Shown here one piece after another: positions 1 through 64,000 of a DNA stretch of 64,000 nucleotides. Numbering within the stretch: the first letter of the stretch is position 1; every line of letters begins with the position of its first letter. The position numbers and the translations under genes were made by a program. This stretch comes from Anas platyrhynchos (lineage: Eukaryota; Chordata; Aves; Anseriformes; Anatidae), in assembly GCF_047663525.1 (NCBI RefSeq), contig NC_092590.1:9692001-9756000 (forward strand), read 5' to 3'. Under the pieces are notes generated by a model. It was not told where the DNA came from. It ran no database searches and worked only from the letters and a program-made list of their open reading frames with translations.

Positions 1-382
1 AATACTCTATAGCCTATTTAGTAATAGCGCGTTTATTACACATTGGAAAGGGAGAACCTCTTGCAGAAATCTAGACCATTCATGTATTACACATACATGC
101 GCACAAAAAATATAGTGTGGATACACACAAATATATACATGTGTTTAACTAGACTTCCTCTAGTTAAAATTCAAAAATGAAATACGAATTTAAATAACAT
201 TCACAGTTTAAATATGAGTTTTACACTAAGTGCATTTCAAATCCTGGATTCTTTCATTCTGCTGTTGAGCGCAACTTAGCACCACCTGTGATAAACATCC
301 AAGTAGATGTATACTGACTTAACTCTTCAAAAAAAATTGAGTATAGAGAATTCTTATCTATCTGTATTTCAGTGCACCTTAC

Positions 383-3300
383 CTCATGCTCTTTTTGTGT
401 TTTCTTTTCCAGCATTTCAAATTCTTCTGTTTCTCTCTTTTCCTTCAGTTTCGCCTTCATTTCATTTACTTCTAATTTCAGCTGTTCATTTTCTAACACG
501 ACTTTATTCAAGTTAGCTTTTAGGACATTGACTTCACTGACAGCAAGGTCCTAAAAAAAGGACAACAAACTTTAGGAGAGGTTATTGGGATTTCGGTCTT
601 ATTTTTAAGACACTAATGGACAGGCTTACCTTTTCTAGCGTTGAAACTTCACAGCGTTGTATAGATTCTTCAAAGTCTTTCAGAGTCTAGAAAGAGAATC
701 ACTTCTAGTTAGCTGATGTACAAGCCGAAGCAAGTTTATTATATTCCTTGTTGCTTGTCTTTTCACTGCTAGTCCTGTTTAAATACCAAAGCTCACTAGC
801 CCATTCTCCACAAAAACATCCCACAACTTCAAACAGATGACAGACTTGCTTTCTAACTAGTTAGTTGCAAAAAAGATTGTCGATGCCCTAAAGAAGGGTA
901 AGGCTGACCTTACTGAGAAGCATGGAACGTGTATACACCATGCAAGGCCAACTGAAGAGATTATGAAGTTACCCAGTTCATGTCAGGTCCAGGAGTCCAC
1001 TCTGTATCCGAAATTTGATCGGGAAGAGTTAAACGTTGGTTGTCATTTTCAGAACTCTCAGAAAATGTAGCTGAAAAGGAAGATGTACTCTCACTCTATT
1101 TCTAATGCATTTTAAACTAGACATCAAGAGTTCTGTCAAAGATTTCACCACACCAGAAATAATCATTCAATAGCAATGATGTAGCACAGTGAGTAACGTT
1201 TCTGAATCTATAAATTTAGATTTATAAGCAAGGGATTATTCCTCATTTTCAGGTCTTCATTTCAAAGCTGCCTTGCAGAATTTTATTGTTCTCCTTCCGC
1301 CCCACAAAGATACTTACAACACTTTCCACCCCACAAAGATACTTACAACCCTCTCCACCTGGTAGTAAAGACAGGGACGCTTTCATTTTTTTTGTTTCAG
1401 TCAATTCCGTTTTTTCAAAGTCTTCAAAATAATTCACATTCTTCTGGGTTATTTTACCAGGAGCCCATGTAACTCTTCTTCTTCTCTTGGCCTTAAAAAA
1501 AATATATATTTATTTTACGATTTTATTTATAGAAAATGGTGATCTAAGCACTACGTAGAGAGTAGATGTAGCAGTAACTTATGCAACAACAGTCCTGCAG
1601 GCTATCCTACAGTACCTTCTGCTTTGCAGTTTCTTCAAAACTGAACTACAGCACGATTATTTGTAAGCAAAAGTCTTGTTCAAAATTGAATGAATGCTTA
1701 CTCACAAGTTATTTAAGAGGTTATTCCTTAAAAGTGTGAAAATTGAGCACAAACACTTACAGTTGGTCTGGGCATATTGAAAGTGAAGTCTCAGGACTGC
1801 ATAACTCAAACTTATTCTTCATTTTCACAATGACTCTATATAAGATCTGTAACTCTAAACAAGATCTGTAACAGCTGCTCTTACTTTAATATCCTGTTTT
1901 GCTGAAAACGAGGCAGAAGTCACCAGCATCTCAGTTAAGTTTCGTATCCTATCCTCCTGCGCTTTCTGAAGAGAAAGTTTTTCTTCCAGCAACTGGGCCA
2001 ATTGATCTTTTTCCACCGCGTGAAGTTGAGTCTTCAGAGACACCTTCCATAAAAAGATCAATCATATCGACATGGTACAAGAGATAAGGTATTATTAGTA
2101 ATTAAAAATGACACCACGTACATATATTCTTCTAAGTCTGGAAGAGCTGTCTCTAGTCTTTAAGAAAGCAACTGACAATTCAGTCCACAATTTACCCATA
2201 GACTTAGTATTTCAAGTCTGTATATGCAAGTATTTAGAAAAGCAAAACAATATAGCTACAGACTTCTCTAGGAATTTAAAAAATAGAGAAAGCATGCTTT
2301 CAAATATAACAGTTTAAGCTCACCTCTCCACAGGGCCTGAAGCTCTTTCATAGCTATGATTTAATTGTCACATAACAATATGCTTCTCTAATGCAAGCAA
2401 TGTCTCAAAATTTTGGGCACTGATAATTTATTCTGTTGTAAAGCAACTGCATTGCAGTAACTAGTTATTTGACAGCTTAGTTATCTTGCGATAATTAAGT
2501 ATTTAGAGATGAATACACGCAATTTTCTAATAACCTCTTCTGTACTTAACAGAAGTACTTTCCTGACTACGTCATGTTATAACAGAACAAGCATACCACT
2601 AGGTGGAAATCTATACTTCAAATTAATTTTTTTAAGCCAAATCTTTCCTTAACCTTTTTCTATAACTCTTCCTGCCCCCCCGCCCCCCAAAAAAATATTG
2701 CTTTGATTTAAATCATCGAAAGATGCATCATGTCTAAGTTGCGATTTTCCCATGCTTCACATATTATGATGCATTCTCTTACAACACCTGCAGGATTCTC
2801 ATCAACACTGTATTGGCTATTTTTTTTTTGTTGTTTGTTTGTTTTGAGCAAGATGAATGAGACTACACTGTATGGTGGGAAGTCTCAAGTCATCCACTTT
2901 TAAAACATATCTTCAACATACACACAACAGACTTTGCCACTGATCTTACACAGCTGCAGCTTAGGCTGAACATCTGTTAGGAAGGAGGAAATAATCCATT
3001 TGGAACCTTCAATTATAATACAGGAGGTTATTGAGCGTCAGTTAATTATTGCTTTCATTTGTAGCACTATCGAAGTGTACTATGAGGCACGATAAGTTTC
3101 TTAAACTCTCTCACCTACAAAAACATTCGTCAGTCAGTTGGCCTCGCTTAGCGCTAGCTTTCACCCAGATACACTGGTCATTATCAATTGCTTTACGTTT
3201 CGCTTTGTTTTCAATTTTTATTCTCTGAATATAAGCAACAATTACCGGCTTAAAGGGTTTCCCCACCCCTCCAGATTTAACTGGTCTTGGTTTAAAACAG

Positions 3301-6300
3301 TTTCCAAATAGCTACCACTGTAAATATACAAAAGTACGCGTATATATACACACACACACGCAATACATATGCACACAGGCATATATAAACTATAAATTTT
3401 ACTGTATTTATTACATACTTCCTCCAGCTGCTTTTTCAAATCCAGAATTTCTTTGCGATATCTCTTCAGGAGGGCATCATCATTAAGAACTTCATTGACT
3501 TTTGGCGTATTCTTCATTCCTTTGGCTGTATTGGCAAACTGGAAGAGCAACCATCATCTCTCATGGACAACGGTTAAAGAACAAATGCATCAAGAGACGT
3601 ATTTTCTCTCTTATTTCCCAACAGAGTTAAGGGAACAGCTGAATGACAGAGAAGTGTGCTTAAGCAAAACCACACCTAATTATTTTTCAATATAAAGATC
3701 TAGAGAGCACCAAAAGGAAGACAATCCTGCCTAAAGCTCATCACTAGTTCATTTACCCTCTCTTCTTGTAGAAGCTGGCTAAAATGTTGTCGAACTGCCA
3801 AAAAGCTCTAGCTAGCCAAGCTAGTACAACAATGTGACTGAGAGAACACGCAGAGAACAAAATAAACACATTTCATGTCCCAAGTGCAGAGGACCTTCAG
3901 AAGGTTCCAGTGACTAAAGACCCCTGCCCGTCACATTTTTCCCCCCACCCCAAGCCATCAATATTAAAGTCTAGAGTCAGAATGATGCTTGACAACAGGC
4001 AAGAAGGTTTACCTGAAGAGTACTGAGTGTTTCATCAAAAGAAACAGGAGTGATTGTACAAATAATAACCGTCTTAGCATTTCCTCCAAGAGAGTTCTGT
4101 AGAATTCGAGTCAGCTTGCTGTCACGGTAATTTATGAAACTGAGGGGAAAGTAAGAAAACAGATTTAAAAAGTCATTTTTCTATGAAAAACAGTATTGTC
4201 TTAAGGTGACAGAACATTTAGGAGAGCTATATAGAATACTATTTGATGTCTAAAGAGATTTAACTTCTTAATTTATCAGTGACTTGTCCAAAAAGAGGTA
4301 TGTCAACACAAGCACTTACCCAGAAGGGTCGTCACAAAGCTTTTTGATAACTTGGCCCAGAATGAACAAACTCCGATTTATATTGCAGCCTTCTTTCAGT
4401 CGGAGACCTAGGTATTACACAGCATTTTCTTTCTTGAAGATGTATCTAAATGTTGTTTTATTCAACATGTCAAGGTGTTGTGTTATGTTATGCTCAGAGG
4501 GATTGTCCAGAGTTACATCTCCAGTACCAAAATGCACTGTGACACATCAGCACCCAGTATCAAGTCTTTTAGAATAACCCAAATGAATCAAAGTCTATCA
4601 GTCTATCACAAATGAGCATTAATAATCTTCACTTAGTAGGTAGTCAGGGCCAGAGGAACGTGAATTTCGTTAACAAAGTTTATTTTGTATTTAGACGTGC
4701 AATTAAAATTGGCACTTGCAGGAAAAAAAAAAAAAAAAGAAAGAAAGAAAAAAATAGAATCTAACTGTACCAAACCAGCCTTAGATTCAACTTTCAGGGT
4801 AGTCACACCTTTTAAGAGAGGATATTCACGTGTTATTCTCAGATTATGATTCTTTTTTTTTAATAATGGCATTTTTGTTCTTCATGCTGTCTTTTTAACT
4901 AAGCCTGATTGTTAACACAGTGAGCTATCTACTTACTCTTCAGCTTTATATATTTATTAACAGTCCGTACGAGCTTCTAATGATTTCTTTACTACAGATT
5001 ATTCATCTTCATTATATTAGTACAGCCTACAACTTTTGCTGGACCTGCCGTTCCAGAAAAGCCATGTCACTACACAATTGTCTGCACTTTACAACTTTTG
5101 CTATTTTCCTGAGCAGATCCTCACCTGTCAAGTGGAAAATACATTACTTAGAAATAACAACATCACATGGATAGAAGCTTCCTTTCCATCACAGCCTCTC
5201 ATTAAACCTTAATTAACAGAAACTGTCATAAGGAGAACTTCATTCAACACTCACCTTCAGATCCTGTTTGACTAGCTCTTTCACTGCCTGCCAGATCTAC
5301 CAAGTTCTGCAACATTAAACGTTTCACTGATTAGTTCTGGGGGTAATTTAATTTCAGATCCTCTTAATTCTAAATCCGTGCTAAGAATTTCATAAAATAT
5401 AGCTATGCTTTGGAAAGAAATAGGAAAAAAAACAAACAATTGCTCTCTCATTACTGGAAGTGATACGCAACTCCACAACATTTCAAAAAAATAATTTCAA
5501 AGTGCCTAAGGATATCAAATAAGATCATAGGAACTCTATTAAGAGAAATTCTATATAGGAATTCTGTTCTCTTAATAGAAACTCTATTAATAGCAGCTTT
5601 AACATTTGCTACTTCAGAATTATTTCACTGGGTTTGTCAGTGATCAGGAACACTCAGAGGGTAAGCTGTGTTTGACAAAAATGTGGACACACACTGACAA
5701 TAGTCCCTTACGCTCCTGGGGAGGACATCACACTCCTCAGTCCAGCATGTATTGTCTAGGAACTCTAACCACATCAACATTCCCTCTGCTGGGAGGATAG
5801 CCTCCAGATAACGCCCCAGGAGTCTCCGTCTATACAGATGATCAGAAGCATGATTTATGTCCAAGAAGCATCTGATAGAAATTAACAACAAAACATGCTT
5901 GCAATGTCGTTCTAAAATAACATTTTTCTCACAGGCAAGCTGCAACAGTAAACTCCCTGCTTAAATGCCTGCTTAACAACTTCTTAGAGTACTTCTTACC
6001 AAGTGCGACACCATCACTGCTCCATCACAGTTTGCATTTGCAAGGTCACTTCGTTCTCGGCTTTCAATTATCTAGAAGAAGCAGGCACAATAAGCTTTTG
6101 TCACTTCAAATATTTAATAAAACAAAACAACCTTCTCATAGGAAAAGGCTTTTACCATTCTGAAGATGGTGTGAGAACGGCTGCTGTGTTCATTCATTTT
6201 TGTTTCCCCATAATGGCAATTTTCTGTCAAAAAAGAGTATTAGAAATACTTCTGTTTCTGAAATACACATGTAGAAATACAACCCAATAAACTGGAGATA

Positions 6301-9300
6301 AAAGACAAGGACAGCCTTTAAGCTCGCAAGCAGCAATTTCTGAATATTATCTAAAAGACACTCAGGATTCTAGATGTATACAATTCAATACTTTCCTAAA
6401 ATATCAGCTGACACTGGTTGAACAGCTTACTTTCTCCTTTCCTGATCCATTCCATAACTTCTTCTGGGGAAACAACCACCTCTTCAGTGAGGTCTTCTAC
6501 AAATGTATTTCTCTTAAGCAAACAAAGCAAAAAAAAGGTAAAAACCAGTATTAAATAACTTACTGAAAATTATAATTCACTTGAATACGTTAAGTTAACA
6601 TTACCAAGAATTATGACTGTACTTTTAAAGGGAAGTGAGATTAGTTGAATGTATTTTTGCTTTAGTTCGCCTCTTGAAAAAAAGAGGAAAATTTAGACCT
6701 ATAACAGTACTATAACCTGAAGAGACAAAAACCAGAGCTCCAGCAACCATCCTAAAAATTACATTGGTAAGGGAGATTCCCTCAGAATAGGTCCAGAAAG
6801 ATATATCTGGAAGCGTTATAAGGCCATTATCATGGAGCTTATGTGTCTCCCCTCTTCCCAGATTCTAATACAAAAATAATTAAAAATACAAATAATTAAA
6901 ATAATAATTATACTTATATATATATATATATATATTTATATATAATAAAATAAAAAATAATTAAAATACAAAAACAGTTTGTCACAAAGCTTGATATCAA
7001 GAACATAAGGATAGCATTATTTTATTTTTCCCTACAGATTATTTTACTGCATAGTACTACTCTGATAACTTTTCTGCGATTACAGTAGAAGAAAATTCTG
7101 CCCACTTTGTAGATGACATACAGAGCTGCTTTAATAGCATCTTTCTATCTTTTGAAGACTTCTAACGCATTGAGCTAGGGAATCAATACCATGTTTGTAG
7201 TTCCACTAGCTAGAAAAATCCCAAGTATTCACTGTTTTAGTTAAATAAAATACACTCTCTTGGAAAACGTCAAGAATGAAGTCTACGTTTTATAAACATT
7301 TATAAAGATAAGTCAGCAACAGCAAGCCCAGCTTCGCTGTTGCTGTTCTATTACATAAAAGTGCCTTTCTGCTGTCTTTGAATATAACAAATACAGTTTG
7401 ATGAGGAAATGTTTTCACCTAGATGCCTCAAAGCTTTTTTTCCCCTCAAGCAGATGAAATTGATGTGTCTTCTTACATTAACATAATATCCACTTACATT
7501 AACATCCTCACGAATTCCTAGAGGCTTCTTTTTCCTGGTATCACAAAGCAAATCCGTAATGGTTTCATTGTAGATTTCCATGTAGGAAACTCTTAACAAG
7601 AATTCTCTGTCTGGAATCTAATGATTGCAAGAGGAAATAAAAACAACATTAAGCAAATTAGATCAGACTAAACAACGAACACCTTTAATTAAAGTACTCT
7701 GAACTCAAAGCTATATGCTTGGATATCTTTCCACAGACTTCTTTCCCCTTGGCACGTGAGCGTCTACAAATACAGATGCATTTCCTTCTGTCCCATCTCC
7801 TTCCAGCTGCATTAATGGTGTATCACGTTTATTAAGTCATAAAAGCAAACTAATTGGTGTACAGAAGCGTGACAATAGGTCAATTCAACTCCCCTTTCCA
7901 TACTTAATTCTTTTCTCTCTTCTTGGTGTAGCTTGACTTCTCTCTCTTCGACCTGCTTTGCTAGGAAAGGCCACACACTAGACTACAGCACCACAGAAAG
8001 TACAGTTACATTTATTTTTTTTTAATTACTTGGCTTTAAATACCTTTGCAGACCACCTCTGGGTGGTGCAATGAATTGCACAGAAGCCTTCCCAACTTAA
8101 CAGTGAGGACACAATACATATTTGGCTATCTGATGATATGCTATGCGGTATCAATCCAGCTGGATCTCATGCACGTCCATACAGATGACAGCCGGACAAG
8201 AACCAGACATAGCACAGCCACTTCACCTTCTCAGAAGAACCGACAGCCTTGTACATTCAAAGTCCAGGGTTAACGACAGCTGTCTCTAGTGGACTCAAAC
8301 TACCCAAAAGCCATAAGGAGCAGCTTTGTCACCTGAAGTCAGTGCCTTACATACAGCTCCTGATATGCTCACATCAATCTGCTAGTCCATTCCCCAGCAC
8401 AGAGGGCTTCAGTGTCCTACGCTTAGGCAGCCAGTGTCCTATATCCTGGGTGCAGACCCAGTGAATCCTTTCTAGCAGGCTTATCCCATGTTATACCTAG
8501 ATTCCCAGACAACTCTCAAACTATTAGCATTGACCAGTCTGGCTCACGATTCTTTTGAAAGCCTGAAGTAAGTAAATTCAGTTTAGTATTCTTCCCACTT
8601 AAAAAAAAAAAAAAAAAAAAGTCATTAATATTGTTAGTATTTTGAAGCTCAATTTTAAAATAGAAAAACAAAGAAGAAAGCTGCACATCACCTTGCCTAA
8701 GCTTGTAATTCAAGCATAATATATTGGCAAGCTTAAAAGCAATTGTTTTGTTACTGATTTGATTCCAAATATTTCACTTTCTTTTTTTACTTTTTAAAAC
8801 CAATGGCATCTCTGCAAGCTTAGCAAAGTGAGTGCAACATATCCTCCAATATAAACTGTTTATTTTCTTCACAAACTCCTTAATGCTAAAATTAGTTTTC
8901 CTTTAACATTCAAAAATATTGGTAGTCCTTTCAGTCACCTCCATTTCATGGAGTTACTCACCTCACAAATAAGTTTGAAGACATGTTGGATTGCCTTAGG
9001 AATAACGCCTACACAATCTTCGTTCCCCATCATGGTGTACGTCTTCCCTGAGGAGGTCTGTCCATAAGCAAAGATGGTGCCTAGGAAGATGATTAAGTCT
9101 TACCGACTATTTCCAAACTGCATTACAAATAGGATTAAAACACAGTTGTACAACCTACCGTTGTATCCTTGCACGGCTGATTGTATAATTGGAACAGCTA
9201 CACCTTCGTACAATTGCTGTGTGTTGTCACTTGAGTGAAAGACACGATCTTAAAGAAAAAAAAAAAAAAAGAAAAAAAGCATTTAAGAACATTGCACTGC

Positions 9301-10275
9301 AAATCAGAAACAAGCCGTCATCTTATTCAGCAATGCTGACTTCAAGTATTGTATCATGGACAGGGCCTTTACAGGATGATTTAAACATAAAACACAGTTG
9401 TGTCATTACTGTGCCAGCCTTCAGGAACAAAAGATTAAACCCAACACCAAAAGTGATGATGCAAAGACAACAGAGCCTCAAAGAAACTAAGAATGACAGA
9501 TGCAGTCGTCCCATTGAACCCTAAAAACGGTTAAGGCTGATCTATGTATCAGGACTGTAAGCCTGACAAGACAGGCTACTTGTTAATGCTGTAGCTTGGG
9601 CCACGTTCACCTGTATGCTGTGGTAAATCGTGTCTGGAGGCAGTACGGTGGAGCAGCAGGAAGATGCTGAAAGCAAAAGGATCTCACGTGCACGGCATCC
9701 CAATGCTCTGGGCTCATCCCAATGCTCTGGGCTCAGCGCAGCCACTTGTCACTGAGATGGGAGCACTACAGAGGGCATCTGCCACCTCGCTTGCAGATCA
9801 ACAGCGCCCAGCTCCTGCGCTCCAAAAACACCCCGCAGTGCAGCCCAGCACAGGGACAGGCACCGAGAGCAGGACGTTGGTTCCCCAAGGAGAATTCCTG
9901 GTCAGCACTGCCACACAAACACCACACCCGAAGCATGACGAGCCCGGGCACAACAACACGAGCCACGGGCAGCAGTGCCAGGACGCATTGCAGCCGCACA
10001 TCCCGCAGGCCCGCGGCAGCCCCAGCTGCTCCTTCCCACACACTCACCGTAGCTGAAGGCTCGGGCACCGCTCACTTCTGAGACCGTGTTCCCCTCGCTC
10101 CTCCAGTGAGGCGCCGCCTCGTCCCCCAGAGCGCTCTCCCTACGAGACAAAGCCCCCCGCTAAGCTCACCAGCTCCACCCGCACCCGCACCCCCACGCCG
10201 CCCAGCCCCTCGCCCTCACCTGGCGAGGAGCGGCCGCAGCCGCACGCAGACGGTAACGGCCCCTTCGTCAGCCAT
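383..10275 (-). CDS. CENPE: CENPE left copy, exons 1-17 (5' part of a kinesin-7 gene, runs off the window)
   Basis: Centromere-associated protein E is the plus-end-directed kinetochore kinesin that moves chromosomes to the metaphase plate. Exons on the minus strand, all with GT/AG borders and matching in length to the right copy: 10220-10275, 10048-10139, 9159-9248, 8962-9080, 7498-7617, 6431-6512, 6156-6223, 6000-6071, 5255-5306, 4320-4407, 4013-4139, 3419-3538, 1885-2043, 1359-1491, 973-1070, 630-686, 383-550. Joined they give 567 open codons. Motor domain residues 1-340: P-loop GQTSSGKT (86-93), switch I ending SSRSH (200-204), switch II DLAGSE (237-242). Neck and coiled coil follow, with RRVTW near 420-424. 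The start is the ATG of [15 protein letters not shown], the usual kinesin-7 N-terminus. Residue 189, Arg in the right copy and in the family, is Cys here. The 3' part would lie left of base 1. Identification is secure; whether this copy is expressed is not known. Confidence 0.95.
1291..1349. repeat. 29-bp tandem duplication in left CENPE intron 14
   Basis: The phrase CCCCACAAAGATACTTACAA occurs twice, 29 bases apart, just downstream of exon 14 on the minus strand. The right arm has one copy with a G-to-C change. Confidence 0.85.
1359..1491 (-). CDS. CENPE: CENPE left exon 14, PP1/Aurora motif exon
   Basis: Starts A-K-R-R-R-R-V-T-W. In human CENP-E the equivalent RRVTW overlaps a PP1-docking site whose Thr422 is phosphorylated by Aurora kinases; the motif is preserved in both copies here (Thr423 by my count). 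The annotated donor is CCAG then GTGGAG, which is weak. Two stronger GTAAGT sites follow in the intron of this copy only (1341-1346 and 1312-1317), inside a 29-bp tandem duplication. Confidence 0.85.
6156..6223 (-). CDS. CENPE: CENPE left exon 7, switch I exon with Arg189Cys
   Basis: Codes residues 187-209 and contains switch I, [11 protein letters not shown], which senses ATP in kinesin motors. The codon after AAT is TGC (Cys) here and CGC (Arg) in the right copy at 50325-50327. Arg is the residue usual at this place in kinesins (NR-x(4)-T-x-M-N). The change is a single C-to-T at a CpG. Splice sites are intact. Confidence 0.92.
6879..6965. repeat. AT-rich simple repeat, left arm only
   Basis: A block of AATTAAAA-like words and (TA)n that has no counterpart in the right arm near 49,660, where the flanks meet directly. 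Confidence 0.75.
8962..9080 (-). CDS. CENPE: CENPE left exon 4, P-loop exon
   Basis: Encodes residues 80-119, including the nucleotide-binding P-loop GQTSSGKT that grips ATP phosphates in kinesins. Acceptor CCTAG and donor GTGAGT are intact. The first codon is split (phase 1) with exon 3. Confidence 0.93.
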
Positions 10276-10290
10276 CCCCGCGGCGCCTCA

Positions 10291-10542
10291 GGAGCCGCCT
10301 CAGGAGCCGCCTCAGGAGCCGCCTCAGGAGCCGCCTCAGGAGCCGCCTCAGGAGCCGCCTCAGGAGCCGCCTCAGGAGCCGCCTCAGGAGCCGCCTCAGG
10401 AGCCGCCTCAGGAGCCGCCTCAGGAGCCGCCTCAGGAGCCGCCTCAGGAGCCGCCTCAGGAGCCGCCTCAGGAGCCGCCTCAGGAGCCGCCTCAGGAGCC
10501 GCCTCAGGAGCCGCCTCAGGAGCCGCCTCAGGAGCCGCCTCA
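10291..10542. repeat. 12-bp minisatellite, 21 perfect units, in the left CENPE 5' UTR/promoter
   Basis: The unit GGAGCCGCCTCA (plus strand) is repeated 21 times without a mismatch, ending 15 bases upstream of the left CENPE ATG codon (its A is base 10275). The right copy has just one TGAGGCGCC-like unit at this place (46372-46380), so the array expanded after the duplication or collapsed on the right. Confidence 0.95.
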
Positions 10543-10709
10543 GGAGCCCCTCGGGCCCGTCCCGCAGCCCGGGCCCGGCCGCCGCCGGGTTCGAACGGGG
10601 CCCGAGGCCGCCTCTTATTGGCCCGCGCCGCTGCTGCCGGGGGCGGGGGCGGGGCTGAGGGGAGCCGGGAGGGGGCTGAGGGGAGGGGAGGCGGAGGAAG
10701 GAGGCTGAG
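10543..10709 (-). promoter_or_regulatory. Left CENPE promoter, CCAAT box plus CHR-like element
   Basis: GC-rich, with CCAAT on the minus strand at 10617-10621 and TTCGAA at 10590-10595, a spacing of about 20 bases. CCAAT plus CHR (TTTGAA type) is the known arrangement of G2/M genes controlled by DREAM, B-MYB/FOXM1 and NF-Y, fitting CENPE's mitotic expression. TTCGAA is a variant of the consensus. Confidence 0.55.
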
Positions 10710-10787
10710 GCGGCTCCAAGGAGCCCACAGAACCCCCAGAAATGAGGCATCTGAAACTCACATTGAAGTTGGGCTCGTTTACGCTTG
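10710..10787. repeat. Single unit of the 112-bp repeat next to the left CENPE promoter
   Basis: Reads GGCTCCAAGGAGCCCACAG and then GGCATCTGAAACTCACATT, clearly related to the array at 13,049. It stands between the ERV block and the CENPE promoter. Confidence 0.75.
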
Positions 10788-11388
10788 GTTATAAATCAAG
10801 TCTCAACTCTGACTTTAGTAACATAAAAGAATATCTGTAAAAGGCGAGTAAACAGCGCTGGGTGTGCGGGGAGTCTGTGCTCCACCAACACGCACACACA
10901 AACATCAAACATTCCAAATATTAAATAAATAAATATTAAATAAAAGGCATTGCTTTACATAATAACCCGAGTATGCCTATACACACGTACAATCAGGATA
11001 GGTGACTGTGAGGAATGTGTTAACAATTCGTGTCCATAAAGAACAGTCCTGTCTGCCTCTGGGCCCTGCACTGGCAATTTAATTCTTGAACCACAGACGC
11101 AGTGTGTCCCAGTCTCCCCCTCACTCTAGTCAATTTATCAAGTCTTCAGAAAATGCTCCTCAAATTTATGAACCTGTTTGCTTTTGCTATTCCAGACTTC
11201 TAACAGTTACAGCCATTTTTCTCTCTTCTTCCAGATTAACTTAACACTGCTCTAGGTGTGACTGTCCCTGTGAATGGCTGGTGAAGAATGTTTTAATTAC
11301 TGGTGAAGTGTCAATAAGAAAGCTATTTGTGTTTGTATGAAGTCTTTGATGTCTGGAGGTTTCAGAACAACTGATAACAACTAGTGAA

Positions 11389-11869
11389 TGTTATGGGATA
11401 CTCTGCAAACCTCTGGTATCTGGCCTGGTGGCCAAGAGATTAAGAAGAAGAAAAAAGAAGCTGAAGGATGGCTGGGAGACAAGACCTGCAGAAAATGTTC
11501 TATAAACTTGGGACAGTGCCAAAGGAGTACAAAGGGAAGGACGAGAAAAAAACTTGGAGAGGAAGACTACGAGCCTTCAGCATGAAAGACCCCTAGAGAC
11601 CCCCAGAGGAGACTGATGCGCATGCTCCAGTAGGAGGGACTGGACCCCGGAAGCTAATTATAATAATCTGTTTTTTGTTAGAAGTAGTAAGGAATATGTA
11701 TTAGTCTAGGAGCATAGAAATCAGCTGCTTGATGTAACTGGTGTGCGTCCTGGTGGAGCGGAGACTCCCGGTGCACCCAGCGCTGTTTGCTTACCTCTAT
11801 TCTTTTATATTCTTTCAATAAATCCTATTTTTATTTAATCCTAATTTGAATCCTGAGCGATTTCTAACA
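11389..11869 (+). mobile_element. Solo LTR, left arm only
   Basis: 481 bp beginning TGTTAT and ending TCTAACA, with CAGCGCTGTTTGCTTACC and AATAAA near the 3' end, a typical LTR outline. It is in opposite orientation to the surrounding ERV block and absent from the right arm. I do not see a clear target-site duplication, and a further 380 bases of unique DNA (11,006-11,388) were also gained. Confidence 0.65.
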
Positions 11870-11942
11870 GAGCATTGCTTTACATACTAACCCAAGTATG
11901 CCTATACATACGTACAATCAGGATAGGTAACAAACAATCCTT

Positions 11943-12410
11943 TCAGTTCCATAACAGTCTCCGTTTTCCATTCTTCGGGCCTTTTGTATCCCGTTCTTCC
12001 CGGATCGAAGAAAAGCCTATCCATCTCCTTTTCAACGCCAATAGGCCTGGGCCAAAAGGCACGTTCAGGTCACCAGGAGGCGGAACAGCAAAGGCCTTCG
12101 ATGGCTGTGGCAGCAGAGGGGCCGATGGTGTAGCAGAAGGATCAGTGAAGGAGCCCGCAGCTCCCTCACTGTCTGGCAAATCCCACGTTTCTGACTGTGG
12201 TCCCACAGGGCTCTTTAAGGCCTCAGAGACTGCTCGCCAGGTGCCGAGCAATCCCACTGCAACCTTATCATTTTTAGTTGCAGAGTCCCACACCTTGACC
12301 TCAGTTTGGTCCCATATTTCAGGCTCGTAAACTGTCCAATAGTTAATAAGGAGAATAAGCTGTAAGGTTACCAGGACAGTCTCTGTTCCTAAGGACGTAT
12401 GATTCCCCAT
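11943..12410 (-). pseudogene. ERV-associated ORF, left arm copy (155 aa)
   Basis: Counterpart of the right-arm ORF with the same Met-Gly-Asn start and the same Trp-rich and Pro-rich regions; the C-terminus differs because the stop codon of the right copy is absent. Gag-like origin is inference. Confidence 0.35.
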
Positions 12411-13048
12411 AATGCACAACTGCTGACCAGTGAGGGGCAGCTGTGTGCACGGCTCCGCTTCTCTCAGCTCGAGCTTCTCTCCAGCTCCAGTGCACCAATT
12501 TCCAGTGACTTTCTGTACGAGCTTCTCTCAGCAGTTTGCTGAGTTTGGCCGAACCGATCTTCATGAGGCGATCAAAGTGCCTGTTCCCGTCCTGGTCTCC
12601 ATTCTGCCAGCCTGTTCCTCTTCACTTCTTTTTCCTGCTTCTTTATTGATGACATAACTTCATCGTGTTGCCTTTTTCTTTTTTATCTTGAGGGCAGTTT
12701 CCCCTCTTATACCTTTCACCCCACAGCAGTTCTTTTCAAAACAACTTTTCATTGGTCAAACAACTTTGAATGTAACAACAGCAGCAAACACCCAGAAACT
12801 TCCATGCCTCAATGGCTGGAGAACAAGAGAACCTGGAGACTGCATGGAGTCTCCTGAATCACCCTTCTTTCTTCCCTCTAAACTCTTTTATATTCCTTAT
12901 GGCCTGGTCGTCAAGAGTCAAATGTTATCTCAGTCACGGGGTTTTCCAACCCCCATGGCCACATTCCCAAATCTCCCCCTTCTTTATTAATATCAACCAT
13001 TTTCTCGACACGAATTACCACGCCATATATAACAATCTTTTGGGGACA

Positions 13049-13369
13049 GGCAGCTGCAAGGAGCCTACAGAAACCCCCCAAAAAAGGCATCTGAAACTCA
13101 CATTTAAGTTGAGCTTGTTTACGCTCCATTTATTAAAACACTATTCATCTGTTTGGGAGAGGCAGCTCCAAGGAGACTACAGAACCCCTCAAAATAAGGC
13201 ATCTAAAACTCACATTTAAGATGAGCTTGTTTATGCTCTATTTATTAAAACACTATTCATCTGTTTTGGAGAGGCAGCTGCAAGGAGCCTACAGAAACCC
13301 CCCAAATAAGAATCTTCCGCTTACACTGAAGATCAACTCATTTAGGATCCATTTATTAAAACCCTATAA
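13049..13369. repeat. 112-bp tandem repeat, about 2.9 units
   Basis: Units start at 13049, 13161 and 13273 with GGCAGCT(G/C)CAAGGAG and each carries the phrase GAGCTTGTTTA(C/T)GCTC or a decayed form followed by TTTATTAAAAC. Single diverged units lie at 10,710-10,787 and, inverted, at 45,960-46,062. The corresponding place of the right arm (near 44,500) has no units. Confidence 0.85.
13352..13357 (-). terminator. RSPH4A polyadenylation signal within a 112-bp repeat unit
   Basis: AATAAA on the minus strand, 75 bases after the RSPH4A stop, supplied by the third unit of the tandem repeat. The other units carry similar TTTATT hexamers. Confidence 0.5.
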
Positions 13370-13431
13370 ATATTTAATCTTTTCAAGTATTCGTGTTTTC
13401 TATATTGTAATCGTGTCTTCCTCTTCATCAC

Positions 13432-16400
13432 CTACTCATTCTTCCTTGTCTTCCTCTTCTTAGCTCTGGCTTTCTCCTTTTTAGCCTTGAAAGCCAGCTC
13501 CTCTTCCACTGTCGGGTCCGCGGCCTCGGTGATCTCCGGCCCGTCGGGGTATTCTTTTTGCACTGGCTCAGGCAGTGCAGGTGTATGGTTTTCTGGGCTG
13601 TATTTGTGACCCCAGCCAAAGTAGATATTATTAAACTTCCTGAGGGGAAAAAAAAAAAACAAACTGTGAAAAGTTCACACCATCTGCCTGCAACAAAATA
13701 GCGATCAGTGCAGATCCTCTCAGGGCTCCTTACTCTGCTGTGCAAATAGAGTGCAAGCTCCCTGGAACACTGTTTAAAGGAACACATCTCTTTCTAGTTG
13801 TTGGATTCACTGCGTCCAGCTCTGGGGCCTCCAGCACAAGAAGGATGTGGAGTTGTTAGTGTAGGTCCAGAGGAGGGCCATGAAAACCATCAGAGGGCTG
13901 GAGCAGCTCTCCTGTGAAGACAGGCTGAGAGAGCTGGGGATGTTCAGCCTGGGGAAGAGAAGGCTCCAAGGAAACCTCAAGTTGAAAGTTTTCAGTCCTG
14001 AAGTATCAAAGCTTTTCAGTACTTAAAAGGGGTCTTAAAACAAAGACGAGGAGAGACTTTTTCTAAGGGCATGCAGCAACAGAATAAGGGGTAATGCTTT
14101 TAAAGTGGAAAGAGGGTAGATATAGACTAGATATGAGGAAGAAATTCTTTGAGGGTGCTGAGGCACCAGAACAGGTTGTCCGCAGAAGCTGTGGATGCCC
14201 CATTTCTAGAAGTGTTCAAGGCCAGGCTCGTCTACCTGGGCAACCTGGTCTAGTGGGAGGTGCCTATGGCAGTGGGGGTGGAACTGGAGGATCTGTAGGT
14301 CCCTTCTAACCCAAACCATTCTATGCTTGCATACCTTCCACTTAAAAATCGCCAAGTGCAAAAAGGATGAATGCTACACTCTGTCACTGTGTGATACTGC
14401 AGTATGACTCCAACTTCACCTTAGTAACATAGAGCCATTCCCGACACCCACTCCAGTGCCCATGTAAAGCTTCTAGTGGTAGTGACTGTACTGTGCCTAA
14501 CAGAAACAACTGAAAATTAGAACAAAAGAAGTAAGCTCATTTGTAAAAAGCACCACAGACCCAAGAATACAGGTTTTAAATCCAGGACTGTGGCCAGGCA
14601 CTAACCGGACATGTACATGCATCAGTTTTCTGCTAGCATTTCCAAAGGTTCTTCATTTCCAGTCTTGAACACATACTGATGCTGTGCACTCTTAAGTGGC
14701 TTTCTCTATCAGTCTCAGAAATAGTTACAATTCAGTCAATAAATTAATAAGAAACCAAATTTGACTTCATTGGGCATGGCTGTGTTCAGCGTATCATCTG
14801 TGTTGTAACCATGTCAACTGGCTACTCACGTGCCAGATGCAAAGGCATATGCTCCAGGCCATCGGTGCGACTGAAGGATTGCAACAGCATATTGAGGGAT
14901 CAGGTTTGTAGAAGGCTGAGCTGTCCAAGCAGGGATGTTTTGAATTCCTGCAGGCAGCCAAACACACGCTACATGAATAAATTGACTTACAAGCCACTAC
15001 AAAATATTGAGGACTGAGCTACAAGATTTTCACAGAACTCAGGCAACGCTTATATTAAGATGCATGTTAGAAGAACTAAGTCACAAGCAATAAATGTAGA
15101 CATTGTGTTCAGACAGGTGGTTTGGATGCAGGGGCAGGTATCACATGGATGCCAACAGTCCCATACAGAAAGGATCATGTTCTTGAAATGCAGTAGTGCT
15201 CGCTGCTGTTTCTTTTGTCAAGGATTGTTTATCACTGAGGGATAAATTACATATGTATTTCACCCTGATCAAAGAATGGGGAGTAGAAAAATAATTTGCT
15301 ATGGCTACAGTCTAGTATTTAGGTTTCCATATCACTAGGAGTAGCTGCAGTATGTGCTAGAGGATATAAATTCTTATTTGTATATCTATGCATGTGTGAA
15401 TATATTTTTATTTTTGTGTGCATGCTTTTCTTCTGCCTATAAAGGTGATGGAAAAATAGCTGAATGTATTTCAGGGGTGAGCTGTCTGGAACTTGCAGTA
15501 GCCTGACATATCTGAATATTTTTTCCCTTTATTCTCAGCAGAACTGTTAACTAGTAAACCCAATCATTTCAGTTTTAAGGTCGATTCTGTGAACCATTTC
15601 ACATTTGATTAATTTTGTAAAAGAATGTGGTTACCCTACCATGGTAAACTGCATTGTTCTGTGAAGCGTCAGAGGCCTGTAACTTCAAATATTTACTACC
15701 TAAATGCCAACAATCCCAGTGGCTCTATCAAAAATCATACTCCATGAGGAGTACCTTCGTCTTCAGAGAGTGGAGTGAGAAGGGGAGGTCCTATTTCTTG
15801 CTGTAGTTCATCTGGCTCCTCCTCTTTCTCTTCCTCCTCTTCACCTTCCTCTTCTTCTTCCTCTGATTTTTGTGAAGGGTTAATCCAAACACAACGACCC
15901 TAGAATCAGTAAGGCAGAATAATAAATACACGCAACAATCAATGAAGAAATGCAAGCCAGTTAAAACAATGGGTTCACACACAAGCGCAAGTGGGGGAAA
16001 AAGAAAAAAAGATGTATTCCAGAATTGGGACGTTGTTGACAGAGAGCTGTACGTATCCTCTTGGCAGAGTGCTCTCTTTATCCCTCAGTCATTCCTTATC
16101 CCTGCTTACTATTGCAGAATGACCCCATGGCTCTCTGATCAGCTTTCAGCTATTTTGTAGTTTTCAGGTCTTCTAAGTACAATCAATCCATGCCGATACT
16201 TATCCATGCTGATACTTATTGGCTGGGATCCTATCATTAAGCAAACATATATTTCAATATTCATCTTGTGAAGAGACAGTAACTTGTTGCTGGCCTTCAT
16301 TGGGCACAAACATGCTAGCATTGCCTGTCCCTTCCTTGTCAGGCACAGGCTGTGAATATGCACAGAAGACAGACAGAACATCCTGTCCCTGTGCACCTGG

Positions 16401-19400
16401 GCCCAAGTCTAAACAATGCGCATGAAAAGTCTTACCTTGTACTCTGTATTTCAGTTCAACAATTACTGAACACAGAAGGCACGAGAAAGACCACAGCATC
16501 CCATGTTTTCATGCCAAATTATCTTTATGTTTACAGTGAACTGAAGACAGGAATTTAGTTCAATCCTTGCCTGTTGTCAGTTGGGTTTGTATCCTTGCTG
16601 GATTGCCAGTTATTGCAAGCTGAGAGACGAACACTTACAGACTTTTAAAGACTTAATGCCTTTTAAAGTCTGCCTTGTTTTTTAGCTACCAGTCAGAGGA
16701 ACATTACAAAATGTTCTTAAAATTCTAATGGTAACAGATTTTATTTTTAGAACTATTGCTTTGCTGGCAATAAAATTAAACTTTAGTTCCTAGCACTTGC
16801 TCTTATTTTACACGACCATTCTTAAGTTGGTATCCAGGAAAGATGACTGACTGCATTAGTAAAACCTCTTTCCAGCACTAACCTGATATAATAAATATTT
16901 TATGTTACAATTTTATTTACAATGTTTTAGTTTTAAGTTTTGAAGCTTTTTTGTTTGCATGGTTCACAGCAGAAAGCAAGCAATGGAAGGTAAACCAGAA
17001 GAAAACACCAAATAAGTTTTGTTTAGCATCTGAAAGCTATCTGAAGCTATCTGAAATTTAGCATCCTATCCAATAAAGCAGAATTAAAAACATTTCTGTC
17101 AAGCGAGGATTTCAGGAGAGGTAACCCAATGTAGAAGAAATAATTATCTATCAAGGCCTAATCCTACATGATTATCTAAAGATAGGTTTGCACCTGAAGA
17201 TGGAAAAATCATGAAACACGTGTATATTTAGGAACTTTCTAATATTTAAATATGTGCAACACATTTATATATGATAGAACGTTTCTAATACATTTTCTGT
17301 AGAAAATCTTTTCAGGCCAGTCCTGTTTCTGGTGAATAGTTCAAAGGGGGGGGGTGAGGGGTTTCATTTACATTCTGAAGCACTACCGTGAGAATGGTAT
17401 CTGAGGTCAGTGTGGCCTATGGGAGGACCTACCTGCTTTAAAATACTCGGCACATAGTGTACCCACGTGGAGAGAGACTCCACCATTTCAGCCACAGAAA
17501 GAGGCTGGAAATCCGGGTTTTCTTCACACGCATCTCTTCCTCCTCCCCCTTCCTCATCTTCATCTTCTTCCTCCGCAAACTGGTAAAATCCAATGGGACA
17601 GACGTGGGTTCCTGCTGAGATCCGAGCTATCTGTGCACGCAGGTAGTTGGCCTCATTTCCAGGGAAAGGAGGGAAGCTCACAACAGGGGCATCCAGCCTA
17701 CCAGTGAAGAACTTCTTGATTTGCCTGGCACAGACAATCTGCGCTGGTGTCACTGGAGGCAACTTCACCCAGGGTTTGCCAGGCTCATTGCAAACAAAGT
17801 AGATGTATTTATTAGCCCCGGTTCCGTTTTCTTCTTTTGGGATGACAGGTGGGGGCTTGTAGGTAGACTTTGGTGGCTCATCTTCTTTTTCTTTCTCCTC
17901 GTCTTCATCTTCGACTTCACCCAGCCCTTTCTCTCCTTCATCAGGAACTTCTTCTTCCTCCTCTGTTTCCTCCTCCTCTACTCCCTCCTGGAACTGTACT
18001 TCAGCTACAATATAGTTCATCTCCAGGCCCAAAATTTTGCCCCAGAAGCGACATGTCTGGATTGGCTGGGCACTAACGAGTTTTTTAAGGGCAAGAAATA
18101 TGTGATAGTATTCATCTTTGCTCAAGCCAATTCCAGCCTGCTCAAAATAAAAGGCCGTTTCCATCACATTAGGTAGAGGAGTCTCTCCCTAGTAAAGAAA
18201 ATCGTGAGTTAGAGCTGAGTAATAATAAAATGATCTATTTGAAAGACTGAACAATTTATCTACTGAAAGTCATACTTCACTTTCCTATAGTGCGCTCTCT
18301 CAAAAAGCTCTGCTGACATTCATTTACATCTCCCACTATCATTTAGAAAAATTAAAAATGACATTGTAAGGATAAAGAAGAGAACACAGATGAAGTGCAG
18401 CTTTTAGAATACAAGATCTCAATTTTCAAATTCACTTTTAATTACTGCAAAGTACAGGAAGAATTCTCACGAGGGATCTGCAAAGGACTTCAGTGCTAGC
18501 ACACCTTTTCTGTATAAGAGGCCTTGATGCCTGGAAGCAGTGCTGCTGCATTGCCTCGTGTTTGTGGCAGATGCACGTGGGGAAAGCAGAAATAGATTTT
18601 ATACATTTAGACACCAGGGCAACAATATTTCTCTGCAATGAATGTTGTTTTTTTGGATACTTTGGCATAAAGCTCCCTTCCTTATTTAAGATGGAATCTG
18701 TTAGAGCCGGTATGAAATACTGTCCCCTGACTGAAGTCACTAGTAACACCCCAGCTGGATTCAAGAGGGGCAAGACTATGCTGGGAATGAGGATTTTATT
18801 AAGTGTTTCCATTTGCTTTATGACCAGTCTCTCATTTCATGGCTGTAGGGGATTAAAACATCCTGCACAACAGAATAGGGAATTTGGAAGAAGTAGTGTT
18901 GGTTTCCCATGGAATACCCCTGGCTCTTTCAGGTTTATTACGTCAAAGCAAGGTAGATACAAGTAGGAAAAATTCCCTTCTGAAACATCCCACTTTTGTC
19001 CATTTTTTACCATCACAGACTGTAGACTGTTACTGTAAAATTAGTAACAGATGCAATAATGTATTTTCTATCGTTAGGATTTATATTCTATGATGGCAAT
19101 TCATTTGAATATATCCTGGTAACTTCATATGAAAATCAACGTCTTATTATCGTTTGTTTCCCTTAGTTTTTACAAGAATTCTCTTAATTTTTCTTTGGGT
19201 ACAAATACTTCCATATATAACCAACTAAATACTGAAAATTTCCCTGGTTAATGAAATGGCTTTTTGATTCTAATAGTTTTTTCTTCTTGTAAGCATATAT
19301 TATTTTTTTTTAGTTGGAGAAGGAAGGACTGGAACTGCAGCTGGAGCTGGAAGGAACACAAAATTCTCTATCTTACCGTAGCAGTTGTGCACAATATTCT

Positions 19401-21126
19401 GAAAGAAGTATCCAGAATTACGATTACTTTAGGTAAAGAAATATCAGGTTTAGATAAAGAAAAGAATTTGGGTGGCATATTCCAGGTTGAACAAGCGTAT
19501 GAGAGATACTGTAAACTTTCCTTTCTATTTATCATCTCCAGAACATCTATGCTTTTAAAAGCTCGGGATATGAGACTTACTGCAGCAACTGAATTCCAAA
19601 CTAAGTAACCAGCTGTGTTTTCTTCACAACTTGACACGGGACCAACTGAACTGTGAAGAGGGTACATGCTACTGGGGCTGTAATCATTTCATGCAATCAC
19701 GAGAGGCAATACTATGAGGGAGACCACCACTTCCACCTCTTCTCTTCTGCCTTCCTGCCACCTGCCACCCATCTCTCCAGTATATTTGATATCTATTGGT
19801 GCCTGATAATAACTCACTTCCTTTTCGTCTAGTTCTTCATCTCCTTCTTCATATGACTTGAGGAACAAACTTTTACTCCTTTCTGCAGATTCAAACCTCG
19901 GAGGCATTGCAGGTTCATCTCGAAGAGTATCCATTTTTTTCCGAAATTGAGCCCACTTCACGTCCTTGCTGATATTCTCAATTATGTCTACCACATCTGT
20001 GGGCTGTTCATCCAGGATCTTTGTTAGCGTATTAGCAAGATGATCGTATCTGCCATATGAATATAAGTATTATTACTGACCTACTATTATGGAAGTCTTA
20101 GAATATTGTTTTTAATATCGAAAGTAGACGGTAATCACCTGGGCGTCAAAGAAATCGGAACAGTTAGATGCAAAGGGATCATGCAGCATTTGGAGAAATT
20201 AGACTTGAAACTAGCCTCTTTGTGATATAATCAAGAGTAGCCTCGTCTTCCATTTTTTGTTTACCCCACATCTGACCAAGGAGCTAAAGCAGAGTTCAAG
20301 CCTGGCCTTAATCTAATCGAAGGCTCTTTGAACACCATAAATTCCCTTTGGAATTTGGATTGAAAGGGGCCGGACACGCAGTTATAGCATAGCGATTAAA
20401 CACTGCATTTATAACATGTTCTGCTTTTCTATACTCTGCCGTCCCTGACAGCATAGCCCTTTACCCTGTCACCACCACTCTCATCCTGCCCCTTTCCTTC
20501 TTGTCTCTTTTGCAGACTTACAAGTTGAGGCCAGATGTCGTGCTGCTCGTCAGCAAGTAGGCTTTTGCATTCTGCATTGCCAGCATTCGGGCTTCGGGAT
20601 CTGGTACTGGATCATCGTACGGGCTGTATCCTGGCTGATAGAGCCCGTAACCGGGCTCGTGTGGCTGATAGGGGCCATGCCCATCCTCATGGGCTTGGTA
20701 AGGCTCCTGTCCTACTCCGTATGTCTGACGGGCACTTCTTGGCTCCTGTGTTTGGCAAGGGTCAAATCCCAGTGCTTGCGACTGATCCGCGCTTTGGCTC
20801 GCCTCCTGCGAGTCCTGTCCCTCTGCATACAGCTGGCTGAATCCTTCTGGCACCTGGTGCTCAGGAGAGGCTTGTTCCATCCCCTGTGGGCGATACCGAG
20901 TTAGGGTCAGCAATTTATAGGGTGCCCGGCCGGCACTGTCCCGTCAGCAGGGCTCTCAGCAGGGTACTGAGGGCGAGACCCTCCTTCACAGCCCCCACCC
21001 CACCTCCTGGCGTTCCCGGGAACCTGCTCCCGCTCCTGACTCCTCAGGAGGTGACCGCTCGGGGTCCTCCTGGGGCTGCCCGGGGCTCTCTCCGGGCTCC
21101 TCGGGAGGCTCGGCCGTGGCGTCCAT
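13432..21126 (-). CDS. RSPH4A: RSPH4A, radial spoke head protein 4A (complete, 7 exons)
   Basis: Component of the head of radial spokes, the T-shaped structures that signal from the central pair to dynein arms in motile cilia and sperm flagella. Exons: 21004-21126, 20522-20883, 19818-20049, 17433-18188, 15755-15899, 14830-14947, 13432-13639. All junctions are GT-AG, the total is 1,944 nt, and the frame is open for 647 aa plus TAG. Family landmarks in order: [12 protein letters not shown] and [45 protein letters not shown], an acidic linker, [71 protein letters not shown] and GWGHKYSP. The N-terminal region is rich in Tyr/Pro/Gly. Details such as the [12 protein letters not shown] stretch favour RSPH4A over its paralogue RSPH6A. 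Human RSPH4A is 716 aa; the difference is mostly in the low-complexity ends. The RSPH4A stop and the left CENPE start are about 3.2 kb apart, same strand. Confidence 0.94.
13806..14325 (+). mobile_element. CR1 retroposon, 5'-truncated, in RSPH4A intron 6
   Basis: Contains the CR1 phrases GAGGGCCATGAAAACCATCAGAGGGCTGGAGCA (in part), GATGTTCAGCCTGGGGAAGAG, GTGGATGCCCCAT and the end CATTCTATG. The plus-strand orientation is opposite to RSPH4A. The inverted duplication ends inside it at about 14,004. Confidence 0.85.
17433..18188 (-). CDS. RSPH4A: RSPH4A exon 4, core of the radial spoke domain
   Basis: The largest exon, 252 codons, phase 0 at both ends. It holds most of the conserved domain: [19 protein letters not shown], then an acidic run, [41 protein letters not shown], and a second acidic run before EENPDF. 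The acidic stretches are typical low-complexity linkers of this family. Confidence 0.94.
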
Positions 21127-21300
21127 GAAGCGGCCGCCGTTGCCCGTTGCCAGGGCCGCGGGGCCCGGAAGGGGTGTGCCCGGCGGCAGGGCCGGACCCC
21201 GCCGCCATTTGGCGCCGCGCCCTGGGCTCCGCCATCACGGGTGGGCTGCGAGGGGGCAGCGTGAGGGGCGTCCCCGCTTCCCCCCTGTACCCAAGTGTTA
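21127..21300 (-). promoter_or_regulatory. RSPH4A 5' region with possible RFX half-sites
   Basis: GC-rich DNA upstream of the RSPH4A ATG. Two GTTGCC half-sites (21139-21144 and 21146-21151) stand 13-25 bases before the start. RFX X-boxes (GTTGCC-NN-GGCAAC) drive motile cilia genes, but these are direct repeats rather than the inverted palindrome, so the call is tentative. Confidence 0.35.
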
Positions 21301-24300
21301 AAATGCCCAGGACAAGGTTCAGCAGTACAGGGGTAGAGCCTGCTGGCTGTTTCCTCGAGATCTGCTTGACAGCCGTGTGGTAGCGCAGTGGGGGATGCTG
21401 TGGCAGCTCCCTCAGGTGTCGTGCTGCAGCGCTACCAACTACAACAGGTGGTTGAAGTTAAAGTTTAAAAGCTTCACCGTATGTCAGAAAGCTTCTCGTG
21501 TAAATCGTCTCCTGCGTTGCTTATGATCAGGCTCGCCTCATCTTCTTAATTGCTTATGGCCAAGTCAGTAAAGATCTCTTACTAGTTGACTAAACACGTA
21601 CCTAGTATTCGACGAGGAGGCTATAAAACAAATAGCTGTTTTTTTCTTAAGCCCTTAGGCTAGCACATTTGGACAGACACCTAAAGCTGGCCGGCCCTTG
21701 AGTAAGTGTGAAATGTTTTCTAAAAATTTGACGTGAAAAACAATACTGTGCCAGAGTATCTGAGGGAAGAAATCGATGCTGTACGCATCTCTACAAAATG
21801 CCCTGTTCACATTATAAAACCAAATACAGCAGCTGTTTGTCTGGTAAAATATGCTTAATCTGTGCTCAACGGATGAATTAACACAACTTTTTATAAGTAC
21901 AGTTTATTTTGGGTACTTCTTAGAAGTAACCAGAAAGAACGAATTCTGATGAGGCCTCGCAAATTGCTTTCCAGTTCCAAGAGGGAATGCCAGAAGTACC
22001 ACAGAGGAACCTGACTCTGAACAGCAGCAACAACAAAACAGCTTTCCACATCCTTCCATGGGCAAAAGGAGAATTTGAGAGTTCCTGTACAACATCCCTG
22101 TGATGCCAAAAGGTAAGGTAATGTCATGAAAATGTTAATTGTGCTGAGTTTCAACACGAAGAGGTTTTGACTTCCTGGTATTGGCAAGGCATTTGCCCAA
22201 GTTCCTCATTTTGCAGATGTATTTGCAGAGCTCACACATCAACTGCAGAGGGCGCGACAGTACTTGTGAATTGCTTTTTATGTGCTATCTGTAGTTCTTA
22301 TTTGGAGGAAAACCTTGATTTGTTGTTTAGTAATTAATTTCTCTAAAATGCATACAATTATCATTATTTGTGTAATGTCTTGTGAGGCACCTGCTCAAGA
22401 AAAGTCAAGTGCTGTATCTTTACAATCTCTGTTAGCAAAGAAAGAGAAAATGAAGAGCACGTGTAATTTGCTATAGTGTTACTCTCTGCCTTTTCTATTT
22501 TAGAGATTATTAAACGTACGAGGGGCTCAGGGCAGAGAGTACCTCAGTGCAGAAGGATGTTTTATCAACATGGTGTCATGAGCTCTTATCAATAAAGAAG
22601 AAGAGCAACTGAATACATAAAGTAATACTGCAGAATTTCACTGTGGCAAACACCATCAGTAGGATGTGTTAATTAGCTGAAGAGTAACTAAAGCGTTTCC
22701 TAATGTTTTCTCTTTCCAAGGGAGGTGTGCTAATGGTTTGTGTTGATACCTGACCACAGCAGATGCAATGGTCTCTCTTGTACTATGAATTCAAGACATT
22801 TTTTCAACAGCACTTTTTAAACTGAAATCTTGGTGTCCGCTGACTTCCAGTCACAGATCCAGAGGTGACATATAAAATGCCACGTGAAGAACTGAACGTT
22901 TGTTGCACTGTGGTAGTTTCATTGCTGAATTTTGATCGTGCTTGCACTGGTAGGGGAATCTGAATAGAGCTTCCCATTTCACATGGGAATCCTTCTGTGC
23001 TCTGTTAATGTGAAGGCAATCATTGAATTAAAAAGCCCAGTTGCAGGTCCCACATGTGTGAAGAAGCATGCTTTCACCATCAGACTGGTGAGGAGCAGCT
23101 GTAACCACTGGGGTGGTTCCTGTGCAGTGGGCAAGGCAAGTTTATCTGCATTTTGCCCTTGTCTTAGGAGCTGGGTGCCAATGCTTTCTGTGCAGAAAAT
23201 ATTCCTGCAAGCAGCTGCCAGGTGTGTTGTCTGTCAGCTCGCTCGAGAGGAAGGCCTAATTAGTCAATTTTTAGGTTGCAAATCATGTTTAAGACTGAAG
23301 TGCCCCTGAGCATGTGAAGATGAACTTTACCTTCTCCTTTAATGTATGTTTATGAATTAAACACTTATGGTCAATCTGCATGGAACTAAAAGACTTCAAG
23401 AAAAAAGGTAGGAAAAGACTGTGAACTACAAAACTACTTCTTATGTTTTTTCTCTGTTCAGAAGCTAACCATGTTAATTTCTCCTCAGTTCCAAAGCAGT
23501 TTCACACAAATTTATACTCAATTAAATACACAAGTGGCTTTAACTATGTAAATTCTATCTTTTATTTTTTCTATTTTTTATTATTATTATTTTATTTATT
23601 TTTTAAACCCTAAGCTAAATTAGTACTGGCAGTCAGAGGTGCTTTTCCATGAGGCAATGTTATTAGGAAGCTGAGAGACCATCATCCTTCTGGAGGGGTC
23701 TGATGGGAAATGTGGAAGGTGCTTTGCATAGAATAATAATCATTTGTAGAAATCCGATGCTGTTTTTTTGCTCTTGCTGAAGTCAGTGGGAGCTTTATTA
23801 TGGACTTAGTGAAAGTAAGATGACGTCCTTTGTCATTTCATCAGCACTTGACTCCCATAACCCGTTTTGTGTGGATGAACAGATTTTAGTCCTGATTTGA
23901 AGGGGAGAGTTGCCATGGTTAAGGCTGAGCATGACTTTGCATCCAGAGGTGTGAATTCTGTATTGTGTATCCCCTGAGTTCAGAAAATCACCCTGACTTA
24001 CAGGAAAATGCTGAATAAATGCATTTAATTATATGTGGCTGTGATTGTGGTGATGTAAGGCAGCGAAATTTCAAGGTGGGAGAAAATCTTCTATCGCTTG
24101 GTAATCTGAGTGCTAAACCTATGTTGTGAACAAAGCTCTTGCTCAAGCTATGTTATGATAGCGACCTGATGAGGATTTTTGGTGTGAAAAATGCAGGACG
24201 TGGAAGTTTTTCAGGTAGTGGGTTGTAACGTCTTTGTGACTGGTTTCTGTTCCTGGAGGTAATGGCATTTCTCTCTTTTGGGGAGCTGTGAGACTGACTA

Positions 24301-27300
24301 AACTCGCAGTTTGCAGTGGACGCTACGATTACTGATTCCTAAGTGCTGTATCTCAACTTTATCAGAACTTTCATTGATTTTGGCATGTCGTTTCTTGTCT
24401 TTCAGTACCATCACAGAGCTGTGGGTTTTGCTGTTATTTATGAGGAGAAAGCATGGTTTTCTGGCAAAAAGGATGTTAGCCGTTGTGCTTCTTTTAAGTA
24501 CATCCTGGGTTTAAGCAGTGTCAGCCGAGGTACTTTGTCCTGGTGCTCAGAACTTGTCTGTTTCTTACAAGTCAATTAGATTGCAGCTGCTGCAGGCTTC
24601 ACAGGCTGTGTGGAGTGATAATTGCGAGGGTGAGCTGAAGAAAATGTTGGTCCCTGCTGGTACGTTACAGCTGCAATAAGATCAAGTGGGCCTGTTCTGG
24701 AGCCGTGCAGGGCCAGCTCAGCTTCTCTTCCGTGCTTCTGTAGGCTGTTAGGTGGAGAAGTCCAAGCGGCTGGCTGGAGCAGTGCCTTGCCTTCAAGTCT
24801 AACTCTTCTTCACTGTGTTCCTGAACTATTTCTCATCAACTGAACCAACCAAATGTGTTGCGTTGAGCCCCACAGATCCTCGTGGTTGTGTTGTTGATGA
24901 AAATGGGAAAATTTGGTGGTCGGAATCTAAGGTTTTTGCTTGCTCCAGGTGTGACTGTGCAGGAGTGGTGTGGTGTGTGTGGGGGCAAGACCCCGTTCTG
25001 CTCTGCCTCTCGCAGCCTTGAGCGATCTTCAGGAGCACAGCAAGGAAACAGAAGCCAGTGAAGTTCTCCTGGGGTGGTGGTGGGATGAAAAGGTGGGGAG
25101 GTTGTGTTCAATAGAGAAATTTTTGGGCATTTTGTTTCTGTTGGTATTAGATTAAGAGAAAGCTAAAGTCATAAAAACGGAGCAACAATTTATAGTAAGT
25201 AAAAAGGAGGCTCACTTTTTAGGTTTGTAAAAACAAACAAAAAAACCCCGCCTGTATTTCTGAAAGTGATAAAATGAACTCTTGTATTAGGTACTGCATT
25301 GAATTGATAATGATTACATGCGGTAATTTTGCTCAGCTTCAGCATGAGAATAACTGCAGTCGCTTTGAAAGGATTATACGTTTCCGTCAGTTCCTATTTT
25401 GCTGTTCCCCGGCTGTGTGTTGTAGCACTTCTCACTGTAGAATGGATTTGATAATTTTTTTCCCAGCTGTGGTAAGCCCTCTAGTCTGCAGCAGCAGTGT
25501 AAATCAGGGCATAGTGATTCAGCAGTATTTTACAAAAAATGGAGAGCTGCGCCTGGCATTTTGCCCTTTCAAATGACTAGGAAAAGGACTGGGTAAATAT
25601 ATACTGCGCTATTTGTCAAATACTTATAAAATAGTCTAACATCAAAATCCTGCAGGAGTGTGGATGGCATTGTTCTCGTTATGGACTCTGGAAATGTCCA
25701 GGAGGTTCTGAGGAACTTAATGATGTGCAAAAGGTGGTTCACTAGGGCTATGTACATGTGTAAAAATGTTCACACAAACTCTTTACAGGAGAAGCTTGCC
25801 ATGTTAGGTTCAGTAATAAATGTGAAATTCTGCTCAAAAATCCATCTTTATATTGTAGTCTTGTCATAAAATCAGCATTACTGAATTGGCAAGCTTTGGA
25901 TCAAGCACATGAGCATGAAGAAGTATTTGAAAAGCTTAGGCATATTACTTTTTTACTCAAAAATACAACTTTTGAGTCCATATTTTTTTAACAATGTCCA
26001 AACAAGTTGCCCTGCATTTTGCCATTTTGACTGCGTGCTGTGCAATAATTGATTTGTTTGATGATAGCAGCAAGCTCAGAAATAGCGTTTTTAATTTGTC
26101 TGCTGAGTTCATACTGCAGCTGTGATCTCTATTTGAAATATAACTCAAAGCATAATGAGGAAGCACGTCCATAAAGTTCACTCCGTGATGTTTTGCACTA
26201 AGGAGAAATCCGGCTGTATCATTGTTACTTTATGAAATACCGTTAGATCAGTCATTTTCTCTGGAAATAATTTCTAGAAGTTCAACTATTCTTTCACTGC
26301 AAATTGGCCACCTAGGTTCAGTTTGTATTGTTGCAGATAAGTGTCCCATTTTCTTCTTCCAGAGACGTAGAATTTCCTGTGAGTTCTACATCTTACTACC
26401 TTTATTAACTTATTCTGGCAATAAGCACGTTCACTGGAAAAATATTTTCTTCTTCTTTGCTATTTTTTTTTTCTTTTTTATTACTTTGGATATTGCTTCT
26501 ATTTTCACTGCATTTTCACTTTTTTTTCTGTGAAAAACATGACAAAAACAAGGCAAAAACTTGGAGCAGCAATCAAAAGACTATATTTAGGAGAAGGCAA
26601 GGGGAGTACCTACAAAGTGTCTCTGAGGTTTGTTTCACTGTATTATACATCTGTAACTTTTGCTAATATCACCAGATTTCTGATACATCTTATTTTCCAT
26701 CTTATTTTACATATACATAAGTTTTCCATAGAAAATATGCCATGAATTTAGATAGTAGATTCTATTAGTCTGTTTTTCCTGCACTATATTTCTATAGCCT
26801 TTGTAAACAGCATCTTGCTCACCTGGATTTGAGATTTGCTTCCCTCTTTTATGCTGGTGGTCAGAACCGGTTCTGTAGCTGTCAGTGATGTTAATATGTT
26901 CAAAGCATCTGGATTAAACCGTATATTGATCTGCATTTCTCTGTCGAAATATGAAAAGGGAAAAAAGTGTCCTTGTAGGAAACTCTAAGGGCATCCCTTA
27001 AGTATGTAAAAATTAAGGACTGAAACATTTTAATGTTAGCTGTCTGGAGTGAGATTGAGAACTCTTTCTAATGCTTATAGAATACACACATAAAATATAA
27101 AATGTTTGGGAATTAAAAGGATGTTACAAACAAGGGATTGCTGAACTGTATGACATGGCAATTCTGTCATGGTATGCTATAAGTGATGCATCTCTTTAGG
27201 CTTTAATCACCCTTCTCAGAACTTAAAGGGGTCATGACTATCTTTTTCACATTCACAACTTAGAGATCTTCTCCTGAAGTAGACAGGGTCTGTCTGAGGG

Positions 27301-30300
27301 GGTGCTGGTTCAGGGCAAAATTCTGCTATCTATTCTGCTTAAGACTGAAAACATGCATTTCATTATTATTTTTTTAACCTTTTATAAAGGAAAACCACGG
27401 CTGTAGAGCAAGGCCATGAGTGGCTTATAAGAGGTTCCAAGTGAGCTACTACTGAAGTAGTTTCCCAGGATGCAGAAACTGTGAGAAGAAAACATGGGGA
27501 GCAAAAACTCAAGGTATCACAGTAACTCACGGTAGTTTGAGACTTCTCTTTGAAGAATCTGGGTCCAAACATGATCAGTTAATCTGACAGTGTTTTGTTT
27601 CTTCAAGTGACCATCGCTTTATTCAGAGGGCCAAATTCCATTGTGAAGTTCAGTACTGAAGCTCTCTGCACCTCGTTGAGACAGCTATGGCTTGAATTCC
27701 TGTCTTCCATCAATCAGCATTACACATTTTTCATTAATGATGTTCTACAGAGGTTCTAAGTTTGTACATTTAAAAAATAATAATCTTTTTGCACAGATAT
27801 AGAGGTGAAGCAAGAAGAATCACTCTTCATGTTTTAGAAGAAAAAAGGCCCACATCTCTTACTTTCAAAGTAGGGAGCGCATTTACAAATTGAAAATAAA
27901 TTACAACACACAAAAATTTAGCAGGGTTAACATGCCTGCCTGTGCTACGTTTCCAATCTCCTTGACAACTCATGGTAATCAGCATTTTAGGTGGAGATTC
28001 AATAAATACTGCTCCGTGTTGTTCTGAGGTTTAACTACTGCTTTGAAACAAACATGAAACTCAAATGAAAATGTTTGCTCAGTTTCTGTTATTGGTATTC
28101 AAAAGAATATTATGGCTGTGTGGTTCTGAGCTAATTACCAGGTTTAATTATGTACCATTTGGCTTCAGTTTTGCATCCCTGAGCCTTAAAACACGTCTTG
28201 TTAACATTCTTCTTTCCGTGGTTATTGCAATAGTGTCTGGTGTGCATCATTGCCATTTATGTGAGCGGTGTACTTGCTAGAACAGGGGCGCTTCCTCAGC
28301 CTAAGATCTTAAAGATCTTATTCCAGAGTTCCTCAAATCCCTTGTCCAGAGTTTGAACTTTATGTAAGTGATGTGAAGACCCTGTATTGACCCCTGTGGA
28401 GTGATTAATTCAGCACTTCTTCCCATGTGTTCTTAGTCAACCTTTTGCTCTTCCCATTTATTCAATAATTTATTGACCAGACTGTTAACTGTGAATAATT
28501 AAAGGCAGTAATAAACCTCCTGGATAGTTGTGAGATGGCTCACAGAACATTCAGGTCCAGTTTTAACTCACTCCCTCTCCCCCTTTTTCTTTTGTTTTTG
28601 TTTGTTTGAGAGCTCTCTGTGTAGGTGTGTCTTCCATATGTGAGGAGGAAAAAGAAAATCTCCATATGAGCTTTCTAGTGTTTAGCAGCTCTGCTGTTAA
28701 CACAAAAGTAATTCCGATACCTCGCCAGTTTTCATGCTAGTTTAGTTGCAAAGAAATTGCCACCAGCATTATGGCACAAAGGGGAGACCACGTTGTGGCC
28801 AAAACAAAACAGGCACAACCCCCCCACGCTTCTAAACGTGTCACGATTTGAAAGTATTGCATTTATCTGAACCCCAAAAGTAAAAGTAAAGACTTAATTT
28901 TTTGGCCAAAGGTGGTGAGGAGGAGCAATAATCATCATAGTGACTTTCTAAATGAAGACAGCTGTAATTATAAGGCTGTTCTCAGCTGGTTTTAATCAGA
29001 TCAGTTTTATTGCGATCCATGAAACTCTGCAAGCTTCTGCTACTTGAAAATCTCTCGTGGCGTGTCTGGATCTTTTGATGGTTCATTATGCTGTCTTGCT
29101 ATCTTCTTCCCTTCCAATTTTCTCTACCTGTTCTAATTTTGAAAGTGAAGGAACAAGAGCATTTTGGGATGAGCAGGTAAGATTAAGAAGTGCCAACAAG
29201 CAGTGGGACCGCTTGCTAATCAGCGAGTTGATTAACTATTAGGGAAGGCAAACAAATTTGGCTAATAATATGCCAGAAGAAAGAAGACATCACAGCTGAA
29301 AGTTAGCAGTTAAAGGCAAAATTCATTTCACTTGTGGAGGTGCCACTCTTGAAAGAGGCTGGACTTGCAGTGGCTTTGTTCCTGAGCTGGATTTCCTGAA
29401 TCAGAGCCTTTTGCCCAAGTGATCACTGCAAGAGAGGATGCTCAGACGTTCTTGATAGGTTTCTGAGATCTAGCCCAGAAAGATGTACGGTTTTCTAACA
29501 GGCAAAGATGTGGTGAGCTTAACGGGTAGAAAGAAAAGCCCTATTCTGGCTGTGTTATTTCAGGTTTAGGCTCCCTCAGTTTCAGCTGGCCGGATTCCTT
29601 CTGGCTCTGGGATTTAAAGAAAGGGCAATTGGCATAGGAGACAACATTTGTAGAAACAATTTATCTACTTAGGTGCAATGTACTTCCAGGATTGCGAGTT
29701 TCTTCTAGTAATAGATGTGTTTCTGTAAACAGGCAGTAAAGGGAGGTAATTGGGTTTAGGAGCAGCCATTGCTCAATGACAGGAGAACATAATTCTCTGT
29801 TGTAATAAATAATAAAGGGTCCATCATGCCTGGCTTGTATTATTCAGGTACTGAAATCTATTAAACCATCAGGTATGTGAGAGTGAAGAATGAGAGGGAC
29901 ACATGAGTGTTCTTAGTTATTTTATGCGTTTCACCTGAGACGTATAAACTTTTCTGATCAAACAATGTCTCAAACTCTTTTAAGCTCCAACTGCTTATCT
30001 CCATTATTTTATTAAATCCTAATGTAAACATCAGTTAACAACCTCCCTCCTGCCTCTTTTAATGATGTTTAATGAGTAATTGATCTGAATTAACAGCAGG
30101 AGATGCCGTGTCATTCCTATATTTCTAACAGATTTCTTACAGATCTGTTCCCATCATTCTGTGGCTGTATTTGGCGATGAAGGGAACCTGGGATCTGATT
30201 CACCAGTCTGGGAGATGACTCAGGGCACGCGTCTTAATGAAGCGCTGCTCCTTCAGGCCTCTGACACTTCTGATGATGTTAAATAACTGTCCATTAGTTT

Positions 30301-33300
30301 CTGTTTATCTGACCCTTGAGCTGATGAAGATTTTTAATTTTCATCTCCAAGAAGGGCCTTTTAAATTCCTTCCTGAAAGATTTTTCTGCTAACGTCTTTG
30401 GGGGAGAGAATGAAAAATACTTCAACCAATGCAGAGTAAATAAATCATATAAACCTGAACCACCACCGATCAGCTTGTCTGAAGTGCTCAATTTTCAGTT
30501 AGTACACTCAACAATAAATCTAAGAGGAATTAGTTGAGTGAGAAACGGTTTTGCTTGTCACGAATTTTAGCATTGACGTGCTGTTTGAATTAAGTCTGGA
30601 TGTGTAGTGAATTAGCATGTTTGCCCACGCTGCCCATCCATGACTTTGTTGCACTGCCTTTGGGTTTGTCTGACGTTGGGCACTGTCCATTTGCTTTACG
30701 TGGAAGAGTTGTATCGAGGGCAGCAAATCTCTGGCTTTATTGCTATGCAAGATTTGAGTCTCCTGAAAGTAGTGGAGCTCTGCAGATGAACTCCAGGCCT
30801 AGATTTAAAGGTGTGCAGTGATTCATCTACGTTTGAATGAGTTCTGTAATTTGAAAACAAATGGAAAGCTAAACGCATGTTGTAAGCTCTGTGCTTTGTT
30901 GTAAATAACGCGCATCAGTAGGAGCGCTTGCTCACCAGCTGATGGGATGTGTTGCCAATGTTGCTGCCATAAAAGCCTCATCAGCGGACAGTTGTTCAAT
31001 CAGCCTCCTAGGAAGAGCAGAGAAGATTCCCTCAAATGACGGGAGCTGCATATTTATGGTGTGTAATCTGTATGCCATCTGCTAGGAGACAGGTGAGAAA
31101 CAAAGTGGGGAGAGAAAAACCCCGTTATGGGGAGGGGGCCTTTAAAGAACTGCCTATTTTATACGTGTGTATTTCCCAACAGGGGGAATTGCAGCAGAAG
31201 GCAGTTACATTTCTGCAGAGTTGTGCTTCTGAACTTCAGACAGAGAGCAACTGGGAACTGTGTAGCTCTCTGGGAGCTACAAGAAATATTTATTTCTTAA
31301 ATGGCTCAGTGTGCAAAAGCAAGGAACTCTCCCTTCTGTCATTAGGTAATTGCGGCTTGTGATGGCAGGTGTGCTGGCTTTGGCTTTGGTCGCCAATATG
31401 CGAGCAAATGGCATCAGCAGCCTGTGTCTGTCTTACAGAGGGCAGGAGCTCCTCCTGCCGAGAGCTGCTGTTGTGCCTGGCATCTGCTCTAGCATATGGG
31501 GATTTCTTGCATCGTGCTGATTAACTGCAGCAGGAACAGTTTTAGTGTCGTTTAGCAAGAGCATAAATATTCTAATAACCTATGGAGAAGAGATTTTATA
31601 TTGAAATGCATCTCTTCTGTCGTTTGTCTGAGTATTTCAAGTGGACCAACTTTAATTTGGTGAGTGGAACATGGTCACAATGGTAGCAAGAATTGACTTC
31701 TGGGTTAGATGGGTCAACGTGTGTCAAGTATCTTCGAGTCTAATTGTTGAGAGGCACTGTAGTCTAATGTGAGTTACAGATTGTTACCCCCTCTGTGTTA
31801 GGCAAAGATTTCCATTGGTTGACACGCTGAACTTCTGAAATTAAAGATATATATGTGTATATTTTTCCTGGAAGCCGGTGGAATGATTTAATTTCTGCAG
31901 ACAAGCTTGTGTAGACACCAGGCAAGAGCTGCCCTGGTTTCCTGTAGCAGCCCATGGTTGCCCTTGCAGAAGAGCTGTTGCCTGAAGCAGGCCGGTTCCC
32001 TTGGTGTCCTGAGATACAGCTTTCTGCTACAAGCCCTGAATCCCCGTTCCTGTCGGGTATGTGAATCACTGGTGGCTGTTGTTAGGATTTTGGGCCGTGA
32101 TCTTTAGGCAAAACAAGCCCAAGCTTGATGTGAGTCATTTGGCACGAGAAATGGGTAGATTCCCGGTCATGAAGCGTTCAAGGCATGTGGGATGGCAGTG
32201 ATATGGAGGAGCTTTCCCTGCTGACAGCTTTTGAAAGGAGCTCACGTGAAGAGCACGCTTGGGAGGCCCTGCCAAAGCATCTGTATATCAGCTCCAAGGC
32301 TTCTGGGTGCTCGGAGCTAATGGTAAATTAATCGTGTACGGAATCATTCCTTAAAGCAGACAGTGAGCCATACACACACTGTGAGTGGCGATTTATCAAA
32401 CCGAGCTGATTGTTAAATAAATGCTCCTGTGCAATTTGTAATGGATGTGTTTTTGGTTCATATTGATATGACTGGATCTGACATAGTTGTGATGAGTAAT
32501 TCAGCTTCATTAGAAGGCAGCTTAATCCATTGCTGTGTTTTCCCCTAATTCCAACTGGAAGTGCTTTCAGAATGGCCCTAGTAAGAAAAGGGTTGAAATA
32601 ATTTGGTGCCTGTGTTATTCCCCAGGTTTGCTCAAGGTAGCAGCCCTCGCTTCTGGAAGACCTGCTTCTTTCTTTCAAAACCAACCCATTTCCAAACACC
32701 CTCGTGCTTTCCTCCTGAAGGAAAAAGCAGGGGTTTTAAAGTCTTGTCTTATCATATGCCTGTCTCAGTCTTGGAAGCCACGTTTCAATCTCCATTCTGA
32801 GAAGAAGGATGGCACTACTGCCTTTGAGGTGGCAGCGTGCTCCTTCTAAATGGCAAAAGCGTAGGAAATTCTGGAATGTGATTCTGCTGGGTTGACACAT
32901 TTATTTCCCAGCCTTGAAAAGTCAGTGCTGCCAGTTGAACCTAGTTATGCTCCAGAAAAAAACAATGTTGGACTAATGTGTAGCTCCAAAATAAGGTGTT
33001 CAGTCTGCTCTATGAGTAGCAGTTGTCCTTTCTATGCAGCGGATAATTTGGAGGTGTTCATTCATCTCCTTGAGTGGCGAGGTGACTGTTCTTCAGTCGG
33101 TGGGAAGGTTTCAGGTTATAGGAAAGGCAGCTCCGTTTTGGCAGAGGAACGAGCTACTAATAGGTCCCTCTAACAGAGGAAACCATTTCGTATTTCATTG
33201 CTAGAAATAAGCCAATGCTGCAAAATTTGAATCAACTCCAAACTTCAGTAAACCTCAAATTTAGGATTTCTTTTCAGGTCTGATAAAAGATCCATACTAG

Positions 33301-34984
33301 CTGCAAAATGGAAATCCTAAATTGTGGTCCAAACTCCCTCAAAGTTAGGGATTATTCTAACGAATCTAAAATTGCACTACTAGACTACTTTTTGGTATTG
33401 AAGTTGAGTTTAATGCACTTAAGTCAAGTCGCTATAAGCATAGAACTTTGCTGTTTAGAAAAATTAAATTTACGTGTTTTCTTTTTTTTTTCTTCCCTAT
33501 AGCGAACCTTTCTTTGCAGGTGTTTTCTTTTGGTAGCTCTGCTTCTGGTACTAATCCTTCCTCCCAGGCTTGGCAGCCAAGTCTTGATATAGTCATTGCA
33601 CTGCATTTCTTCTTCTCAGCATCAGCTAGATTTAATCACTCCCCCGAGCAGAGATGGAAATTGAGCTTGCCTCCAGCACGCATGAACTTGGTAAATACTG
33701 GTGTGATAGGAGGGAGAAAATGGAAAAGGCTGCAAATCCCACTGCAGTTAATTCCTTAATCCAATATTAAGGATCCTAGGTCTGTCTGTACAAATATTGA
33801 CTACTGTCCAAGAACATAAAAGCAGTAGTTCAGCCTTAAAAGAGACAGGAGTGCTTCTCTCTCTGGGAAGAGCATTTAGAAAGAAAATAGGTTTCTTCCA
33901 TAGAAATTAGAGGTGTGGGTCACCAGCTGGTGTTTATTTGTGCAGTTATGACATGAAAATTTATTTCACGATGCCATCCTAGTCTGTCTTTCTTTTGGCC
34001 ACTACTGTCCTCTGGTTAGGTAACATCTGCCCTAGAACACAATTGGTTTGAGCTTAGAGTTTGAATGATCCAATCATTTCCTACTCTTACCCACGTTGGT
34101 TATTATCTCTCCGCATGATGCAGAGCCCTAATTATGCACCGGAGCTGATGTCAGGAGAGGAGAAGGGACAAAGAGATGCATTTTGTTGGTGTTGAAAGAT
34201 CAGTTTGTAGGCAGATATTTCACGTTTGTTTCCTAAAGCAAACACGTCAGCTACTCTCATGTGGAAGATGTCATGAGAAAATTAGAAAGCTTGTTAGGTA
34301 AAATTAGAAATAAGAACAGAGCCTCTGAGTGGATTTGGTAAGTCAGACAAGTAATTCTGAAATATTCATCCTTCATCAAAGTCAAAATGCTTTTCACAGA
34401 GCTTTACAAAACCGAGTATGGTGTAAGAACGTGGGCTGTTTCTGCCCAATTTATGCACGTTTTTCTGTGGTGGGGATACTTTCCACACCCATTGTGTTGT
34501 TTCCTTCTTTGTTCATGGAAATGGTTGTCGTAAGGGATTTTTTCACGGCTCCAAGTCACCCTAAACTACCTGAGCGGGTGTTTAGTGGTGGCAGATCTTG
34601 GTTGCTTTGTAGTGAGACAAATCATGAGGTTCTCCCTCCCTCCTGGCTGCTTTCTCCAAACGAGAGAGAGAGTTTTCATGGGGGCATTGCAGCACATAAC
34701 CTCACATAGCACAGAAGAGCAGTGGATATTCCTTGCTAGGTAGTAGCTTAAAAATGTGAAGGCAAAGGAATGGTAGTGCCTGGAAAGAGACCAAAGGTTC
34801 CCAGGAGTGGCAGGTGGATAACTCTTCAAGGCTTTTAATGACGGCTCTGCAGCTGCAAGACCTAGGTGTATTTCTGTTTTTGGCTGGGGAACAATGTTTA
34901 GGAAAGCTGGGGTTGTGAGTTGCGAGGTGCTAGATGTTCTGGCCTTAACTAATACAACGCTCTGGTCCTGCTACCATTTACCTT
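21301..34984. other. Intergenic spacer upstream of RSPH4A, no gene recognised
   Basis: AT-rich with only short, unconvincing ORFs on both strands. I see no tRNA, rRNA, clear promoter or splice-linked series of exons. One short frame near 26,530-26,620 (TRQKLGAAIKRLYLGEGKG) looks slightly protein-like but has no supporting splice sites. The segment may hold enhancers or a noncoding RNA, which cannot be judged by eye. Confidence 0.6.
23549..23605. repeat. T-rich low-complexity tract
   Basis: Tract of TTTATTTTTTC and (TTA)n words in the spacer. No coding or RNA signal seen. Confidence 0.6.
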
Positions 34985-35282
34985 GAGACTTGCAGGGGAG
35001 GGGACGTGGACTGGGAGATGCCAGGCTCTGCTCCAAGGGAACCAGCCACTGGGGGCATGGGGGTGGCCCGGGAGGCTCAGCCTAGACGTGAGGAACAATT
35101 TATTTACTGGGAGAGTGGTCAAACAGTGCAACAGGCTGCCCAGCAAGGTGGCTGATGCCCCAAACCTATCCGTGCTCCAGAGGCATTTGGGCGATGCCCT
35201 CGTTAATCTGTTTTGGCTTTTGGTTAGCCCTGAAGCGGACCCGATGATCACTGAAGGTCCCTTCCACTGAACTGTCCTATTT
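34985..35282 (+). mobile_element. Divergent CR1 3' fragment
   Basis: CR1-like order of phrases: GGCTCAGCCTAGACGTGAGG, GGGAGAGTGGTCAAAC, CAGGCTGCCCAGCAAGGTGG, GATGCCC, and GGTCCCTTCCACTGAACTG at the 3' end. More diverged than the intronic copy. Confidence 0.7.
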
Positions 35283-38200
35283 TAAAAGCTGCATGTGTGC
35301 AGGTTTTACATTGCAACTGGCTGCCTCTAAGTAGAGCTGCCCAGAGAGCAGGTAGAAATGTCAGTGAGAGATCAGGCAGACAGCCCCTCGCTGCCTTAAA
35401 TTTAACATAACACCACCACCACTGGAGCAGCGGGCTGCAATGAAGGCATCGTGTCCCCCGATGAATCCCCTTTTGGAGCGTGTCACCAGAGTGCTCATTA
35501 AACAACACTGGGCCAACAGGGTCACTGGCCAGCGACTTCTCCTCATTTTGTTTGCACGGGTTTAACGCTCTCCTTCCTTCCCTTCTGCAAATAAATCAGT
35601 CAGCCTCTTTGCAGAAAGTGGGTATTCATCAAAAAAGGATAAGAGAAGTAAAATTTTTAGCAATACTTTGTTGCTAGTCTACCTATCTAGATAGGTTCCC
35701 CTATTCCCTATGTTACTGAGAACTTGCTCCATTTCTAATAATTATTTCAGTGTTGTTTTTTTAATGTTCACATGGAAATGCCCTAGGGAAAAAATGTACT
35801 TATTATCCATTCACTGTTTTGTGCTGAGCAGGAAAGGCAGGTCACTTCTCTGCTGTGGAGTTGCATACAATGTGTGTTTGCAGTGTACTTAGCAGAGACC
35901 AGCCACTTAATTGGGGAACTGAAGGCAGACAGAAATTAGCCATACAGCATCCTGGGGAGGGGGAGGAGGAGAAGTTATCCCCGTTTGCCTGATCACTAGC
36001 AAATTGGGATCTGTTTTTGGCTGGGTCTTAGGCAAAAGTGTAAAATTCTGGATGCATAATGTGATTGTCGTCCAGTTTTTAATTATTTATTAGCTTAAAA
36101 ACACTCTGAGAAGGAATGTCTTGTTTTCTAGGATGAGTCTCCTGGAGAGACCTAAGGGTCTTTGTTAGCTTCCAGGCACAGAATAAAATAGAAGTTACTG
36201 AGATGTAAGGATGATCCAAAATGAGTTTTTCTCAGGAGCAGGAAATAAAGTGCTTTTATCTTCTGTCAGCTTTCAGGCTACCTGTATTTGCCGCGTCACC
36301 TTGTGAAGTTCTTGCGCTTAATCAAATCTGCAATTTTTCACATGCAATTTATCAAAAGAACACATGCAAACCTGACAGGTTGTCTTTGTCTGTGGACTGT
36401 AAAGCCTTTTTAATTTGCTGGTGTTTTGCACTGTTCCCACTTAAACTGACAGCTGAGTAAAACCAGGCATTCCTTCACTTGGTGCTTCCACAGAGCTGTG
36501 GGGTTTTGGACTCCAGACAAGGCGTAAGGTGTTCCCAAGCGGTGTTGGCAGTGTCAGGTCATTTAGAAACACATCGGCATTGCAAGAGACAGGTAATGCT
36601 GGTGATCACATACCTGACTGCTCTCTCATCTATGTTGATGGCAAATTCGTGTGCAGTGAGGGCGTTAAGCATAGGTCTCTGAATCAGAACTCCAAGCGGA
36701 GCTTGTAACTAGGAGGAGTCTTTAAAATAACAAGAGGTGAGCTGAAAAGCATAATACAGAAGAGCCTGTGAGGAGTGGTCTCGAGAACTTTGGGCTCAGC
36801 CTGTAAGAACAGAGCTATGGACAGCTCTTGCCATAATCTCATTCGTATGGCAGCACTTTGCCATCACCCCTAGGTCTGGTTCTTAAAAAAATGTAGTTGT
36901 CTGCTACCGACAGCAAAGTAGGGGATGACAGCAGCTGTGTTAGACGGGCTCAGCTGCTTCCAGTTGTCCTCGGTGGCTGACCCTAACTTACTCCCTTTTC
37001 TCTGTTCCTCCAGAAGGCTGCTCCTGATGCCCGGGTCCCAGGAAGGGCGTTGTTTTCTTGCGGTTTATTGGCTGTAGAAAGAGGAGATCTCTGCAGAGTT
37101 TGTGCTAGGATATGGTAAAAGTGTTGTAAGCTTTTATCCAGATTGGTGAAGAGTTGGTAATCTGTTGATGCACGTTACTTTCTGTGGAGTTCCCTGGGAT
37201 ACGGAGAGGTAGGAGAGCAGAGCACTCTTTTCCTGCGGCTGAAATGGCCCCGTAAAACTAGGTTATTAGGAGCAGGCAGGTACCTAGCACTTTTGTTTGT
37301 TTGTTTTGAAAAATCAATGTACTGATTTGTCTTTCTCTGCTCCCCTCAACACATTAAAGGTACGCCAGGTAAGTACTGTCAGCTTCAGACTGAATTATGC
37401 TTTGGAGCATGAACATAAAGTTAATACAGAAAAATTTGACTGAAGATTCTCAGACCGAGTTTTGCTTTGTGTCAAACATGGAAATTGCTTGACCTATCAT
37501 CAGAGTTTGAACTAAAACCAAAACTTGTTCCTCAGCAAGATGTCTCCTAAGCCAGAGCCAGCTGCTCAGCTCTTGGAATGCCGCAGCAGAGTACACCTAC
37601 TCCGTGCAGGTTTTTTCATATTTCATTTCCATGTTTGAGTGACCACCTAATACATCTTGGCTTTGAAAATATGCAAAGAAACCGAAATGTTTGAAAAGTG
37701 GCAGTTAGGCGCTTCCCTTCCCTTCCCAGGTTTGATCAACACGCGATCAGATGATGCCAGGTACTCAGTTGGAACTTGGCACCGATTGTTCCACTGTGTA
37801 GGCTGGCGACGGTGTGTAAACAAATTAGTAGTGATTGTGGTGTACCAGCTGGTTGCTATATAGCTGGATACTTTGTGTATTCGTCTGTATCTGTCCATAG
37901 GCAAACCAATGCAGAAGCTTTACGTAGACCTTTGTCAGTGATTAATTGGCAATGTCAACACTGAAATATTTCATTCCCCCTCCCCCCCCAATCTTTCTCA
38001 CTAGCTTAGTTAGAACTGCCAGAATTATGTTTCTGTATGCACGCAGGCAAAGTTGGAGTCAACCGTGTGATTTGGTTTTCCTGGGGGTAAGGTATTTGAT
38101 GGGAAGTTACAAGGTGCTAATTCTCAGTGCAGCAAGGTCCTAACATGTAACCAGTTGCCACAGCTCTTGTCTCTCAGCCTGGAAGAGGGAGAGGTAGCTT

Positions 38201-39300
38201 CAGAATTTAACATTTCTGGACAACCTTGAAGTTACTGAGATTTTTGGATGGAGTAGTTACTGGGAGCAGAAATCCAAGCTGAACAGAACAAGGAGCTCTC
38301 TGAAACATTCAGGACAGATTTCTGTTCTCAACTAAAAAGCTCAGAAGTTTGATAAAGTTTTGAAATAAATTAATGAGGTTCCATGAGCCATACTTGGTAA
38401 AACTTTATTTCGTGGCATACGTATATAAGTTCACCTTGCTAGTCCTGCACAACCTTTCTGCTTTGTTTTCCTTCCTGCCACTCCTTATTTGTAGATGCAC
38501 AATTCATAAAGCTTTCAAGAATATTCTTGGGAAAACTAGTGTGACTATTTTCCAGGTGGTAAACTTTGCTGTGTTATCAAGATACTACACTTTTGATGCT
38601 TTTGTGTAGAACAATTTTACACAAAATATTGTTTTTCTTCCTCCTTGGTGTATTTTGGCGTGGTTTTTCTACCTCAAGATGAAGACATTGCTACTACTTA
38701 AATAACATTACTGTTTTTCTTATGCTTGAGCTTGCAAGGTGTGTGAGAATGGTCTCTCCGTGACTTTCCAGCCCTCTGTCAACAGATCTTTAGCCAGCTG
38801 CCATTTCCCACACCGTACATTTCTTTCAAATCTGTAGAGCCCAGTTCCCAACTTCACTCCCTGTGCTAGGCTGAGTGCCCTGAACTTCCCTGCTCTGTAC
38901 ACGCGATGTTTTCCTCAGCTTAATTGTGGCTGGCGTGCTGCTAATCGATGTGTGGGCTCTTAGCCACGGGCACTCGTACTGAGATATTTAAGAAAATAAG
39001 CCTGTCAGCCTTAGCAAGGTTTGGATAAACACAGAAGTGTGCTGAACTGCCTTCCCAGAAACGCGTGGACTGGATTCACTCGCTTGTGGATTGTGGCCCG
39101 GGAGAAGGCATGAGAAGAGGCAAAGCTCCCTGGAAATCAGGAGCATCTCAGACCTGGAGTGAAGCCCGGGCGCTGGGGTCCTCGCTACTGCCCAAAGCAA
39201 GTGCTACAGTGACTGCACTGCACGAGGATGGATTCTTTGTATTACAATCAGTAAACAGGGAGCTATGAAACGTGTCAAAGGGAAGAGTTGGTGTGTCTGA
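35283..39300. other. Intergenic spacer, nothing recognised
   Basis: No open frame with family resemblance; base composition like the preceding desert until it turns GC-rich at about 39,300. Confidence 0.55.
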
Positions 39301-39612
39301 AGCATGAGGCTACTCTGAAAAAGGATCCTACTCAGGGTGCAGGAGCGGAGGCAGAGGGCAGTCCCAGTGCCCAAGGGGCAGCCTGTCTCTCTGGCAAGCA
39401 AAATGGCCCGGGAGAGACACCCTCAGGAAAGGGGGGCCCCAGAGCCCTTCAGCATCCTCCTCCTTCCACCCCAGGGCCTCTTTCAGGCCTCTTTCAGAAG
39501 CCCCCTCCCAACACGGCCATGTCGGGCCTGGGGCGTGGCGCCATCACTGCGGCCATCACAGAGGCCTCCTGATATCACAGTGGCATCTGCCCCCCGGCGT
39601 TGTCCTGGGGCC

Positions 39613-39620
39613 TATAAAAG
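39613..39620 (+). promoter_or_regulatory. TATA box of the 39.7 kb gene
   Basis: TATAAAAG in GC-rich DNA, 58 bases before the first ATG of the 107-aa ORF. Spacing is compatible with a short 5' UTR. Confidence 0.5.
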
Positions 39621-39677
39621 CCCCTGCGCCTGGCCCCCCCCTCGCTGATCCCCCAGGATCTCTAGCGACCACCAGAC

Positions 39678-40001
39678 ATGGCTGGGATTAAGAGAACCTG
39701 GGGCGACAGCTGCCCACCCCTGCGTGGGACCAAAGCGCCTTGGGCTATGGAGCCTGCGAAGAAGTGGAGGCGGAGGAGCGCCAGTGGAGACGGAGCGGCC
39801 GCGGCGGATGGTGTGGAGCCCATGGAGGTGGATCCACCCGTGGAGGAGGAAGAGCCGATGGAGGTGGATCCACCTCCATCCCATCTGGTGTGGCACAACA
39901 CCATCGTGCCAGGGCTCCCACCAGCGAGACAGCGTCATCGTCATCGCAGAACCGCCCGGACCGCTCCGTACTCCCGGCACTGCCTCCGCCGCCACGTGTA
40001 G
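39678..40001 (+). CDS. Small unrecognised gene, PMEVDPP-motif basic protein (107 aa)
   Basis: I do not recognise this protein. The ORF starts MAGIKRTWGDSCPPL, has MEPAKKWRRR, two copies of PMEVDPP separated by an acidic stretch, and an Arg/His-rich tail (RQRHRHRRTARTAPYSRH). TATAAAAG lies 58 bases upstream of the ATG and AATAAA at 40476-40481, so a compact transcription unit is plausible. It is a GC-rich island in an AT-rich desert. A pyrimidine-rich tract ending CCTGCAG (to about 40,124), with a GT inside the terminal CACGTGTAG, would allow a two-exon form with a longer C-terminus. Overlapping frames are also open, so the frame choice rests on the TATA spacing and the first ATG. A lineage-specific retrogene or germline protein is possible; that is inference. 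Confidence 0.45.
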   Translation: MAGIKRTWGDSCPPLRGTKAPWAMEPAKKWRRRSASGDGAAAADGVEPMEVDPPVEEEEPMEVDPPPSHLVWHNTIVPGLPPARQRHRHRRTARTAPYSRHCLRRHV

Positions 40002-40475
40002 GGGGGAGAGGCCATCCCGTTACCATCATGCCGGATTGCCTGCACATGGCCTCTCCCCCCTTCCCTCCCCCGCCTTTCCTCTTGCCCCTCCAATTCCCCT
40101 TCCCCTTCCCCACCTTTCCTGCAGAAGTGTCATCTCTTGTGCACGGAGCCCCAAGCACTGGGCAAGAGCGCACTCGGCTTCCTCTGGGCTGCTGCAGCGG
40201 GCGACAGGAGAAGCCCTGCAAAGGCCACGCTGGGCGTGGGGTGTCTCCAGAAGGCTGCCAAGAGGTGCTTGAAGACGAAGCCTGGCCCTGCATGGCGGTG
40301 CACAGAGAGCAGCAGCAGAGCCCTGGAAACGGGCACGCAGACAGCTGTTCCTCTGCAGAAGCAGAAGTCTTCAGGCCTGCCAGGAAGAAGCGCGGGAGTG
40401 CAGCGTGAAGTCCCTTCAAGGTGCTTGGGTACCAGCTCTTCCCAGGACGGGGCAACAGACTGATAGAATAATCAT

Positions 40476-40481
40476 AATAAA
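40476..40481 (+). terminator. Polyadenylation signal AATAAA
   Basis: AATAAA about 475 bases after the stop of the small ORF, inside an A/T-rich stretch with several further AATAA-like hexamers. Confidence 0.4.
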
Positions 40482-40984
40482 TACATAAATGCGTTGCAAC
40501 AACAACAATAAACAACAACCAGTAAGCAACCACTTTCCTCTCGGATTTGGTGTCATTTTTGTGGCTACGCCTGAACTCCGGGATCCCCTTCTGGTCTCCC
40601 CTAGACAGGAAAGATCCTGATGGGTGTGGAGCGGGCACAGCCCAGGGCACACGAGGCAGTGAGGGGCCGGGGCACACGGCATACAAGGGCAGGCTGAGGG
40701 ATCTCCTTGGGTCAGCACGAAGGAGAGAAGGCTCAGGGGTGGACCTGACAGCTGCCTGCAGGGAGGGAGTAGAGAAGATGAAGCCTGCGTCCTCTCTGAG
40801 GGGCTCTGTGGCAGAAAGGTGAGCAGCACCAGGCCCACGCTTGCAGGTGGAGACAGCCCAGGCAGCAAAAAGGAACAGATTGTCTGCACAGGGGTGCTCA
40901 GACAGAACCGGTGTCCAGAAAGACTGCAAAGTCTCTGTCCTGAGGGACAGCTGACCTTGTGTGTTTAAGGTTGGGTGTTAAAAC

Positions 40985-41215
40985 CCTGGACTCGCCAGAT
41001 GTTGGAAAGGACTTAAAGAGACCATCCTGTTCCAAGCCCCCTGCCATGAGCAGGCACAGCTTCCACCAGACCGTGGTGCCCAAAGACCCATCGAATCTGG
41101 CCTTCAACCACTTCCAGGGATGGGGCATCCACGGCTTCTCTGGGCGATTTGTTCCAGTGCCTCACCACCCTCAGAGCAAAGGATTTCTTTCTAATACCTA
41201 ACCTAGTAGTTCTGT
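40985..41215 (-). mobile_element. CR1 3' fragment, minus strand
   Basis: On the minus strand: GAGGGTGGTGAGGCACTGG, GTGGATGCCCCATCCCTGG and TCCTTTCCAACATCTGG, a normal CR1 3' tail lacking the terminal octamers. Confidence 0.75.
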
Positions 41216-43873
41216 TTTGTGTTAACTGGGTGGAAAAATAAGGGATTTTTGAATGAGCTAGGTTAAAATTATACAGAAATGTGATTTGCACAACTGATTG
41301 TCTTTACTTGGAAGAGAGGTGGAATAGCATTTTGGGAAGGTGGAGAAGGTGCGTAGTAGGGGCTTTGTGATGAAAAGTTGGTAGAAGAACTAATGAATTA
41401 ACTTAAATTCAAAGGCTCCTGCTTGATGGTATAAACCAACTTGTAGATGCGAATTTAATATTTTTTCACCATACTTGGAGGTAACCATAACGTGGAGTTA
41501 CTGGGTAATTGCCTGCTTTGGAATTTCACGATTTGTCTCTGAAGCATCATCACGTACAGAGCTAGTCCACTAATCCAGTTCCCCACGACAAGTACTAAAG
41601 CAGGTATGCATTTAAAAATGATGAAGACAGACTGACCATAGTTTATGTGATGTGAACATATGTTAGTGTTAAAATGGTCTTCCTGAAAGGTCTTCTTACT
41701 CTACAAATTAGTAATTACACAACTTTGCTTGTAAGTAGAGCAATAGATAGTCTCATTGATGAAGCTTGTTGTTGAAGTCACTGAAGTCCTACAGCTGTAG
41801 AGACTCTTTACGTTGACACAATGTCATTGCTAAGGATGGCATTTTGTAATGGAAATCTCTATGGAAAAGAAGAATACTTCTGTTTAGGTTGTTCATTTAC
41901 TCAAGGGAGATAACCCAGCAAACACTTCCATACTTCCTGGCAAGAAGTTGTTAATTATTGTGTTGTAGTCATCTTGACAGAGATGTCGTTCTCATGTGGG
42001 TGGACAGCTCAGAGAATACACGCAGAAAGTGCTGTACGAAAGGGTTGCCTCTGGAAAGTCTCTTTCTTCACAAAGAGACTCGACAGGCATTGACATCAGA
42101 GCATCAGTTGCGGAGCGTACTGGTTGCAGTGGTGGAGAGACTTGTTTGGTGTCAATGAAGTGTCAGCAGGCAAATCCATGAAGTATGGCATGAAAAGCAG
42201 ACCTTGTATTTGGTGAATAGTTGTGGGTGCTCTGATTCTCCGTTAGTACTCATTGAGGTAATAGGGCTTCTTTGTTCCTACACTGCTTGTGTGCAGACAG
42301 TGAGATAGGAAGTAGTAGAACTGTTCTTGATGAGCAGTAGCATAACTAAGAGTCACAATTAGCGATATTTTGGATAATTGACTTCTGTGATGCTAGAGAA
42401 TTCTGTGATTGCGTTTGGAAAAGTGCTAGCTACTACAACCCTTTGAAATCGAATGCTGGGTGCATAAGCACTTTGTAGTCCCTTGGGGAAATAATCATGA
42501 GAGTGTTTTAAAGGGGTTTTTATTAACATGTTTTAGTTCAGACATGATTCAGATATTTTTGTTCCCCGTCTGAGTGATACATCTACTTGTCTGTCATCAA
42601 ATAATTTGGGTTTAATTACAGAAACACATTTGGGGATCATAATTTAGTTAGTGGACTGTGTATTTTCTCAAAGTTATGACTGTACATAAAATAAATGCAG
42701 GAACGGTACCTAATGTGAGTTCTTCAATGCAGAGCCATGTGTTATTTGTCTATATGGTTTTCTATAGTAAAGGTCTGATCACTTATTCCTGTGTTTGCAT
42801 TAGTATGTGTAAAAGAATCACAATTATGTATTTATATATATATGTTCCCATATGTAGATAAGTGTTTTTTAAAAATCTGTCCTCCACAGTTTCCAGTACC
42901 TTAATAACTTTATGAATCTGGGTACAGAAAGCCTCTGACTGTATCAACACCTCTTGAGTCCAAAAGGCCACCTTAATAGTTGGATGGCTATTCCTCCAAC
43001 TGTTAGTTGCAATAATCTTAGCTCTGTAACTCTTATTTGAAGAGTTTGTTTCATAAGCAACATCAAACAGATCAGATTATTTTATCATTTCCAAACTTGA
43101 GCATACATAAATGCAGAATCCAATAAATCTTGAAAAACTACTTCATGATTTTTATATAGAACTTATTTTTATATAGAACTCATTGCTTTTCTTCCTCCCT
43201 AAAATACTTGCTTTAAGGTCTTTTTCTTGAATTTTATTTATTTTTTTTGCAATTATGTGCGGGGAATTTAGGTATAACATATAATAATGAGGTGTGAGAA
43301 TCTTTGTTAGTACAATTAGTGAACACAAGATGAATTCAGAGTCATGAATTTCACATCCCTAACCCCAAACCATCCAGTGGGATGTTTCAGGACCAGTGCT
43401 TTAAACAGGCTACACCAAACTGAAGAGTAGTGGAAAAAGATCTGACGCGTGCATCACAGAGCAGGCAAGTTTCCATGTTCACAAATGGTAGGTAGAGCAT
43501 TATCATTCGGACACTGGCTGAAAAGCATGTTTAGCAAGGTGCCGGCTAGTGAGTCTGGGCAGTTGGTATTTTACAGGCCATTTCTATAGAAACAATAAAA
43601 AAAAAAACTCTTTCCACCACAAAGTTGACTCTCAAAAGCTACAAATATCTTTCTGATCCTATTGAACTACATTTCAATTGCCATCTGATGTTTTGGGCTC
43701 CATATGCCCCTCAGATGAGGCCACGTAACACTGCCTTGAGATACCCACAGGCAGTATATGATTTACTGCAGTTGGATACAAGGATACGCAGTCCAAAATG
43801 TTTAAATGACTGTTCAGTACTCCTTTGTCAGGAGCACAATTCTTCCAGAAAGTGCCTGGATTTATCAGCAAAT
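41216..43873. other. Intergenic spacer next to the right arm, nothing recognised
   Basis: AT-rich sequence, with an AT dinucleotide run near 42,833-42,844 and an A-run near 43,599. No gene seen. Its right edge is the duplication breakpoint. Confidence 0.55.
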
Positions 43874-44068
43874 TGGACAGAAAACTTTCAACTTGAGGTT
43901 TCCTTGGAGCCTTCTCTTCCCCAGGCTGAACATCCCCAGCTCTCTCAGCCTGTCTTCACAGGAGAGCTGCTCCAGCCCTCTGATGGTTTTCATGGCCCTC
44001 CTCTGGACCTACACGAACAGCTCCACATCCTTCTTGTGCTGGGGGCCCCAGAGCTGGATGCAGTGAAC
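43874..44068 (-). mobile_element. CR1 fragment cut by the duplication breakpoint
   Basis: Reverse complement of the proximal part of the CR1 at 13,806-14,004 (CCCCAGGCTGAACATCCCC, CTCCAGCCCTCTGATGG). Homology stops near 43,874, after which unrelated spacer begins. Confidence 0.85.
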
Positions 44069-44228
44069 CCAACAGCTAGAAAGAGATGTGTTCCTTTAAA
44101 CACCTCTTACAGGGAGCTTGCACTCTATTTGCACAGCAGAGGAAGGAGCCCTGAGAGGATCTGCACTGATCGCTATTTTGTTGCAGGCAGATGGTGTGAA
44201 CTTTTCACAGTTTTTTTTTTCCCCTCAG

Positions 44229-44436
44229 GAAATTTAATAGTATCTACTTTGGCTGGGGTCACAAATACAGCCCAGAAAGCCATACACCTGCACTGCCTGA
44301 GCCAGTGCAAAAAGAATACCCCGACGGGCCGGAGATCACTGAGGCTGCGGACCCGACAGTGGAAGAGGAGCTGGCTTTCAAGGCTAAAAAGGAGAAAGCC
44401 AGAGCTAAGAAGAGGAAGACGAGGAAGAATGAGTAG
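44229..44436 (+). pseudogene. RSPH4A: Orphan duplicate of RSPH4A last exon
   Basis: A 208-nt stretch after a CCCCTCAG acceptor is the mirror of RSPH4A exon 7 (13432-13639). It reads [16 protein letters not shown] and ends KKRKTRKNE then TAG, without frameshift. None of exons 1-6 accompany it. Homology to the intron continues only to about 43,874, so it cannot encode a radial spoke protein unless spliced into some other transcript. Confidence 0.9.
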
Positions 44437-44499
44437 GTGATGAAGAGGAAGACATGATTACAAGATAGGAAACACGAATACTTAAAAAGATTAAATATT

Positions 44500-45959
44500 T
44501 ATATATGGCGTGGTAATTCGTGTCGAGAAAATGGTTGATATTAATAAAGAATGGGGAGATTTGGGAATGTGGCCATGGGGGTTGGAAAGCCCCGTGACTG
44601 AGATAACATTTGACTCTTAAGGAGGAGGCCATCAGGAATATAAAAGAGTTTAGTGGGAAGAAAGAAGGGTGATTCAGGAGATTCCATGCAGTCTCCAGGT
44701 TCTCTTGTTCTCCAGCCATTGAGGCATGGAACTTTCTGGGTGTTTGCTGTTGTTACATTCAAAGTTGTTTGACAGATGAAAAGTTGTTTTGAAAAGAACT
44801 GCTGTGGGGTGAAGGGTATAAGAGGGGAAACTGCCCTCCAGATAAAAAAGGCAACACAATGAAGTTATGTCATCAATAAAGAAGCAGGAAAAAGAAGTGA
44901 AGAGGAACAGGCTGGCAGAATGGAGACCAGGACGGGAACAGGCACATTGATCGCCTCATGAAGATCGGTTCGGCCAAACTCAGCAAACTGCTCAGAGAAG
45001 CTCGTACAGAAAGTCACTGGAAATTGGTGCACTGGGGCTGGAGAGATGCTCGAGCTGAGAGAAGCGGAGCCGTGCACACAGCTGCCCCTCACTGGTCAGC
45101 AGTTGCGCATTATGGGGAATCATACGTCCTTAGGAACAGAGACTGTCCTGGTAACCTTACAGCTTATTCTCCTCATTAACAATTGGACAGTTTATGAGCC
45201 TGAAATATGGGACCAAACTGAGGTCAAGGTGTGGGACTCCGCAACTAAAAATGGCAAGGTTGCAGTGGGATTGCTCGGCACCTGGCGAGCAGTCTCTGAG
45301 GCCTTAAAGAGCCGTGTGGGACCACAGTCAGACACGTGTGGTTTGCCAGACAGTGAGGGAGCTGCGGGCTCCTTCACTGATCCTTCTGCTACACCATCGG
45401 CCCCTCTGCTGCTACAGCCATCGAAGGCCTTTGCTGTTCCGCCTCCTGGTGACCTGAACGTGCCTTTTGGCCCAGGCCTATTGGCGTTGAAAAGGAGATG
45501 GATAGGCTTTTCTTCAATCCGGGAAGAACGGGATACATAAGGCCTGAAGACCGAGTTGCTTGACAACTTAAAGCGAGACATATTGTTCACAAGGAATGGG
45601 AAAATGGAGATTTGTATGTAATCAAGAAAAGGAGAGGAAAATGGAGACTGTTCAGTTGTGGAACTTGGAGGATTGTTTGTTACCTTTTCTGGTCGTGAAT
45701 ATGGATAGGTGTACTCGAGTTTACTAAGTCATGGAACTTGGAGGATTATTTGTTACCTTTTCTGATTGTACGTATGTATAGGCATACTCAGGTTTAGTAT
45801 GTAAAGCCACGTTCTGTATATTTGTAATGTTTGATGTTTGTGTGTGCGTGTTGGTGTAGACTCCCCGCTCACCCAGCGCTGTTTACTTCCTTTTATACCT
45901 TTTAGAAATATTTGCTTGATAAAGATTACAAAATTCAGATTGAGACCTCATTTATAACA
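44500..45959 (+). mobile_element. ERV/LTR-derived block, right arm
   Basis: Mirror of the left block without its nested insertion. It has a TATA-like TATAAGAGGGG near 44,818, AATAAA near 44,874, a short ORF, a tandem pair of about 72-bp units (45,661-45,802, each with TTGGAGGATT(G/A)TTTGTTACC), CAGCGCTG near 45,880, and an end TAACA at 45,959 typical of LTRs. No protease, reverse transcriptase or envelope can be seen, so it is a remnant or a non-autonomous element. Confidence 0.6.
45112..45540 (+). pseudogene. ERV-associated ORF, possible gag fragment (142 aa)
   Basis: Open frame with an N-terminal Met-Gly-Asn, which could be a myristoylation signal as in retroviral matrix proteins, a Trp-rich region (residues about 25-60) and a Ser/Pro-rich middle. 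The mirror in the left arm (11943-12410, minus) reads on for 155 aa with several substitutions. Assignment to gag rests on position behind an LTR-like segment and on the start motif only. Confidence 0.35.
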
Positions 45960-46062
45960 AGATTAATAGTGTTTTAATAAATAGAGCGTAAACAAGCTCA
46001 TCTTAAATGTAAGTGGAAGATGCTTATTTTGGGGGGTTCTGTGGGCTCCTTGGAGCTGCCTC
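45960..46062. repeat. Single unit of the 112-bp repeat, right arm
   Basis: Reverse complement of the unit family: GTTTTAATAAATAGAGCG, then AAACAAGCTCATCTTAAATG and GGGCTCCTTGGAGCTGCC. It borders the right CENPE CpG island. Confidence 0.75.
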
Positions 46063-46063
46063 T

Positions 46064-46386
46064 CCCTGCAGTGCCACGAAGCCCCCTAGCTTCCACAGGA
46101 GAGCAGCACCGCGAGCCCTTTCCAGGCGGAAAGGCTCCGATTCCTCAAACGCTTCTCTAACCGGCGCCTCAAAACCTATTCGCACCGCGTTAACGCCTCA
46201 GCGAGCGGGCTCACGCCTCGCGGGCGGCCATTCCGCGCCTCCCCTCAGCCGCCTCCCGCGTCCCCGCCCCCACGGGCGCCATCCTTTCCCGTCAGCGAGC
46301 GGCGCGGGCCAATCGGCAGCGGCCCCGGGCCCAGTTCAAACTCCGGCGGCGGTCGGGGAGCGCTCGGCCGCTGAGGCGCCGCGGGG
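46064..46386 (+). promoter_or_regulatory. Right CENPE promoter, CpG-rich, CCAAT box plus canonical CHR
   Basis: CpG island upstream of the ATG with GCGGGCCAAT (CCAAT 46309-46313) and TTCAAA at 46335-46340, the reverse complement of the consensus CHR TTTGAA. About 170 bases of this island (46,064 to about 46,240) have no counterpart in the left arm. Confidence 0.6.
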
Positions 46387-49300
46387 ATGGCTGACGAAGG
46401 GGCCGTTACCGTCTGCGTGCGGCTGCGGCCGCTCCTCGCCAGGTGAGGGCGAGGGCGAGGGGCTGGGCGGCGTGGGGGTGCGGGTGCGGGTGGAGCTGGT
46501 GAGCTTAGCGGGGGGCTTTGTCTCGTAGGGAGAGCGCTCTGGGGGACGAGGCGGCGCCTCACTGGAGGAGCGAGGGGAACACGGTCTCAGAAGTGAGCGG
46601 TGCCCGAGCCTTCAGCTACGGTGAGTGTGTGGGAAGGAGCAGCTGGGGCTGCCGCGGGCCTGCGGGATGTGCGGCTGCAATGCGTCCTGGCACTGCTGCC
46701 CGTGGCTCGTGTTGTTGTGCCCGGGCTCGTCATGCCTCAGGTGTGGTGTTTGTGTGGCAGTGCTGACCAGGAATTCTCCTTGGGGAACCAACGTCCTGCT
46801 CCCGGCGCCTGTTCCTGTGCTGGGCTGCACTGCGGGGTGTTTTTGAGCTGGGCTCTGTTGATCTGGAAGCGAGGTGGCAGATGCCCTCTGTAGTGCTCCC
46901 ATTTCAGTGACAAGTGGCTGCGCTGAGCCCAGAGCATTGGGATGACGTGCACGTGAGATCCTTTTGCTTTCAGCATCTTCCTGCTGCTCCACCGTACTGC
47001 CTCCAGACACGATTTACCACAGCATACAGGTGAACGTGGCCCAAGCTACAGCATTAACAAGTAGCCTGTCTTGTCAGGCTTACAGTCCTGATACATAGAT
47101 CAGCCTTAACCGTTTTTAGGGTTCAATGGGACGACTGCATCTGTCATTCTTAGTTTCTTTGAGGCTCTGTTGTCTTTGCATCATCACTTTTGGTGTAGGG
47201 TTTAATCTTTTGTTCCTGAAGGCTGGCACAGTAGTGACACAACTGTGTTTTATGTTTGAATCATCCTGTAAAGACTCTGTCCATGATACAATACTTGAAG
47301 TCAGCATTGCTGAATCAGATGACGGCTTGATTTTGATTTGCAGTGCAATGTTCTTATGTGCTTTCTTTTCTTTTTTTTTTTTTTTTTTAAGATCGTGTCT
47401 TTCACTCAAGTGACAACACACAGCAATTGTACGAAGGTGTAGCTGTTCCAATTATACAATCAGCCGTGCAAGGATACAACGGTAGGTTGTACAACTGTGT
47501 TTTAATCCTATTTGTAATGCAGTTTGGAAATAGTCGGTAAGACTTAATCATCTTCCTAGGCACAATCTTTGCTTATGGACAGACCTCCTCAGGGAAGACG
47601 TACACCATGATGGGGAATGAAGATTGTGTAGGCGTTATTCCTAAGGCAGTCCAACATGTCTTCAAACTTATTTGTGAGGTGAGTAACTCCATGAAATGGA
47701 GGTGACTGAAAGGACTAGCAATACTTTTGAATGTTAAAGGAAAACTAATTTTAGCATTAAGGAGTTTGTGAGGAAAATAAACAGTTTATATTGGAGGATA
47801 TGTTGCACTCACTTTGCTAAGCTTGCAGAGATGCCATTGGTTTTAAAAAGTACAAAAATGTGAAATAGTTGGAATCAAATCAGTAACAAAACAGTTGCTT
47901 TTAAACTTGCCAATACATTACGCTTGAATTACAAGCTTAGGCAAGGTGATGTGCAGCTTTCTTCTTTGTTTTTCTATTTTAAATCTTAGCTTCAAAATAC
48001 TAACAATATTAATGACTATTTTTTTTAAGTGGGAAGAATATTGAACTTACTTCAGGCTTTCAAAAGAATCGTAAGCCAGACCGGTCAATGCTAATAGTTC
48101 GAGAGTTGTCTGGGAATCTAGGTATAACATGGGATAAGCCTGCTAGAAAGGATTCACTGGGTCTGCACCCAGGACATAGGACACTGGCTGCCTAAGCATA
48201 GGACACTGAAGCCCTCTGTGCTGGGGAATGGACTAGCAGATTGATGTGAGCATATCAGGAGCAGTATGTAAGGCACTGACTTCAGGTGACAAAGCTGCTC
48301 CTTATGGCTTTTGGGTAGTTTGAGTCCACTAGAGACAGCTGTCGTTAACCCTGGACTTTGAATGTACAAGGCTGTCGGTTCTTCTGAGAAGGTGAAGTGG
48401 CTGTGCTATGTCTGGTTCTTGTCCGGCTGTCATCTGTATGGACATGCATGAGATCCAGCTGGATTGATATCGCATAGCATATCATCAGATAGCCAAATAT
48501 GTATTGTGTCCTCACTGTTACGTTGGGAAGGCTTCTGTGCAACTCATTGCACCACCCAGAGGTGGTGTACAAAGGTATTTAAAGCCAAGTAATTGAATTT
48601 AAATAAAAGTAACTGTACTTTCTGTGGTGCTGTAGTCTAGTGTGTGGCCTTTCCTAGCAAAGCAGGTCGAAGAGAGAGAAGTCAAGCTACACCAAGAAGA
48701 GAGAAAAGAATTAAGTATGGAAAGGGGAGTTGAATTGACCTATTGTCACGCTTCTGTACACCAATTAATTTGCTTTTATGACTTAATAAACATGATATAC
48801 CATTAATGCAGCTGGAAGGAGATGGGACAGAAGGAAATGCATCTGTATTTGTAGATGCTCACGTGCCGAGGGGAAAGAAGTCTGTGGAAGGATATCCAAG
48901 CATATAGCTTTGAGTTCAGAGTACTTTAATTAAAGGTGTTCGTTGTTTAGTCTGATCTAATTTGCTTAATATTGTTTTTATTTCCTCTTGCGATCATTAG
49001 ATTCCAGACAGAGAATTCTTGTTAAGAGTTTCCTACATGGAAATCTACAATGAAACCATTACGGATTTGCTTTGTGATACCAGGAAAAAGAAGCCTCTAG
49101 GAATTCGTGAGGATGTTAATGTAAGTGGATATTATGTTAATGTAAGAAGACACATCAATTTCATCTGCTTGAGGGGAAAAAAAGCTTTGAGGCATCTAGG
49201 TGAAAACATTTCCTCATCAAACTGTATTTGTTATATTCAAAGACAGCAGAAAGGCACTTTATGTAATAGAACAGCAACAGTGAAGCTGGGCTTGCTGTTG

Positions 49301-52300
49301 CTGACTTATCTTTATAAATGTTGATAAAATGTAGACTTAATTCTTGACGTTTTCCAAGAGAGTGTATTTTATTTAACTGAAACAGTGAATACTTGGGATT
49401 TTTCTAGCTAGTGGAACTACAAACATGGTATTGATTCCCTAGCTCAATGCGTTAGAAGTCTTCAAAAGATAGAAAGATGCTATTAAAGCAGCTCTGTATG
49501 TCATCTACAAAGTGGGCAAAATTTTCTTCTACTGTAATCGCAGAAAAGTTATCAGAGTAGTACTATGCAGTAAAATAATCTGTAGGGAAAAATAAAATAA
49601 TGCTATCCTTATGTTCTTGATATCAAGCTTTGTGACAAACTGTTTTTGTATTTTAATTATTTTGATCCATGCTTTTAGAATCTGGGAAGAGGGGAGACGT
49701 ATAAGCTCTATGATTATGGCCTTATAACGCTTCCAGATATATCTTTCTGGACCTATTCTGAGGGAATCTCCCTTACCAATGTAATTTTTAGGATGGTTGC
49801 TGGAGCTCTGGTTTTTGTCTCTTCAGGTTATAGTACTGTTATAGGTCTAAATTTTCCTCTTTTTTTCAAGAGGCGAACTAAAGCAAAAATACATTCAACT
49901 AATCTCACTTCCCTTTAAAAGTACAGTCATAATTCTTGGTAATGTTAACTTAACGTATTCAAGTGAATTATAATTTTCAGTAAGTTATTTAATACTGGTT
50001 TTTACCTTTTTTTTGCTTTGTTTGCTTAAGAGAAATACATTTGTAGAAGACCTCACTGAAGAGGTGGTTGTTTCCCCAGAAGAAGTTATGGAATGGATCA
50101 GGAAAGGAGAAAGTAAGTTGTTTAACCCGTGTCAGCTGATATTTTAGGAAAGTATTGAACTGTATACATCTAGAATCCTGAGTGTCTTTGAGATAATATT
50201 CAGAAATTGCTGCTTGCGAGCTTAAAGGCTGTCCTTGTCTTTTATCTCCAGTTTATTGGGGTGTATTTCTACATGTGTATTTCAGAAACAGAAGTATTTC
50301 TAATACTCTTTTTTGACAGAAAATCGCCATTATGGGGAAACAAAAATGAATGAGCACAGCAGCCGTTCTCACACCATCTTCAGAATGGTAAAAGCCTTTT
50401 CCTATGAGAAGGTTGTTTTGTTTTATTAAATATTTGAAGTGACAAAAGCTTATTGTGCCTGCTTCTGCTAGATAATTGAAAGCCGAGAACGAAGTGACCT
50501 TGCAAATGCAAACTGTGATGGAGCAGTGATGGTGTCGCACTTGGTAAGAAGTACTCTAAGAAGTTGTTAAGCAGGCATTTAAGCAGGGAGTTTACTGTTG
50601 CAGCTTGCCTGTGAGAAAAATGTTATTTTAGAACGACATTGCAAGCATGTTTTGTTGTTAAATTCTATCAGATGCTTCTTGGACATAAATCATGCTTCTG
50701 ATCATCTGTATAGACGGAGACTACTGGGGCATTATCTGGAGGCTATCCTCCCAGCAGAGGGAATGTTGATGTGGTTAGAGTTCCTAGACAATACATGCTG
50801 GACTGAGGAGTGTGATGTCCTCCCCAGGAGCGTAAGGGACTATTGTCAGTGTGTGTCCACATTTTTGTCAAACATAGCTTACCCTCTGAGTGTTCCTGAT
50901 CACTGACAAACCCAGTGAAATAATTCTGAAGTAGCAAACGTTAAAGCTGCTATTAATAGAGTTTCTATTAATAGAATAGAATTCCTATATAGAATTTCTC
51001 TTAATAGAGTTCCTATGATCTTATTTGATATCCTTAGGCATTTTGAAATTATTTTTTTGAAATGTTGTGGAGTTGCGTATCACTTCCAGTAACGAGAGAG
51101 CAATTGTTTGTTTTTTTTCCTATTTCTTTCCAAAGCATAGCTATATTTTATGAAATTCTTAGCACGGATTTAGAATTAAGAGGATCTGAAATTAAATTAC
51201 CCCCAGAACTAATCAGTGAAATGTTTAATGTTGCAGAACTTGGTAGATCTGGCAGGCAGTGAAAGAGCTAGTCAAACAGGATCTGAAGGTGAGTGTTGAA
51301 TGAAGTTCTCCTTATGACAGTTTCTGTTAATTAAGGTTTAATGAGAGGCTGTGATGGAAAGGAAGCTCCTATCCATGTGATGTTGTTATTTCTAAGTATT
51401 GTATTTTCCACTTGACAGGTGAGGATCTGCTCAGGAAAATAGCAAAAGTTGTAAAGTGCAGACAATTGTGTAGTGACATGGCTTTTCTGGAACAGCAGGT
51501 CCAGCAAAAGTTGTAGGCTGTACTAATATAATGAAGATGAATAATCTGTAGTAAAGAAATCATTAGAAGCTCGTACGGACTGTTAATAAATATATAAAGC
51601 TGAAGAGTAAGTAGATAGCTCACTGTGTTAACAATCAGGCTTAGTTAAAAAGAGAGCATGAAGAACAAAAATGCCATTATTAAAAAAAAAAAATCATAAT
51701 CTGAGAATAACACGTGAATATCCTCTCTTAAAAGGTGTGACTACCCTGAAAGTTGAATCTAAGGCTGGTTTGGTACACTTAGATTCTATTTTTTTCTTTC
51801 TTTCTTTTTTTTTTTTTTTCCTGCAAGTGCCAATTTTAATTGCACGTCTAAATACAAAATAAACTTTGTTAACGAAATTCACGTTCCTCTGGCCCTGACT
51901 ACCTACTAAGTGAAGATTATTAATGCTCATTTGTGATAGACTGATAGACTTTGATTCATTTGGGCTATTCTAAAAGACTTGATACTGGGTGCTGATGTGT
52001 CACAGTGCATTTTGGTACTGGAGATGTAACTCTGGACAATCCCTCTGAGCATAACATAACACAACACCTTGACATGTTGAATAAAACAACATTTAGATAG
52101 ATCTTCAAGAAAGAAAATACTGTGTAATACCTAGGTCTCCGACTGAAAGAAGGCTGCAATATAAATCGGAGTTTGTTCATTCTGGGCCAAGTTATCAAAA
52201 AGCTTTGTGACGACCCTTCTGGGTAAGTGCTTGTGTTGACATACCTCTTTTTGGACAAGTCACTGATAAATTAAGAAGTTAAATCTCTTTAGACATCAAA

Positions 52301-55300
52301 TAGTATTCTATATGGCTCTCCTAAATGTTCTGTCACCTTAAGACAATACCGTTTTTCATAGAAAAATGACTTTTTAAATCTGTTTTCTTACTTTCCCCTC
52401 AGTTTCATAAATTACCGTGACAGCAAGCTGACTCGAATTCTACAGAACTCTCTTGGAGGAAATGCTAAGACGGTTATTATTTGTACAATCACTCCTGTGT
52501 CTTTTGATGAAACACTCAGTACTCTTCAGGTAAACCTTCTTGCCTGTTGTCAAGCATCATTCTGACTCTAGACTTTAATATTGATGGCTTGGGGTGGGGG
52601 GAAAAATGTGACGGGCAGGGGTCTTTAGTCACTGGAACCTTCTAAAGTTCCTCTGCACTTGGGACATGAAATGTGTTTATTTTGTACTCCGTGTGTTCTC
52701 TCAGTCACACTGTTGTACTAGTTTGGCTAGCTAGAGCTTTTTGGCAGTTCGACAACGTTTTAGCCAGCTTCTCCAAGAAGAGAGGGTAAATGAACTAGTG
52801 ATGAGCTTTAGGCAGGATTGTCTTCCTTTTGGTGCTCTCTAGATCTTTATATTGAGAAATAATTAGGTGTGGTTTTGCTTAAGCACACTTTTCTGTCATT
52901 CAGCTGTTCCCTTATCTCTGTTGGGAAATAAGATAGAAAATACGTCTCTTGATGCATTTGTTCTTTAACCGTTGTCCATGAGAGATGATGGTTGCTCTTC
53001 CAGTTTGCCCATACAGCCAAAGGAATGAAGAATACGCCAAAAGTCAATGAAGTTCTTAATGATGATGCCCTCCTGAAGAGATATCGCAAAGAAATTCTGG
53101 ATTTGAAAAAGCAGCTGGAGGAAGTATGTAATAAATACAGTAAAACTTATAGTTTATATATGCCTGTGTGCATATGTATTGCGTGTGTGTGTGTATACAC
53201 GCACGCGTACTTTTGTATATTTACAGTGGTAGCTATTTGGAAACTGTTTTAAATCAAGACCAGTTAAATCTGGAGGGGTGGGGAAACCCTTTAAGCTGGT
53301 AATTGTTGCTTATATTCAGAGAATAAAAATTGAAAACAAAGCGAAACGTAAAGCAATTGATAATGACCAGTGTATCTGGGTGAAACCTAACGCTAAGCGA
53401 GGCCAACTGACTGACGAATGTTTTTGTAGGTGAGAGAGTTTAAGAAACTTATCGTGCCTCATAGTACACTTCGATAGTGCTACAAATGAAAGCAATAATT
53501 AACTGATGCTCAATAACCTCCTGTATTATAATTGAAGGTTCCAAATGGATTGTTTCCTCCTTCCTAACAGATGTTCAGCCTAAGCTGCAGCTGTGTAAGA
53601 TCAGTGGCAAAGTCTGTCGTGTGTATGTTGAAGATATGTTTTAAAAGTGGATGACTTGAGACTTCCCACCATACAGTGTAGTCTCATTCATCTTGCTCAA
53701 AACAAACAAACAACAAAAAAAAATAGCCAATACAGTGTTGATGAGAATCCTGCAGGTGTTGTAAGAGAATGCATCATAATATGTGAAGCATGGGAAAATC
53801 GCAACTTAGACATGATGCATCTTTCGATGATTTAAATCAAAGCAATATTTTTTTTGGGGGGGGGGCAGGAAGAGTTATAGAAAAAGATTAAGGAAAAATT
53901 TGGCTTAAAAAAATTAATTTGAAGTATAGATTTCCACCTAGTGGTATGCTTGTTCTGTTATAACATGACGTAGTCAGGAAAGTACTTCTGTTAAGTACAG
54001 AAGAGGTTATTAGAAAATTGCGTGTATTCATCTCTAAATACTTAATTATCGCAAGATAACTAAGCTGTCAAATAACTAGTTACTATAATGCAGTTGCTTT
54101 ACAACAGAAAAAATTATCAGTACCCAAAATTTTGAGACATTGCTTGCATTAGAGAAGCATATTGTTATGTGACAATTAAATCATAGCTATGAAAGAGCTT
54201 CAGGCCCTGTAGAGAGGTGAGCTTAAACTGTTATATTTGAAAGCATGCTTTCTCTATCTCTATTTTTTAAATTCCTAGAGAAGTCTGTAGCTATTTTGTT
54301 TTGCTTTTCTAAATACTTGCATATACAGACTTGAAATACTAAGTCTATGGGTAAATTGTGGACTGAATTGTCAGTTGCTTTCTTAAAGACTAGAGACAGC
54401 TCTTCCAGACTTAGAAGAATATATGTACGTGGTGTCATTTTTAATTAGTAATAATACCTTATCTCTTGTACCAGTAGTTTGTACTCTTTATGTCAACATG
54501 ATTGATCTTTTTATGGAAGGTGTCTCTGAAGACTCAACTTCACGCGGTGGAAAAAGATCAACTGGCCCAGTTGCTGGAAGAAAAACTTTCTCTTCAGAAA
54601 GCGCAGGAGGATAGGATACGAAACTTAACTGAGATGCTGGTGACTTCTGCCTCGTTTTCAGCAAAACAGGATATTAAAGTAAGAGCAGCTGTTACACATC
54701 TGGTTTGTTAAATCTTACATAGAGTCATTGTGAAAATGAGGAATAAGTTTGAGTTATGCAGTCCTGAGACTTCACTTTCAATATGCCCAGACCAATTGTA
54801 AGTGTTTGTGCTCAATTTTCACACTTTTAAGGAATAACCTCTTAAATAACTTGTGAGTAAGCATTCATTCAATTCTGAACAAGACTTTTGCTTACAAATA
54901 ATCGTGCTGTAGTTCAGTTTTGAAGAAACTGCAAAGCAGAAGATACTGTAGGTTAGCCTGCAGGACTGTTGTAGCACTAACTTATGCAACATCTACTCTC
55001 TACGTAGTGCTTAGATCACCATTTTCTATAAATAAAAATATTTATTTTAAATTTTTTTTTTAAGGCCAAGAAAAGAAGAAGAGTTACATGGGCTCCTGGT
55101 AAAATAACCCAGAAGAATGTGAATTATTTTGAAGACTTTGAAAAAACGGAATTGACTGAAACAAAAAAAATGAAAGCATCCCTGTCTTTACTACCAGGTG
55201 GAGAGGGTTCTAAGTATCTTTGTGGGGTGGAAGGAGAACAGGAAAATTCTGCAAGGCAGCTTTGAAATGAAGACCTGAAAATGAGGAATAATCCCTTGCT

Positions 55301-58300
55301 TATAAATCTAAATTGATAGATTCAGAAACGTTACTCACTGTGCTACATCATTGCCATTGAATGATTATTTCTGATGTGATGAAATCTTTGACAGAACTCT
55401 TGATGTCTAGTTTAAAATGTACTCTCACTCTATTTCTAATGCATCTTCCTCTTCAGCTACATTTTCTGAGAGTTCTGAAAATGACAACCAACGTTTAACT
55501 CTTCCCGATCAAATTTTGGATACAGAGTGGACTCCTGGACCTGACATGAACTGGGTAACTTCATAATCTCTTCAGTTGGCCTTACGTGGTGTATACACGT
55601 TCCATGCTTCTCAGTAAGGTCAGCCTTACCCTTCTTTAGGGCATCGACAATCTTTTTTGCGTCTAACTAGTTAGAAAGCAAGTCTCTGTCATCTGTTTGA
55701 AGTTGTGGGATGTTTTTGTGGAGAATGGGCTAGTGAGCTTTGGTATTTAAACAGGACTAGCAGTGAAAAGACAAGCAACAAGGAATATAATAAACTTGCT
55801 TCGGCTTGTACATCAGCTAACTAGAAGTGATTCTCTTTCTAGACTCAGAAAGACTTTGAAGAATCTATGCAATGCTGTGAAGTTTCAACGCTAGAAAAGG
55901 TAAGCCTGTCCATTAGTGTCTTAAAAATAAGACCAAAATCCCAATAACCTCTCCTAAAGTTTGTTATCCTTTTTTTTAGGACCTTGCTGTCAGTGAAGTC
56001 AATGTCCTAAAAGCTAACTTGAATAAAGTTGTATTAGAAAATGAACAGCTGAAATTAGAAGTAAATGAAATGAAGGCGAAACTGAAGGAAAAGAGAGAAA
56101 CAGAAGAATTTGAAATGCTGGAAAAGCAAACACAAAAAGAGCATGAGGTAAGGTGCACTGAAATACAGATAGATAAGAATTCTGTATACTCAATTTTTTT
56201 TTGAAGAGTTAAGTCAGTATACATCTACTTGGATGTTTATCACAGGTGGTGCTAAGTTGCACTCAACAGCAGAACGAAAGAATCCAGGATTTGAAATGCA
56301 CTTAGTGTAAAACTCATATTTAAACTGTGAATGTTATTTAAATTCGTATTTCATTTTTGAATTTTAACTAGAGGAAGTCTAGTTAAACACATGTATATAT
56401 TTGTGTGTATCCACACTATATTTTTTGTGCGCATGTATGTGTAATACATGAATGGTCTAGATTTCTGCAAGAGGTTCTCCCTTTCCAATGTGTAATAAAT
56501 GCGCTATTACTAAATAGGCTATAGAGTATTTTGAAGTTAGTGAAGTGTGGCTTAATAAGCATACTCGTTTCTTGTATAGGACAGTTCAGTGAGTTACAAA
56601 GATCAGAGCGATGTCAGCATTATCTTGAAACATTGTTTAACTCGGTCATAATGCGAATGGTGATGTCTGTAAAAGGAAAAAATAAAAGCTGTTTTGTGCC
56701 ACAAAGTCAGAACATTCTGCCTAGTGGATAATATGATACAGGACATGCAGACTTCCAGTTCCTTTCGCCTCCTCATGCGTTTTGTGGACATCTTTTTTTG
56801 TCCAAATGTCTGTTTTCTTTCTATGCTCTAATTCTGTTACAAGTAATACGTACTTCTACTTAGGCATTACGTTCTAGTTGCCCAAGGGCTAGTCTGTCAA
56901 ATAAGTTACAGAAGGAAAAGAGACATTTGAGGTATTGAGACACGGGTGTACTTTATTCCATTTCTTACTGTTGAGGGATTTTTGAAACAGCAAAGATCCC
57001 ACGGCTTGCCGCAGCTGAGCAAACCAAGTCCCCATGACAGTGTTCCCACACTGCCCAATTGAGGAATTCAGAAAAATATTGTTGCCAGTAGCTGGCTTCA
57101 GGGACAAGGTCTACGTGACTGCTAATCACAAGGGGGTTGTTTTCCTGCAGGTGGGGTTGTTTTCTTGTAGTTGTTTGTCTGAGTGCTTTTGACCAATAAT
57201 CTTGAGTGAGACACTATCCTCCCGTTTAAGTTCACTAGAAAAGTCAGGCTATTCGGGTAATAAAATGGAGCATGATCTGACCCTACTGGTGTCTGTCATG
57301 TCTTCGGCCGTTCTTCCTGCAACATCTTACCTCATACCTTTTCCAGAAGGAGCTGATTCTTTGCTGTGTTGGCTGCAGACTGGTTGTACGCCCTAGGCTG
57401 TTTCATATCCTCTTACCATGATGCTAAGGTTGAACTGAAGTTGCATCCTTTCGCCCTGTTTCAGGTTACAATTTAACAGCCTCACCTATTAGTTGTGTTC
57501 CCCACAAAAATGTATAGGTATATTCTGAAGCCAACATTGAACAAATTGTGTTAGAATTGTCCCTGAGAAACCTGTGTGTCTACTGACAAGTAGTCTAAAG
57601 TACCTTAAGTTGCAAGAACTGCTTTTTGAATAAATCCTACCTTCAGATCCATATCTGAAGATACTCCCTAAACTGTAAGCATTTGACACCTGTGTAGCAA
57701 AGTAATTACAGCATAAGTGACAGGTCACCTACTTTGCTGAGCAGATTTGGCTGAAATCATCAATTTCAGCCAGCAGACACACAGGGGTAAACTCTACTGT
57801 GAATAATGACAGGAAGTGACTTTTAACAGGTAGTTTGATACTGTTTCTACAGCTCTCCTCTGACCTGAAAATTACAGGTTAGGTTTCCTCCTCCCTATGC
57901 TTGTAGCTTTTCTCTGTAGTCTTCTACTTGTGCCTCCTTTCAGAGGATGCAACTTGAACATGTTTATGGCTTGCTTGCTTCACCTCAGCTCTGACACTTC
58001 CTAATTCTTGTCACTGAATAGATTGCATTAGATAGCTGCGCTGTGTTGTAAAAAGCTGCTTAACGTGACCAATCTGAAGTTTCATACCTTACAGATTTGT
58101 GCATGAAATGGCTTTGATCACATTGCTTTCACTTCTCGAGCTGTGTAAAATTAAGTTGGACTTGAAATCTTTCAATTTGCTGGGAAGCGGAAATGGAGCT
58201 TTGCATCTTATCTATCAGTTTGAAAGGGTGTAGCAGCTTGCTTTGTACCTGTTTAAATACATATTCATGTATATGGTTTGCTAACTAACAGAAAAGAAAA

Positions 58301-61300
58301 CATAAGGTAGACCTTGCTTATTTTCGTGGCGATGGCAGCTAATACCATTGGTTGTGGTTGCTTTCTAACCTCCTCTGCAATTTTGCTTTAATTTGCTCCA
58401 CAGACAGAACTAATGCATGAAGTTACCAGCCTAAAGAATGTAGTTTCAAATGTGGAAGCGCACAATGTAGAACTTGAGGTGAGTCTGTCTCAAGCTTGCA
58501 TGCAGTAAGGCTTCTATGGAATGTTGTTTGGTTTGTGTTGGTTATACTCTTATCTACTATGGACAGTCTAGACTTACAGGGCTCTGGTTAGTCTTACCAG
58601 CTGTAAAGGGGATATTTATAAACTCAATCTTACATAATAAGCGTTACTAAATTTTCTGTTAGATTTCTACCTGAAGAAAAAAAAATGGAGCTAGGTTTTC
58701 CCTTGTGGTTTTTTTTCCCTTTTCTCCTGTAACTTTTAGGCAGAAATAAGCTCCAAATTGGAACAGCTGAAAGAGAAAGAGAACAAAATAAAGACGTTAC
58801 AGAATCGTGTGGAAGAATTGCAGAAAGCAGGAGTGGAAAAAAAGGACGCATGTGTTTCAGCTGTAAATGTGAGTTTTCTTCTGGGGTTGCGAGGCTATGT
58901 TGGATGTTACTTTGTTGGGTATGGGTTAAATATAATTATAGCTTTAGTGTGGTTGAAATCTGCTGTCAAGCGAATTAGCTATTTTTTGGAGCTTAAAACA
59001 CTGATTGACTACATCAACAGTTCTCCTGCAAGAAGCTTATTTTATACAGCAACGCTCTGGTGAAGTAAAGCTATGGGAAAGGTTGCACTTCATCTAAAAG
59101 GAACAGTAGGACAGAGCTCAGATAATGAACCATGTTTGCGAAGTCTCTTCTGTACTTTAACTGTATTATAATGATCAAGTTTGCTTTGTTATGGCCTGTT
59201 TTAGCTTTTTTTATTATTTTTCGTCTCTTTCAGAGAGATTTCACTAAACTACTTGAGGAAGTTCAACAGTTGACCAAATCCCTCTTAGATAGTGAAGCTA
59301 TAGCCTTGGATGCCAAAAAAGAGTCTTCTTTTCTCAGAACTGAGAATCTGGAGCTGAAGGAGAAAATGGCAAGTATTTGTTAAACCACTTTTGTTGCCGT
59401 ACCAAATACGGTTGAGGTACTGTTGTCTTACAGTCAGTAAATACAAGATTTGGCTAGTGACTCGTGCTCCAAGTGATGTTTTCACTCTGGAACTTGTGGA
59501 AAACAGGTCTTAGGAGAAAGATGAAAAGATACTAGAGGCTTGTTGTGCAGGAGTAAGCGTGCAGTCTATCAGTATGGAGAGAATAAAGCAGTAGTGTTTG
59601 GGGAGTTCCTGGGACAGAAGACTCCAAGTCTGATTTTTCCCAGGGAATAAAACAGTAAGATGAATGCAGGAAAGAGGGGTGGACCGTGCTTTTGAGCTTT
59701 GATGGAGTAAAAATGAAATGGGGAAAGCGGTTATGGTTCAACCTCTAATGTAAGGTACATTTTGGTTAGTGCTCTAACAGGAATTAAGCTCTTTAACCAC
59801 GACTTGTGTTGTATTGATCATGATCAAAGTTGTTGAGGGCAACAACAGGAAATGCGATGGGATGCAATGTTCAACTGTTAAACAAGTAGGCTTGGATTTT
59901 GTGTGTGAACTGCATGTTGTTTTGTCTTCCTGAAGAATGAACTCTTAAGTAATTACAAGCAAATGCAAAAGGATGTGCAACTCTATCAAAGTCAAATAGA
60001 AGCAGGAAAAGCCAGCTACAAAAAGATGGAAGCTGACTTGCAGAAAGAATTGCAGTCTGTATTTCAAGAAAACACAAGGTTAACTTCACTGATGGAGGGT
60101 AAAGTTCCAAAAGGTACTGTTCAGTTGGAGTTGGTGCTCTCTTCCCATCCCTTGCCCCTTCTCCCTTTCCCCACTGAGGTGGGTGGTAGGGAAGATTTTG
60201 GCTCTAATGTTTTCTAGACTTTAATGTCTATGACATTCAGAGTGCATTACGCCTCTTCTGCTTAATTTAAAACCTGCTTTTCTACCCTCACACTTTCTAA
60301 CCTAAATGTGTTCGTTTTTCTAGATTTGCTTTCTGTTGTGGAGCTGGAAAAAAAGGCATCTGATATAAAAGCGGAGCTAGAAAAAGCGTTGGAAGAGAAT
60401 GCACTCCTACAAAAACAAGTAAATGAGCTACCAGAATTTCAGTCTCTACCAAATAGTGTTGAGATGCAGCAGAGAGAGATAAACAAAAAAAATTCTGAAA
60501 AAAATCAATTTTTTCTGGAGCTGGGCTTCCTTATATTCTCATTATAGAACATATATTGTGTTCTTTATATTGTGCTTCCCGAGTTACACATTAGAGTATC
60601 ACACATTAGAATCTAATAGGCCTCTTAAAGACAAAAGTAGTCTTGAATCAAATAACATGACATTCTTCAAAAAAAAAAAAAAAAAAAAGTCATTAAGGTG
60701 CTTTCCCTCAGGTATCTGATACTTGCATTCAAGAAAAAATCAAAGATCACATGCTGAGTCATAAAGTCTGCTAGAACTAATTAATGTCAATTTCTAATAA
60801 CTAATGTAAATTTCTAGTACAAAGCTTGCTTATTTGCCTTGCTATAGCTAGGAGTATTAATCCATTCTTAGCTCAGATATATTAAACAAAAAAAGTTTTA
60901 AATGTCTAAAAAAACCAATTAGTTTGTCTTTTTGAACCCAGTGGGGCTTACCATCATCCCTGTTGTTCAAAGATTTCTTTGGGTTTTATTTTGTTGGGGG
61001 AGTGTCCGAAGTCTAGCACCATGCTGTGCTCTGTGTTTTGCCTATGTTTGTTTCCAAAGCCTGCATATGGAGACGTTTTGTTTTTTTCATTATATAGTTG
61101 TGACAAATACTGACTTAGAAAATGCTGTTGATGTTTTCTTTTGTTCGTAGACTCTCGAAAAATGTGAGGAGCTACGCTTACTAGAACTGGAAAGAGAAAA
61201 GCTGCTCTCTGAGGCAGCTGATAATGAAGTTAAACTGAAGCATATGACTGAAGAAATTGGGAAACTGAAAGAAGATCTAGCAGATGCACAGCTTAAGTAT

Positions 61301-63001
61301 GAGAACTCCGATCAGGAATATGTAGCACTTAAGCAGCTGCATGAAGAACTAGAACTAAAATACGTGGCTGCGTCAGAGAACAGCGAACAAATGAAACTCC
61401 AAATAGAACATCTATCTAAAGAAGCAGAAGAGTCTGAAACAGCCTTGGACGATGTGAAATTGGAGGTCAGTGTCATCTTGATCCTTTAGACATGTAAGAT
61501 ACAAAGAATTCTTCCGCAGTATTAAAATCACTTGGAGAAGTGATCTTGAATGTATAAATAACATTGCAGCTGAAATTCTTATAGCGTTAGTGGATATTAC
61601 TTGTTCTTTGCCAGATGTGCAGTCATAGGCTTATGCATAAAAATGGCCCTTCATGGGGAAAGAAACATGTAGTTTACAGCAGGCTGTGTTCTGTTCTCTA
61701 GTTCTAATTCTTCTTTTCCCATTCTTCAGTTTATTTATAGGGCAAATCGTATTTAAGTTTATTATTCAAATGTTATTTATTATGAAAATATATTTCAAAT
61801 ATCTAGCTACGACTCTCTGAAATCGTAGAAACAAAGCTTTCTCCTCAGGGAACCGTTTAGGATTCTGCTTTAAAAGAAAGAAAAGGGCAGATCTTTCAAA
61901 CCAGAGAAAACCACTGCATTAATTGGGAAATATAAAGGTGGGGGGGAGGAACATCCTTTAGAAGAAAAGGAAACTAAAGCTGCATGTATTTCTGACAAGC
62001 CTTTTGGTAGTGCTCTGGCTGTCATAATCAGCTACAGATTTGATTGCTTCCTAAGCTAGGCTACAGTGTCGTGTGTGTTGTGTTTTAGCAAGGCTTTTCC
62101 TGCTAGGGAGAAACCATCAGAAGGTTTCCAGAAACGGTTGCCTATTTAATGTGGGCCAGAATGTAAGTGGAGGCTTAAAGTGAAACAGTGAAACTTCTGT
62201 TCTTTTGCTGAAGAGTGAGAGGACGCTATCGTTTCTAAGTTAATGTGAGTCTGTGAAAACATGTATGTAACATGCTGTTTCGCGTGACAATGAAAGTGTC
62301 GGGTGTTTCCCTTTACAAACCAAAGCTCTCTAACAAAATGAAAGAGTTGGAAAAAAAGACAGCAGAGCAGGAGCATCTTCTTGGTGTAAGAGAGGATCTT
62401 ATTCAGACTCAGCAGAAGCTAAATGAAATGGAACAATTGAAAGAGCAAGAGAAGATTATGGAATCGAGATTGGAGGCCAAGGATTCAGAGTTACAGGCAG
62501 TTCTTCAACAGCTTAGTGGATGTCGGGAAGAAATAAAAACTCTCACTCAGGAAAGAGATGACCTGAAACAAAGAGAGGAGTCTCTCCAAGCTGAGAAAGA
62601 CCAGCTCAGTGAAGATATCAAGGACACTGTTTCAATGGTAGGAATTCTGCCTTTACTGAAGTGGACTGTACATGTTAAGGGGAAAGAATATAAGAACGGT
62701 TATGAACAATATTGAACTACATAGGGGGGTAGGAGAGTGGAGTTTTTTGTGGAGCTTTTTGTTTTTATTCAAGGAGTACTTAGTAATGTGGCAAAATACC
62801 TCAAGCTTCTCTCTTGTGGATTTTCTTCCTTTTATTCTAAAGAACATTTTAGCGCACGAAGAACTGAGAAATGCACAGAGTTCTTTGAAGCAGTCCCAGG
62901 AAACTGTTAAGGAATTGGAGAAAAGTCTTTCTGAAAAAGAGTCTCAGATGCTGAGTGTTGAGGAGACACTAAGGAAAACCATCAGTGACCTTGAAAGACA
63001 G
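46387..63001 (+). CDS. CENPE: CENPE right copy, exons 1-25 (kinesin-7, continues past the window)
   Basis: Mitotic kinetochore kinesin. Exons: 46387-46442, 46529-46620, 47392-47481, 47560-47678, 49001-49120, 50031-50112, 50320-50387, 50472-50543, 51237-51288, 52135-52222, 52403-52529, 53004-53123, 54520-54678, 55065-55197, 55457-55554, 55843-55899, 55980-56147, 58404-58478, 58740-58868, 59234-59368, 59936-60113, 60324-60478 (donor abnormal), 61151-61465, 62326-62637, 62843-63001. The phases join without a stop through 1,053 codons if exon 22 ends at 60478. Motor residues 1-340 carry P-loop 86-93, switch [18 protein letters not shown] (188-204) and DLAGSE (237-242). From 363 onward it is almost continuous Lys/Glu/Leu-rich coiled coil, as in the family, whose full length is about 2,700 aa in human. 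Exons 1-17 are mirrored in the left copy; exons 18-25 have no partner inside the window. The intron after exon 20 is GC-AG. Confidence 0.96.
47560..47678 (+). CDS. CENPE: CENPE right exon 4, P-loop exon
   Basis: Residues 80-119 with GQTSSGKT (86-93), the Walker A loop of the kinesin motor. It is flanked by CCTAG and GTGAGT splice sites. I see no amino-acid difference from the left copy in this exon. Confidence 0.94.
50320..50387 (+). CDS. CENPE: CENPE right exon 7, switch I exon
   Basis: Residues 187-209 with switch [18 protein letters not shown], all conserved positions present, including Arg189 that the left copy lacks. Confidence 0.93.
51237..51288 (+). CDS. CENPE: CENPE right exon 9, switch II exon
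   Basis: Encodes [17 protein letters not shown], the switch II / relay region (DLAGSE at 237-242) that couples nucleotide state to the microtubule interface. Acceptor TTGCAG and donor GTGAGT are good. The left mirror at 5255-5306 codes the same residues. Confidence 0.93.
55065..55197 (+). CDS. CENPE: CENPE right exon 14, PP1/Aurora motif exon
   Basis: Starts [14 protein letters not shown]. The RVTW docking and phosphorylation motif known from human CENP-E is preserved. The donor is CCAG|GTGGAG. The downstream GTAAGT seen in the left copy reads CTAAGT here, so only the weak donor is available. Confidence 0.88.
60324..60478 (+). CDS. CENPE: CENPE right exon 22 with apparently lost splice donor
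   Basis: The reading frame enters in phase 1 after TTTTTCTAG and gives a coiled-coil segment resembling human CENP-E after KVPKDLL. By alignment of the next exon (61151, phase 0) this exon should end after the codons QQRE at 60478. The following bases are ATAAAC, not GTAAAC, and if the exon were not spliced the frame hits TAG at 60547. A good in-frame GT (CAA|GTAAAT) sits 60 bases upstream, ending the exon at 60418 and dropping 20 residues. Confidence 0.7.
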
Positions 63002-63833
63002 GTGAGATGATATATCATCATTCAAAACTTATATTGGAAAATGCTTTTAATAAGTGTGAAAATAAGCCTGGTTAACGTCCCTGCAGTCTCTTCCGCTTGC
63101 CCTTAAATTTCTACTCCTTTGGCAGAAAGCGTGTGACAAAGGTGTACTGTCTGATCCAAGCCTTCGCAGCTTGATGCTCTACAGAGAGATCAGCATCTGC
63201 TGATGTACGCTCATAAATCTGTGCTTAACTAGTGTGTTCCAGAGCTGCCGACCTGAGTGGTGGCATTAGATGACAAACGGAAGAAGAGACGAGTTGCCAT
63301 AAGCTTTATGGTTTGTAACACTCGGGTCCCAGTGAGAAGTCTAGCAAGTGGTTGTAAATGGCAGCTGAGCTCCAAACACAGAGCAGAAAGCTGATCCCAT
63401 GTCTTCATGCTTGGGTACAACAACTTGCAAGGAAGGGTGCTGAGAATATTTTCTTGTGCAGTTGCTTCAGTGGCAATTGCTTTGGCAGGACAACCTGTAA
63501 TACATGAGACTGGCCTTTAGCCTGAAGTAAGTATATCAGCTGCCAAACCCAGTAAGTCAGCGGTCATTAATTCAGTATTTGCACGGTTGTTTTTTTGTTT
63601 TTGAGTGTATGCATAAAAATAAGTGAAGCGATCCCCTCTTATTTGGCTTCTTCCTCCCAGACATTTTCTAAATAAAATGTGGCTAGTTGCAGAAGAGAGT
63701 GCTTAAAAAGTTAAAGTTTAAAACAGGTGACAGAAAGGCCAAAGGTCGTTCCGTATTTTTTTCCTATTTTAATTACAGCAGTTTAATACTAGAAATGCTG
63801 TAGAAGAAGGAATCAATTTTTTTTGTATTTAAG

Positions 63834-63910
63834 AAAGTAGTTCAGAGAAAGAAGGTCAACTCCTGAAAGTGCAAGAGGCGTTGAAGGAAACAACTGAGCT
63901 GAAGCAGAAG
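63834..63910 (+). CDS. Possible CENPE exon 26, phase unresolved
   Basis: A short open stretch reads SSEKEGQLLKVQEALKETTE in one frame, of the same coiled-coil style as the repeats of CENP-E, preceded by a T-rich tract ending in AAG and followed by GTCAGA. Its frame does not join exon 25 (phase 0) directly. Either another exon lies between, the acceptor is different, or it is a decayed segment. Confidence 0.4.
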
Positions 63911-64000
63911 GTCAGATGTAGTTCTGCAAATGAAATCAGATTTCTATCAAGGTTGGGCAGCCCATGGCCTCTGCAGACTTCAGGTTGAAAGGGTTCAATA

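Follow-up and report, generated by a model that had tools for sequence, protein, structure and literature searches.

Inverted repeat and gene content of the window

The window (the whole 64,000-base stretch of mallard, Anas platyrhynchos, DNA analyzed here) contains zero N, so that there is no N at either junction, and its bases 1 to 14,004 and 43,875 to 56,530 form an inverted repeat with four main blocks of 95.6% to 96.9% identity. An earlier note on this DNA had described a repeat of bases 1 to 14,004 with 43,874 to 56,530 around a spacer of ~30 kb, and self-BLAST reproduced it, with the right arm beginning at 43,875. The blocks pair bases 1 to 6892 with 56530 to 49645 (96.9% identity, far above chance), 6954 to 10297 with 49663 to 46365 (96.2%), 11972 to 13032 with 45550 to 44499 (95.9%), and 13365 to 13998 with 44503 to 43875 (95.6%). 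The match stops at 56,530 because the left arm leaves the window at base 1. Homology is broken just upstream of CENPE (10,297 to 11,972 in the left arm and 45,550 to 46,365 in the right) and a second time by an insert present only in the left arm (13,035 to 13,367). The following features were identified.

1 to 14004, minus strand: left arm of the inverted repeat, running past the window edge at base 1
383 to 10275, minus strand: left CENPE, 17 coding exons, residues 1 to 567 of mallard protein P0128 except for one alternative splice
10276 to 11972, minus strand: left promoter block, diverged; relative to the ATG, CCAAT lies at -346 and TTCGAA at -320
10284 to 10552, no strand: 12-bp minisatellite, 22.5 copies, 99% matches, directly upstream of the left ATG
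13035 to 13367, no strand: three 112-bp units in tandem, confined to the left arm
13432 to 20880, minus strand: RSPH4A, six exons, open; its product agrees with mallard protein P0001 at 602 of 605 residues
20880-20522, 20049-19818, 18188-17433, 15899-15755, 14947-14830, and 13639-13432, minus strand: RSPH4A exons 1 to 6
13830 to 14325, plus strand: CR1-like repeat in RSPH4A intron 5, limits set by eye
14005 to 43874, no strand: spacer of ~30 kb, with RSPH4A exons 1 to 5 on its left side
43875 to 56530, plus strand: right arm, whose outer end lies beyond view
43875 to 44073, minus strand: truncated copy of that CR1-like repeat, next to the spacer in the right arm, 199 bases at 97.0% identity
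44229 to 44436, plus strand: orphan copy of RSPH4A exon 6, right arm, differing from the left exon at 6 of 208 bases
45550 to 46386, plus strand: right promoter block, diverged; relative to the ATG, CCAAT lies at -78 and TTCAAA at -52
46387 to 56147, plus strand: right CENPE, the 17 exons common to the left arm, 567 of 567 residues of P0127
58404 to 63001, plus strand: right CENPE, 8 further exons, identical to residues 568 to 1033 of P0127, past the stretch that both arms share within the window

RSPH4A was the sole gene detected by Pfam in the scanned spacer frames, which for 14,001 to 23,900 were those of the minus strand. A tRNA scan (bacterial settings) and an Rfam scan were empty.

The two CENPE copies

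CENPE exons were placed by means of splice sites and duck proteins. The 17 coding exons of the two arms are equal in length, as claimed previously, and are also free of stops, with GT/AG at every internal splice site. The sole difference between the left-arm protein and P0128 is the alternative splice (A for GGEGS). With one right-copy exon as the query, four mallard CENP-E entries (P0126 to P0129) were found, each placed on a single contig 80,154,792 bases long. In the public mallard annotation, each arm thus has its own CENP-E protein, and the two differ in sequence and length (1985 and 1993 residues). If the window stems from the assembly that was annotated, this agreement does not count as independent evidence. 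P0126 and P0128 are both named isoform X3, as expected of two genes.

The arms had previously been described as carrying 5' halves of CENPE. This is an effect of the window, because the right CENPE continues for 8 exons beyond the shared part and both proteins are annotated as full length. By annotation, both copies are predicted to encode full-length CENP-E; the long coiled coil and C-terminal tail are present in both P0127 and P0128, of which the window reaches residues 1033 (right) and 567 (left). The best PDB matches of the motor were the human CENP-E chains 1t5c and 6m4i (for the right copy and for one piece of the left copy), to which the right-arm frames align exon by exon. Most likely, both copies are active and supply one and the same kinetochore motor.

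CENPE codon 189 differs between the arms (CGC/TGC), and the residue is Cys in the left copy and Arg in the right. Codons 110, 325, 418, 480, 494, 501, 503, and 561 are likewise copy-specific. Arg189 was present in 82 of the 84 proteins in which the surrounding pattern was found (the pattern was missing in 36 of the 120 entries listed), and Cys occurred in both left-copy isoforms. Arg also occupies this position, which we take to precede the switch I motif, in the five PDB alignments listed, of human CENP-E and kinesin-1 types. Mallard CENP-E has ~1,964 to 1,993 residues, versus 2,237 in goose.

RSPH4A, the breakpoints, and the probable direction of copying

RSPH4A exons 1 to 5 lie in the spacer and exon 6 lies within the left arm, so that the uninterrupted series of exons 1 to 6 is found on the left only; the right arm has exon 6 alone, with its acceptor AG retained. 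The earlier note had missed both the spacer gene and the orphan exon. Pfam detected no RSPH4A parts on either strand of 24,001 to 43,800, and tblastn with pieces of exons 1 and 2 and exon 5 gave low E-value matches at the left gene only. Homology of the arms ends at ~14,004, inside the repeat in intron 5, which we take to be CR1-like and which continues to 14,325 on the left. A candidate for the rest of the interrupted repeat in the right flank, a piece at 41,001 to 41,200, was rejected; it is just 72% alike and is therefore an older CR1-like copy.

RSPH4A and CENPE are on contigs of equal size, matched by eye, in at least 25 other bird species, and among the matches listed the shared contig is as short as 46,457 bases in Aleadryas and 64,239 bases in Mesitornis. 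An exception is Pterocles gutturalis, in which the two contigs differ (131,418 versus 23,712,234 bases), probably because different assemblies are involved. Because the full RSPH4A is on the left, the orphan exon is on the right, and the two genes are linked in other birds, the left order is read as the ancestral RSPH4A-CENPE order. We take the left locus as ancestral and the right locus as its inverted duplicate. The copied block would have extended from RSPH4A intron 5, inside the CR1-like repeat, through exon 6 and the whole of CENPE, and would have been inserted ~23 kb upstream of RSPH4A in the opposite orientation. The old bird order would thereby persist on the left, and the right locus would be the daughter, marked by the orphan exon.

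The same data bear on the sex-chromosome and ampliconic palindromes to which the arms had been likened, in which conversion keeps the arms alike. Inverted arms and patchy divergence (see below) are in line with such an origin, but we regard it as very improbable for the mallard locus, given arms of 95.6% to 96.9% identity, a 30-kb spacer with an ordinary gene, and the linkage of CENPE and RSPH4A across birds. Ampliconic palindromes have arms that are over 99% alike and a short spacer, and the mallard repeat falls outside both limits. Nor do the CENPE contigs of other birds belong to one sex-chromosome size class (for example, 127 Mb in Falco and 115 Mb in Apus). From sizes and synteny, the mallard CENPE chromosome is presumably the equivalent of chicken chromosome 4, and an autosomal location is probable on the same grounds. 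The accessible portion of PMC11200594 gives no chromosome for CENPE.

Divergence, constraint, and possible conversion between the arms

The arms differ at 17 of 1701 coding bases, with 8 synonymous differences per 368.0 sites and 9 nonsynonymous differences per 1333.0 sites (pN/pS, 0.31; Fisher P = 0.017). As far as the sequence can tell, CENPE coding regions still appear to be constrained; the same ratio could arise if just one copy is constrained or if the differences are allelic. Noncoding divergence amounts to 209 of 8465 bases in introns, a count whose mask still took in the 57-base exon 16 (3 differences), and to 55 of 1670 bases upstream. Differences are patchy, ranging from 1 to 19 per 250 noncoding bases over 40 bins, with a variance/mean ratio of 2.85 that was equaled in 0 of 2000 permutations; the longest difference-free run was borderline (P = 0.05). 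This patchiness suggests arm-to-arm conversion, and the low-divergence patches would best be read as traces of occasional gene conversion between the arms. Variation in mutation rate may be the other reading.

In a protein tree with 15 rows, the left and right copies were sisters (100/100), 1.9% apart and 6.5% to 6.7% from Aythya. Of 38 differences in 1985 aligned residues, polarized by duck, goose, and other bird proteins, 12 (+2) were derived in the left copy and 6 (+5) in the right, with 13 unpolarized. The idea that the right copy is clearly the more degenerate one was rejected on these counts.

CENPE is fast on the stem leading to Mergus, Aythya, and Anas, with a value of 0.085, compared with 0.023 in Oxyura and 0.016 on the Anser branch. 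Sorted by residue class, the changes on this stem show a GC-ward lean (45:19; P = 0.0016). The lean recurs on the Aythya-Anas stem (21:7; P = 0.013) and the Anas stem (17:2; P = 0.0007) and is not significant in Oxyura (13:6) or Anser (7:6). The separate tips have none (left, 4:4; right, 3:2), a point against GC-biased conversion that is both strong and recent. For RSPH4A, too, Anas is fast (0.12, versus 0.036 in Oxyura, whose entry is flagged as low quality), and the acceleration of CENPE may therefore be regional. Among the matches listed in two lists, the name "E-like" occurs only for the CENP-E of Aythya and Mergus; such names at most hint at further CENPE copies in these ducks. Together with the fast, GC-ward stem, they raise the idea that two duck CENP-E genes predate the split of Mergus, Aythya, and Anas, that GC-biased conversion homogenizes and accelerates the gene bodies as the promoters diverge, and that one copy, the left one with its minisatellite ahead of the ATG and Arg189Cys in the motor, has thereby gained a role of its own, perhaps in the germ line or in the competition of centromeres during female meiosis. 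We consider this combination rather unlikely.

Promoter blocks

The promoter blocks align at only 70% and 78%, gaps counted. The distance from CCAAT to the CHR-type hexamer is 26 bases in both promoters. In the left copy, the minisatellite, which is absent from the right arm, sits between this core and the ATG. According to the available text of PMC4705690, TTTGAA and its inverse TTCAAA are the canonical CHR, TTCGAA is a variant, and CENPE is among the DREAM/CHR targets. From the kept CCAAT and CHR-type sites, we infer probable G2/M control of both copies. The blocks either change fast or have escaped homogenization; if the arms do undergo gene conversion, the promoter block would have escaped it.

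A recent duplication without any gene conversion is a further possibility, under which one of the copies would be in decay and repeats and slippage would account for the fast change of the promoter block. The promoter block is indeed GC-rich and repetitive, both copies carry derived residues, and the left copy has lost Arg189 at a conserved site. However, the low pN/pS ratio and the complete lack of stops and splice losses in the 17 exons of either copy speak against decay, and the patchiness of the arms beyond the promoter still needs a cause. We consider this explanation less likely than not.

Two probable loci on one contig

The arms, the exons, the orphan exon, and the agreement with two annotated proteins are established directly. 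Inverted copies in one genome that are at least 1 kb long and 90% identical constitute an inverted segmental duplication, and here two copies of that length and identity are present, with two protein sets on one contig. Much the best reading, to which we assign a probability of about 85%, is that the mallard carries a real inverted segmental duplication that gives it two CENP-E genes.

A false join, in which the arms are haplotypes of one CENPE locus assembled in opposite orientation, would be in keeping with the start of the right arm within an interspersed repeat, a common site of misjoins, and an annotation built on the same assembly would inherit the error. However, the window is free of N, and to the left of 43,875 neither the CR1-like repeat nor the left flank is matched any further, which leaves a join based on overlap unexplained. 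Alleles are expected to diverge less than the arms do, and both the noncoding divergence of 2.5% to 3.3% and the 70% to 78% alignment of the promoter block are high for alleles. Two full-length CENP-E protein sets on one contig also stand against a join of haplotypes, which we judge to be quite unlikely. The view in the earlier note that these are two loci and not haplotypes is upheld by those proteins, by the orphan exon in one arm, by the contrasting promoters, and by the N-free junctions.

Comparison with known systems

CENP-E, a motor that acts in chromosome alignment, is, to our knowledge, generally treated as the product of a single gene. The kind of event described here is already known, and the mallard CENPE pair was not found in print, as no publication on a duck CENPE duplication was retrieved from the open-licence PMC literature; the accessible part of PMC12321929 contains nothing on birds. 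A natural CENP-E pair in a farmed bird would open the way to tests of kinetochore dosage and division of labor, the orphan RSPH4A exon lets the direction of copying be read, and gene bodies that are alike next to diverged promoters make arm-to-arm conversion testable. Duck expression and variant studies would conflate the copies unless both are known.

Inverted segmental duplications with a gene-bearing spacer form a general class, with which the mallard locus shares inverted arms of ~97% identity, a unique spacer, and a breakpoint in an interspersed repeat. It differs from this class in that a kinetochore motor gene was duplicated and in that a one-exon relic of the neighboring gene gives the direction of copying. 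The mallard motor domain is closest to that of human CENP-E, a kinesin-7 (1t5c and 6m4i), whereas the mallard has two copies, the left one with Cys at Arg189, and proteins shorter than those of the goose. Sex-chromosome palindromes, as described in the accessible portions of PMC3403216 and PMC11168930, likewise have inverted arms and possible arm-to-arm conversion, but the mallard repeat has a long spacer with an ordinary gene, a lower arm identity, and a probably autosomal location. The CenH3 paralogs of Drosophila (PMC8200288) and Caenorhabditis (PMC9577544), insofar as the available texts describe them, are also duplicated centromere or kinetochore genes, which may allow the copies to specialize, whereas in the mallard it is the motor CENP-E that has been duplicated.

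Promoter Blocks and Repeats

Within the left promoter block of CENPE, the region from 11,040 to 11,970 includes a long stretch that has no counterpart on the right side (alignment gaps of 420 and 216 bases) and is bordered by units resembling the 73-bp repeat of the right side. This left-only stretch is perhaps an LTR-type insertion. A 112-bp unit and a second CR1-like piece were located as follows:

13,035 to 13,367: 112-bp unit, three copies in tandem, left arm only
about 10,691 to 10,800: 112-bp unit, single, left promoter
45,960 to 46,066: 112-bp unit, single, right promoter
41,001 to 41,200: another CR1-like 3' piece, in inverted orientation and 72% alike to bases 14,128 to 14,310

The right promoter unit was 84% to 91% alike to the tandem units of the left arm and 84% alike to its positional partner in the left promoter.

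Coding Sequences

The first two CENPE exons are distinguished by base composition, with a GC3 of 0.81 to 0.83 versus 0.24 to 0.52 for exons 3 to 17. Every residue change in these two exons along the duck stem was GC-ward (7:0).

46,387 to 46,620, plus strand: CENPE exons 1 and 2, right copy
10,275 to 10,048, minus strand: CENPE exons 1 and 2, left copy

Among the CENP-E matches listed, one nameless entry (P0159; 47 members, source "lgn") has 2033 residues on a 7.9-kb contig, which is more than an intron-bearing gene would have room for there, and it could therefore be a transcript or retrocopy. The C-terminal end of mallard RSPH4A (13,432 to 13,500, minus strand) differs from that of the Oxyura entry, in which the final residues are LAFKAAKEKALAAAEEEPEGDEEEDMIKI; the C terminus is thus changed between the two. 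Mallard CENP-E (63,001 to 64,000) lacks ~230 to 250 residues found in goose and Anseranas CENP-E, and an exon-like remnant at 63,833, left out of the mallard models, is similar to the goose sequence; Mergus CENP-E retains part of the goose and Anseranas segment.
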